This document shows positions 1-47,752 of a stretch of DNA of 47,752 bases, piece by piece. The notes below the pieces were generated by a model. That model was not told the DNA's origin. It did no database searches and saw nothing but the letters and a program-made list of their open reading frames with translations. Made by a program: the position numbers and the translations under genes. Source of the stretch: Bifidobacteriaceae bacterium (GTDB taxonomy: Bacteria > Actinomycetota > Actinomycetes > Actinomycetales > WQXJ01). Positions within the stretch are counted from its first letter, which is position 1. Each line of letters begins with the position of its first letter. Location of the stretch: the NCBI GenBank assembly GCA_031272885.1, contig JAISSX010000059.1, positions 70,021 through 117,772 of the forward strand, in the 5' to 3' direction.

Positions 1-137
1 CCATGGGCGGACCTTCTGGCTCCGGCTTCACCATCTACGCCAAGGAGGCCAACACCACCGGTGCCGCCCGTAGCCAGGTCATCACCGTCACGGCCGGCAA
101 CCTGACCCGGACGGTGACCGTGACCCAAGCCCGTTAG
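1..137 (+). CDS. C-terminal end of a BACON-repeat secreted protein (5' partial)
   Basis: The frame is open from base 3 to the TAG at 135-137, giving 44 visible residues. They read as the last half of one BACON-like beta-sandwich: a GSGFTIYAK strand, then NTTGAARSQVITVTAG, then LTRTVTVTQAR at the stop. The same pattern (N-T-x-A-A-R-S-x-x-V-x-V-T-A ... TRT-x-x-VTQ) closes each B-type domain of the protein encoded at 575-2830, which ends TQPR. This is therefore the tail of a tandem paralogue. BACON domains are usually linked to carbohydrate or mucin binding, but nothing here proves the ligand. There is no sortase motif or transmembrane segment at this C-terminus, so the product is probably secreted rather than wall-anchored. 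A REP-like block begins about 14 bases after the stop, as it does after the paralogue. Confidence 0.8.
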   Translation, partial: MGGPSGSGFTIYAKEANTTGAARSQVITVTAGNLTRTVTVTQAR

Positions 138-150
138 CCGAGCTGTCAGG

Positions 151-372
151 GTGGTACGGGGTTGCGGGGGTTACGGGGTTACTGGGGACGGTTCCGTTAG
201 GGGGTTACAGGGGACGGTTCCGCGTAACACGGTGCGGCATGCCGCACCATGTTACGCGGAACCGTCCCCTGTAACCCCCGCACCATGTGACACGGAACCG
301 TCCCCCGTAACGCCGCACCATGTGACACGGAACCGTCCCCCGTAACGCCGGAGCCGTCCCCTGTAACCCCGT
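151..372. repeat. REP/BIME-like palindromic repeat block, copy 1
   Basis: This intergenic block is built from one short element in both orientations. The core GGGGACGGTTCCG occurs at 184-196 and 210-222. Its exact reverse complement occurs at 257-269, 293-305 and 328-340, and a degenerate copy lies near 351-361. The inverted copies sit in head-to-tail units of 35-36 bases at 245-280, 281-315 and 316-350, each starting CACCATGT. A 26-base unit at 190-215 is found three times in the second block (2840-2917). The block starts just after the stop of the upstream BACON gene. Short ORFs crossing it are artefacts of the palindrome. Such elements are often mobilised by RAYT-type Y1 transposases, but none is visible here. 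Confidence 0.85.
200..279. repeat. 80-base near-perfect inverted repeat in REP block 1
   Basis: Two 40-base arms meet at the palindrome GCATGC (237-242, centre between 239 and 240). Pairing each base i with 479-i matches 39 of 40 positions; the only mismatch is C230 against A249. In RNA or single-stranded DNA this would form a very stable hairpin with almost no loop. It lies about 60 bases after a stop codon, so it could protect the 3' end of the upstream transcript or act as a terminator without a U-tract. It could equally be only the REP mobility signal. Confidence 0.9.
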
Positions 373-574
373 TCCCCCGTACCTAGGCAAAGTCGGACCA
401 AAGGGCCAGCGCCCAGCCGCCCGTCTGTGGCAGACTGGACGGACGGAAGACGCCGGGTCCCAAGCGTCCCCATGCACTTTGGTCAACTCGGCGTCCCCGC
501 TCGGCATCGCCAGGACAACGGTCCAAACGACGCCTCCCCTTCACTGAGAGACCTAGCCCCGAGGACGTGAGCCC
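373..574 (+). other. Upstream region of the BACON protein gene
   Basis: No gene is supported in this stretch. A small hairpin (GTCTG at 423-427, CAGAC at 431-435, loop TGG) is the only obvious structure. I could not identify a convincing -35/-10 pair. A purine-rich GAGGACG at 561-567 lies 7 bases before the ATG at 575 and is the likely ribosome-binding site. The promoter is presumably in this stretch or inside the preceding repeat block. Confidence 0.5.
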
Positions 575-2830
575 ATGAGCCCCACCCGTCATCGTTTATC
601 CCTGATATCCAGCCTGGCCGCCCTGGCCACCGCCGTCACCCTGATCGGTGCGCCCGCCGCCTTGGGCCAGACGCCCGTGGCCGAAGGCCTAGCCGCAGAG
701 AGTGCCTTCGAAGCGCCCGCCATCCCCACGCTGTCTCTGAGTTCATACAGTTGGACCGCCCCGGCCGAAGGTGAAGGCATTTCTGACCCTGTTACGGTCA
801 GCACCAACCAAGACTCCTGGCAGATCACCTCCAGCCCGCCCTGGGTTAACACCAGCTCAGGCGAAGGCGGCGACGGCAGTGGCTTCACTATCAGTGTGGG
901 CGGCCCCAACAACACGGGCTTCTACCGGACCGGCCCCATCGTCATCCAGGCTGGCTCCATCACCAGGGTGTTGGTTGTCAGCCAGGCTGCCATCACATTG
1001 ACCCTGAGCCCTGGCACCACTTACATCGCCCCGGTAGCGGGCGGCTCGCGCGCGTCCACCGTGACCACCAACGCCCACAGTTGGTCAGCCGAAGCCGATG
1101 CCGACTGGGTCACCGTCAGTCCCACGAGTGGCGCCACCGGTGACCGCCTCACAGTCACCGCCGAGCCCAACAGCGGCGCCGCCCGCAGCGCCACCGTCTC
1201 GGTGACGGCCGCCGGGTATACCAAGACCTTCCGCGTGACCCAGATCCAGGTGACCTTCGCGGTCAGCCCCACCTACTGGGAGGCTCCGCTCGAAGGCGGC
1301 GGCGCTTCGCCGCACGTCACGGTCACCACCCCCTATGACACTTGGCAGATCACCAGGTACCCGGATTGGGTCATGCTCAGCTCCCTGGACGGCAGTTCTG
1401 GCAGCGGCTTCACCGTCTCCGCCACCAGCACCAACCCCGGTCCACTGCGCCGGTCCGGAGCCATCGTCATCCAGTCCGGCGGCCGGACGCTGACCTACTG
1501 GGTTTACCAGGCAGCCGTGACGCTGTCGGTCAGCCCGGCGGCCTGGGTGGCTCCCGTGGCAGGCGGCACCCGCGAGGTCACTGTCACCACCAACTACTCC
1601 GACTGGTCGGCCGCGGCCGATGCCGATTGGCTCACCATCAGCCCCACGTCCGGCAGCAGCGGCGGCAAGTTCACCATCACGGCCCAGCCCAACAGCGGCG
1701 CGGCCCGCAGCGCTACGGTCACCGTCACCGCGGCCAACGCCACGCGGACCTTGCGTGTCACCCAGGCGGCGGTCGTGTTCGCCGTCAGCCCGGCCACCTG
1801 GGAGGCCCCACTCGAAGGTGGTGGCGCCTCGCCGCATGTCACGGTCACTACCCCCTACGGCGACTGGCAGATCATCAAGAAGCCGTCCTGGGTCATGACC
1901 AGCGCCGACAGTGGCACTTCGGGCAGCGGCTTCACGGTCAACGCCCTGAGCGCCAACCCCAACCCGGTGCGGCGCACGGACACCATCATCATCCGGTCTG
2001 GCGTTGCGACCAGGCTCTTCGTGGTGACTCAGCCGGCGGTGACGCTGACCCTCAACCCCGCGGTCCTTTGGGTGGCGCCGGTGGCCGGCAGCACCCGCAC
2101 GGTCACGGTGACCACGAACGCCGCCAGTTGGTCGGTGGAGTCCGATGCCGCGTGGCTGACCGTGTCGCCCAGCAGTGGCAGCACGGGTGAACAGTTCACG
2201 ATGACGGCCCAAGCCAACACCGGGGCGGCCCGTAGCGCCACGGTTTCGGTGACCGCCTATGGCCTGACCAGGACCATCCGGGTGACCCAGGCCGCCATTA
2301 CGTTCACGGTGTCACCCTCCTCGTGGACCGCCCCGCTTGATGGCAGCGGCGCCTCGCCGCACGTCACGGTCACCACGCCCTATAGCAGCTGGACAATCAC
2401 CTCGAAGCCGGCCTGGGTCATCACCAGTTCCGACAGCGGTACTTCTGGCGGCGGTTTCACGGTCAACACCACCGGGCCCAACCTGACCCGGCTCTACCGG
2501 GCTGCTCCCATCGTGATCCAGTCCGGCAGCCAGATCAGGACCTACATGGTCTACCAGGCAGCCGTGACGCTGTCAGTCAGCCCGGCCGTGCTCTGGGTGG
2601 CGCCCAAGGCGGGCGGTACCCGCACGATCACCGTGACCACCAACGGTTACGTCTGGTGGGCTGAATCATCGGCCGAAAGCTGGCTGCACATCACCCCTGA
2701 CCCCACCGGTCCGCGGTTCACCATCACGGCTGATGCCAACACCACCGGGGCGTCCCGTACGGCCACCGTCACGGTGTTTGCCTACAGCAGTGCCCTGACC
2801 AGAACCATCACGGTCACCCAGCCCCGCTAG
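575..2830 (+). CDS. Secreted protein of eight tandem BACON-like domains
   Basis: This encodes 751 residues. A Sec signal peptide spans residues 1 to about 31 (positive n-region with RHR, hydrophobic LAALATAVTLIGAPAA, likely cleavage after ALG before QTP). From about residue 50 to the end the protein is eight repeats of about 87 residues, alternating two types with a pair period near 174 residues (522-525 bases). Type A has SP-x-x-WxAPLxGxGASPHVTVTTPY, PxWV and an S/T-G-S/G-GF strand. Type B has WVAPVAGGTRxVTVTTN, ADADWLTxSPTSGS and NSGAARSATVxVTA, ending in VTQ. The W, SPxSG and R-x-A-x-V-x-V...VTQ pattern matches the BACON family, often a carbohydrate- or mucin-binding module in glycan-degrading bacteria. 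No catalytic domain, sortase motif or membrane anchor is seen, so it is probably released or held non-covalently. ATG at 575 is chosen because GAGGACG precedes it and the GTG at 567 runs into a stop at once. The ligand is not deducible. Confidence 0.85.
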   Translation: MSPTRHRLSLISSLAALATAVTLIGAPAALGQTPVAEGLAAESAFEAPAIPTLSLSSYSWTAPAEGEGISDPVTVSTNQDSWQITSSPPWVNTSSGEGGDGSGFTISVGGPNNTGFYRTGPIVIQAGSITRVLVVSQAAITLTLSPGTTYIAPVAGGSRASTVTTNAHSWSAEADADWVTVSPTSGATGDRLTVTAEPNSGAARSATVSVTAAGYTKTFRVTQIQVTFAVSPTYWEAPLEGGGASPHVTVTTPYDTWQITRYPDWVMLSSLDGSSGSGFTVSATSTNPGPLRRSGAIVIQSGGRTLTYWVYQAAVTLSVSPAAWVAPVAGGTREVTVTTNYSDWSAAADADWLTISPTSGSSGGKFTITAQPNSGAARSATVTVTAANATRTLRVTQAAVVFAVSPATWEAPLEGGGASPHVTVTTPYGDWQIIKKPSWVMTSADSGTSGSGFTVNALSANPNPVRRTDTIIIRSGVATRLFVVTQPAVTLTLNPAVLWVAPVAGSTRTVTVTTNAASWSVESDAAWLTVSPSSGSTGEQFTMTAQANTGAARSATVSVTAYGLTRTIRVTQAAITFTVSPSSWTAPLDGSGASPHVTVTTPYSSWTITSKPAWVITSSDSGTSGGGFTVNTTGPNLTRLYRAAPIVIQSGSQIRTYMVYQAAVTLSVSPAVLWVAPKAGGTRTITVTTNGYVWWAESSAESWLHITPDPTGPRFTITADANTTGASRTATVTVFAYSSALTRTITVTQPR

Positions 2831-2839
2831 CGGAGTTAC

Positions 2840-3018
2840 GGTTCCGTTAGGGGGTTACAGGGGACGGTTCCGTTAGGGGGTTACAGGGGGCGGTTCCGTT
2901 AGGGGGTTACAGGGGACGGTTCCGCGTAACATGGTGCGGCATGCCGCACCATGTGACACGGAACCGTCCCCAGTAACCCCCGCACCATGTGACACGGAAC
3001 CGTCCCCAGTAACCCCCG
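2840..3018. repeat. REP/BIME-like palindromic repeat block, copy 2
   Basis: The second copy of the 151-372 element starts about ten bases after the stop of the eight-BACON gene. It consists of three head-to-tail 26-base units (2840-2865, 2866-2891, 2892-2917; the middle one has an A-to-G change), the inverted repeat 2902-2981, and two identical 36-base units (2947-2982, 2983-3018). The core GGGGACGGTTCCG is at 2860-2872 and 2912-2924, with a one-base variant at 2886-2898. The reverse complement CGGAACCGTCCCC is at 2959-2971 and 2995-3007. Together with copy 1 it brackets the BACON gene, and copy number of the subunits differs between the two blocks. Confidence 0.85.
2902..2981. repeat. 80-base inverted repeat in REP block 2
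   Basis: Two 40-base arms are centred on GCATGC (2939-2944). Pairing base i with 5883-i matches 37 of 40 positions. It has the same sequence architecture and central palindrome as the 200-279 repeat. In the right arm CGCGTAAC has become GTGACACG-type sequence, the form also found in the extra tandem units of both blocks. Confidence 0.85.
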
Positions 3019-3074
3019 TAATGCCCCTGCCCGGAAAAGTGACCTTTCGCGAGGGAGTGGGGCAAACTGTACGG

Positions 3075-4013
3075 GTGACCAACTCAAGTGCCGATGCCGC
3101 CCCCACCGCCGATGCCGCCCCCACCGCCCACCTGGAACTGCCGGGTTGGCGCTATGTCACCTCGGGCAAGGTGCGTGACCTCTACGAGCCAGCCGAACCA
3201 GCCGGCCAGGCGCCCCACGGCGACGTCATCTTGGTGGTGACGTCGGACCGGATCAGCGCCTATGACTATGTGCTGCAGACCCCCATCCCGGACAAGGGCA
3301 AGGTGTTGACCGCCCTGACCGCCTGGTGGTTCGAACAACTGGCGGACGTGCTGCCCAACCACCTGGTCAGCCTGGACGTTCCGGAAGCCGTCAAGGGCCG
3401 CGGCATGATCTGCCGCCGCCTGGACATGTACCCGGTGGAATGCGTGGCCCGCGGCTACCTGACCGGCTCCGGCCTGAAGGAATACCAGCAAACCGGCGAG
3501 GTCACCGGCATCCCCCTGCCGCCCGGCCTGACCGATGGCGCCCGCCTGCCGCAGCCCATCTTCACGCCCGCCACCAAGGCCGAGATCGGCGAACACGATG
3601 AGAACGTCGCCTTCGGCTACGTGGCCAACCTGTTGGGGCCCGATGTCGCGGCCGGCCTGCGGGACGCCACGCTGGCCCTGTACTCCAAGGCCGAGCAGAT
3701 TGCCCGCGGCCGCGGCCTGATCTTGGCGGACACCAAGTTCGAGTTCGGCCTCGATCCCGCCAGCGGCGCTCTGACCTTGGGCGACGAGGTCCTGACACCT
3801 GACTCCTCCCGCTACTGGGACGTCGCAACCTGGGCCCCCGGCGGCCCGCAACCCAGCTTCGACAAGCAGTTTGTGCGTGACTGGTTGACGAAGGAATCCG
3901 GCTGGGACCGGCAGTCGCAGCCGCCGGCGCTACCGGACGACATCGTCCGCAAGACGCGGGCCCGCTACGTGGAGGCCTACGAACGCCTGACCGGCCTGCC
4001 CTTCCAGGCCTGA
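3075..4013 (+). CDS. purC: Phosphoribosylaminoimidazole-succinocarboxamide (SAICAR) synthase
   Basis: PurC joins CAIR and aspartate using ATP to make SAICAR in cytoplasmic purine synthesis. Family signatures appear in order: LPGWRYVTSGKVRDLYEP near the N-terminus (ATP-binding lobe), TSDRISAYDY, PDKGKVLTALTAWWFEQL, the block MYPVECVARGYLTGSGLKEY, LPQPIFTPATKAE followed by GEHDENV, ARGRGLILADTKFEFGL, GDEVLTPDSSRYWD and PSFDKQFVRDWL. The length of 312 residues is normal for the stand-alone enzyme and no key motif is missing. GTG at 3075 is preferred because it leaves only a short tail before the conserved start. ATG 3021 and GTG 3039 or 3057 are in-frame alternatives. The frame remains open back to 2931, but that part is translated REP repeat and is rejected. 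No other pur genes are adjacent. The REP block ends 56 bases upstream, so the promoter is either within that gap, within the repeat, or shared by read-through. Confidence 0.96.
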   Translation: MTNSSADAAPTADAAPTAHLELPGWRYVTSGKVRDLYEPAEPAGQAPHGDVILVVTSDRISAYDYVLQTPIPDKGKVLTALTAWWFEQLADVLPNHLVSLDVPEAVKGRGMICRRLDMYPVECVARGYLTGSGLKEYQQTGEVTGIPLPPGLTDGARLPQPIFTPATKAEIGEHDENVAFGYVANLLGPDVAAGLRDATLALYSKAEQIARGRGLILADTKFEFGLDPASGALTLGDEVLTPDSSRYWDVATWAPGGPQPSFDKQFVRDWLTKESGWDRQSQPPALPDDIVRKTRARYVEAYERLTGLPFQA

Positions 4014-4044
4014 CACCCCACTGGCAAGTCTCCTCCCAGGTCAG

Positions 4045-4097
4045 GGCCTTTGGTCCTAGGCCAGCCGGCGAAAAAACTGCGGTAGACCGCCGCCGGC
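4045..4097 (+). terminator. Candidate terminator region of purC
   Basis: Two hairpins lie 30-85 bases after the purC stop. The first is GGCCT (4045-4049) with AGGCC (4058-4062). The second is GCCGGCG (4064-4070) with CGCCGGC (4091-4097), enclosing a nested GCGG/CCGC stem (4079-4082 and 4087-4090). There is no U-tract after either, so termination is an inference from position and stability. Confidence 0.4.
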
Positions 4098-4113
4098 CGA
4101 AACACGCCGAGTA

Positions 4114-4160
4114 GAAGTACGCAAATAGCGGAATGTGACATGAGTCACCCGGCTAAGGTG
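4114..4160 (+). promoter_or_regulatory. Candidate promoter and operator-like palindrome of giant gene 1
   Basis: TAAGGT at 4154-4159 fits an actinobacterial -10 (TANNNT). The sequence AGTACG at 4116-4121 lies 32 bases upstream. The same two blocks, AGTACG and TAAGGTG with a 33-base gap, precede giant gene 2 at 28745-28790, at nearly the same distance from the start codon. No good TTGACN -35 is seen at normal spacing. A perfect palindrome GTGAC-ATGA-GTCAC (4135-4148) sits where an activator or repressor could bind; it is absent from the second gene. Confidence 0.4.
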
Positions 4161-4420
4161 TGCTCGGAGTCACAGTTCCAGAACGCTGCGTGTCCCTGCA
4201 GCATTCCAGGGCTGGAGATTCCGGAACGGCATGGCCGTTCCGCTGTAGGCCCCTGCAGTATCCGCTGGCACCTGTCGGCCTTCCCCCGGCCGCGATGACA
4301 GGATGCTTCGAGCCCCCTCGCCCCGGGGTAACAGAAACAGCACACCCGTACTGTTTTACCCTTTTGGCCTGCTCCAGCGACGGTAGGCCCTAAGGGCCCT
4401 GACGTTGGAGGGGTTACCCC
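4161..4420 (+). promoter_or_regulatory. Long structured 5' leader of giant gene 1
   Basis: About 260 bases separate the -10-like box from the start codon, with no convincing gene. Hairpins in order: a 9-base-pair stem (4222-4230 with 4234-4242, loop ATG); CCTGTC/GACAGG (4271-4276 with 4297-4302) around GGCC/GGCC (4277-4280 with 4288-4291); a terminator-like hairpin 4326-4361 followed by TTTT; GGCCC/GGGCC (4386-4390 with 4394-4398); and GGGG/CCCC (4410-4413 with 4417-4420) overlapping the ribosome-binding site GGAGGGG (4407-4413). The motif GCCTTCCCC(C)GGCCGC (4278-4293) recurs in the leader of giant gene 2 (28915-28929). No known riboswitch consensus was recognised. A 77-codon frame from GTG 4160 to TAA 4393 is open but has no ribosome-binding site and is not called. 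Confidence 0.45.
4325..4365 (+). terminator. Terminator-like hairpin in leader 1, possible attenuator
   Basis: GGGTAA (4326-4331) pairs with TTACCC (4356-4361), extended by CAG/CTG (4332-4334 with 4351-4353) across a two-base bulge, and TTTT follows at 4362-4365. The same left arm, GGGGTAAC (4325-4332), is also perfectly complementary to GTTACCCC (4413-4420), the eight bases directly before the start codon. The two pairings exclude each other. The U-tract is short (four), so this may act on translation rather than on termination. Confidence 0.4.
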
Positions 4421-7400
4421 ATGAGCGCTCACAGTTCGCGCAAGTCCGTCACGCTGCCCAAGTCCCAGAACGTGCTGGCCCGCCTTGGCCGCCGCACCGT
4501 CAAGCCGGTCGTCTTCCTGGTAGCAGGCGCGATCGCCTTGGGAGGGGTGACCCTTGTCCAAAGCTGGATGGGTAGCCAAGAGGCGAAAGCGTGGACTACC
4601 ACCTCCACGTTCGCGGCCGCGCCCTTCAACGGCAGCTTCGACCGCAACACGCTCTACACCTCGGACAACCTGACGGCCATCCCCAACATGGCCGGCCGGA
4701 CCAGCGTCAGTTCGACGGACCGCATCCGGTTGGACAACGGCGGCATGACCCCGTCCTCCTGCTTCAACATGGCGGTAGGTCCCTCCACCAAGGCCGGCCT
4801 TGAGGATGAGCTGGCCGTCTACTGCTGGGCGGCCGGCAACAGCTCGTCCCTGTACCGGCACGACAAGGACGGCACCAGCACCTCGCTGGGCAACCTGGTT
4901 GGCCTGGGCGACAAGGCCGGTGGTGAGATCAACCAGAAGACCGGCCAGCTCTACTCCACCAGCGGCTACCTGGACACCATCACCTGCTCTGCCACCAATA
5001 ACGCCACCCAGGGCGGCAGCGCCCGCCTGGGCATTTGGAACCTGACCGCCACCGGCACCACCGCGGTCTCGGTTGGCACCACCTACCCCAAGGCCAAGAA
5101 CCAAACGGTCTGCGTCGCTGAATATCAGGCCACCGGCAACAGTACGGCATCGTGGGGTGTCGTCTCCGACATGGCGATCGACGCCGAAGGCAACTTCTAC
5201 ATCGTGGTAGGCCCCGCCAACCGGCACTGGCTGCTGCGGGTCGAGCCGCCGCGCAACCCCGACGGCTCCGTGGCCTCCTCGGGTGACTGGCTGTACACCC
5301 CGGTTGTCCGCCTGGCCGATTCTCCGGCGGTCCCGGCCGCCAGCGCCCTGTGGGGCATGGCCTTCATGAACGGCTCGCTGTACCTGGGTGATTCCAGCGG
5401 CCGCATCTACACCGTCAGCACCCTGACCGGCGCTGTTACCAACCTGGGCGATGCCGGCTCCCTGGTGCGTGACTTCGCGGCCGCCCAGATGGCGCCCGTG
5501 GTGCGCGGCAAGCTGTATATCGACGCGGACGGCAACGGCATCATCAGCGCAGCCGAAGAAGCCGCCAACGGCATCGCCGGCGCCACTGTGGGCATCTACA
5601 AGCAGGACGGCACGCTGCTGGGCGAACTGACCACGGACGCCAGCGGCGAATATTTCGGCCTGCTGCCCAGCGCCAGCGATGACCTGTACATCCGCGTCAA
5701 GCAGCCCCAGATCAACGGCGTCAACGCGATGCAAACCTATGGCGGCTACTGGGAGGGCACCGATGCCCTGGTGGACACCCGCGGCCTGAACCACAACAAG
5801 GTGGAACCGGTCTGCCGCACCACCACCCAAAGCGACCAGGTGCAGCCCTATTCGGGCCCCTGCTATGGCGCCAAGGTCAGCGGCATTGACAAGTCCACCT
5901 CCAATGACGTGGTGCAGGACGCCAACTTCTACTCCAAGGTGACCATGGAACAGGACCTGGAAGTGGCCGTGGCCAACTTCGGTTTCACCGTCACCGGCTC
6001 TTGGGGTGACGCCCAGGCCAGCACCAAGTCCACCGGCGCGGACAAGGGCCCCTTCCACATCAACACCCCGTTCAGCTCGGTCACCCTCGGCGCCAACCAG
6101 GGTTCCTACACCGACGGCGTCAACGATTCGGCCTCCAACGCCCACGCCACGGATGATGGCGTCTACCTGAAACTGGCCAACGGCGCCAAGGTTGGGCTGC
6201 AGGACCAGATCCTGTCGACCGGCCGCACCTATGACATTGAGGTCAACACGGCCATCGTGCCCGGCACCATCAACGAGGCTTTGATCAAGGTCAACGCCTG
6301 GGTTTCGCCCATCAACTCGACCACCCTGGCCTCTACCTCAACCAGGTTCATCCAGAACGCCAACCCGGTGGACGGCAAGGTGGAAGGCACCTACACGGTG
6401 CCCACCACACCTACGCCGGCCGGCGGCATTTCCGCCGGTGTGGTGCGCGTGGACGCCACTACCGCCAGCGGCATCTCCAACCCGGACAACACGGGCACTA
6501 CGCCGCAGTACGCCCCCACCAAGGGCTCTACCGCCGCCAACACCCAGAAGTGGGTTATCGACGGCGATGTCGAGGACTACCGGGTGTGGAACGCCTCGGC
6601 CCAGATCCGCGTCGCCCTGCGCACCGACGGTGGCACTGTGTCTAACCAGCAGTTCAGCCTGCAGAACGTGGTTGACGGCACGGCCAGCCCGTTGAACCCG
6701 TCCCGCACCACGGACACCATCAGCACCACCGCTTCGGGCAGCGCCGTGACGTCGCAGACGGCGCACGCCGTGTCAAACACCTCGAACGCGGTCACCATCA
6801 CGGCGGGCACCCTGCCCACCGATTGGTCCATCAAGTCGGTCAGTTGCTACGGCTCGGTGACGGGCTTCACGGTGCCCACCGACAAGTACACGGTCAACCT
6901 GACCAACCGGTCCGTCACCATCAACGCCGGCTACTTCTTGAGCGCCGGCCCGGATGACATCATCAACGACCTGACCTGCCAGTTCAACATCAAGAAGGCC
7001 GCCCCGGCGGACAAGGCCCTGTTTGAACTCTCGGCCACCTCGGCCACCGTTAACGCCGACATCACCGGCACCGTCACCGTGGTTGATTCTTCTGGCGTGG
7101 TAGTGGCGAACGAAGAGGTCCTGTTCGAGGTCCCCACCGGCGTCACCGTCAAGGATGCCGCCAACAACGTGCTGACCGCGCCCTACAAGTGCACCACGGG
7201 CCCAACCGGCCAGTGCTCGGTCAAGTTCACTTCCAGCACGGCGGCCACCTATGAGGTCCACGCCAAGATCGAAACCTCCACCCCGGGCACATGGGCGGAC
7301 GCGGGCGGCAATGGCAATGCCGCCAAGGCCTCGCCGCAGTCCATCACCTTCAACGCCGATGTGCCGGCCAGCGGTGAGATCGCCCTGACGGACACGGCGG

Positions 7401-10400
7401 ACAAGTATGCCGATTATCAGTCGGGCGACGCCGACTACGCGCCGGATGACTACTACACGCTGGATATCTGGGTCAAGGACGCCTCCTCCAACGGCGTCGG
7501 CGGCCTGACCAGTAGTGATTTCACCTTCACCTGCCCGGATGCTCCCGGCACCAACTGCGCCACCACCGCCTACGGCGTCTTCTTCGGCTCGGTGGCGGCC
7601 GTCAGCGGCCAGCCCGGCCACTACCAGGTGGCGGTCTACGCCAAGCGTTCCGGCACCAAGCAGATCGCCGTCTACGTGGCGGGCCTGACCACGGCGGCCT
7701 ACTACCCGCTGCCCAAGCAGGGCACCACCCAGCAGTATGTGACGGCCACCTTCAAGGCCATGGAAAAGGTCGATCTGACCCAGTCCACCTTCACCGTCAA
7801 TGAGGCCGGTACGGTCAAGGCCGGCTATGTGTCCGATGCCGTCCCCGGCGCCTATCGCGTGGGCACCATCGTGTTGAAGGACAAGAACGGCAGTCCGGTG
7901 ACGGGTGCCGCCGGCCGGCTATCGGAGGCTTCCACCAACCCGTCCGAACTGCACCTGCTCACGTTCACCGAGGTCAGCGGCACGCCCGGCACCTACACCG
8001 TCAACGTCCACAGTACGGACGCGGGTTCCTTCACGCCGGTGGTGACGTATGTCCTGCCGGTCCCGGCCCAGTCGGTCAACCTGACCTCGGACAAGGCGGC
8101 CGTCTTCATCGAGGATGACCCTGACCTGAGCATGTCCAGTTTCGTCATCACCGATACGGCCAACAAGAAGGCCGATGGCGCGGAGTACTACACGGGTACC
8201 GTCACCCTGCAGAATGCGGCCGGCAAGCCGGTGCGCGATGGCGTCTCCAAGCTCAGCTTCGTCGCCAGCCCCGCCACCGGGGTCACCTTCGTCAACCTGA
8301 CCTGCACCATGTCGGCCGGCAAGTGCACCGGCGTCTACACCGTGCAGATCAAGTCCACCGTCAAGGGCGCCAAGTCCATCACCGCGGTCTATGACATGGA
8401 CCCGGCCGATCTTGAGCTGGGCCCGCAGACGGCCACCTTCGTCCAGCCACCCGTGTCGGTGCCGGATTCGACCTTCGAGGTCAGCCCGTCATCGGGCACC
8501 GTGCTGCCGGACGGCACCTCGGCCTTCACCGCCACCGCCACCCTGTGGGGCGAGGCCGCCCACCTCAACGCCATCCAGGGCCAAGACGTGGTCTTCACCG
8601 TCAACGCCACCGGCACCACCGTGGCGGCCGCCACGCTGCACAACGGCGCCACCACCAACCCCACCACTTTGACCGTGGCCAGCTCGGCCCTGGGCGTCTC
8701 CCAGATCACGGTCACGGCCACCGCAGAAGGCACCTACAGCCTGTGTGCCACCGTGGATGGCACCAACCTGCCCGGTTCCTGCAAGGCGATCGAATTCAAG
8801 GCCGGTGACATCGACTACACCCTGTCCGCCTACGAGGTTTCGACCGCCGCCGTGGTGGCGGACAACACCTCCACCGGCACCATCACGGTGACGTTGAAGG
8901 ACGCCGCCAACAACCCGAAGGGTGGCCAGGCGGCCAACCTCGCGGCCACGCCGCCGTTCGGCGCCGGCATCACTATCAGCGCCTTCACCGAGACCGGCAC
9001 GGCCGGCACCTATACGGCCACCTTCAAGGGCACCGACGTGGGCAGCTTCCACATCGACGTGACGGCGGCCGGGGGCGCCATCGGCGGCACCAGCCACACC
9101 GATGTGGACGGCTCTACCCCCAACCACTACGCCCACCTGACGTTCGGCACCCTGTGCACCACGCCGGGTACCAGCACCCAGGCCATCGCCGAGACCACCC
9201 CGCTGGATGCTCTCAACCACCCGTCGGTGTGGGCCGACGGCGCTGACAGCTACACCATCACCACCACCCTGGTGGACTGCTACGGTCACCCGATCACCGA
9301 CTGGGTGCCCAGCAAGTACTGGGTCTCGGTCAAACTGGGTGGCACCACTGCGCCCACCGCCAACTACACGGTCAGCACCCCGGTGCATTCGGGTAACGGC
9401 GTCTACACGCAGACCGTCACCGCGGTCAAGAGCGGCACCTACAACATCACCGGGGCCTATGGCGCCACCAGTGGCACCGCCACCGCCATCGTCACGGCCG
9501 GCCTCAACGCCACCTTCGACCCGAAGCCGGGCGGCGCGGGCTATTCGTCGATCACCATCGACAACCCCACCCCCACGCCCAAGGCCAACGGCGCCGACAG
9601 CTACACCATCACGGTGACGTTGAAGGACACCAACAATGACCCGGTGACGGACGGCCTGTCGCTGCTCAGCGACGGTTACCCGCGCCTGCGCCTGGCCGGC
9701 CCCAGCGGCACCGACTACACCATCAGCGCCCTGGCCGGCACCGCCACGCCGGGCGTCTACACGGCCACCATCAAGGCGTCCGTCAGCGCCACCTATAACG
9801 TCACGGCCACCTATGGCCGCGGCACCGGCGCCATCATCATTGACGGCAGCCCCGTGTCGGCCTACTTCGGGCCTGACATCCCCTGCCAAACCACCTCCAG
9901 CTACGTGCTGTCCACCGGCAACAAGTGGGCCGATGGCGCCGACGCACACACCGTCACGGTGACCTTGAAGGCCTGCGACAACTCGGCCATCGAACTGGAT
10001 TCGACCGGTCTGGCCCAGTTGACCGCCGGGGCCACGCCCAGCGGCGTGGTGGGCGCTTTCGCGGCCGTGCCGGGCAGCCCGGGCGTCTACCGGGCCAACA
10101 TCACCTCCACGCTGGCGGGTGAGAAGACCGTCACGGTCAACTGGACCGGCTCCGGCGCCTTCGCCGTCAACCCGGCCACGTCCGGCGCCAACAAGGTCAA
10201 CTTCATCGGTGGCCTGCCGGTCAACCCGCTGGGCACGTTCGACACCACCACCGGCAACAAACTGACGGACGGCACCGCCTTCCACGAGGCTTGGGTGGAC
10301 TTCAAGGACGCCAACGGCAACCCCGCCACCTGCACCAGCGACGGCACCACGCTGGGCACGCCGGTAGCCTGCCAGGCCACCTTCGAGTTGTTGACCGAGG

Positions 10401-13400
10401 CTACCGCCAGCGGCACCGCCACCACCGGCGCCCGCATCGACAACGCCACCACCGGCACTTTCACCAAGGTGGTGACGGCTGACGCCAACGGCCGCGCCCT
10501 GGTCAAGGTCTATTCGATCTATGCCAGCGATCCGGACCTGGGCGGCTTCCCCATTCGGGCCAAGGTGGGCACCGGCAGCTCGGCCGTCAAGCGGATCCCG
10601 TTCCGGCCTGACCTGGCCAATGCCGCCAAGTCGACCTTCACGGTGACCCCCACCACCGCCTTGACGGCGGACGGCATCGAGTACTTCACCGGCCAAATCA
10701 TCCTGAAGGACGCCGGCGGCACCCTTGTGCCCGGCGCCACCGCCTCGGTGCAGATCTGCAAGGTCAACGGCGCCACCTGCGATCCGACCTCGGACGTGAC
10801 GGTCAGCGCCCTTGGTGGCGGCCCCGCCAATTGGGTTTCGTCCAACCCGGCGGCGGAGATCAACGTCAAGTTCACCAGCACTAAGGCCGCCACCTACCGG
10901 GTGACCGCCTACATCGCGGGTGACCCCATCGGCACCGGCGCGCCCTACTACAAGGAGATCACCTTCGAGCCGGGCCCGGCCAGCGGCATCGCCTCGCAGC
11001 TAATCTGGACCACGGCCACGGCCACGGCCAACGGCACGGACACAAAGTCGATCCAGGCCGAGATCAAGGACGCCAACGGCAACCTGGTGGCCGATGGCGC
11101 CACGGTGCTGTTCTCCATCCCGGCCAACACCAAGGTTGGCGCGGTGACCGGTGCGGCCACCATCACCCGGACCACCACCAACGGCATCGCCGAAATCCTG
11201 GTGGCCTCCGAAGTGGCCGGCACCTACAACATCACCGCCACGGTGGGTGGCCAGAACATCACCGGCAACTCGCCGGCCCAGCCGCAGTTCGTGGCCGGCA
11301 CCCCCACCGCCACCAACTCGGTGCTGTCCATCACCACCACCGGTGACAAGACCGCCAACGGCAGCGATTACCACACCGCCCAGGTGGAGTTGAAGGACGC
11401 CAACGGCAACCCCACCATCAACACCACCAGCACCGTGTCGCTCTGCTACTCGGTGGCCGGCGGCACCGAGACCTGCGAAAACCTGACCTCTACCGTGGTC
11501 AGCGGCAAGTCTGTGGTGACGAAGAACATCACCTCGACCGTGGCCGGCACCCTGCTGGTCAAGGCCACCCTGAACGGCGATCCGGTCACCCCAACGGCCG
11601 GCGTCACGGCCAGCTTCATCGCCGGCCCACCCAACCCGGCCTCCTCCACCCTGGAGGTGTCTACGGGCACGGCCGCCAACAACGGCGTGGCCACCCACTG
11701 GGCCAAGGTGACCGTCAAGGACGCCTTCGGCAACATCATCCCTAACGTCAACGTCACGTTCACCGTCACCGGCAACGGCCAGATCGCCGGCGCCGGTGGC
11801 ACCGGCCAGACCAAGGTGGTGCAGACCTCCACGGCCGGTATCGCCGAGATCGACATCACCGACATCACGGCCGAAACGGTCACGGTGACGGCCACGATCA
11901 CACAGGGCACCATCGGCACGGCCACCGTGACGTTCGCGCCCTCGGACGTTTCGGCCGCCAATTCCACCTTCGTGGTGACGCCTGGCCCGTCCCCGGCGCT
12001 ACAGGCCTCCTCGGGTACCAACTACTACACCGCCACGGTGACGTTGAAGGACGCCGCCAACGCCATCATCGCCGGCAAGGCCGTCACCTTTACGTTCAGT
12101 GGCACCGGCCCACAGTTGGTGGGCGGCGGGGTGACCGCCACCACTAACTCCAGCGGTGTCGCCACGGCGCAGATCTACTCGCAGGTGGCGGGTGACTTCA
12201 CGGTCACGGCCGCGGCCGATGGCGTGCAACTCACCCTGCCCACGCCGGCCGCTAAGCCGCTCAGTTTCGAGGCTGCCGGAATCGACCCGGCTAGCTCCAC
12301 GCTGACCGCGCAGACCGGCCAAGCCACCGCCAACGGCACGGCCAGCCGCTGGGTTGAACTGCTGGTCAAGGACCAGTTCGGCAACCCGATCGCGGGCGCC
12401 ACTGCCACCTTCACCTTCCCGGCCGACACGGCCCTGGCCGGCGGTTTCACCAACCCGGTGACAACCGGCACGGACGGCAAGGCCCGCATCGAACTGACCT
12501 CCACCAAGAAGGGCGACTACACGGTCAGCGCCACGGCCGCCAAGGGCGGTTCGCCGGTGTCCGTCACGCCCAACGTGACGGTCAGCTTCCAGGCCGGCCC
12601 GGCATCGGCCGCTAGCTCCACCCTGACGGTGCCGACGGCGGCCGGTTCGCCCGGCACCAAGGTGGCGGATGGTGTTGAGAAGCACCAGGCCAAGGTGGTG
12701 GTGAAGGACGCCAACGGCAACCTGGTGGGCGCCGGCGTGCCGGTGTCGTTCTCGGCCGCCCCGCCGGCCGGTTCGGGTGCCAGCACCCAAACCTGCACCG
12801 CCAACACGGACGCCAACGGTGAGGCGGTCTGCGAGTTCGCCACCACTAAGGCGGGCGATCACACCATCCGGGCCACCATCGGCGGCACCGAGGTGGGCAC
12901 CGGCAGCCCCGCCACGGCCACGTTCGTGCCGGGCGCCATCGACGCCGGGCATTCCACTTTCACGGTCAGTTCTGACGTCACCACCAATAACGGCATCGCC
13001 CAGCACACCGCCACGGTGACCGTGCGTGACCAGTACGACAACGTGATCGGCAGCGCCCCGGTGCGGTTCGTCATCGACGCCGGCCTGGCTGCCATCCCCG
13101 GCCCGGTGTTGAACGCCACCATTTCGGGCGGCGCCACCACCAAGAACACCACCACGGGCACCAACGGTGTGGCCGATACGCCGATCGTTTCGGAGGAAGA
13201 AGGCACCTTCGAGGTTGAGGCCTTCATCGGCTCGTCGCTGCAAACCCTGGGCAAGAAGACCGTCAGCTTCGGTCCTGGCCCGGCCTCGGTGGCCAACTCG
13301 AGCTGGACCAAGAGCCCGGCCGGCCCCATCACGGCTGGTACGGCCACTGGCGACCCCAGCTACACCATCACCATCGAGGTCCGCTCGGCCGATAACCTGC

Positions 13401-16400
13401 TGGTGCCGGGCGTGGGCGTGCGCCTGGTTGACCTGGGCGGCACCACGCTGGATTCCGACCTGGTGATCACCGAGACGCCCAACGCCTCGGGTTGGTATGA
13501 GACTGGCACCAAGGATTCGTCCAGCTACGGCAAGGTGGTGCTGCATGTCAAGTCTGCCCACGCGGGTGACTATCAGGTAGCGGCCCAGATCCTGCCGGGT
13601 TCGGGTTGGCCTAGCCTGACCAGCCCGGCCAGCTACACGCTGAGCTATGAGTCTGGCGCGCCGGTGGCGGCCAACTCGTGGCTGGTGGAGCCGGCCGCTT
13701 CGGCCAAGGCTGACGGCACCGAGACCCAGACTGTGCTGGCCAAGATCCGGGACAAGAACGGCGACCCGGTGGCGGACGGCACCACGGTGACGTTCACCGT
13801 GCCGGCCGGTCTGACCCCAACCGGCACCCAGACGGCCACCACCACCGGCGGCACCGCCACCTTGACGGTGACCTCCAACACGGACGGCGAGTTCGAGATC
13901 GCCGCCGCCGTGGGTGGCAGCGCCATCAACACAGTCAAGAACAACGCCGAAACCACCACCCAGACCTACAACAAGGCCAAGGTGCACTTCGTCTACGGCG
14001 ACCCGGACCCGGGCAGCTCGGTGCTGACCGTGCCCACCGCTACGGGCACGCCCGGCACCAAGGTGGCGGACGGCATCGCCAAGCACCGCGCCGAAGTCCT
14101 GGTCAAGGACGGTTCCGGCAACGTGGTGCCGGGTGCCACGGTGCTGTTCAGCTACGGGCCCGATGCCGCCCACCTGAGCACGGCCACGGCCGTCTCCGGG
14201 TCCGATGGCGTGGCCTACGTCGAGTTCGGCTCCACCCAGGCCACCACCTACCAGGTGCGCGCCTACATCGGCACCAGCGCCATCAGTTCGGCCGAGGTGT
14301 CCGGTTCGCCGCAGAACGCCCCGTTCGTGGCCGGCCCGCTGGACGAGAGCAAGACCTTGGCCTCCTTCGCGGTGCAAGAGAGCTATGCCCTGGCCAACGG
14401 CACCGCCACCCTGTGGGCCAAGATGACGGCCCAGGACGCCAACGGCAACCCGATCAGCGGCGTGACCCTCAGCTTCAAGCTGACCCAAACCGGTGACGCG
14501 GCCGTCTTCGAACCGCTGGCGACCGGTTTGCGGACCGTCAGCGGCACGTCCGGCGCCGATGGCGTGGTGTCGGTCAACATCGTGTCCGCCTTCGAGGGTT
14601 CGTTCCCGGTGCAGGGCCAGCTTGGCGCTACCACCACCACGCCGAAGAACGTCACGTTCCAGAACAACACGGCGGACGAGGCCAAGTCTTGGTTCACGGT
14701 GGACCGCACGGCCACCAACACCAGCCTGGACAAGGCCATTGCGGACAACAACGATTCCTACACGGTGACCGTCAACCTGCGTGACTCCAACGGTGACCCG
14801 GTCAACGGCATCAGCGCCGTGGTCAAGCTGACCGCCACGGCCTCCGGCGCGGTGACCCAGTACTCGGTCTTCACCGGCGTGGTTTCTGGCCAGGGCGGCA
14901 CGGCCGTCCAGTTGCTGAAGACGCTGGTGGCCGGCACCTACACGGTGACGGTTGAACTGGCCGGTAACCAGATTTCGCTGGATACCGCCAACGCCGCCAC
15001 CAAGTCGAAGTCGGTCGAGTTCGTGGCCGGCCCGCCTTCCAGCCTGACATCCAAGCTGGTCAGCCCGTCCAGCCCGGCCCAGGTGGGCGGCGGCACCCAG
15101 ACGGTCACCGCCCAGGTGCGTGACGCCTACAACAACCCGGTGCCCAACGCTGCGGTGCAGTTCGCCATCCCGGCCAATATCACGGTTGGGCTGGTCGATG
15201 GCCCGGCCTATGTCACGGTCAACACCGGCACCAACGGCAATGCCGAACTGGTGACCACTTCGACCGTGGTGGGCGTCTACAACACGATCACGGCCAGCAC
15301 CGGCGCCATGTCGATCACCGAGGGCAGCCCGGCCCGGGTCGAGTTCATCAACTCGGCCTGCTCGGCCGCCCAGTCCGAGTTCACCATTCCTTCGGCCGGT
15401 CCCACCGGTACCACCACCAAGGTGGCCGGCGTCGGCTTCCACAACCCGACGGTGACGGTGAAGGACGGTAGCGGCAACCTGTGCACGGCCGAGGTCACCC
15501 AGGTGACCTACAAGTACCGCCTTGAGGGCACCACCACCTGGACCGAGCACATCCCGCCGGTCAACACAGTCAACGCGGTGGCCGAATGGTCCAACTGGAC
15601 CGAGACGGTGGCCGGCACCTACGAGGTCCAGGCGTTCTTCGGTGGCCAGCAGGTTGGTACCACCAAGACGGCCATCTTCGTGCCTGATGTGGTCAGCCCG
15701 GGCAACTCTGCCCTGGACGTGTCGGTCAACCCGGCCCTGGCCAACAACGCGGCCATCCACTACGCCAAGGTGGTGGTGCGTGACGCCAACAACAACCCGA
15801 TCGTGGGCCAGGCGGTCACGTTCACCATCGACACGGGTGCCGCCGCGGTGCCCGGCCCGGTAGTCAAGGGCACCACCACCAATACGGCCACTGTCAACAC
15901 GTGTGACCCGGCGGTCGGCGGCGCCCCCACCTGGTGCACCGAGAAGGGCCTGGCCTACGTCGAGTTCACCTCCAGCGAGCCCGGTTCGTTCAGTGTCAGC
16001 GCCACGCTCAGCGCCACCCCGGTGTCCGGTTCGCCCAAGTCGGTCGACTTCACGTCCGGCCCGGCCGATCCGTCCAAGTCCAGTTGGGTCTTGACGCCGG
16101 ACACCACGGTGCCTACGGTCAACAAGCCGGCCAACGGCGCCGACAGCTACAGCCTGACGGCCACCGTCAAGTCCGCGGCGGACATCCTGGTGCCTAACGG
16201 CCCGGTGCGCATCGCCCTGCTTGATCCGTCGGTCTCCGTCAGCCCGGCCCTGACCGGCTTCACCGGCCTGGCCACCAGCACCAACTACGGCACGTTCACC
16301 TGGACCTTGACTTCTACCACCAAGGGCACGTTCACCGGCCAGGTGCAGGTCAACACCGGTACCGACTGGGAGAACGTGGGTGGTCCGTTCACTGTCCGCT

Positions 16401-19400
16401 TCACCAGCGACACGGCCGATGCCGCGTCGTCCTGGTTGATCCAGCCTTCGGCCACGGTGACGGCCGATGGCGTGGCGCAGCACACGGTCACGGCCAAGGT
16501 CTATGACACGCACGGCAACCTGGCGGACAACGGCACGGTGGTGTTCACGCTGCCCAGCGGCGTTTCGCCGACCGGCACCCAGTCGGTCAGCGTGGTGAAC
16601 GGCGTGGCCTCCATCCAGGTCACTTCCACCACGGTTGGCACCTACAACGTGACCGCCAAACTGGATTCGGTCTCCATCAACACGGTCAAGAACGCCAGTG
16701 AAGTCTCGGTGGTGCGCACCAACGGCCAGGTCCAGTTGCCGTTCGATTCGGACGTGCCAGATCCGGACAGCTCGGTTCTGACCATCCCCACCGCTACCGG
16801 CACGCCGGGCACCAAGGTGGCCAACGGCACGGAGAAGCACCGCGCCGAGGTGGCCGTCAAGGACGCCCACAACAACGCGGTGGCCGGGGCCGCGGTCGAG
16901 TTCACCTATGGTCCCGATGCCGCCCACCTGACCACGGTGACGGCCACCTCCGGGTCCGATGGCGTGGCTTACGTCGAGTTCGCCTCCACCCAGGCGGTGG
17001 CGTACACGGTGACGGCCAAGATCGCCGGTGACGAGGTTTCGGGTTCGCCCAAGACGGCCACCTTCGTGGCCGGCCCGCTGGACCCAAGCAAGACGCTGGC
17101 CTCGTTCGCCGTCCAAGAGACGGTGGCCCTGGCCAACGGCAGCCAGCCGTTGTGGGCCAAGATGACGGCCCAAGACGCCTATGGCAACCCGATCAGCGGT
17201 GTCACCATCAGCTTCAAGCTGACCCAGACCGGTGACGCGGCCGTGTTCGCGCCGCTGGCCACCGGCCTGCGGGAGGCCTCCGGTACTTCGGGTGCCGATG
17301 GCGTGGTGTCAGTCGACATCGTCAGCGCTTTCGAGGGCACCTATCCGGTGGTGGGCGTGCTGGGTGCCACCGAAACGGCACCCAAGAACGTCACCTTCCA
17401 GAACAGCACGGCCGATGAGGCCAAGTCTTGGTTTACGGTGGTGCGCACCAGCACCAACGCCAGCCCGGACAAGGCCATCGCGGACGGTGTTGATTCCTAC
17501 ACGGTGACCGTCAACCTGCGTGACTCGAACGGCGACCCGGTGAACGGCATCGGCGCCTTGATCAAGGTGACGGCGGCCGATGGCGCGGTGACGCAATACC
17601 CGGTGGCTTCCGGTGTGGTGTCCGGCCAGGGCGGCACGGCCGTGCAACTGGTCAAGACCACGCTGGCCGGCACCTACACGGTGACGGTTGAGCTGGCCGG
17701 CAACCAGATTTCGCTGGATACCGCCAACGACGCTGTCAAGTCGAAGAGCATCGAGTTTGTGGCGGGTGCGCCCAGCGCCCTGACCTCGTCGTTGACCAGC
17801 CCCTCGGCTCCGGCCCAGGTGGGTGGCGGCACCCAGGTGATCAAGGCGACGGTGAAGGACAAGGACGGCAACCCGGTGTTGGGTACCGCCGTGGTCTTCA
17901 CCATTCCGGCCGATGTTGTGGCCGGCGCCTACACCGGCCCCACCACGGTGACGGTCAACACCGGCACCACGGGCGCGGCGGCCGGCGTGGCCGAGCTGAC
18001 CTTGACCTCGGCCAAGGTGGGCGAATACAACGTGACCGCCAAGGTGGGCGCCATGGACATCACCGTGGGTAGCCCGGCCAAGGCCAAGTTCGTCAACTCT
18101 GACCCGTCGTCCACACAGTCCGAGTTCACCATTCCGACCACCCCGGCCCAGAAGGTCGCGGGCGTCGAATACCACACGCCTCAGGTAGTGGTGAAGGACG
18201 GCAGCGGCAACCTGTACACCGCGGCCGCCGTCACGGTGACGTTCAAGGTCCGCCTGCAGGGTGAGACCACCTGGGCTACCACCAAGACCATCTCCACCAC
18301 CACGGGTACGGCCACCTGGTCCGATTGGACCCAGGACGTGGCCGGCACCTACGAGGTCGAGGCCTCGATCCCGAGTGGCGTGGTAGGTACCACGCTGACG
18401 GCGGTGTTCAAGGCCGGCCCGGCCGATCCGTCCACTTCGGTGTGGCAGACCTCCACCGGCAACGTGCTGGCCGATGATTCGGCCACCCACTTCGCGCGGG
18501 TGACGGTCAAGGACGCCAAGGGCAACGTGGTGGCCGGCGAGCCGGTCACGTTCACGCTGCCGGCCGGCCAGGCGGCCCACTTCACGCCGGGCACGGCCAA
18601 GACCATTACGGTCAACAGCTCCGCCCTGGGCATCGCCGAAGTCAACATCGCGGACGGCACACCCGAGACGGTCACGGTGACCGGTTCGGTGGCCTCGACG
18701 CAGGTGGGCAGCGCCAACCTGGTGTTCGCCACGGACGCGCCATCGGCCCCGGATTCGACGTGGACCATCACGCCGGCCGGCCCGATTACGGCCGATGGCG
18801 TGGCCGCCTACACGGCAACCGTCACGGTCAAGGACTCCTCGGCCGCCCACCTGGTGGTGCCCGGCGCCACGGTCACGTTCAGCGTGCCGGCGGCGGTGCG
18901 CATCACCGAGAACGCGCCGTACACCACCAACAGCTCCGGCCAGGTGACGGTCCACTTCACCAGCGAGGTGCAGGGGATCTTCACGGTCAACGCGCTGATT
19001 GGCGCGGCCAAGATTCCGGCGGCCGATCAGACCATCGAGTTCACGGCCGGCGCCATCGACGGCACGTCGTCGTTCTTGACGGCCCCCAGCACTACGGCCA
19101 CCGCCAACGGCACGGCCGTGCTGAACGTGACCGCGACGGTGAAGGACGCCAAGGCCAACCCGGTCAAGGACGCCTCGGTCCGCTTCACCATCCCGGCCGG
19201 TGTCACCTACCAGCCCACCGCCGGCACGCCGGTGGCTGGGCCCGGCACGGTGACCGTAGCGGTTGACCCGAGCACCGGTGTGGCCACGCTGCCGCTGGTT
19301 TCCACCACCGCGGACACGTACAACGTGACGGCCGAGGCCAAGAAGGCCGCGGACGCCGGTTGGACCGCCATCGTCACCGGTTCGCCGGCGGCGGTGCAGT

Positions 19401-22400
19401 TCGTGGCGGGCGCGGTTGACCCGGCCCATTCGAAGATCTCCAAGGTGGAGACCGGCCCGTTCGTGGCCGGCATCGGCAGCTACACCGTCAAGGTGGAGTT
19501 GTTGGATGTCAACGACAACCCGGTGAAGCAGGCCGGCTTGCCCATCCAGTTCACCTTCACGCTGGGCGCCGAGGTGGTTTCGGCTTCTGCCACCACGAAC
19601 GCCAGCGGTGTGGCCACCACCACCTTCGGCAACGCGAAGTCTGGTGACTGGCAGGGTACGGCCACCTACCAGAGCCAGGCCGTTCAGGTTGGCTCCCCGG
19701 TGGCCTTGCCGTTGACGGCTGGCGTGGCCGATCCCACCAAGTCGACGCTTGAGGTGTCGCAGAACCCGGCCTTGGCCAACAACCTGGCCATCCACTACGC
19801 CAAGGTGGTGGTGCGTGACGCCAACGGCAACCCGATCGCGGGCGAGACGGTGACGGTCGCCATCGACACGGGCGCGGCCGGCGTGCCCGGCCCGGTGGTG
19901 GCGGGTACCAGCAACGCCAGCGCCACCGGTCAAACCTGTGACCCGGCCGCCGCGGGTGCCCCCGCCTGGTGCACCGAGAAGGGCCTGTTCTATGTCGAGT
20001 TCACCTCCAGCGAGCCGGGTTCGTTCAACGTCACCGGCACGCTGGGCGCAGTCCCGGTGAACGGCTCGCCGCAGCAGGTCAGCTACACCACCGGCGCACC
20101 CGATCCGACCAAGTCGAGTTGGACCATCAACCCGGATACGGTCTCCAGCCTGACGTTGACCATCCCGGCCGATGGCACCAGCACCTACACCCTGACGGCC
20201 ACCATTAAGGACGCCGCCAACATCCTGGTGCCTAACGGCCAGGTGCGGATCAGCGGCCTGAACACGGCCGTCACGGTCAGCCCGTCCCTGAGCGGCTCTA
20301 CCGGCCTGCCCACCAGCACCAACTACGGCACGTTCACCTGGACGCTCAAGTCCACCACCAAGGGCGTGTTCACCGGTCAGGTGCAGGTCAGCACCGGCTC
20401 TGCCTGGGCCAACGTGGGCCAGCCGTTCGAGGTCCGCTTCAGTGCGGACACCCCGGACGCGGCCTCCTCGTGGTTGATTGAACCGGCCGCTTCGGCCAAG
20501 GCTGACAGCACCGAGACCCAGACGGTGCAGGCCAAGATCTACGACACGCACGGCAACTTGGCCGATGACGGCACGGTGGTTTCGTTCACCCTGCCGGCCG
20601 GCGTTTCGCCCACCGGCACGCAGACCGCCACCACGGTGAACGGCATCGCCTCGGTGACGGTTACGTCTGGCACGGCGGGCGAGTACAAGGTCAAGGCCAC
20701 CCTGGCCGGCGTCCAGATCGACACGGTCAAGAACAACGCCGAAACCTCCACGGTGGCGTCCAACGGTGAGGCCAAGGTTCACTTCGTCTACGGCGACCCG
20801 GACCCGGATAGCTCGGTCTTGACCATCCCCACGGCCACGGGTACCCCTGGCACCAAGGTGGCCAACGGCACGGACAAGCACCGCGCCGAGGTTCTGGTCA
20901 AGGACGCTTCCGGCAACGTGGTGCCGAACGCCTCGGTCGACTTTAGCTACGGTCCCGATGCCGCCCACCAGACTCCGGTGACGGCCGTCTCCGGGTCCGA
21001 TGGCGTGGCCTACATCGAGTTCGCCTCCACCCAGGCGGTCACCTACACGGTGACGGCCAAGATCGCGGGTGATGAGGTTTCGGGTTCGCCCAAGACGGCC
21101 GGCTTCGTGGCCGGTCCGCTCGATCCGGGCAAGACTTTGAACTCGTTCGAGGTGCAGCAGACCGCGGCCGTGGCCAACGGCTCGCAGACCCTGTGGGCCA
21201 AGATGACGGCGCAGGACGCCAACGGCAACCCGGTCAGCGGCGTGACCTTGAGCTTCAAGCTGACCCAAACCGGTGACGCGGCCGTCTTCGCGCCGCTGGC
21301 TACCGGCCTGCGCGACATCAGCGGTACCTCTGGGGCCGATGGCGTGGTGTCGGTTGACATCGTGTCCGTTTTCGAAGGTTCGTTCCCGGTGGTGGGCGTG
21401 CTGGGTGCCACCCAGACGTCGCCCAAGAACGTCACCTTCCAGAACAACACGGCCGACAAGGCCAAGTCTTGGTTCACGGTGGAGCGCACCAGCACCAACA
21501 CCAGCCCGGATAAGGCCATCGCGGACGGCAATGACTCCTACACGGTGACGGTCTCCCTGCGTGACGCCAACGGCGACCCGGTCAACGGTATCGGCGCGGT
21601 GGTCAAGGTGACCGCGGCGGCCGATGGCTCGGTGACCCAATACCCGGTGGCTTCGGGTGTGGTGTCCGGCCAGGGCGGCACGGCCGTCCAGTTGGTCAAG
21701 TCGACCACCTCCGGTGACTTCACGGTGACGGTTGAGTTGGCGGGCGATCAGATTTCGCTCGACACGGCCAACGCCGCCACCAAGTCGAAGAGCATCGAGT
21801 TCGTGGCCGGGGCGCCATCGTCCTTGACCTCCGAACTGGTTTCGCCCACCGCCCCCGCCCAGGTGGGTGGCGGCACCCAGGTGATCAAGGCGATTGTCAA
21901 GGACGCCCAGGGTAACCCGGTGCCGAACGCCAGTGTGGTCTTCACCATCCCGGCTGATGTCACCGCCGCGGGCGGCACCACGGTGGCCACAAGCGCTACT
22001 GGCGTGGCCGAGCTGACGTTGACCTCCATCAAGGTGGGCGAGTACCCGGTTACCGCCAAGGTGGGCACGCTGGATATTGCCATCGGCAGCCCGGCCAAGG
22101 CCAAGTTCGTCAACTCTGATCCGTCTTCGACGCAGTCCGAGTTCACCATTCCCACCACCCCCACCGAAAAGGTCGCGGGCGTGGAGTACCACACCCCGCA
22201 GGTGGCGGTGAAGGATGGCAGCGGCAACGCCTATACGGCGGCGGCCGTCACGGTGACGTTCAAGGTTCGCCTGCAGGGTGAATCGACCTGGGCCACCACC
22301 AAGACGGTCACCACCAACCCGGCTACCGGCATCGCGCTGTGGTCCGATTGGACCCAGACGGTGGCCGGCACCTACGAGGTCGAGGCCTCGATTCCGAGCG

Positions 22401-25400
22401 GTGTGGTCGGCTCCACGCTGACGGCGGTGTTCAAGGCCGGTGTGGCCGATCCGTCCACGTCGGTGTTCGAAACCTCGACCGGTGACGTGTTGGCCGATGA
22501 CGCGGCGACGCACTACGCCAAGGTGACGGTGAAGGACGCCAACGGCAACCCGGTGGCGGGCGAAGCCGTGACGTTCACGTTGCCGGCCGGCCAGTCGGCG
22601 CACTTCGTGCCCGGCACGGCCAAGACCATCACGGTGACCAGCTCCGCGGCCGGCCTGGCTCAGGTCGCCATTGCCGACGGCACGCCTGAGACGGTGGCGG
22701 TCAGCGCCACGCTGACGGGTGTTGCGGTGGGCAGCGGCAACGTCAAGTTCACCACCGATGCGCCGTCCGCGGCCGATTCGCAGTGGACCATCACGCCGGC
22801 CGGCCCGATTACGGCCGATGGCGTGGCGGCCTACACGGCCACGGTGACGGTGAAGGACTCCTCGCCGGCGCACCTGCTGGTGCCGAACGCGGAAGTGACC
22901 TTCAGCGTGCCGGCGGCGGTGCACATCACCGAGACCGGCCCGTACCGCACCAATACCTCTGGTGTGGTGACGGTTCACTTCACGTCCACCACGCAGGGTG
23001 TCTTCACGGTCAACGCCTTGATCGGTGCGGCCAAGATCCCGGCGGCCGATCAGTCCATCGAGTTCACGGCCGGCGCCATCGACCCGGCCACCTCCAGCCT
23101 GGCCGGCCCCGGCGTCACGGCGACGACCGATGGCGTGGCGGTGCTGAACGTGACGGCCACGGTCAAGGACGCCAAGGGTAATGCGGTCAAGGATGCCTCG
23201 GTCCGGTTCACCATTCCGGCGGACGTCACCTACCAGCCCGCCGCCGGCACGCCGGTGGCCGGGCCCGGCACGGTGACCGTCGCGGTTGACCCGAGCACCG
23301 GCGTGGCCACGCTGCCGCTGGTTTCGACCAAGGCCGGCACGTACAACGTGACGGCCGAGGCCAAGAAGGCGGCGGACTCTACCTGGACGTCGATCGACAC
23401 CGGTTCGCCGGCGCAGGTGCAGTTCGTGGCCGGCGCCATCGACCCGACCCATTCGAAGATCTCCAAGGTGGAGGCTGGTCCGTTCGTGGCCGGCATCGGC
23501 AGCTACACCGTCAAGGTGGAACTGCTGGACGCCAACGACAACCCGGTGAAGCAGGCCGGCCTGCCGGTCCAGTTCACCTTCACGCTGGGTGCCGAGGTGG
23601 TTTCGGCTTCTGCCACCACCAACGCCAACGGCGTGGCCACCACCACCTTCGGCAACACGAAGGCCGGTGACTGGCAGGGTACGGCCACGTACTCCAGCCA
23701 GTCCATCGCGGTGGGCAGCCCGGTGTCGCTGGTGTTGACGGCCGGCGCACCGGATGCCACCAAGTCCACGCTGACGGTGTCTGACAACAACGCCCCGGCG
23801 GACAACACGGCCATCCACTACGCCAAGGTGGTGGTGCGTGACGCCAACAACAACCCGATCGCGGGTGAGGCTGTCACCATCACCATCGCCACCGGCGCCG
23901 CCGCGGTTGACGGCCCCGTGGTGAAGGGCACCACCAATGCCACGGCCACGGTCACCTCGTGTGACCCGGCCGCTGCCGGTGCGCCCACCTGGTGTGATGA
24001 GAAGGGCCTGGCCTACGTGGAGTTCACCTCGTCCGAGCCCGGCACCTTCCAGGTCACCGGCGCCCTGGGCGCCGTCCCGGTGAGCGGTTCGCCGAAGCAG
24101 GTCAGCTTCGTCAGTGGCCCGGCCGATCCGTCCAAGTCGAGTTGGACCATCACCCCGGACACGGCCACCCCCACGGTGAACCTGCCGGCCGATGGCTCCA
24201 GCGCCTACACGCTGACGGCCACCGTCAAGTCTGCCTATGAGATCAAGGTGCCCAACGCCGCCGTGCGTATCACCTCGCTCAGCAGCGACGTGACGGTTGC
24301 CCCGGCCCTCACCGGTTTGACCGGTGAGGCCACCAGCACCAACTACGGCACGTTCACCTGGACGCTCAAGTCCACCACCAAGGGTGAGTTCACGGGCCAG
24401 GTGCAGGTCAACACCGGTACCACCTGGGCCAACGTGGGTGGTCCGTTCACGGTCCGCTTTGTCAGTGACGTGGCCGATCCGGCTTCGTCCTGGCTGGTGG
24501 AGCCCGCCGGTTCGGCCGAGGCCGATGGCGTGGCCACCCAGACCGTGACGGCCAAGATCTACGACGCCCACGGCAACCTGGCGGACAACGGCACGGTGGT
24601 GTTCACGCTGCCGGCCGGCGTTTCGCCCACCGGCACGCAGACCGTGACAGTAGTTAACGGTGTCGCCGCCATCCAGGTGGCTTCGGCCAACGCCGGCACC
24701 TACACGGTGACGGCCAAGCTGGATGGCACGGCCCTGAACACGGTCAAGGATGCGACCGAGGCCACCACGGTGCGGACTAACGGCCAAGTCAAGGTGGTGT
24801 TCGAGGCGGGTGAGGCCAGCGGCCAGAACTCGACCCTGAGTATCCCGACGGCGGCCGCCGGTGCCACCAAGCAGGTTGGCGGCCAGAAGCACCGCGCCGA
24901 AGTCTTGGTCAAGGACGTCAACGGCGGTTCGGTGGTGGCCGGCGCCCCGGTGGTGTTCCAGTGGATCGCGGGCGATCAGTCCGGTCCCATCGGCTCCTCG
25001 TGGACCACGGTCACGCCGCAGGTGCTGAGTGGCGCCGATGGCGTGGCGGCCTACGAGTTTGCCGCTCCGGCCAACCAGGCCGGCTGGGTTTGGGTCCAGG
25101 CGTTTGTGATTGTCAACGGCACGCCACAGGCCGTGGGCAACCCGCAGCAGGTCAAGGGCGCCGAGTTCGTGGCCGATCCGAACCCGGATCCGGACAAGAC
25201 GGCCGCCACCTTCGAGACCTTCACGGGTGAGGTGCTGAACGACGGCGTCGAAACCTCGTGGGCCCGCCTGGTGGTGACCGACCAGTACGGCAACGGCATC
25301 CCGGGTGTCAGCGTCACGTTCACGCTGCCCGCCACCCAGGCGGGCACGCTGGGCACGCCGGTGTTTGTCAACGGTGCCGCCAAGACGGTGACGGTGACCA

Positions 25401-28400
25401 GTTGCGCCGCCAACCTGACCACGGTGCCGGACGAATGCAAGAAGGACGGCGTCTACACGCCGGGCCTGGCCTACGTCAAGATCGCCTCGCTGTATGAGGG
25501 TGTCTTCCCGGTCAGCGGCACGGTGGCTTTGACGGTTGGCACGGCCCCGGCCGGTTCCGGCAACGTCACCTTCGACGCCGGGGCGCCATCGGCCACCGGT
25601 AGCTACTTCACGTTGACCAAGACCGACGCGACCGCCACGGTAGTGCGGGCGGACGGTGTCGAATCGTGGACGCTCGAGGTGACGGTGACCAACGGCCTGG
25701 CCGGCCCGCAACAGAAGGCGGTCAGCGGCGCCTGCGTGACGCCACAACTGCCGGCCGGTGTGACGGTCAAGAACGCCGCTGGTGAAAACTCGACCGGTTG
25801 CCCGGCCGGGTCCTTCACCACCGACCTGAACGGCCAGATCAACGTCGAGTTGGTCACCACGACCTCGGGTGTGTACGCCATCGGCGCCAAGCTGGGTGGG
25901 GACTCCATCGCCACCCAGGCCGGCGGCACCATCTATACGTTGCCGGCCACCTATGTGGGCGGGGCGCCATCGGCGGCCAAGGCCGAACTGACCAGCCCCG
26001 CCGCCACCGCAAGGGCCGACGGCCTGGAGGTGCAGACGGTGACGGCCACGCTGCGGGATGCTGACGGCAACCTGGCCACCTGCTGGTCCGGTGCCGCCGA
26101 GGTGGCCTGCCAGGTGGTGTTCCAGGTGCCCGCGGGTACGTGGACCGGTACCGGCGCCGCCAAGGTGACCGGCCCGGCGGACGTCACCAAGGCGGCCGGC
26201 CTCAGCACCGCTGGGGCGTTGGCCGGTGTGGCCACCATCGACCTCTATTCGGCCACGGCCGCCACCTACGCGGTGACCGCCAAGCTGGGGACCGATCCGA
26301 TTCAGCGGGCCGATGGCGTGGCCAACGCCAGTGGCGCGGCCGCCCACGTCACGTTCACCGACGCCACGCCGCCCGGTGAACCGGTGGTCAACCCGTCCGA
26401 TGGCAAGCACGTTGACGGCCACGTTGACCCGGCCGACCTGGCCGATGCCGCGGCCGGCGACCTGGCGGTGGTCATCACCGACCCGGTGACCGGTAACGTC
26501 ATCACCACCTGCCCGGTCAAGGCCGATGGCACGTTCGATTGCCAACTGCTGCCGCCGCTGGCGGACGGTGAGACGGTCGAGGTGACGCTGGTCGATTCGG
26601 CCGGCAACGAGTCCGATCCGGTGGTCATCACGGTTGACGCCGTGGCGCCGGGTGAGCCGGTGGTCAACCCGTCCAAGGGTGACGAGATCACCGGTCACGT
26701 CGATCCGGCCGACTTGGCGGATGCCGCCAATGGCGACCTGGTGGTGGAGATCATCGACGAAGCCACCGGTGATGTCATCCAGACCTGCCCGGTGCAGGCG
26801 GACGGCACCTTCACCTGCACCCTGTTCCCGCCGCTGGAAGATGGCGACGAGGTCAAGGTTGTGGTGGTTGATCCGGCCGGCAACGAGTCGGTGCCCACCC
26901 CGATCGTGGTTGACGCGACGCCGCCCGGCAAGCCGGTGGTGGACCCGTCCAACGGTGACAACGTGACCGGTCACGTGGCGCCAGGGGATGTGGCCGATGC
27001 CGCCAACGGCGAACTGGAGGTGGTCATCACCGACAAGGCCACCGGCAACGAGATTGCCCGTTGCCCGGTGCTGCCGGACGGCACGTTCGATTGCGCCATC
27101 ACGCCGCCCATCACGGACGACGGCCGGCAGATCGTCATCACCATCGAGGACGCGGCCGGCAACGAGTCGACCCCGGTGACGATCGTGGTTGACACGGTGG
27201 CGCCGCGCGATCCAGTGGTTGACCCGTCCAATGGCGGGCAGATCACGGGTCACGTCGATCCGGCCGATGTGCTCGATGCCGCTAAGGGCGACCTGGTGGT
27301 GGAGGTGCGTGACCCGGTGACGGGTGACGTCATCAAGACCTGCCCGGTCAAGGCGGACGGCACGTTCAGTTGTGTGTTGGTGCCGCCGCTGGCGGACGGC
27401 GACGAGGTTGAGGTGGTAGTGGTCGACAAGGCCGGCAACACCTCCAACCCGGTTGACATCACGGCCGATGCCGTGGCGCCGGGCGCGCCGGTGGTCAACC
27501 CGTCGCAGGGCGACAAGGTGACCGGTCACGTCGATCCGGCTGATGTGGCCGATGCCGCCGCGGGCGATCTGACGGTGGTGGTGACCGATCCGGTGTCCGG
27601 TGAAGAGTTGGTGCGTTGCCCGGTTAACGCCGATGGCACGTTCGACTGCGCCTTCTACCCGCCGTTGTCCGATGGCGTCAAGGCCAAGGTGACGGTGGTG
27701 GATGCGGCCGGCAACGTGTCTGCACCCAAGACCATCGTGACCGATGCCACCGCGCCGGGTGATCCGTGGATCGAACCTTCGGACGGCCACAGCCTGAGCG
27801 GCGAAGGCGAGACGGTGGGTGACGTCATCACGGTGACCGGCCCCAACGGCGCCTCCACCGTGCTGTGCACCACCACAGTGCAGAGCGACTTCTCGTGGAG
27901 CTGTGACTTCAGCCCCGCCCTGTCCGAGGGCGACCTGGTCAAGGTGACCGAGACCGATGCCGCGCAGAACGTGTCGGGTGACAAGACCTGGCGCATCGGC
28001 GTGCCGCGGGTGGTGTTGGCGCAGGCCGCCTTGGAGATCGGTGATCGCCAGGAGGCTTGGGTCTACAACCTGCAGCCGGGTGAGACGGTGGCCAGCACCA
28101 TGTACTCGCTGCCGTTGCCGTTGGGCAACAAGACGGCCAACACGGACGGATGGGTCAAGTACACCTGGCTGATTCCGGAAGGCACGCTGCACACCACGCA
28201 CAAGTTCGAGGCCCGCGGGTCCGTCAGCGGCAAGGTGAGCGGCACGTTCGAAGTGGTGTGGCCCACCGGCCCGTCGGAGGAGAACCCGCAGCCGGATGAC
28301 ACGGCCACAGAGCCCTTGGTTCTGGAGGGCCCCAGCACCACGCCGTCCGTGGCCGGTACGGCTACGTCTTCGCCCACGCCGGCCGCTAAGGCGAGCAGCA

Positions 28401-28525
28401 GCGTGCTGCCGTTCACCGGCGCCGCCGGCGTGACGGGCTTGACGGCCGCCGCGGTTGGTGCCTTGCTGGCCGGTCTGCTGCTGGTCCTGGCGGCCCGCCG
28501 CCGGCGCCGCGCCGCCGAAGACTAG
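4421..28525 (+). CDS. Giant LPXTG cell-wall-anchored Ig-repeat adhesin (8,034 aa)
   Basis: Probable surface fibre exported by Sec and joined to peptidoglycan by sortase. Domains: signal peptide 1 to about 57 (long basic n-region, KPVVFLV then GAIALGGVTL, cleavage after AKA); head of about 58-360 with propeller-like strands (SDMAIDAEGNFYIVVG at 249, LWGMAF near 311); SdrD_B/Cna_B-like domain about 361-430 (LYIDADGNG ... GATVGIY); GEVED domain about 515-725 with DGDVEDYRVW at 714-723; about 56 invasin/Big_1-like Ig modules from about 862 to 7312, each with VTVKDANGNPV, a TSTxAGTYxVTA strand and an F-x-AG linker; six Big_6-like repeats 7319 to about 7857; a unique domain to about 7950; a Ser/Thr/Pro linker; LPFTG at 7996-8000; a transmembrane helix; RRRRRAAED. 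GGAGGGG lies 7 bases before the ATG. One continuous frame with no frameshift. The adhesion role is inferred from architecture; the ligand is unknown. Confidence 0.93.
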   Translation: MSAHSSRKSVTLPKSQNVLARLGRRTVKPVVFLVAGAIALGGVTLVQSWMGSQEAKAWTTTSTFAAAPFNGSFDRNTLYTSDNLTAIPNMAGRTSVSSTDRIRLDNGGMTPSSCFNMAVGPSTKAGLEDELAVYCWAAGNSSSLYRHDKDGTSTSLGNLVGLGDKAGGEINQKTGQLYSTSGYLDTITCSATNNATQGGSARLGIWNLTATGTTAVSVGTTYPKAKNQTVCVAEYQATGNSTASWGVVSDMAIDAEGNFYIVVGPANRHWLLRVEPPRNPDGSVASSGDWLYTPVVRLADSPAVPAASALWGMAFMNGSLYLGDSSGRIYTVSTLTGAVTNLGDAGSLVRDFAAAQMAPVVRGKLYIDADGNGIISAAEEAANGIAGATVGIYKQDGTLLGELTTDASGEYFGLLPSASDDLYIRVKQPQINGVNAMQTYGGYWEGTDALVDTRGLNHNKVEPVCRTTTQSDQVQPYSGPCYGAKVSGIDKSTSNDVVQDANFYSKVTMEQDLEVAVANFGFTVTGSWGDAQASTKSTGADKGPFHINTPFSSVTLGANQGSYTDGVNDSASNAHATDDGVYLKLANGAKVGLQDQILSTGRTYDIEVNTAIVPGTINEALIKVNAWVSPINSTTLASTSTRFIQNANPVDGKVEGTYTVPTTPTPAGGISAGVVRVDATTASGISNPDNTGTTPQYAPTKGSTAANTQKWVIDGDVEDYRVWNASAQIRVALRTDGGTVSNQQFSLQNVVDGTASPLNPSRTTDTISTTASGSAVTSQTAHAVSNTSNAVTITAGTLPTDWSIKSVSCYGSVTGFTVPTDKYTVNLTNRSVTINAGYFLSAGPDDIINDLTCQFNIKKAAPADKALFELSATSATVNADITGTVTVVDSSGVVVANEEVLFEVPTGVTVKDAANNVLTAPYKCTTGPTGQCSVKFTSSTAATYEVHAKIETSTPGTWADAGGNGNAAKASPQSITFNADVPASGEIALTDTADKYADYQSGDADYAPDDYYTLDIWVKDASSNGVGGLTSSDFTFTCPDAPGTNCATTAYGVFFGSVAAVSGQPGHYQVAVYAKRSGTKQIAVYVAGLTTAAYYPLPKQGTTQQYVTATFKAMEKVDLTQSTFTVNEAGTVKAGYVSDAVPGAYRVGTIVLKDKNGSPVTGAAGRLSEASTNPSELHLLTFTEVSGTPGTYTVNVHSTDAGSFTPVVTYVLPVPAQSVNLTSDKAAVFIEDDPDLSMSSFVITDTANKKADGAEYYTGTVTLQNAAGKPVRDGVSKLSFVASPATGVTFVNLTCTMSAGKCTGVYTVQIKSTVKGAKSITAVYDMDPADLELGPQTATFVQPPVSVPDSTFEVSPSSGTVLPDGTSAFTATATLWGEAAHLNAIQGQDVVFTVNATGTTVAAATLHNGATTNPTTLTVASSALGVSQITVTATAEGTYSLCATVDGTNLPGSCKAIEFKAGDIDYTLSAYEVSTAAVVADNTSTGTITVTLKDAANNPKGGQAANLAATPPFGAGITISAFTETGTAGTYTATFKGTDVGSFHIDVTAAGGAIGGTSHTDVDGSTPNHYAHLTFGTLCTTPGTSTQAIAETTPLDALNHPSVWADGADSYTITTTLVDCYGHPITDWVPSKYWVSVKLGGTTAPTANYTVSTPVHSGNGVYTQTVTAVKSGTYNITGAYGATSGTATAIVTAGLNATFDPKPGGAGYSSITIDNPTPTPKANGADSYTITVTLKDTNNDPVTDGLSLLSDGYPRLRLAGPSGTDYTISALAGTATPGVYTATIKASVSATYNVTATYGRGTGAIIIDGSPVSAYFGPDIPCQTTSSYVLSTGNKWADGADAHTVTVTLKACDNSAIELDSTGLAQLTAGATPSGVVGAFAAVPGSPGVYRANITSTLAGEKTVTVNWTGSGAFAVNPATSGANKVNFIGGLPVNPLGTFDTTTGNKLTDGTAFHEAWVDFKDANGNPATCTSDGTTLGTPVACQATFELLTEATASGTATTGARIDNATTGTFTKVVTADANGRALVKVYSIYASDPDLGGFPIRAKVGTGSSAVKRIPFRPDLANAAKSTFTVTPTTALTADGIEYFTGQIILKDAGGTLVPGATASVQICKVNGATCDPTSDVTVSALGGGPANWVSSNPAAEINVKFTSTKAATYRVTAYIAGDPIGTGAPYYKEITFEPGPASGIASQLIWTTATATANGTDTKSIQAEIKDANGNLVADGATVLFSIPANTKVGAVTGAATITRTTTNGIAEILVASEVAGTYNITATVGGQNITGNSPAQPQFVAGTPTATNSVLSITTTGDKTANGSDYHTAQVELKDANGNPTINTTSTVSLCYSVAGGTETCENLTSTVVSGKSVVTKNITSTVAGTLLVKATLNGDPVTPTAGVTASFIAGPPNPASSTLEVSTGTAANNGVATHWAKVTVKDAFGNIIPNVNVTFTVTGNGQIAGAGGTGQTKVVQTSTAGIAEIDITDITAETVTVTATITQGTIGTATVTFAPSDVSAANSTFVVTPGPSPALQASSGTNYYTATVTLKDAANAIIAGKAVTFTFSGTGPQLVGGGVTATTNSSGVATAQIYSQVAGDFTVTAAADGVQLTLPTPAAKPLSFEAAGIDPASSTLTAQTGQATANGTASRWVELLVKDQFGNPIAGATATFTFPADTALAGGFTNPVTTGTDGKARIELTSTKKGDYTVSATAAKGGSPVSVTPNVTVSFQAGPASAASSTLTVPTAAGSPGTKVADGVEKHQAKVVVKDANGNLVGAGVPVSFSAAPPAGSGASTQTCTANTDANGEAVCEFATTKAGDHTIRATIGGTEVGTGSPATATFVPGAIDAGHSTFTVSSDVTTNNGIAQHTATVTVRDQYDNVIGSAPVRFVIDAGLAAIPGPVLNATISGGATTKNTTTGTNGVADTPIVSEEEGTFEVEAFIGSSLQTLGKKTVSFGPGPASVANSSWTKSPAGPITAGTATGDPSYTITIEVRSADNLLVPGVGVRLVDLGGTTLDSDLVITETPNASGWYETGTKDSSSYGKVVLHVKSAHAGDYQVAAQILPGSGWPSLTSPASYTLSYESGAPVAANSWLVEPAASAKADGTETQTVLAKIRDKNGDPVADGTTVTFTVPAGLTPTGTQTATTTGGTATLTVTSNTDGEFEIAAAVGGSAINTVKNNAETTTQTYNKAKVHFVYGDPDPGSSVLTVPTATGTPGTKVADGIAKHRAEVLVKDGSGNVVPGATVLFSYGPDAAHLSTATAVSGSDGVAYVEFGSTQATTYQVRAYIGTSAISSAEVSGSPQNAPFVAGPLDESKTLASFAVQESYALANGTATLWAKMTAQDANGNPISGVTLSFKLTQTGDAAVFEPLATGLRTVSGTSGADGVVSVNIVSAFEGSFPVQGQLGATTTTPKNVTFQNNTADEAKSWFTVDRTATNTSLDKAIADNNDSYTVTVNLRDSNGDPVNGISAVVKLTATASGAVTQYSVFTGVVSGQGGTAVQLLKTLVAGTYTVTVELAGNQISLDTANAATKSKSVEFVAGPPSSLTSKLVSPSSPAQVGGGTQTVTAQVRDAYNNPVPNAAVQFAIPANITVGLVDGPAYVTVNTGTNGNAELVTTSTVVGVYNTITASTGAMSITEGSPARVEFINSACSAAQSEFTIPSAGPTGTTTKVAGVGFHNPTVTVKDGSGNLCTAEVTQVTYKYRLEGTTTWTEHIPPVNTVNAVAEWSNWTETVAGTYEVQAFFGGQQVGTTKTAIFVPDVVSPGNSALDVSVNPALANNAAIHYAKVVVRDANNNPIVGQAVTFTIDTGAAAVPGPVVKGTTTNTATVNTCDPAVGGAPTWCTEKGLAYVEFTSSEPGSFSVSATLSATPVSGSPKSVDFTSGPADPSKSSWVLTPDTTVPTVNKPANGADSYSLTATVKSAADILVPNGPVRIALLDPSVSVSPALTGFTGLATSTNYGTFTWTLTSTTKGTFTGQVQVNTGTDWENVGGPFTVRFTSDTADAASSWLIQPSATVTADGVAQHTVTAKVYDTHGNLADNGTVVFTLPSGVSPTGTQSVSVVNGVASIQVTSTTVGTYNVTAKLDSVSINTVKNASEVSVVRTNGQVQLPFDSDVPDPDSSVLTIPTATGTPGTKVANGTEKHRAEVAVKDAHNNAVAGAAVEFTYGPDAAHLTTVTATSGSDGVAYVEFASTQAVAYTVTAKIAGDEVSGSPKTATFVAGPLDPSKTLASFAVQETVALANGSQPLWAKMTAQDAYGNPISGVTISFKLTQTGDAAVFAPLATGLREASGTSGADGVVSVDIVSAFEGTYPVVGVLGATETAPKNVTFQNSTADEAKSWFTVVRTSTNASPDKAIADGVDSYTVTVNLRDSNGDPVNGIGALIKVTAADGAVTQYPVASGVVSGQGGTAVQLVKTTLAGTYTVTVELAGNQISLDTANDAVKSKSIEFVAGAPSALTSSLTSPSAPAQVGGGTQVIKATVKDKDGNPVLGTAVVFTIPADVVAGAYTGPTTVTVNTGTTGAAAGVAELTLTSAKVGEYNVTAKVGAMDITVGSPAKAKFVNSDPSSTQSEFTIPTTPAQKVAGVEYHTPQVVVKDGSGNLYTAAAVTVTFKVRLQGETTWATTKTISTTTGTATWSDWTQDVAGTYEVEASIPSGVVGTTLTAVFKAGPADPSTSVWQTSTGNVLADDSATHFARVTVKDAKGNVVAGEPVTFTLPAGQAAHFTPGTAKTITVNSSALGIAEVNIADGTPETVTVTGSVASTQVGSANLVFATDAPSAPDSTWTITPAGPITADGVAAYTATVTVKDSSAAHLVVPGATVTFSVPAAVRITENAPYTTNSSGQVTVHFTSEVQGIFTVNALIGAAKIPAADQTIEFTAGAIDGTSSFLTAPSTTATANGTAVLNVTATVKDAKANPVKDASVRFTIPAGVTYQPTAGTPVAGPGTVTVAVDPSTGVATLPLVSTTADTYNVTAEAKKAADAGWTAIVTGSPAAVQFVAGAVDPAHSKISKVETGPFVAGIGSYTVKVELLDVNDNPVKQAGLPIQFTFTLGAEVVSASATTNASGVATTTFGNAKSGDWQGTATYQSQAVQVGSPVALPLTAGVADPTKSTLEVSQNPALANNLAIHYAKVVVRDANGNPIAGETVTVAIDTGAAGVPGPVVAGTSNASATGQTCDPAAAGAPAWCTEKGLFYVEFTSSEPGSFNVTGTLGAVPVNGSPQQVSYTTGAPDPTKSSWTINPDTVSSLTLTIPADGTSTYTLTATIKDAANILVPNGQVRISGLNTAVTVSPSLSGSTGLPTSTNYGTFTWTLKSTTKGVFTGQVQVSTGSAWANVGQPFEVRFSADTPDAASSWLIEPAASAKADSTETQTVQAKIYDTHGNLADDGTVVSFTLPAGVSPTGTQTATTVNGIASVTVTSGTAGEYKVKATLAGVQIDTVKNNAETSTVASNGEAKVHFVYGDPDPDSSVLTIPTATGTPGTKVANGTDKHRAEVLVKDASGNVVPNASVDFSYGPDAAHQTPVTAVSGSDGVAYIEFASTQAVTYTVTAKIAGDEVSGSPKTAGFVAGPLDPGKTLNSFEVQQTAAVANGSQTLWAKMTAQDANGNPVSGVTLSFKLTQTGDAAVFAPLATGLRDISGTSGADGVVSVDIVSVFEGSFPVVGVLGATQTSPKNVTFQNNTADKAKSWFTVERTSTNTSPDKAIADGNDSYTVTVSLRDANGDPVNGIGAVVKVTAAADGSVTQYPVASGVVSGQGGTAVQLVKSTTSGDFTVTVELAGDQISLDTANAATKSKSIEFVAGAPSSLTSELVSPTAPAQVGGGTQVIKAIVKDAQGNPVPNASVVFTIPADVTAAGGTTVATSATGVAELTLTSIKVGEYPVTAKVGTLDIAIGSPAKAKFVNSDPSSTQSEFTIPTTPTEKVAGVEYHTPQVAVKDGSGNAYTAAAVTVTFKVRLQGESTWATTKTVTTNPATGIALWSDWTQTVAGTYEVEASIPSGVVGSTLTAVFKAGVADPSTSVFETSTGDVLADDAATHYAKVTVKDANGNPVAGEAVTFTLPAGQSAHFVPGTAKTITVTSSAAGLAQVAIADGTPETVAVSATLTGVAVGSGNVKFTTDAPSAADSQWTITPAGPITADGVAAYTATVTVKDSSPAHLLVPNAEVTFSVPAAVHITETGPYRTNTSGVVTVHFTSTTQGVFTVNALIGAAKIPAADQSIEFTAGAIDPATSSLAGPGVTATTDGVAVLNVTATVKDAKGNAVKDASVRFTIPADVTYQPAAGTPVAGPGTVTVAVDPSTGVATLPLVSTKAGTYNVTAEAKKAADSTWTSIDTGSPAQVQFVAGAIDPTHSKISKVEAGPFVAGIGSYTVKVELLDANDNPVKQAGLPVQFTFTLGAEVVSASATTNANGVATTTFGNTKAGDWQGTATYSSQSIAVGSPVSLVLTAGAPDATKSTLTVSDNNAPADNTAIHYAKVVVRDANNNPIAGEAVTITIATGAAAVDGPVVKGTTNATATVTSCDPAAAGAPTWCDEKGLAYVEFTSSEPGTFQVTGALGAVPVSGSPKQVSFVSGPADPSKSSWTITPDTATPTVNLPADGSSAYTLTATVKSAYEIKVPNAAVRITSLSSDVTVAPALTGLTGEATSTNYGTFTWTLKSTTKGEFTGQVQVNTGTTWANVGGPFTVRFVSDVADPASSWLVEPAGSAEADGVATQTVTAKIYDAHGNLADNGTVVFTLPAGVSPTGTQTVTVVNGVAAIQVASANAGTYTVTAKLDGTALNTVKDATEATTVRTNGQVKVVFEAGEASGQNSTLSIPTAAAGATKQVGGQKHRAEVLVKDVNGGSVVAGAPVVFQWIAGDQSGPIGSSWTTVTPQVLSGADGVAAYEFAAPANQAGWVWVQAFVIVNGTPQAVGNPQQVKGAEFVADPNPDPDKTAATFETFTGEVLNDGVETSWARLVVTDQYGNGIPGVSVTFTLPATQAGTLGTPVFVNGAAKTVTVTSCAANLTTVPDECKKDGVYTPGLAYVKIASLYEGVFPVSGTVALTVGTAPAGSGNVTFDAGAPSATGSYFTLTKTDATATVVRADGVESWTLEVTVTNGLAGPQQKAVSGACVTPQLPAGVTVKNAAGENSTGCPAGSFTTDLNGQINVELVTTTSGVYAIGAKLGGDSIATQAGGTIYTLPATYVGGAPSAAKAELTSPAATARADGLEVQTVTATLRDADGNLATCWSGAAEVACQVVFQVPAGTWTGTGAAKVTGPADVTKAAGLSTAGALAGVATIDLYSATAATYAVTAKLGTDPIQRADGVANASGAAAHVTFTDATPPGEPVVNPSDGKHVDGHVDPADLADAAAGDLAVVITDPVTGNVITTCPVKADGTFDCQLLPPLADGETVEVTLVDSAGNESDPVVITVDAVAPGEPVVNPSKGDEITGHVDPADLADAANGDLVVEIIDEATGDVIQTCPVQADGTFTCTLFPPLEDGDEVKVVVVDPAGNESVPTPIVVDATPPGKPVVDPSNGDNVTGHVAPGDVADAANGELEVVITDKATGNEIARCPVLPDGTFDCAITPPITDDGRQIVITIEDAAGNESTPVTIVVDTVAPRDPVVDPSNGGQITGHVDPADVLDAAKGDLVVEVRDPVTGDVIKTCPVKADGTFSCVLVPPLADGDEVEVVVVDKAGNTSNPVDITADAVAPGAPVVNPSQGDKVTGHVDPADVADAAAGDLTVVVTDPVSGEELVRCPVNADGTFDCAFYPPLSDGVKAKVTVVDAAGNVSAPKTIVTDATAPGDPWIEPSDGHSLSGEGETVGDVITVTGPNGASTVLCTTTVQSDFSWSCDFSPALSEGDLVKVTETDAAQNVSGDKTWRIGVPRVVLAQAALEIGDRQEAWVYNLQPGETVASTMYSLPLPLGNKTANTDGWVKYTWLIPEGTLHTTHKFEARGSVSGKVSGTFEVVWPTGPSEENPQPDDTATEPLVLEGPSTTPSVAGTATSSPTPAAKASSSVLPFTGAAGVTGLTAAAVGALLAGLLLVLAARRRRRAAED
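13655..16408 (+). repeat. Giant gene 1, super-unit 1 (8 Ig modules)
   Basis: This is 2,754 bases (918 residues, from G3079). Module order by linker signature: NSWLVEP, GDPDPGSSVLTVP, AGPLDESKTLASF, NTADEAKSWFTV, SPAQVGG, NSACSAAQSEFTIP, SPGNSALDVSVNPALANN, ADPSKSSWVLTPD. It follows the same order as super-units 2 and 3 but lacks their internal four-module cassette. Its NSAC...NLC module keeps a cysteine pair that the longer super-units do not have. Confidence 0.85.
16409..20446 (+). repeat. Giant gene 1, super-unit 2 (12 Ig modules)
   Basis: This is 4,038 bases (1,346 residues, from D3997, SSWLIQP). It repeats the eight-module order of super-unit 1 with four extra modules at 18416-19720 (435 residues; linkers ADPSTSVWQTSTG, APSAPDSTWTITPAG, AIDGTSSFLTAP, AVDPAHSKISKVE) inserted between the NSDPSSTQSEFTIP and ADPTKSTLEV modules. 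Confidence 0.85.
20447..24466 (+). repeat. Giant gene 1, super-unit 3 (12 Ig modules)
   Basis: This is 4,020 bases (1,340 residues, from D5343, SSWLIEP). All twelve modules match super-unit 2 in order, including the four-module cassette. Super-units 2 and 3 are tandem and look like a block duplication. A further SSWLVEP module (from 24467) starts a fourth round, which breaks off after about two modules into C-terminal-specific modules. Confidence 0.85.
26375..28000 (+). repeat. Giant gene 1, six Big_6-like C-terminal repeats
   Basis: Six repeats of about 92 residues begin G-x-PVVNPSDG, then HVDPADLADAA-x-GDL, then a TCPVKADGTFDC hairpin, then PPLADG-x-x-V and D-x-AGNES. The pattern fits bacterial Ig-like Big_6 domains. 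The first five have a conserved C-x9-C pair; the third has the variant PPITDDGRQIVITI; the sixth (GDPWIEPSDGHSLSG) is divergent and keeps a variant cysteine pair. The array is the stalk between the Ig rod and the wall anchor. Confidence 0.85.
28406..28522 (+). other. Sortase cell-wall sorting signal of giant protein 1
   Basis: LPFTG (28406-28420) is followed by a hydrophobic stretch (GLTAAAVGALLAGLLLVLAA) and RRRRRAAED at the C-terminus. This is the complete three-part class A sorting signal. The Ser/Thr/Pro/Ala-rich segment before it is the usual wall-spanning linker. Confidence 0.93.
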
Positions 28526-28540
28526 TCAAATCCAATAGGA

Positions 28541-28594
28541 AGGGGCCCGCCCGCTAGTCACCCCGGACTTGATCCGGGGCCTGGGCGGGCCCCT
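28541..28594 (+). terminator. Nested hairpin terminator of giant gene 1
   Basis: Sixteen bases after the stop, AGGGGCCCGCCC (28541-28552) pairs perfectly with GGGCGGGCCCCT (28583-28594). Inside is a second perfect stem, CCCCGGA (28561-28567) with TCCGGGG (28573-28579), loop CTTGA. There is no U-tract, which is common in high-GC actinobacteria. Confidence 0.65.
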
Positions 28595-28640
28595 GCCACA
28601 CCCGGAACGTCAACTCGTCACCCCGGACTCGATCCGGGGT
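28557..28640. repeat. Two copies of a CCCCGGACTNGATCCGGGG palindrome
   Basis: The 19-base palindrome occurs at 28561-28579 (within the terminator hairpin) and again at 28621-28639, each preceded by GTCA. The copies differ by one loop base (T or C). Related CCGGACTTGATCCGG palindromes are known as dispersed repeats in other bacteria; whether this genome has many copies cannot be seen here. Confidence 0.7.
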
Positions 28641-28741
28641 CTACCTTCGTCTACCCCGAATCTAGGACTTTAGGACCACTCAAATTCGCCTTTAGCGTAT
28701 TTTCGCGCCTGACGCACCGTTTCGCTGGCGGCTCACTAGGT
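28641..28741. other. Intergenic stretch without gene
   Basis: This roughly 100-base, slightly AT-richer stretch lies between the palindromes and the promoter-like region of giant gene 2. I see no gene, no strong hairpin and no recognised binding site. Confidence 0.4.
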
Positions 28742-28790
28742 AAAAGTACGTGGTTGGTTTCCATCGTCCCAGGTGAAGGTGGGTAAGGTG
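28742..28790 (+). promoter_or_regulatory. Candidate promoter of giant gene 2
   Basis: AGTACG (28745-28750) and TAAGGTG (28784-28790) are separated by 33 bases, matching AGTACG-N32-TAAGGTG before giant gene 1. The distance from TAAGGTG to the start codon is 257 bases here and 260 there. TAAGGT would be the -10; no good -35 is apparent. The shared arrangement is the main support. Confidence 0.4.
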
Positions 28791-29047
28791 GTCAGTGATC
28801 AGCGGGGGTGCAGCCCGATGAGTCCCATTTCGGCTGCTTTCCGCTGATTGCGGTGTTCCCCAACACCAACAACCGAAAGCCCCTGCGGTGAGACTTCGCC
28901 GATAACTGCATGCTGCCTTCCCCGGCCGCCTGTGTTTGCTGCGTCAGGCTCCCCTCGAATGAAGAGGAGAACCAGCGCAACGGTGGAGTTTAAGCCGTGC
29001 CTCTGGCCGCCCCGCCAGAGGAACCTTAAGTCCAAGGATGTTGCGCA
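28791..29047 (+). promoter_or_regulatory. Long structured 5' leader of giant gene 2
   Basis: Hairpins in order: ATCAGCGG/CCGCTGAT (28798-28805 with 28841-28848) enclosing GCAGCC/GGCTGC (28810-28815 with 28832-28837); GGTGTT/AACACC (28852-28857 with 28862-28867); CGGTG/CGCCG (28886-28890 with 28897-28901); CCTCTGGC/GCCAGAGG (29000-29007 with 29014-29021); and CCTT/AAGG (29024-29027 with 29034-29037), which overlaps the ribosome-binding site AAGGA (29034-29038). GCCTTCCCCGGCCGC at 28915-28929 is shared with leader 1. No known riboswitch family was recognised. Confidence 0.45.
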
Positions 29048-29051
29048 ATGA
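28983..29051 (+). CDS. Possible short leader ORF overlapping the giant gene 2 start
   Basis: A 22-codon frame starts at GTG 28983, with AGAGGAGA (28963-28970) 12 bases upstream, and ends in a TGA that overlaps the giant start codon as ATGA (29048-29051). The same frame is open upstream to TTG 28848 and includes ATG 28959. ATGA overlaps are typical of translational coupling, and ribosomes on this ORF would melt the 29000-29021 hairpin. No homologue is recognised, and GC-rich DNA readily gives open frames by chance, so this is weak. Confidence 0.2.
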   Translation: MEFKPCLWPPRQRNLKSKDVAQ

Positions 29052-32000
29052 GTGCTACGACTTCGCCCAAGTCAGCTGTCCCCACCCGCCGTGCTCGCAA
29101 GGTTGCGAGGCGGGCCGTCCGCTCCGTCATCAAGCCAGTGGTCTTCCTGGTGTCCGGCGCCATCGCCCTTGGGGGGGTGACCCTGGCCCAAAACTGGGTT
29201 GGCGACTCCGACACGGCCACGGCGGCGGACTTCCCGCAGACGGCCAACTGGCAGGCCCTGCCCAGCAACTGGTCCTTCATCTGGGCCGACAGCGAGGGTC
29301 TGGACCACAACTCTGCCTACATTGCGCCAACTCCTGACGCGGCGCCTAGCACCACCCTGTGGAACAACGGCGTGGACATCTTGGAGCAGATCGTCTTCGA
29401 CAAGGACGCCGGCACCAGCCGGGCCGTCTCCACGTTGAAGGCCAGGGTCACCAGCAGCATTGACAACGGTGCCTTCGGCATCTTCGAGACGGCAGCCGTG
29501 GGCCCGCTGCCCGAGGACCCAGACACGCTGGCCGTCTACTTCTGGGGCTATGCCTCCCAGAACGGCCCGTGGAACCTGGGCCTGACCTGTAATGACGCCG
29601 CCAACGGCAAGAACGTGCTGGTGCTGCGGGTCAAGGACTTGGCCACCACGGGTGAGGTCACCTGCGCGCCACACGACACAGCCACCCTGGGCACCTGGGG
29701 CGATGGTGAAACCACCGGTGGCGAGGTTGACCAGCTAACGGGCAAGCTGTACATCCAGTCCAACACTTCAGCCGAGATCGATAACCAGAGCGCTACCAGC
29801 AGCGCCCGCAGTACCGTGGCTGGCTTCTCTTACACCGTGTGGGATCCTTCGACCGGCACCGCCGTCCGTTCCGGCCAAATCCAGCCGGCCACCCAAGAGG
29901 ACCGTGCCGCTTTGCGCAGTTCCCCGGATGGCCACTACACCATCTCTGACATGGCCCTTGACGCCAACGGCAACATCTACGTTTGGGCCGCCACCGACTC
30001 TTCCAGCGCGGTCAAGATCATCCGCGTTGTACCAACCAAGGATCAGAATGGGGCCATCACTGAAGGCTCCACCACGGGCGGCATCGGTGATCCGAACTCC
30101 TGGCTGTACAACTTCGTCACCACCATCGACCACCCGGCCACCAGCGAGACGGCCACCACCTATGGCGGGTCCGGCCCGGGCGGCTGGGTTGGCATGTTCT
30201 TCGACCACGGCCGCGTCTACGCCACCGGCTACAAGAACCTGAACCACAGCGAGTGCACCCCCGGCAACTCGATCCTTGAGGCTGACCCACTGGCCAACGC
30301 CTGGAAGATCTACTGCACCGGTGAGGCCACGCCGCAGAACGACTGGCACTTCTTCGACCGCGCCGCCCGCGCCGGCAACAACGTTGACGACGGCGCCTCG
30401 CCGCAGACGGCGGCCGTCATCGAGGCCCGTGTGGTGGAAGACGCCAACGGTGACGGCGTCATCGCCACCACCGACCACGGTGTGGCCGGCCAGAAGGTGG
30501 CGCTGTATGACTCGAACTTCAAGCTGCTGTCCATCCAGACCACCAGCGCCGATGGCTGGGTCTCCTTCTTGGTCAGCGACGTGGGTACCGGTGCCACGGC
30601 GGTGCGCTACTACACCCGCCTGGTGCAGCCGCAGGTCAACCGCGGCACCACCACCAGCCCGGTGTGGGTCAACGCCACCCAGACCTGGGCTTTGGCCGGC
30701 AACGAAACCAGCACTGTGCTTGGCCCAGGCCAAAACCCCAACAGCGCCGAGGCCGTCTGCTCGACCGGTGATGTCACCACCGGCGGCTCCCTGTGGACCC
30801 TGAGCGGCGGCGCGGCCTGCAACGGCGCCAGCGACCAGCCCATCCCGGACAAGAACGTGGGCGCCGTGGGCTCCACGGCTGCCGTCGGCGATTTCGCCTA
30901 CTACACCATCGTTGATATGTACACGGACCGCGACGTGGCGGATGTGGGCTTCGGCATTGCCGCCCAGGGCTCTTGGGGCGACGCCATGGCCTCCACCAAG
31001 ACCACCGCTGCCGACAAGGGCGCCTACCACCTGAACTCGTCCACCTCGACCGTTCAGATCGGTAGCCAGCTCGGCAGCTACACCAACGGCACGGTTGACA
31101 CGGCATCGGCCAACCACACCACTGACGATGGCGTGTTCTTCCAGGTTGCCCGGTCCTGCCACGCCGGCGAGACGGCGCCCTGCCATGACCTGATCCCGAT
31201 GCAGGATCAGTTGCTGTCGCTGGGCCGCACCTATGACATCGTGGTGCAAACCACGGCCAGCCCGGCCACCATCCCTGAGTCGGACATCAAGGTCAACGCC
31301 TGGATTTCGCCGGTCAACTCGACAACTCTGTCTTCCACCAGCACCCGCATCCTGCAAGACGTGGTGCCCAGTGGCGGCCAGGCGGTGGCCCAGTATCAAC
31401 CGCCGCTGACGCCGGCGCCATCGGCGGCCGTGTCTGCCGCCCAGGTGCGTGTCAGCGCTTCGACGGCCAGCGGCATCACCGAACCGGACAACACCAACGG
31501 CCAGTACGCCCCGGCCGCCGGCTCGTCCGCGGCCAACACCCGCTCCTGGATCTCCAACGGTGAAATCGAGGACTACCGGGTCTGGCTGACCAAGGCCCAG
31601 GTGCGTATCGCCCTGCAGACGGATGGCGGCACCATCGCCAACCAGGCCTTCACCCTGCAGAACGTAGTTAACGGTACGTCTGCGCCGCAGAACCCGTCGC
31701 GCACCACCGATTCGATCACCACTACGGTGTCCGGTGAAGAGGTCACCTCTTCGGTGCCGCACGCCATCACCAGCACCTCGGCCCAGACCATCATCACGGC
31801 CGCGGCCTTCCCCACCGGTTGGCAGTTGAAGACCGTCACCTGCTACGGCTCGGTCACCGGTGACGTGGTGCCCACCAGCAGCTACACGGTCAACCAGTCC
31901 GCCCGTAGCGTCACGCTGGCCGCCAACTTCTTCGGCGGCGCCGGCCCCACCGACATCTGGAACGACGTCACCTGCGAATTCCTGGTGTCGAAGATTCCGG

Positions 32001-35000
32001 ACACCACCTCCACCCTGGAGCTGTCCACCACCTCCGCCGTGGTTGGCACCGACGTGACCGCCACCGTGACCGCCAAGGCCAACGGCCAGACCATCTCGGG
32101 TGAAGAAGTCCAGATCACGGTGCCTTCCGACATCACCGTCAAGGACGCCAACGGCACCACGCTGACGGGCCCTGGCCCCTACAAGTGCACCACCGGGGCC
32201 ACCGGGTCCTGCTCGTTCAAGTTGACCACCACCACGGCCGGCACCTACACGGTGCACGGCCAGGTCAACATCAACGGCACGTGGACCGATGCCAATGACG
32301 ATCCGGGCCATGACCCGGCCAAGCAGTCGCCGCAGGATGTGACCTTCACACCTGGTGGCGCCGCCAGCGGCAAGATCGCCATGAACCCCACCACGGGCAA
32401 GTATGCCGACTACCAGTCGGGTGACCCTGACTACCAGCCGGATGACTACTACACGTTGGACATCTGGGCCTATGACACCAACAACAACGGCGTCACCGGC
32501 CTGACCGATTCCGACTTCACGTTCACCTGCCCCAACGCCCCCGGCACCAACTGCTCGGCCGCGGCCTTCGGCGTGGTGTTCGGCAGCGTTTCGGCCGTGA
32601 CCGGCCAGCCTGGCCACTATCAGGTGCCGGTGTACTCCAGCAAGTCCGGCACCAAGCAGATTGCGGTCTCCATCAACTCGCTGACCGATCCTGACTACTC
32701 GCCGCTGCCGGTGGACGGGCAAACCAGCCCGCCGGCCTCGGATCGGCACGTCGATCCCGAGTTCAAGGCGATGGAGAAGATCGATCCGGCGCAGTCCACC
32801 TTCTCGGTTGACACTGCCGGCACGGTCAAGGCCGGTTACGCCAGCGATTCACAGCCCGGCCCGTACCGCCTGGGCACCATTGTGCTGAAGGACGTGAACG
32901 GCAGCCCGGTCACCGGTGCCGCCGGCCGCCTGTCCGAGGCCTCGTCCGATCCGGCCGAAACTCACCTGTTGAGCTTCACCGAGGATTCGACCACGCCCGG
33001 CACCTACACCGTGCACGTGCACAGCTCGGCCGCCGGTAGCTTCACGCCGGTGGTGACCTATATCTCCACCACGCCGGCCCAGTCGGTCAACCTGACCTCA
33101 AGCAACGCGGCCGTCTTCGTGGAGCCGGAGCCCGATCCAGGTCACTCCAGCTTCGTCATCAATGACACGGCCGACAAGAAGGCCGATGGTGTGCAGGCCT
33201 ACACCGGCACCGTCACCTTGAAGGATGTCAATGACGTGCCGGTGCGCGATGGCGTGGGCAACCTGACGTTTGCCGCCACTCCGTCCGCCGGGGTCAGCTT
33301 CTCGGACCCGGTGGTCTGCGTCATGGCGTCTGGTGTCTGCACCGGCGTCTACACCGTGCAGATCACGTCCACCTCCAAGGGCGCCAAGTCCGTCACGGCG
33401 ACCTACACCCCAACCAGCCTGGCGCTGGGCCCGCAGACGGCTACCTTCGTGCAGCCGGATGTGTCGATTCCTGATTCGACCTTCGAGGTCACGCCCAGCG
33501 GCACCGTGCTGCCCGATGGCACGGCGGCCTTCACCGCCACCGCCACCCTGTGGGGCGAGGCAGCGCACACTAACCCGATCGAGAATGAGAACGTTGTCTT
33601 CACCCTGAGCACCACTGGTACCACGGTGCATGCGGCCACGCTGCACAACGGCGCCACCACCAACCCCAACACCCTGACCGTGGCGTCTTCGGCACTGGGC
33701 AAGTCCGAGATCACCATTACGGCCACGGCCGAGGGCACCTACAGCATCTGCGCCACCGTGGGTGGCACCAACCTGCCCGGTTCCTGCAAGGCAATCGAGT
33801 TCAAGGCCGGGTCACCTGATCCGATGCAGTCTGACTACGAGGTCTCGACGGCCGATGTCGTGGCGGACAACACCTCCACCGGCACCATCACCGTGCGGCT
33901 GAAGGATGCCGCCAACGTGGCCGTGGGTGGCCAGGCCAGCAACATCACGGCCGCCGGCCCGTTCGGTTCCGGCCTGACCATCAGCGCCTTCACCGAGACG
34001 GCCACGCAGGGCACCTACACGGCCACCTTCAAGGGCACCGATGTTGGCGCGTTCCACATTGATGTCATCGCGTCCGGTTCCGCCATCGGCGGTGCCAGCC
34101 ACACCGACGTTGATGGTTCGACGCCCAACCACTATGCCCACCTGGTAGCGGGCGGCCTGTGCACCGACCCAGGTACCTCGGGCCAGACCATTGCGCCAAC
34201 CACGGCCATTGACGACACACATCCGTCGGTGTGGGCGGACAACGCGGACACCTACACCATCACCAGCACGCTGGTTGACTGCTACGGCCATGGCCTGACG
34301 GACTGGGTGCCCAGCAAGTACTGGCCGTCCGTGCGCATCGGTGGCGCTACTGCTCCTGCCGCCAACTACACCCTGAGCGCCCCGGTGCACCAGGGCAACG
34401 GCGTCTACACCCAGACCATCAAGGCGGCCAAGAGCGGCACCTACACCATCACCACCGGTTACGGCGCCGTCAGCGGCACCGCCACCCCGGTCAAGGCCGG
34501 TGGCGTCGAGGCCAAGTTCGACCCGAAGCCGGGTGGTGCTGGTTATTCGTTAATCACCATCAACAACCCCACCCCCGCGCCGGTGGCCAACAACTCCGAC
34601 ACGTACACCATCACGGTGACGTTGAAGGATGAGAACAACGATCCGGTAACGGACGGCTTGGCGGTGCTGGGTGATGGCGATACCCGCCTGCGCCTGATTG
34701 GCCCCAGTGGCACTGACTACACGCTCAGCGCATTGGCGGCCGGCGGCACAGCGGGTGTCTACACGGCCACCATCAAGGCCTCTCAAGATGGCACCTACAA
34801 CATCTCGGCCGTCTATGGCCGCGGTACCGGCGCCATCACCATCGACGGCAGCCCGGTGTCAGCCGTGTTCGGCCCAGTTGGGGCCGATCCGGCTCACTCG
34901 TCTTACGTCTTGTCGACGGGCGACAAGTGGGCCGATGGCGTGGACGCCCACACCATCACGGTCACCTTGGGCACCGCCAGCGGTCAAGCGGTCATTCTTG

Positions 35001-38000
35001 ATTCGACCGGTCTGGCCCAGTTGACCGCCACCGCCGTGCCTTCGGGCGTGGTCAGCGCCTTCACGGCTGTCAGCGGAAGCCCCGGCGTCTACCGCGCCAA
35101 TATCACCACCACGCTGTCCGGCGAGAAGACCGTCACGGTCACGGCGCCCGGCGCAACTGGTGGGACGTTCCAAGTCAGCCCGGCCACGGCCGGCGCCAAC
35201 AAGGTCAACTTCATCGGTGGCCTGCCGGTCAATCCGCTGGGCACCTTCGACACCACCACGGGCAACCGCCTGATCGATGGCGTGGCCTTCCACGAGGTGT
35301 GGGTCGATTTCAAGGACGCCAACGGCAACCCGGCCACCTGCACCTCCAACGGCACCACCAGCGGCACCATCGTGCCCTGCCAGGTGACGTTCGAGCTGTT
35401 GAATGAGACCACGGCCAGCGGCATCGCCACCACTGGCGCCCGCTTCGACAACGCCAACACCGGCACGTTCACCAAGACCGTGCAGGCCGATGCCAACGGC
35501 CGCGCCCTGGCCAAGGTCTACTCGATCTTCGCCAGCGACCTGACCCTGGGCGGCTTCCCGGTGGACGCCAAGATCGACACCTCCACCTCGGTGGTCAAGC
35601 GGATTCCGTTCCGGCCTGACACGGCTAGCGCCAGCCACTCCACCTTCACGGTGACCCCGGCGCCGCCCACCACCAAGGTGGCCGACGGCATCGAGTACTT
35701 CAGCGGCCAGATCATCATGAAGAGCGCCAACGACAGCCTGGTGCCCGGCGCCACGGCCGCCTTCTCCATCTGCAAGGTGGACGGCGGTAGCTGCGTCGCC
35801 ACCAGCGACGTCACGGTGTCCGATCCAGGCGGCGGCCCCGCCGTCTTGGTGGCCTCCAACCCGGCGGCCGAGATCAACGTCAAGTTCACCAGCACCAAGG
35901 CTGCCACCTACCGGGTGACCGCCACCATCGCCGGTGACCCGATTGGCGCCGCGGCCCCGTACTACAAGGAGATCACCTTCGTGGCCGGCCCGCCCAGCGG
36001 TGCGGCCTCGCAACTGATCTGGACCACCGCCACCGCAGTGGCCAACGGCAGCGACACCAAGTCCATCCAGGCCGAGGTGAAGGACGCCAACGGCAACCTG
36101 GTGGCCGATGGCACCACGGTGCTGTTCTCGATTCCGGCCGATACCAAGGTTGGTTCCGTCAGCGGGGCCGCCACCATCACCAAGACCACCACCAACGGCC
36201 TGGCCGAGATCCTGGTGACCTCGGAGAAGGCCGGCACCTACAACGTCACCGCCACGGTGGGTGGCCAGAACATCACCGGCAACTCGCCGGCCCAGCCGCA
36301 GTTCGTGGCCGGCCCGGCCGATGCCAGCACGTCGGTTCTGTCCATCACCACCACCGGTGACAAGGTGGCCAACGGCAGCGACTACCACACTGCCCAGGTT
36401 GAGATCAAGGATGCCCAAGGCAACGCCACGGTCAACTCCACCACCACGGTGCGGTTCTGCTGGTCCATCGACGGCGGCGCCGAGACCTGCGAGAACGTGA
36501 CGTCTTCGGTGGTGGGTAGCCAGTCGTTGGCGACCAAGAACATTACCTCCACCAAGGCCGGCACGCTGCTGGTCAAGGCGACCATCAACGGCAACTCGGT
36601 CACTCCGCCCGCCGGCGTCACCGCCAACTTCATCCCGGGCACGCCCGATGCCGGTGTCTCGACCCTTGAGGTGTCCACCGGCAAGGTGGCCAACAACGGC
36701 ACCGCCACGCACTGGGCCAAGGCCACGGTGAAGGACGCCAACGGCAACGTCATCTCGAACGCCAACGTGACGTTCACGGTGACCGGCAACGCCCAGATCA
36801 CGGGCGCCGGCGGCACCGGCCAGAGCAAGGTGGTGGCGACGTCCATCGCCGGCCTGGCCGAGATCACCATCACCGACATCACGGAAGAGACCGTGACGGT
36901 GACGGCCACCATCACCCAGGGCACCATCGGCACCGCGACGGTTGAGTTTGGCCCGTCCAACGTTGATGCCGGCAACTCCACCTTCACCGTTTCGCCCACC
37001 CCGCCGCCGGCCCTGGCCGCCAGCTCGGGTGGCACGTATTACACGGCCACGGTGACGTTGCGTGACGCCTCGAACGCCATCATCGCCAACACGCCGGTGA
37101 ACTTCACGTTCAGCGGCACCGGCCCGCAGTTGGTGGGCGGCGGCACCACCGCCACCACCGACAGCACCGGTGTGGCCACGGCCCAGATCTACTCGCAGGT
37201 GAAGGGTGACTTCACGGTCACCGCCGCCTCGGGTGGCATCAACCTGGTCAACCCGTCCCCGGCCGCCAAGCCGATCAACTTCGACGCCGGCGCCATCGAT
37301 GCCGGCCACTCGACCTTGACGGCCCAGACCGGCGCGGCTACGGCCAACGGCACCGCCACGCGTTGGGTTGAGGCCCTGGTGCGTGATCAGTTCGACAACC
37401 CGGTTTCGGGTGCCACGGTGCAGTTCACCTTCCCGTCCGATACGTCCCTGGCCTCCGCTTCCACCAACCCGGTCACCACCGGCACGGACGGCAAGGCCCG
37501 CATCGAACTGACCTCCACCAAGAAGGGTGACTACACGGTCAGCGCCACCGCCGCCAAGGGCGGCAGCCCGGTGGCCATCACGCCCGCCGTGACGGTCAGC
37601 TTCGAGGCCGGCCCGGCATCGGCCGGTAACTCCACCCTGTCCGTGCCCACCGCCGCCGGCGGCGGCACCAAGGTGGCGGATGGTATTGAGAAGCACCAGG
37701 CCAAGGTGGTGGTGAAGGATGCCAACGGCAACCTGGTCGATGCCGGTGTGGCCGTGTCGATGTCGGCCGCTCCGCCGGCCGGCTCCGGTCTGTCCACCCA
37801 GACCTGCACCGCCTACACGGATGCCAACGGCGAGGCGCTGTGCGAGTTCGCCAGCACCAAGGCCGGTGACCACACCATCCGGGCCACCATCGGTGGCACC
37901 GAAGTGGGCACGGGCAGCCCCGCCACGGCCACCTTCGTGCCGGGCGCCATCGACGCCGGCCACTCCACCTTCACGGTTAGCTCGGACGTGACCGTCAACA

Positions 38001-41000
38001 ACGGCATCGCCCAGCACAAGGCCACCGTGATTGTGCGTGACCAGTACGACAACGTGATCGAGAACGCCGCGGTGCGCTTCACCATCGACGCCGGTTTGAC
38101 CACCATCCCCGGCCCGGTGCTGAACAACACCATCGCGGGCGGCAACACCACCAAGAACACCACCACCGGCACCGACGGCTCGGTTGAGACGCCGATCGTG
38201 TCCGAGGAAGAGGGCACGTTCACGGTGGAGGCCTTCATTGGCCCGGCCGCGCTGACGCTGGGCACCAAGACGGTCAGCTTCACGCCTGGCCCGGCCTCGG
38301 TGGCCAACTCGAGCTGGACCAAGAGCCCGGCCGGCCCGATTACGGCCGGTACGGCGACGTCCGATCCGGAATACACCATCACGGTCACCGTCAAGTCGGC
38401 CGACAACCTGCTGGTTGGTGGTAGCCAGGTGCGCCTGTCCGACCTGGGCGGCACCACGCTGGATTCCGACCTGGTGATCAGCGAACCGCAGGATGGCTCG
38501 GGCTACTGGCTGACGGGCACCAAGGGCACCACCACCTATGGCCAGGTGGTGCTGCACGTCAAGTCTGCCCACGCCGGTGACTACCCGGTGGTGGCCCAGA
38601 TCCTGCCTGGCGATGGTTGGCCCGATCTGGTCAACCCGGCCAGCTACACGCTGAGCTATGAAGCCGGAGCGCCGGTGGCGGCCAACTCGTGGCTGGTTGA
38701 GCCGGCCGCTGGCGCCCTCGCCAACGGCACCGAAACGCAGACCGTGCTGGCCAAGATCCGGGACAAGAATGGCGACCCGGTGGCGGACGGCACCACGGTG
38801 ACGTTCACCGCGCCATCGGGCGTTTCGCCTACCGGTACCCAGACGGCCACCACCACGGGCGGCACCGCCACCCTGACGGTGACCTCCACCTCGGCGGGTC
38901 AGTACAACATCACCGCCACGGTGGGTGGCAGCGCCATCAACACGGTCAAGAACAACGCCGAAACCTCCACGGAGCGCACCAACGGCAACGCCCAGGTGAA
39001 CTTCAGTGCCGGCGGCGCCTCGGCCGTCGACTCCGTGCTGTCGGTGCCTTCCGCCGGCTCGGACGGCCTGACCACTAAGGTGGCGAACAACATCCAGAAG
39101 CACCGGGCCGAGGTCCTGGTCAAGGACGTGGGCGGCCACAACACGCTGGCCGGCGAGTCCGTGACCTTCACCTATGGTCCCGATGCCGCCCACCTGACCA
39201 CGGTTACGGCCGTGTCCGGGTCCGATGGCGTGGCCTTCGTCGAGTTCGCCTCGACGCTGGCCGCCACCTACGAGGTGCGCGCCTACATCGGTGCCAACAA
39301 CACCTCCAGCACCGACGAGGTGACCGATTCGCCGAAGAGCGCCACGTTCGTGGCCGGTCCGCTGGATCCGGACAAGACCAAGACCTCGCTGCAGGTGGAA
39401 GAGACCCCGGCCGCGGCCAACGGCACACAGACCCTGTGGGTCAAGATGACGGCCCAGGACGCCTACGGCAACCCGGTCAGCGGCGCTACGTTGGGCTTCA
39501 AGCTGACCGACACCTCCACCTACAGCGCCGTCTTCCAGCCACTGGCCAGCGGCGCGCACACCACCAGCGGCACCTCTGGGTCCGACGGCGTGGTGCAGGT
39601 GTACGCGGTCTCCGCCTTCGAGGGCACGTTCCCGGTGGTCGGCACCGTTGGTGCCTCCGAGTCCGCACCGAAGAACCTGGTGTTCCAGAACAACACGGCC
39701 GATCCAACCAAGTCTTGGTTCACGGTGGTGCGCACCAGCACCAACGCCAGCCCGGACAAGGCCATTGCGGACAACGCCGATTCCTACACGGTGACCGTCA
39801 ACCTGCGTGACACCAACGGTGACCCGGTCAACAACATCGGTGCGGTGGTCTGGATGACGTCGGCCGCCGATGCCTCGGTTGCCACCTCCTACTCCGTTAC
39901 CACCGGCGTGGTTTCGGGCCAGGGTGGCACGGCCGTGCAGTTGCTCAAGACCACGGTGGCGGGCAGCTACATCGTGACGGTTGAACTGGCCGGCGACCAG
40001 ATTTCGCTGGACGCCGCCAACGCCGCCACCAAGTCCAAGACGGTCGAGTTTGTGGCCGGCCCGTGGAGCCAGTCGACCTCGTCGCTGGTCAGCCCGTCCA
40101 CCCCGGCTCAGGTCGGTGGCGGCACGCAGACCATCACGGCCCAGTTGCGCGACCAGTACAACAACCCGGTGCCCAACGCCGCGGTGCAGTTCGCTATCCC
40201 GGCGGACATCACGGTTGGTTCGGTCAACGGCCCGGCCTATGTCACGGTCAACACTGGCACCAACGGCAACGCCGATCTGGTGACGACTTCGGCGGTGGTG
40301 GGTGAATACAACATCACCGCCCAGGTGGCCGGCGTCTCCATCACCACCGGCAGCCCGGCCAAGGCCAAGTTCATCAACTCGGCCTGCTCGGCGGCTCAGT
40401 CCGAGTTCACCATTCCTTCGGCTGGGGCCGATGGCCTGACCACCAAGGTGGTTGGCGTCGGTTACCACAACCCGACGGTGACGGTGAAGGACGGTAGCGG
40501 CAACCTGTGCACCGCCGAGGTCACCCAGGTGACCTACAAGTACCGCCTGCAGGGCGGCACCACGTGGACCGAGCACCTGCCCGCCATCAACACCGTCAAC
40601 GCCGTGGCCGAATGGGCCAACTGGACCGAGACGGTGGCCGGCACCTACGAGGTGCAGGCGTTCTTCGGTGGCCAGCAGGTTGGTACCACCAAGACGGCCA
40701 TCTTCGTGCCGGATAGCGTCAGCCCGGGTACCTCCACCCTGACGGTGTCGGTCAACGCGGCCCTGGCCAACAACACGGCTACCCAGTACGCCAAGGTTGT
40801 GGTGAAGGACCAGTACGGCAACCCGGTGGTTGGCCAGGCGGTCAACATCGCCATCGGGACCGGCGAAGCCTACATCGACGGCCCGGTGGTCCAAGGCACC
40901 ACCAGCCCCACGGCCACGGTCACCTCGTGTGATCCGGCCGCGGCCGGTGCGCCCACCTGGTGCGACCAGAAGGGCCTGGCCATGGTGTACTTCACCTCGT

Positions 41001-44000
41001 CGGAACCCGGCGGCTTCCAGGTGACGGCCACCATCGGCGGCAGCGCCGTGGGCGGCTCGCCCGCACAGGTGTCGTTCGAATCCGGCCCGGCCGATCCAAC
41101 CAAGTCGAGTTGGGTCATCAGCCCAGACACGGTGGCTAGCCCCACCGTGACCGTGCCGGCTGACGGTTCTTCGGCCTACTCGTTGACCACCACCATCAAG
41201 AGCGCCGCCGAGATTCTGGTGCCGAACGCCGCCGTGCGGATCGTCAACCTGAACTCGGCCGTGTCCGTGGCCCCGGTGGCAGCCAGCTACTACACCGGCA
41301 CCCCGGCGGATGGTGCGTCCAAGTACGGCAAGTACACCTGGACGCTGACCTCTACCACCAAGGGTGTGTTCACCGGCCAGGTGCAGGTAGCCACTAGCGG
41401 CACCACGTTTGAAAACGTGGGCCAGCCGTTCACGGTTCGGTTCAGCGCCGATGTGGCCGATGCGGCTTCGTCGTGGTTGATCGAGCCGGCCGGCACCGCG
41501 CGGGCCGACAACACCGAGACCCAGACCGTCCAGGCGAAGATCTACGACGCCCACGGCAACCTGGTTGAGGACGGCACCGTGGTGACGTTCACGCTGCCCA
41601 GCGGTGTTTCGCCGACGGGTACGCAGACGGCCACCACCACCAACGGCATCGCCTCCATCTCAATGACGTCCGGTACGCAAGGTACCTACGAGGTGGGTGC
41701 GTCCGTGGGTGGCGCCGCCATCAACACGGTCAAGAACAACGCCGAGACCACCACGCAGAGCTACAACAAGGCCAAGGTGCCGTTCGCGTTCGGTGATCCC
41801 GATCCGAACAACTCGGTGCTGACGGTGCCCACCGCCGGCTCGGACGGCAATACCACCAAGGTGGCCAACGGGCTGGAGAAGCACCGGGCCGAGGTTCTGG
41901 TCAAGGACTCCACCAACAACCTGGTGCCCGGCGCGTCCGTGACCTTCACCTATGGTCCCGATGCCGCCCACCTGACCACGGTTACGGCCGTGTCCGGGTC
42001 CGATGGCGTGGCCTTCGTCGAGTTCTCCTCCACCGTGGCCACCACCTACACGGTGACTGGCGAGATCGCCGGTGACGCGGTGTCCGGTTCGCCCAAGACG
42101 GCCAAGTTCGTGGCCGGCCCGGTTGATCCGACCAAGACGCTGAACTCGTTCGAGGTGCAGCAGACGGCCGCCCTGGCCAACGGTTCGGACGCCCTGTGGG
42201 CCAAGATGACGGCCCAAGACGCCAACGGCAACCCCGTCAGCGGCGTCAACCTGGGCTTCAAGCTGACCGACACCGCGGCCAACACCGCCGTGTTCCAGCC
42301 TCTGGCCACCGGCAGCAAGACCGCCAGCGGCACCTCTGGCGCCGACGGCGTGGTGCAGGTCTACGTGGTGTCCGTCTACGAAGGCCACTTCCCGGTGGTC
42401 GGCGTGATGGGCGCCAGTGAGACCTCGCCCAAGACCGTCTGGTTCCAGAACAACACGGCCGATCCGGACGAATCGTGGTTCACGGTGCAGCGCACCTCCA
42501 CCAACGTCAGCCCGGACAAGGCCATTGCCGATGGCAATGATTCCTACACGGTGACCGTCAACCTGCGTGACGCCAACGGCGACCCGGTCAACGGCATCGG
42601 CGCGGTGGTCAAGGCCACCCCGGTGGCCGGTGGCACCACGCTGCAGTACTCGGTCATCACCGACGTGGTGGGTGGTCAAGGCGGCACGGCTGTGCAGCAG
42701 ATCAAGACCACCGTGGCCGGCCAGTACGTGGTGACGGTTGAACTGGCGGGCGATGCCATTTCGCTCGACACCGCCGGTGCCACTACCACGTCGAAGACGG
42801 TTGAGTTCGTGGCCGGGGCGCCATCGTCCCTGACCTCGTCGCTGACCAGCCCGGCCAGCCCCGCTCAGGTGGGTGGCGGTACCCAGGTGATCACGGCCAC
42901 GGTCAAGGACGCCAACGGTAACCCGGTGCTGGGCACCAACGTGGTCTTCACCATCCCGGCCGATGTCACGGCCGCGGGTGGCACCACGGTGGCCACCGGC
43001 ACCACGGGCGCCAGCGCCGGTGTGGCCGAACTGACCCTGACCTCGAACAAGGTCGGCGAGTACAACGTGACCGCCAAGGTGGGCACCATGGACATCACCG
43101 TGGGCAGCCCCGCCAAGGCCAAGTTCGTCAACTCCGATCCGTCCGCTGGGCAGTCCGAGTTCACCATCCCCACCACCCCGGCCCAGAAGGTGGCCGGTGT
43201 GGAGTACCACACCCCGCAGGTGGCGGTGAAGGATGGTTCGGGCAATGCCTACACGGCGGCGGCCGTCACGGTGACGTTCAAGGTCCGCCTGCAAGGCGCG
43301 TCGACTTGGGCCACCACCAAGACGGTGCAGACCAACACCACCACCGGTATCGCCTTGTGGTCCGACTGGACCCAGGACGTGGCCGGCACCTACGAGGTCG
43401 AGGCTTCGATCTCGAGCGGTGTGGTTGGCACCACGCTGACGGCGGTGTTCAAGGCCGGCCCGGCCGATCCGGCCACGTCGGTCTTCGAGACGTCGACCGG
43501 TGACGTGTTGGCCGATGACGCCTCGACGCACTACGCCAAGGTGACGGTGAAGGACGCCAAGGGCAACGTGGTGGCCAATGAGCCGGTCACGTTCACGTTG
43601 GATCCGGCCAAGTCGGCCCACTTCGTGCCCGGCACGGCCAAGACCATCACCGTGAATTCTTCGGCCGCCGGCATTGCCCAGGCCGACATTGCGGACGGCA
43701 CGCCTGAGACGGTCCAGGTGACCGGCTCGGTGGCCTCGACGCAGGTCGGTTCCGGCAACGTCAAGTTCACCACCGATGCGCCTTCGGCGCCGGATTCGTC
43801 GTGGACCATCACGCCGGCCGGCCCGATCACGGCCGATGGTGTGGCCAGCTACACGGCCACGGTGACGGTGCGCGATTCGTCGCCATCGCACCTGGTGGTG
43901 CCGAACGCCACGGTTGACTTCTCCGTGCCGCCGGCCGTCCACATCACCGAGTCCGGGCCTTACGTGTCCAACAGTTCCGGCATTGTGACGGTCCACTTCA

Positions 44001-47000
44001 CCTCGACCACGCAGGGTGACTTCACGGTCAACGCCCTGATCGGCACCGGCAAGATTCCGGCGGCCGACCAGGTGATCGGCTTCCGGGCCGGCGCGGTTGA
44101 CGGCACCAAGTCCAGCCTGGCTGGTCCTGGCGTGACCGCTACGGCCGATGGCGTGGCCACCCAGGTGGTGACCGCCACGGTCAAGGATGCCTACGACAAC
44201 CCGGTGACCGATGCCACGGTGCGGTTCGCCATTCCGGCCGATACCAAGGCCGGTACGGTGACCGGCCCGGCCACGGTTGACGTGACCGTCAACTCCAATG
44301 GCGTGGCCACGTTGGCCCTGACCTCCACCAAGGCCGGTCAGTACAACGTCACCGCCGGGGCCAAGAAGCCGGCCGATGCCGCCTACACCAACATCACAAC
44401 CGGTTCGCCGGCCGTGGTGGAGTTCGTGGCCGGCGCCATCGATCCGACCCATTCGAAGATCTCGAAGGTTGAGACCGGTCCGTTCGTGGCCGGTGCCGCC
44501 AGCTACACCGTCAAGGTGGAACTGATGGATGCCAACGACAACCCGGTCAAGCAGGCCGGTTTGCCGATCCAGTTCACGTTCACGCTGGGCGCCGACGTGG
44601 TGCCGGCCTCGGCCAGCACCAATGCCAACGGCGTGGCCACCACCACCTTCGGCAACACGAAGGCCGGTGACTGGCAAGGCACCGCGACCTATCAGTCGCA
44701 GGCCATTGTGGTTGGTTCGCCGGTGTCGCTGGTCTTCACGGCCGGCGCGGCCGATCCGACCAAGTCCACCCTTGAGGTGTCGAACAACCCGGCGCAGGCC
44801 GACAATACGGCCACGCACTACGCCAAGGTTGTGGTGCGTGACGCCAACAACAACCCGATTGTGGGCGAGTCCGTCACCATCACCATCTCGACCGGCGCCG
44901 CCACGGTGCCCGGCCCGGTGGTGCAGGGTACGACCACTGCCACGGCCACGGTCGCCTCGTGCGATCCGGCCGCCGCGGGGGCCCCGGCCTGGTGCGACAC
45001 CAAGGGCCTGGCGATGGTGCGGTTCACCTCCAGTGAGCCCGGCACGTTCGACGTCACTGGCACGCTTGGTAGCACCCCGGTCAGCGGTTCGCCGGCCCAG
45101 GTGAGCTTCACCACCGGCGCGCCCGATCCGTCGAAGTCCAGCCGCGTCATCGACCCGGATACGGACGCCAACGCCACGCTGAGCATCGAAGCCAATGGCA
45201 CCGCCGCCTACACGGTGACGGCCACCATCAAGGATGCCGCTGAAGTGCTGGTGCCGAACGCCTCGGTGCGGATCAACGCCCTTAGCTCCGATGTCACGGT
45301 GACGCCGGCGCTGCAGGGCTTGACCGGTGTGCCGCTGGATGGTGTGGACAAGTACGGCAAGTTCACTTGGACGCTCAAGTCGCTCAAGGAGGGCACGTTC
45401 ACCGGCCAGGTGCAGGTGAATACGGGCTCCACTTGGGCCAATGTGGGCCAGCCGTTCGAGGTCCGGTTCCACGGCGGCGCGCCGTCGGGTGCCAACTCCG
45501 AACTGTCCAGCCCCAACATGTCGGCCCGGGCTGACGGCACGATGACGCAACTGGTGATGGCGACCTTGAAGGATGCCAACGGCAACGTGGCCACCTGCTG
45601 GTCCGGCACCACGCAGGTGGGTTGCCCGGTGGTGTTCAGCCTGCCCAGCCAGACCACGCCGACCGGTAGCCAGTCCGTCACGGCGGCCCTGACCGGCATC
45701 GCCGTCATCTCGATGACCTCCACCACGGTGGGTACGTTCGACGTCACCGCCACGGTGTCCGGTAGCCCGATCGAGAAGGCCGATGGCGTGGCCGCGGCCA
45801 GTGGCACGGCCGCCAAGGCCCACGTCCAGTTCACCGACGCCACGGCGCCGGGTGAGCCCGTGGTCAACCCGTCCAACGGCCAGCACATCGACGGTCACGT
45901 CGATCCGGCCGATCTGGCCGATGCCGCAAACGGCGAGTTGACGGTCAAGATCACCGACCCGGATACGGGCACCGTGATTGCGACCTGCCCGGTGCGGGCC
46001 GATGGCACCTTCGATTGCCCGATCACCCCGGCCCTGGCCGACGGTGAAGAGGTCGAAGTCACCATCGTGGATGCCTCCGGCAACGAGTCCGACCCGACCG
46101 ACGTTGTGATCGACGCTGTGGCGCCGAACGAGCCGGTGGTCGACCCGTCCAACGGCCATCAGGTGACCGGCCACGTTGATCCGGCTGACCTGACGGACGC
46201 CAGCAACGGCGACCTGGAAGTGGTCATCATCGACGAGGCGACCGGCAACGAGATCACGCGTTGCCCGGTGGCGGCCGATGGCACGTTCAACTGCCCGCTG
46301 AACCCGGCCCTGCCTGACGGCACCGAGGTTAACGTGGTGATCGAGGATCCGGCCGGTAACCAGTCCGACCCGACTCCGATCACGGTTGACGCCACGCCGC
46401 CTGGCCGCCCAACGGTTGATCCGTCCAACGGTGACGATGTCACCGGCCATGTGGCCGCCGGCGATCTGGCCGACGCCGCTGCCGGTGAACTCGAAGTCGT
46501 GGTGAAGGACAAGGCCACTGGTCAAGAGATCGCGCGTTGCCCGGTCGCGGCCGATGGCACGTTCGATTGCGACATCACGCCGCCGATCACCCAGAACGGC
46601 AAGGAGATCACGGTGGCCATCGAAGATGCCGCCCACAATGTCTCCACGCCGGTCACGGTGGTGGTTGACACGCTGGCGCCGAACGAGCCGGTGGTCAACC
46701 CGTCCGACGGCACGCACGTTGATGGCCATGTCGATCCGGCTGACGTGACCGACGCCGCCAAGGGTGACCTGACGGTTGAGGTGCGTGACCCGGTGACGGG
46801 TGACGTCATCGCCACCTGCCCGGTGCGCGCCGATGGCACGTTCGATTGCCCGATCAGCCCGGCGCTGCCTGATGGCACCGAGGTTGACGTGGTGATTGTG
46901 GACAAGGCCGGCAACGTCTCCGATCCGACTGAGGTGACGGTTGACGCCGTGGCTCCTGGCGAGCCGACGGTCAATCCGTCCGACGGCAAGCATGTTGACG

Positions 47001-47752
47001 GTCATGTGGATCCGGCCGATGTGGCCGATGCCGCGGCTGGCGACCTGACGGTTGAAGTCCGCGACCCGAACACCGGCGATGTCATCGCGACTTGCCCGGT
47101 GCGGGCCGATGGCACGTTCGATTGCCCGATCAGCCCGGCGCTGCCCGATGGCACCGAGGTTGACGTGGTGATTGTCGACGCCGCCGGCAACGATTCCGAT
47201 CCGGCCGAGGTCACGGTTGACGCCGTGGCGCCGCGCAAGCCGACGGTTGATCCGTCCAAGGGTGATGACGTGACTGGTCACGTCGACCCGGCCGACCTGG
47301 CCGATGCCGCCAACGGTGACCTGACTGTTGTGGTGAAGGACAAGACGACCGGCGCCACGCTGGCGACTTGCCCGGTTGCGGCCGATGGCACGTTCGATTG
47401 CGACATCGTGCCGCCGATCACCCAGGACGGTAAGGAGATCACGGTTTCGATCAAGGATCCGGCCGGCAACGTCTCCGCGCCTACCACGGTGAAGGTTGAC
47501 ACAGTGGCGCCGAACGAGCCGGTGGTCAACCCGTCCGACGGCAAGCACGTTGATGGCCATGTTGATCCGGCTGACGTGACCGACGCCGCCAAGGGTGACC
47601 TGACGGTTGAGGTGCGTGACCCGAATACGGGTGACGTCATCGCGACTTGCCCGGTCAAGGCCGATGGCACGTTCGATTGCCCGATTACCCCGGCGCTGCC
47701 TGATGGCACCGAGGTTGACGTGGTGATTGTGGACAAGGCCGGCAACGTGTCC
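29048..47752 (+). CDS. Second giant Ig-repeat surface adhesin (3' partial, 6,235 codons visible)
   Basis: Paralogue of the 4421-28525 protein; open from ATG 29048 to the window end with no stop. Signal peptide 1 to about 60 (KPVVFLV and GAIALGGVTL shared with the first giant). The head, about 61-455, diverges from giant 1 but keeps a propeller-like SDMALDANGNIYVWA strand. Then an SdrD_B/Cna_B-like domain from about 457 (EDANGDG ... GQKVALYDSN), a GEVED domain with NGEIEDYRVW at 837-846, about 40 invasin/Big_1-like Ig modules from about 988 to 5595, and at least seven Big_6-like repeats from residue 5602 to the edge. A wall anchor is expected beyond the window but not seen. AAGGA lies 9 bases before the ATG. 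Adhesin function is inferred from architecture; the ligand is unknown. Confidence 0.9.
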   Translation, partial: MSATTSPKSAVPTRRARKVARRAVRSVIKPVVFLVSGAIALGGVTLAQNWVGDSDTATAADFPQTANWQALPSNWSFIWADSEGLDHNSAYIAPTPDAAPSTTLWNNGVDILEQIVFDKDAGTSRAVSTLKARVTSSIDNGAFGIFETAAVGPLPEDPDTLAVYFWGYASQNGPWNLGLTCNDAANGKNVLVLRVKDLATTGEVTCAPHDTATLGTWGDGETTGGEVDQLTGKLYIQSNTSAEIDNQSATSSARSTVAGFSYTVWDPSTGTAVRSGQIQPATQEDRAALRSSPDGHYTISDMALDANGNIYVWAATDSSSAVKIIRVVPTKDQNGAITEGSTTGGIGDPNSWLYNFVTTIDHPATSETATTYGGSGPGGWVGMFFDHGRVYATGYKNLNHSECTPGNSILEADPLANAWKIYCTGEATPQNDWHFFDRAARAGNNVDDGASPQTAAVIEARVVEDANGDGVIATTDHGVAGQKVALYDSNFKLLSIQTTSADGWVSFLVSDVGTGATAVRYYTRLVQPQVNRGTTTSPVWVNATQTWALAGNETSTVLGPGQNPNSAEAVCSTGDVTTGGSLWTLSGGAACNGASDQPIPDKNVGAVGSTAAVGDFAYYTIVDMYTDRDVADVGFGIAAQGSWGDAMASTKTTAADKGAYHLNSSTSTVQIGSQLGSYTNGTVDTASANHTTDDGVFFQVARSCHAGETAPCHDLIPMQDQLLSLGRTYDIVVQTTASPATIPESDIKVNAWISPVNSTTLSSTSTRILQDVVPSGGQAVAQYQPPLTPAPSAAVSAAQVRVSASTASGITEPDNTNGQYAPAAGSSAANTRSWISNGEIEDYRVWLTKAQVRIALQTDGGTIANQAFTLQNVVNGTSAPQNPSRTTDSITTTVSGEEVTSSVPHAITSTSAQTIITAAAFPTGWQLKTVTCYGSVTGDVVPTSSYTVNQSARSVTLAANFFGGAGPTDIWNDVTCEFLVSKIPDTTSTLELSTTSAVVGTDVTATVTAKANGQTISGEEVQITVPSDITVKDANGTTLTGPGPYKCTTGATGSCSFKLTTTTAGTYTVHGQVNINGTWTDANDDPGHDPAKQSPQDVTFTPGGAASGKIAMNPTTGKYADYQSGDPDYQPDDYYTLDIWAYDTNNNGVTGLTDSDFTFTCPNAPGTNCSAAAFGVVFGSVSAVTGQPGHYQVPVYSSKSGTKQIAVSINSLTDPDYSPLPVDGQTSPPASDRHVDPEFKAMEKIDPAQSTFSVDTAGTVKAGYASDSQPGPYRLGTIVLKDVNGSPVTGAAGRLSEASSDPAETHLLSFTEDSTTPGTYTVHVHSSAAGSFTPVVTYISTTPAQSVNLTSSNAAVFVEPEPDPGHSSFVINDTADKKADGVQAYTGTVTLKDVNDVPVRDGVGNLTFAATPSAGVSFSDPVVCVMASGVCTGVYTVQITSTSKGAKSVTATYTPTSLALGPQTATFVQPDVSIPDSTFEVTPSGTVLPDGTAAFTATATLWGEAAHTNPIENENVVFTLSTTGTTVHAATLHNGATTNPNTLTVASSALGKSEITITATAEGTYSICATVGGTNLPGSCKAIEFKAGSPDPMQSDYEVSTADVVADNTSTGTITVRLKDAANVAVGGQASNITAAGPFGSGLTISAFTETATQGTYTATFKGTDVGAFHIDVIASGSAIGGASHTDVDGSTPNHYAHLVAGGLCTDPGTSGQTIAPTTAIDDTHPSVWADNADTYTITSTLVDCYGHGLTDWVPSKYWPSVRIGGATAPAANYTLSAPVHQGNGVYTQTIKAAKSGTYTITTGYGAVSGTATPVKAGGVEAKFDPKPGGAGYSLITINNPTPAPVANNSDTYTITVTLKDENNDPVTDGLAVLGDGDTRLRLIGPSGTDYTLSALAAGGTAGVYTATIKASQDGTYNISAVYGRGTGAITIDGSPVSAVFGPVGADPAHSSYVLSTGDKWADGVDAHTITVTLGTASGQAVILDSTGLAQLTATAVPSGVVSAFTAVSGSPGVYRANITTTLSGEKTVTVTAPGATGGTFQVSPATAGANKVNFIGGLPVNPLGTFDTTTGNRLIDGVAFHEVWVDFKDANGNPATCTSNGTTSGTIVPCQVTFELLNETTASGIATTGARFDNANTGTFTKTVQADANGRALAKVYSIFASDLTLGGFPVDAKIDTSTSVVKRIPFRPDTASASHSTFTVTPAPPTTKVADGIEYFSGQIIMKSANDSLVPGATAAFSICKVDGGSCVATSDVTVSDPGGGPAVLVASNPAAEINVKFTSTKAATYRVTATIAGDPIGAAAPYYKEITFVAGPPSGAASQLIWTTATAVANGSDTKSIQAEVKDANGNLVADGTTVLFSIPADTKVGSVSGAATITKTTTNGLAEILVTSEKAGTYNVTATVGGQNITGNSPAQPQFVAGPADASTSVLSITTTGDKVANGSDYHTAQVEIKDAQGNATVNSTTTVRFCWSIDGGAETCENVTSSVVGSQSLATKNITSTKAGTLLVKATINGNSVTPPAGVTANFIPGTPDAGVSTLEVSTGKVANNGTATHWAKATVKDANGNVISNANVTFTVTGNAQITGAGGTGQSKVVATSIAGLAEITITDITEETVTVTATITQGTIGTATVEFGPSNVDAGNSTFTVSPTPPPALAASSGGTYYTATVTLRDASNAIIANTPVNFTFSGTGPQLVGGGTTATTDSTGVATAQIYSQVKGDFTVTAASGGINLVNPSPAAKPINFDAGAIDAGHSTLTAQTGAATANGTATRWVEALVRDQFDNPVSGATVQFTFPSDTSLASASTNPVTTGTDGKARIELTSTKKGDYTVSATAAKGGSPVAITPAVTVSFEAGPASAGNSTLSVPTAAGGGTKVADGIEKHQAKVVVKDANGNLVDAGVAVSMSAAPPAGSGLSTQTCTAYTDANGEALCEFASTKAGDHTIRATIGGTEVGTGSPATATFVPGAIDAGHSTFTVSSDVTVNNGIAQHKATVIVRDQYDNVIENAAVRFTIDAGLTTIPGPVLNNTIAGGNTTKNTTTGTDGSVETPIVSEEEGTFTVEAFIGPAALTLGTKTVSFTPGPASVANSSWTKSPAGPITAGTATSDPEYTITVTVKSADNLLVGGSQVRLSDLGGTTLDSDLVISEPQDGSGYWLTGTKGTTTYGQVVLHVKSAHAGDYPVVAQILPGDGWPDLVNPASYTLSYEAGAPVAANSWLVEPAAGALANGTETQTVLAKIRDKNGDPVADGTTVTFTAPSGVSPTGTQTATTTGGTATLTVTSTSAGQYNITATVGGSAINTVKNNAETSTERTNGNAQVNFSAGGASAVDSVLSVPSAGSDGLTTKVANNIQKHRAEVLVKDVGGHNTLAGESVTFTYGPDAAHLTTVTAVSGSDGVAFVEFASTLAATYEVRAYIGANNTSSTDEVTDSPKSATFVAGPLDPDKTKTSLQVEETPAAANGTQTLWVKMTAQDAYGNPVSGATLGFKLTDTSTYSAVFQPLASGAHTTSGTSGSDGVVQVYAVSAFEGTFPVVGTVGASESAPKNLVFQNNTADPTKSWFTVVRTSTNASPDKAIADNADSYTVTVNLRDTNGDPVNNIGAVVWMTSAADASVATSYSVTTGVVSGQGGTAVQLLKTTVAGSYIVTVELAGDQISLDAANAATKSKTVEFVAGPWSQSTSSLVSPSTPAQVGGGTQTITAQLRDQYNNPVPNAAVQFAIPADITVGSVNGPAYVTVNTGTNGNADLVTTSAVVGEYNITAQVAGVSITTGSPAKAKFINSACSAAQSEFTIPSAGADGLTTKVVGVGYHNPTVTVKDGSGNLCTAEVTQVTYKYRLQGGTTWTEHLPAINTVNAVAEWANWTETVAGTYEVQAFFGGQQVGTTKTAIFVPDSVSPGTSTLTVSVNAALANNTATQYAKVVVKDQYGNPVVGQAVNIAIGTGEAYIDGPVVQGTTSPTATVTSCDPAAAGAPTWCDQKGLAMVYFTSSEPGGFQVTATIGGSAVGGSPAQVSFESGPADPTKSSWVISPDTVASPTVTVPADGSSAYSLTTTIKSAAEILVPNAAVRIVNLNSAVSVAPVAASYYTGTPADGASKYGKYTWTLTSTTKGVFTGQVQVATSGTTFENVGQPFTVRFSADVADAASSWLIEPAGTARADNTETQTVQAKIYDAHGNLVEDGTVVTFTLPSGVSPTGTQTATTTNGIASISMTSGTQGTYEVGASVGGAAINTVKNNAETTTQSYNKAKVPFAFGDPDPNNSVLTVPTAGSDGNTTKVANGLEKHRAEVLVKDSTNNLVPGASVTFTYGPDAAHLTTVTAVSGSDGVAFVEFSSTVATTYTVTGEIAGDAVSGSPKTAKFVAGPVDPTKTLNSFEVQQTAALANGSDALWAKMTAQDANGNPVSGVNLGFKLTDTAANTAVFQPLATGSKTASGTSGADGVVQVYVVSVYEGHFPVVGVMGASETSPKTVWFQNNTADPDESWFTVQRTSTNVSPDKAIADGNDSYTVTVNLRDANGDPVNGIGAVVKATPVAGGTTLQYSVITDVVGGQGGTAVQQIKTTVAGQYVVTVELAGDAISLDTAGATTTSKTVEFVAGAPSSLTSSLTSPASPAQVGGGTQVITATVKDANGNPVLGTNVVFTIPADVTAAGGTTVATGTTGASAGVAELTLTSNKVGEYNVTAKVGTMDITVGSPAKAKFVNSDPSAGQSEFTIPTTPAQKVAGVEYHTPQVAVKDGSGNAYTAAAVTVTFKVRLQGASTWATTKTVQTNTTTGIALWSDWTQDVAGTYEVEASISSGVVGTTLTAVFKAGPADPATSVFETSTGDVLADDASTHYAKVTVKDAKGNVVANEPVTFTLDPAKSAHFVPGTAKTITVNSSAAGIAQADIADGTPETVQVTGSVASTQVGSGNVKFTTDAPSAPDSSWTITPAGPITADGVASYTATVTVRDSSPSHLVVPNATVDFSVPPAVHITESGPYVSNSSGIVTVHFTSTTQGDFTVNALIGTGKIPAADQVIGFRAGAVDGTKSSLAGPGVTATADGVATQVVTATVKDAYDNPVTDATVRFAIPADTKAGTVTGPATVDVTVNSNGVATLALTSTKAGQYNVTAGAKKPADAAYTNITTGSPAVVEFVAGAIDPTHSKISKVETGPFVAGAASYTVKVELMDANDNPVKQAGLPIQFTFTLGADVVPASASTNANGVATTTFGNTKAGDWQGTATYQSQAIVVGSPVSLVFTAGAADPTKSTLEVSNNPAQADNTATHYAKVVVRDANNNPIVGESVTITISTGAATVPGPVVQGTTTATATVASCDPAAAGAPAWCDTKGLAMVRFTSSEPGTFDVTGTLGSTPVSGSPAQVSFTTGAPDPSKSSRVIDPDTDANATLSIEANGTAAYTVTATIKDAAEVLVPNASVRINALSSDVTVTPALQGLTGVPLDGVDKYGKFTWTLKSLKEGTFTGQVQVNTGSTWANVGQPFEVRFHGGAPSGANSELSSPNMSARADGTMTQLVMATLKDANGNVATCWSGTTQVGCPVVFSLPSQTTPTGSQSVTAALTGIAVISMTSTTVGTFDVTATVSGSPIEKADGVAAASGTAAKAHVQFTDATAPGEPVVNPSNGQHIDGHVDPADLADAANGELTVKITDPDTGTVIATCPVRADGTFDCPITPALADGEEVEVTIVDASGNESDPTDVVIDAVAPNEPVVDPSNGHQVTGHVDPADLTDASNGDLEVVIIDEATGNEITRCPVAADGTFNCPLNPALPDGTEVNVVIEDPAGNQSDPTPITVDATPPGRPTVDPSNGDDVTGHVAAGDLADAAAGELEVVVKDKATGQEIARCPVAADGTFDCDITPPITQNGKEITVAIEDAAHNVSTPVTVVVDTLAPNEPVVNPSDGTHVDGHVDPADVTDAAKGDLTVEVRDPVTGDVIATCPVRADGTFDCPISPALPDGTEVDVVIVDKAGNVSDPTEVTVDAVAPGEPTVNPSDGKHVDGHVDPADVADAAAGDLTVEVRDPNTGDVIATCPVRADGTFDCPISPALPDGTEVDVVIVDAAGNDSDPAEVTVDAVAPRKPTVDPSKGDDVTGHVDPADLADAANGDLTVVVKDKTTGATLATCPVAADGTFDCDIVPPITQDGKEITVSIKDPAGNVSAPTTVKVDTVAPNEPVVNPSDGKHVDGHVDPADVTDAAKGDLTVEVRDPNTGDVIATCPVKADGTFDCPITPALPDGTEVDVVIVDKAGNVS
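38666..41449 (+). repeat. Giant gene 2, super-unit 1 (8 Ig modules)
   Basis: This is 2,784 bases (928 residues, from G3207, NSWLVEP). Module order and cysteine-bearing NSAC...NLC module match giant gene 1 super-unit 1, and the four-module cassette is absent at the same place. This short super-unit therefore existed before the two genes diverged, or was copied between them. Confidence 0.85.
41450..45475 (+). repeat. Giant gene 2, super-unit 2 (12 Ig modules)
   Basis: This is 4,026 bases (1,342 residues, from D4135, SSWLIEP). It contains all twelve modules in the same order as giant gene 1 super-units 2 and 3 (1,346 and 1,340 residues), including the ADPATSVFET to AIDPTHSKISKVE cassette. Only one 12-module unit exists here against two in giant gene 1. 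Confidence 0.85.
45851..47752 (+). repeat. Giant gene 2, Big_6-like repeat array (continues past window)
   Basis: Seven repeats of about 92 residues are visible, the last cut by the edge. Each has a CPV-x-ADGTF-x-C hairpin (C-x9-C). Repeats 3 and 6 carry PPITQ-x-GKEITV where the others have PALPDGTEV or a close variant, giving a period of three. Repeat 4 (from 46676) and repeat 7 (from 47507) are nearly identical in DNA and 831 bases (277 codons) apart, which points to recent duplication of a three-repeat block. Confidence 0.85.

What the first reader, a model, noticed from the sequence alone, without database searches (positions are those of the whole stretch)
13655..45475. Nested super-unit architecture: 8-12-12 modules in gene 1, 8-12 in gene 2
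After 19 collinear modules, each protein has an 8-module block lacking a four-module cassette, then complete 12-module blocks of nearly constant length (1,346, 1,340 and 1,342 residues). The shared short block suggests the 8/12 layout predates gene duplication. Gene 1 then gained, or gene 2 lost, one 4-kb unit. Fibre length would change by quanta of 12 domains while keeping module phase.
Basis: seen in the sequence. Interest (0 to 1): 0.8.

Follow-up and report, generated by a model that had tools for sequence, protein, structure and literature searches.

The report
Giant surface protein, nested domain repeats
Two neighbouring genes encode giant, probably wall-anchored bacterial surface fibres whose stalks are built from immunoglobulin-like domains in a fixed order of 12, itself made of three older blocks of 4, much like the super-repeats of the muscle protein titin.

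Summary
Gene 1 (8,034 aa) and gene 2 (cut by the contig end) share 19 collinear Ig-like modules, then blocks of 8-12-12 and 8-12. In a tree of 96 modules from four paralogues of this genome, modules group by super-unit position. The 12-module unit is three diverged copies of a 4-module block, [abcd][efij][klgh]; this period-4 order was reached by 1-6 of 20,000 shuffles in five tests. The register runs from module 10 to 56 of gene 1. The 8-module block lacks i-j-k-l, exactly one register length, and two orthologues in other species differ by exactly four modules. The unit occurs in 14 of 18 genomes of the family; a quicker scan of 198 genomes of the order matched only that family. In other genera the tandem pair of units is ancient; genes carry 0-2 complete units. 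Whether gene 1 gained or gene 2 lost a unit is unresolved. Best reading: LPXTG-anchored fibrillar adhesins with invasin-type stalks built as a higher-order repeat; a new variant of a known kind. A titin-like ruler function is not shown.

The parts
4421..28525 (+). gene 1, giant surface protein, probably wall-anchored, 8,034 aa
   Evidence: open reading frame; Big_1, Invasin_D3, Big_6, Gram_pos_anchor matches
4421..7021 (+). gene 1 head: hydrophobic N-terminus, unassigned domain, SdrD_B-like, SpaA_4-like
   Evidence: SdrD_B 24.3 bits, under its cut-off; SpaA_4 35.4 bits, over; fold prediction failed (pLDDT 44.7)
7022..13660 (+). gene 1 modules 1-19, collinear with gene 2; modules 10-19 in the 4-module register
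13661..16420 (+). gene 1 block 1, 8 modules abcdefgh (two 4-module lengths; lacks i-j-k-l)
16421..20458 (+). gene 1 block 2, 12-module super-unit abcdefijklgh
20459..24478 (+). gene 1 block 3, 12-module super-unit abcdefijklgh
24479..26311 (+). gene 1 terminal tract, five modules A B G J E, a tract also seen in other genera
26312..28405 (+). gene 1 wall-proximal Big_6/Big_13 repeats and spacer
28406..28525 (+). LPFTG, hydrophobic stretch and arginine-rich tail (sortase anchor)
   Evidence: sequence; Gram_pos_anchor 19.5 bits, cut-off 20; three sortase matches over the cut-off in the genome
29048..47752 (+). gene 2, paralogue, 6,235 aa to the contig end (very likely continues on contig C13)
29048..32002 (+). 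gene 2 head, of the type of the C24 paralogue rather than of gene 1
32003..38674 (+). gene 2 modules 1-19
38675..41461 (+). gene 2 block 1, 8 modules abcdefgh
41462..45484 (+). gene 2 block 2, 12-module super-unit abcdefijklgh
45485..45778 (+). gene 2 terminal tract, one P1-type module, nearest to the last (53%) and then the first (46%) terminal module of gene 1
45779..47752 (+). gene 2 Big_6/Big_13 repeats, cut by the contig end

Best explanation
Genes 1 and 2 encode giant fibrillar surface proteins of a Gram-positive actinobacterium. Each has an N-terminal head, a long stalk of invasin-type Ig-like modules, a short tract of Big_6 repeats next to the wall, and an LPXTG-type anchor for sortase. 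The stalk is a higher-order repeat with three levels. The first is a 4-module block of types P1-P2-P3-P4. The second is a 12-module super-unit made of three diverged 4-module blocks, [abcd][efij][klgh]. The third is tandem super-units, followed by a terminal tract. Length changed by duplication or loss of whole modules that mostly keep the register: one 12-module unit, or one 4-module length. The first, 8-module block is a super-unit that lost i-j-k-l, joining the first half of the second 4-module block to the second half of the third. Shown: the modules, the order, the 4-register, the conservation across genera, a clean four-module difference between two orthologues, the anchor motif and sortases. 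Inferred: that it is exported and wall-anchored, that the stalk holds the head away from the cell, that the head binds something, and that recombination between in-register copies made the length changes. Also inferred: the layout keeps neighbouring modules unlike each other (32% identity) while copies 12 modules apart stay alike, which would limit misfolding between neighbours.
For: Position labels. The period-4 statistic was reached by 6, 1, 4, 1 and 1 of 20,000 shuffles in five data sets; periods 3 and 6 are not significant in any, period 5 not in the two where it was tried, and period 2, implied by 4, is. Each position's best partner is in phase for 7, 11 and 9 of 12 positions in the three sets. 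Modules 10-19 and the five terminal modules of gene 1 fall in register, 15 of 15. L083 matches L065 module by module except for exactly four missing modules, E F C D. Of 758 confidently labelled adjacent pairs in the family, 686 are in register; of 155 junctions outside the canonical order, 83 are, against 45.7 in shuffles (0 of 5,000). Super-unit in 14 of 18 family genomes, same order in other genera. U1 and U2 of other genera form separate clades, L062_U2 excepted. Stalk fold: klgh predicted all-beta, pLDDT 87.3, nearest invasin and FdeC. Anchor and sortases. Adjacent identity 32%, maximum 45% in gene 1.
Against: The 4-register is not universal. Modules 1-9 do not follow it (2 of 9); the start at module 10 was chosen after seeing this, and over all 24 gene-1 modules outside the blocks 17 are in register. 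Margins for modules 11 and 15 are small. In the tree, b, d, f and l do not join their phase-mates. Other genera have blocks C D I J G H and runs of A modules that break the register, so pairs of modules also act as units; L066 and L065 differ by one module. Genes 3 and 4 lack a-b in block 1, a difference of two. The head has no assigned adhesive domain and its fold prediction failed. Gram_pos_anchor is 0.5 bits under its cut-off in gene 1. Junction counts are not independent, because orthologues share junctions. Low adjacent identity follows from ordered duplication and need not reflect selection; shuffled module orders reach a mean as low in 145 of 5,000 for gene 1 and 516 of 5,000 for gene 2.
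Confidence: 0.82

Rival explanations
1. One reading: the 12-module super-unit is the basic quantum; gene 1 simply gained, or gene 2 lost, one such unit after the genes duplicated.
For: Blocks of 12 are real and gene 1 has one more. Gene-1 blocks 2 and 3 are sisters in the best trees (80/65, 61/52).
Against: The 12-unit resolves into three 4-module blocks. Genes 1 and 2 differ by 16 modules, 12 plus a 4-module difference in the terminal tract. Sister support is weak and alternatives are not rejected.
Confidence: 0.12
2. Titin-like ruler: each of the 12 positions has its own ligand or neighbour, and the super-unit sets a physical spacing along the fibre.
For: Position identity is kept across genera at 37-54% between window units and U2 of other genera, against 31% between different positions in a sample of 3 x 3 units. 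Titin A-band super-repeats show the same positional similarity (PMC10665226, passages).
Against: No position is consistently more conserved than the others: rankings correlate little between unit sets (r 0.11 window/U1, -0.02 U1/U2, 0.27 window/U2; 0.48 for window against window-U2, which share sequences). Heads differ while stalks stay alike, which suits a spacer.
Confidence: 0.1
3. Concerted evolution alone: in-register gene conversion between old equivalent stalks keeps positions alike; there was no recent unit duplication.
For: b and c of gene 1 tend to cluster by gene while e and f cluster by block. Synonymous third-position identity among the complete units of genes 1 and 2 is 51-85%, the same range as the collinear modules, 57-81%. 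Short blocks of genome G016 cluster with that genome's own units.
Against: It does not explain the different numbers of units (0 to 2 per gene), nor the U1/U2 clades across species.
Confidence: 0.3
4. Assembly artefact: units were duplicated or merged by the assembler.
For: Draft genome of 81 contigs; gene 2 and the C4 paralogue end at contig ends.
Against: C37 and C13 overlap by exactly 119 bases, which suggests a 119-base assembly word. The longest exact repeat among the four genes is 91 bases and within gene 1 is 55, so units are told apart. The same architecture occurs in other genomes.
Confidence: 0.03

Closest known systems
Fibrillar adhesins of Gram-positive bacteria (LPXTG-anchored; PMC8286594, passages)
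   Same: N-terminal head, stalk of tandem Pfam stalk domains, C-terminal sortase motif.
   Different: Stalk order is a conserved 4 x 3 x n higher-order repeat; very large size; no recognised adhesive domain in the head.
Periscope proteins (PMC8201768, PMC9704523; passages)
   Same: Wall-anchored stalks whose length is a number of repeated domains.
   Different: Periscope neighbours are nearly identical (82-100% in Sgo_0707); here neighbours are 32% identical and the alike copies lie 12 apart.
Titin A-band super-repeats (PMC10665226, passages)
   Same: Multi-domain super-repeat of Ig-fold modules; domains at the same position are more alike than neighbours.
   Different: Bacterial, one domain class, 12 positions built of 4; no partner filament known; no privileged position found.
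Nebulin and other repeats expanded several domains at a time (PMC1553488, passages)
   Same: Duplication unit of several domains (seven in nebulin).
   Different: Two nested levels and conservation across bacterial genera.
Intimin/invasin/FdeC Ig stalks (1CWV, 4E9L)
   Same: Module fold and Pfam families Big_1 and Invasin_D3.
   Different: LPXTG-type anchor of a Gram-positive protein; no inverse-autotransporter barrel seen in the head scans.

Membership tests
Gram-positive fibrillar adhesin | stalk of tandem known stalk domains | tested here: met
   11 Big_1 and 11 Invasin_D3 stretches in window 13655-17638; predicted all-beta fold
Gram-positive fibrillar adhesin | C-terminal sortase motif and sortases in the genome | tested here: met
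   LPFTG + hydrophobic stretch + RRRRR; Gram_pos_anchor 19.5 bits against a cut-off of 20, so just under; 3 sortase matches over the cut-off; LPFTG also on C13, the probable end of gene 2
Gram-positive fibrillar adhesin | adhesive domain at the N-terminus | tested here: inconclusive
   no adhesive Pfam or NCBIfam model; only SdrD_B-like and SpaA_4 stretches; short PDB match to SdrD; fold prediction poor
Gram-positive fibrillar adhesin | export and display on the cell surface | not testable with these tools
   only the hydrophobic N-terminus and anchor are seen in the sequence
Periscope protein | adjacent repeats of high identity (80% or more) | tested here: not met
   adjacent identity mean 32%, maximum 45% in gene 1 modules 10-56
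Periscope protein | repeat number varies between strains | not testable with these tools
   one genome per species; between species
Higher-order (super-)repeat of titin type | domains alike by super-repeat position | tested here: met
Higher-order (super-)repeat of titin type | position-specific conserved binding sites or spacing matched to a partner | tested here: inconclusive
   whole-module conservation by position shows no consistent favourite; surface clusters and spacing were not examined
Intimin/invasin inverse autotransporter | N-terminal outer-membrane beta-barrel | tested here: not met
   no barrel family in Pfam scans of either head

The most novel reading that the evidence does not exclude
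A bacterial counterpart of titin's super-repeats: a family-wide conserved 12-address stalk, grown from a 4-module ancestor, in which module position matters for function (for instance a fixed orientation every four modules along a twisting rod), so that stalk length evolves mainly in register-preserving steps.
Probability: 0.2. Interest if true: 0.85.

Novelty: new variant of a known kind. Interest (0 to 1): 0.62.

Why it matters
Periscope-type bacterial stalks vary in length through nearly identical neighbouring domains, which breaks the rule that neighbours should differ to avoid misfolding. Here a bacterial family shows the opposite solution: a long stalk in which neighbours stay unlike and the repeated unit is a block of 4 or 12. 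It gives a bacterial case of titin-like repeat evolution with several independent duplications to compare, and a set of natural constructs for testing whether ordered, unlike neighbours fold and resist force better than identical ones. My literature searches listed no paper that I could tell reports such a higher-order Ig stalk in bacteria; they cover only the library held, and most listed papers were seen as listings only.

Tried and rejected
My own first label of the terminal tract as abcde was wrong: profiles place it as A B, then I- or G-like, J-like, and E- or K-like, A B G J E with family profiles; the two 'broken' labels come from this.

A 6+6 half-unit model (abcdef + ijklgh) was considered and dropped: period 6 is not significant.

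The idea that modules 8-19 are an intact older 12-unit was tested and left open: they form a long branch of their own; modules 10-19 are in register, 8-9 are not (8 is).

The idea that the short block of genome G016 is orthologous to block 1 of the window genome was tested and not supported: its modules cluster with that genome's own units, so the same cassette was lost twice or the copies were homogenised within each genus.

A consistently more conserved position was sought and not found.

Head fold: AlphaFold with three sequences gave pLDDT 44.7; no fold search was run on it.

Full report
WHAT IS THERE. The window is contig C37:70021-117772 of a 2.95 Mb draft genome of 81 contigs and ends with that contig. 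It holds two tandem giant genes on the + strand: gene 1, 4421-28525, 8,034 aa, and gene 2, 29048 to the end, 6,235 aa open. A BACON-domain protein (575-2830) and a SAICAR synthetase gene (2931-4013) lie before them. One genome of the same family (G005) has a contig of the same length and encoded protein as NCBI record JAIRTF010000296.1, titled a Bifidobacteriaceae MAG. In a paper on termite-associated Bifidobacteriaceae (PMC11707648, passages) a term search found no 'adhesin', 'giant' or 'surface protein'.

CHECK OF THE OBSERVATION. Iterated profile search split the stalks into 56 and 40 modules. All-against-all comparison gives 19 collinear modules, then 8-12-12 and 8-12 as described, with unit lengths 1,346, 1,340 and 1,341 aa. 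The same genome has three more members: C24 (gene 3, 5,707 aa, complete), C4 (gene 4, 4,120 aa, cut by its contig end) and a short three-module protein on C69. Gene 3 is 18 modules + cdefgh + abcdefijklgh + a (its first module is weak and was dropped in later labelling); gene 4 is 8 + cdefgh + bcdefijklgh + ab, then cut.

MODULES GROUP BY POSITION. In a tree of 96 modules from genes 1-4 (modules before block 1, tail repeats and C69 left out) all 12 labels together need 11 changes, the minimum, against 72.6 for shuffles (0 of 200). Ten labels are single groups; d and e are broken only by terminal modules that I had labelled wrongly.

THE DEEPER LEVEL. Deep branches of that tree join a with e and k, c with i and g, and h with j (support 83-94; b, d, f and l do not join phase-mates). 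I tested this as a period-4 pattern in the order a b c d e f i j k l g h. With mean alignment scores, 6 of 20,000 shuffles of position order reach the observed value. With profile-profile scores from family alignments 1 of 20,000 does, and there are only 15,400 distinct partitions. Restricted sets give 4 (window genome only), 1 (first units of other genera) and 1 (second units of other genera) of 20,000, with the best partner of a position in phase for 7, 11 and 9 of 12 positions. Period 2, which period 4 implies, is reached by 34-179 of 20,000; periods 3 and 6 are not significant, nor is 5 where tried. Modules 10-19, not used to define the register, fall P3 P4 P1 P2 P3 P4 P1 P2 P3 P4, and the five terminal modules P1 P2 P3 P4 P1: 15 of 15. 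Modules 1-9 do not follow (2 of 9), so 17 of 24 outside the blocks are in register, and the start at module 10 is a choice made afterwards; margins for modules 11 and 15 are small. On this reading 47 consecutive modules of gene 1 keep one register. The 8-module block abcdefgh is two 4-module lengths: the missing i-j-k-l starts at P3 and ends at P2, as an in-register exchange between the second and third 4-module blocks would leave. The terminal tracts of gene 2 (one module, nearest E 53%, then A 46%) and gene 3 (one module, nearest A 54%) each have four modules fewer than that of gene 1.

AGE AND SPREAD. A search with gene-1 block 2 matched 14 of 18 genomes of the family at E 1e-30 or better. 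In 198 genomes drawn from the order, 11 matched, all in the same family; at least 180 of the 198 belong to other families. That scan scored only three first-look candidates per genome, so weaker matches could be missed. I fetched 40 stretches and labelled modules by position profiles. The order abcdefijklgh recurs in other genera at 38-50% identity, in tandem pairs in L052, L053, L054, L055, L056, L062, L063 and L067; L060 has a second one broken by an extra module. Among 16 genes with head and anchor end seen, my counter gives two complete units in 7, one in 6 and none in 3; in all 45 fragments the maximum is two (it allows two mismatches, and L065 and L066 are really ten-module units). First units of different species form one clade and second units another, except L062_U2, so that tandem pair is older than those species. 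All blocks of the window genome form one clade, on the side of the second units (98/97), and block 1 of its four genes is a clade of its own (100/100). Grouping the blocks of gene 1, or those of genes 1 and 2, is rejected (p-AU 7e-6, 1e-9), while gain in gene 1 versus loss in gene 2 cannot be decided (p-AU 0.31 and 0.25 for the alternatives). Genome G016 has the same short cdefgh block, but its modules cluster with that genome's own units.

LENGTH CHANGES AND THE REGISTER. Three related genes in different species have heads 60-63% identical (L065 with L083 and L066). L083 matches L065 one to one over all 16 of its modules except that modules 7-10 of L065, E F C D, are absent: exactly one register length. 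L066 differs from L065 by a single module, against the rule. Of 758 confidently labelled adjacent pairs in the family (margin of 8 bits or more, gap under 40 aa; weaker labels dropped), 686 are in the 4-register. Of 155 junctions outside the canonical order 83 are, against 45.7 in shuffles, and 118 keep odd-even alternation, against 91.7 (both 0 of 5,000). These junctions are not independent. Exceptions are runs of A modules (11, 9 and 9 in L064, L061, L086) and CDIJGH blocks, so two-module steps also occur.

IS IT AN ASSEMBLY ARTEFACT? The longest exact repeat among genes 1-4 is 91 bases, within gene 1 it is 55. The end of C37 and the start of C13 overlap by exactly 119 bases, so C13, which carries 668 aa of Big_6-like repeats and an LPFTG anchor, very likely continues gene 2. 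Units are thus distinguishable at the assembly's word length, though that length is inferred from the overlap.

WHAT IT DOES. Stalk modules match Big_1 and Invasin_D3. A predicted klgh segment is all-beta with pLDDT 87.3; its nearest solved structures are invasin and FdeC. The tail has Big_6/Big_13 repeats and an LPXTG-type anchor, and the genome has three sortase matches over the cut-off. The head is unassigned apart from SdrD_B-like and SpaA_4 stretches, and its fold prediction failed. Heads and stalks have different histories: heads pair gene 1 with gene 4 and gene 2 with gene 3 (gene 2-gene 3 62-74% over the first 700 aa of gene 2), whereas modules 2-19 of genes 1 and 2 are 66-90% identical. 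This fits exchangeable heads on a shared stalk. In gene 1, modules 10-56, adjacent modules are 32% identical (maximum 45%), modules 4 apart 37% and 12 apart 54% on average. That fits the rule that neighbouring repeats diverge to avoid misfolding (PMC4660218, abstract start in listing), which Periscope proteins break (PMC8201768, passages). Conservation is spread over positions without a consistent favourite, which speaks, weakly, against a titin-like set of specific addresses and for a spacer.

COMPARISON WITH WHAT IS KNOWN. Expansion by several domains at a time is known, for example seven in nebulin (PMC1553488, passages), and titin's A-band has super-repeats with positional similarity (PMC10665226, passages). 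Large bacterial Ig stalks are known; a review gives 2-47 repeats for the intimin/invasin family (PMC9704523, passages). I found no report of a nested, position-conserved super-unit in a bacterial surface stalk in six searches: searches listed no papers; two searches listed papers seen as listings except PMC9704523 and PMC1553488; one search listed two on mucus, of which the one opened (PMC3257693) names a super-repeat only in a reference on a human mucin. I therefore class it as a new variant of a known kind.

Noticed in passing
window 155-371 and 2838-3018: Short intergenic repeats containing ACGGAACCGTCCCC; 99 exact copies in the genome against 0 for the reversed control pattern, several of them near contig ends.
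   Followed up: partly
window 4421-7021 and 29048-32002; L009; L010: Head and stalk of the giant genes have different relatives: heads pair gene 1/gene 4 and gene 2/gene 3, stalks pair gene 1/gene 2, as if heads were exchanged.
   Followed up: partly
L013 2803-10158: Neighbouring 2,451-aa protein with papain-like peptidase, lectin-like, LRR and BACON matches, next to the BACON protein at window 575-2830.
   Followed up: no
G000 contig C59, about 137300-147300, minus strand: Another giant open frame (3,644 aa) whose stretches match the Big_6/Big_13 tail of gene 1 at 32-36% identity.
   Followed up: no
L064, L061, L086: Runs of 11, 9 and 9 A-type modules, with neighbours up to 69% identical: a part that looks more like a Periscope stalk.
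   Followed up: partly
L085: Stalk with tandem E F I J 4-module blocks instead of the 12-module unit.
   Followed up: no
modules g (window units, second and partly first units), i (first units) and l (second units): Cysteines, about two per module, are almost confined to these positions, and which of i and l carries them differs between unit types.
   Followed up: no
window 17309-28201 and 41660-47752, minus strand: Very long antisense open frames (3,630 and 2,030 aa), probably a by-product of GC-rich codon use.
   Followed up: no
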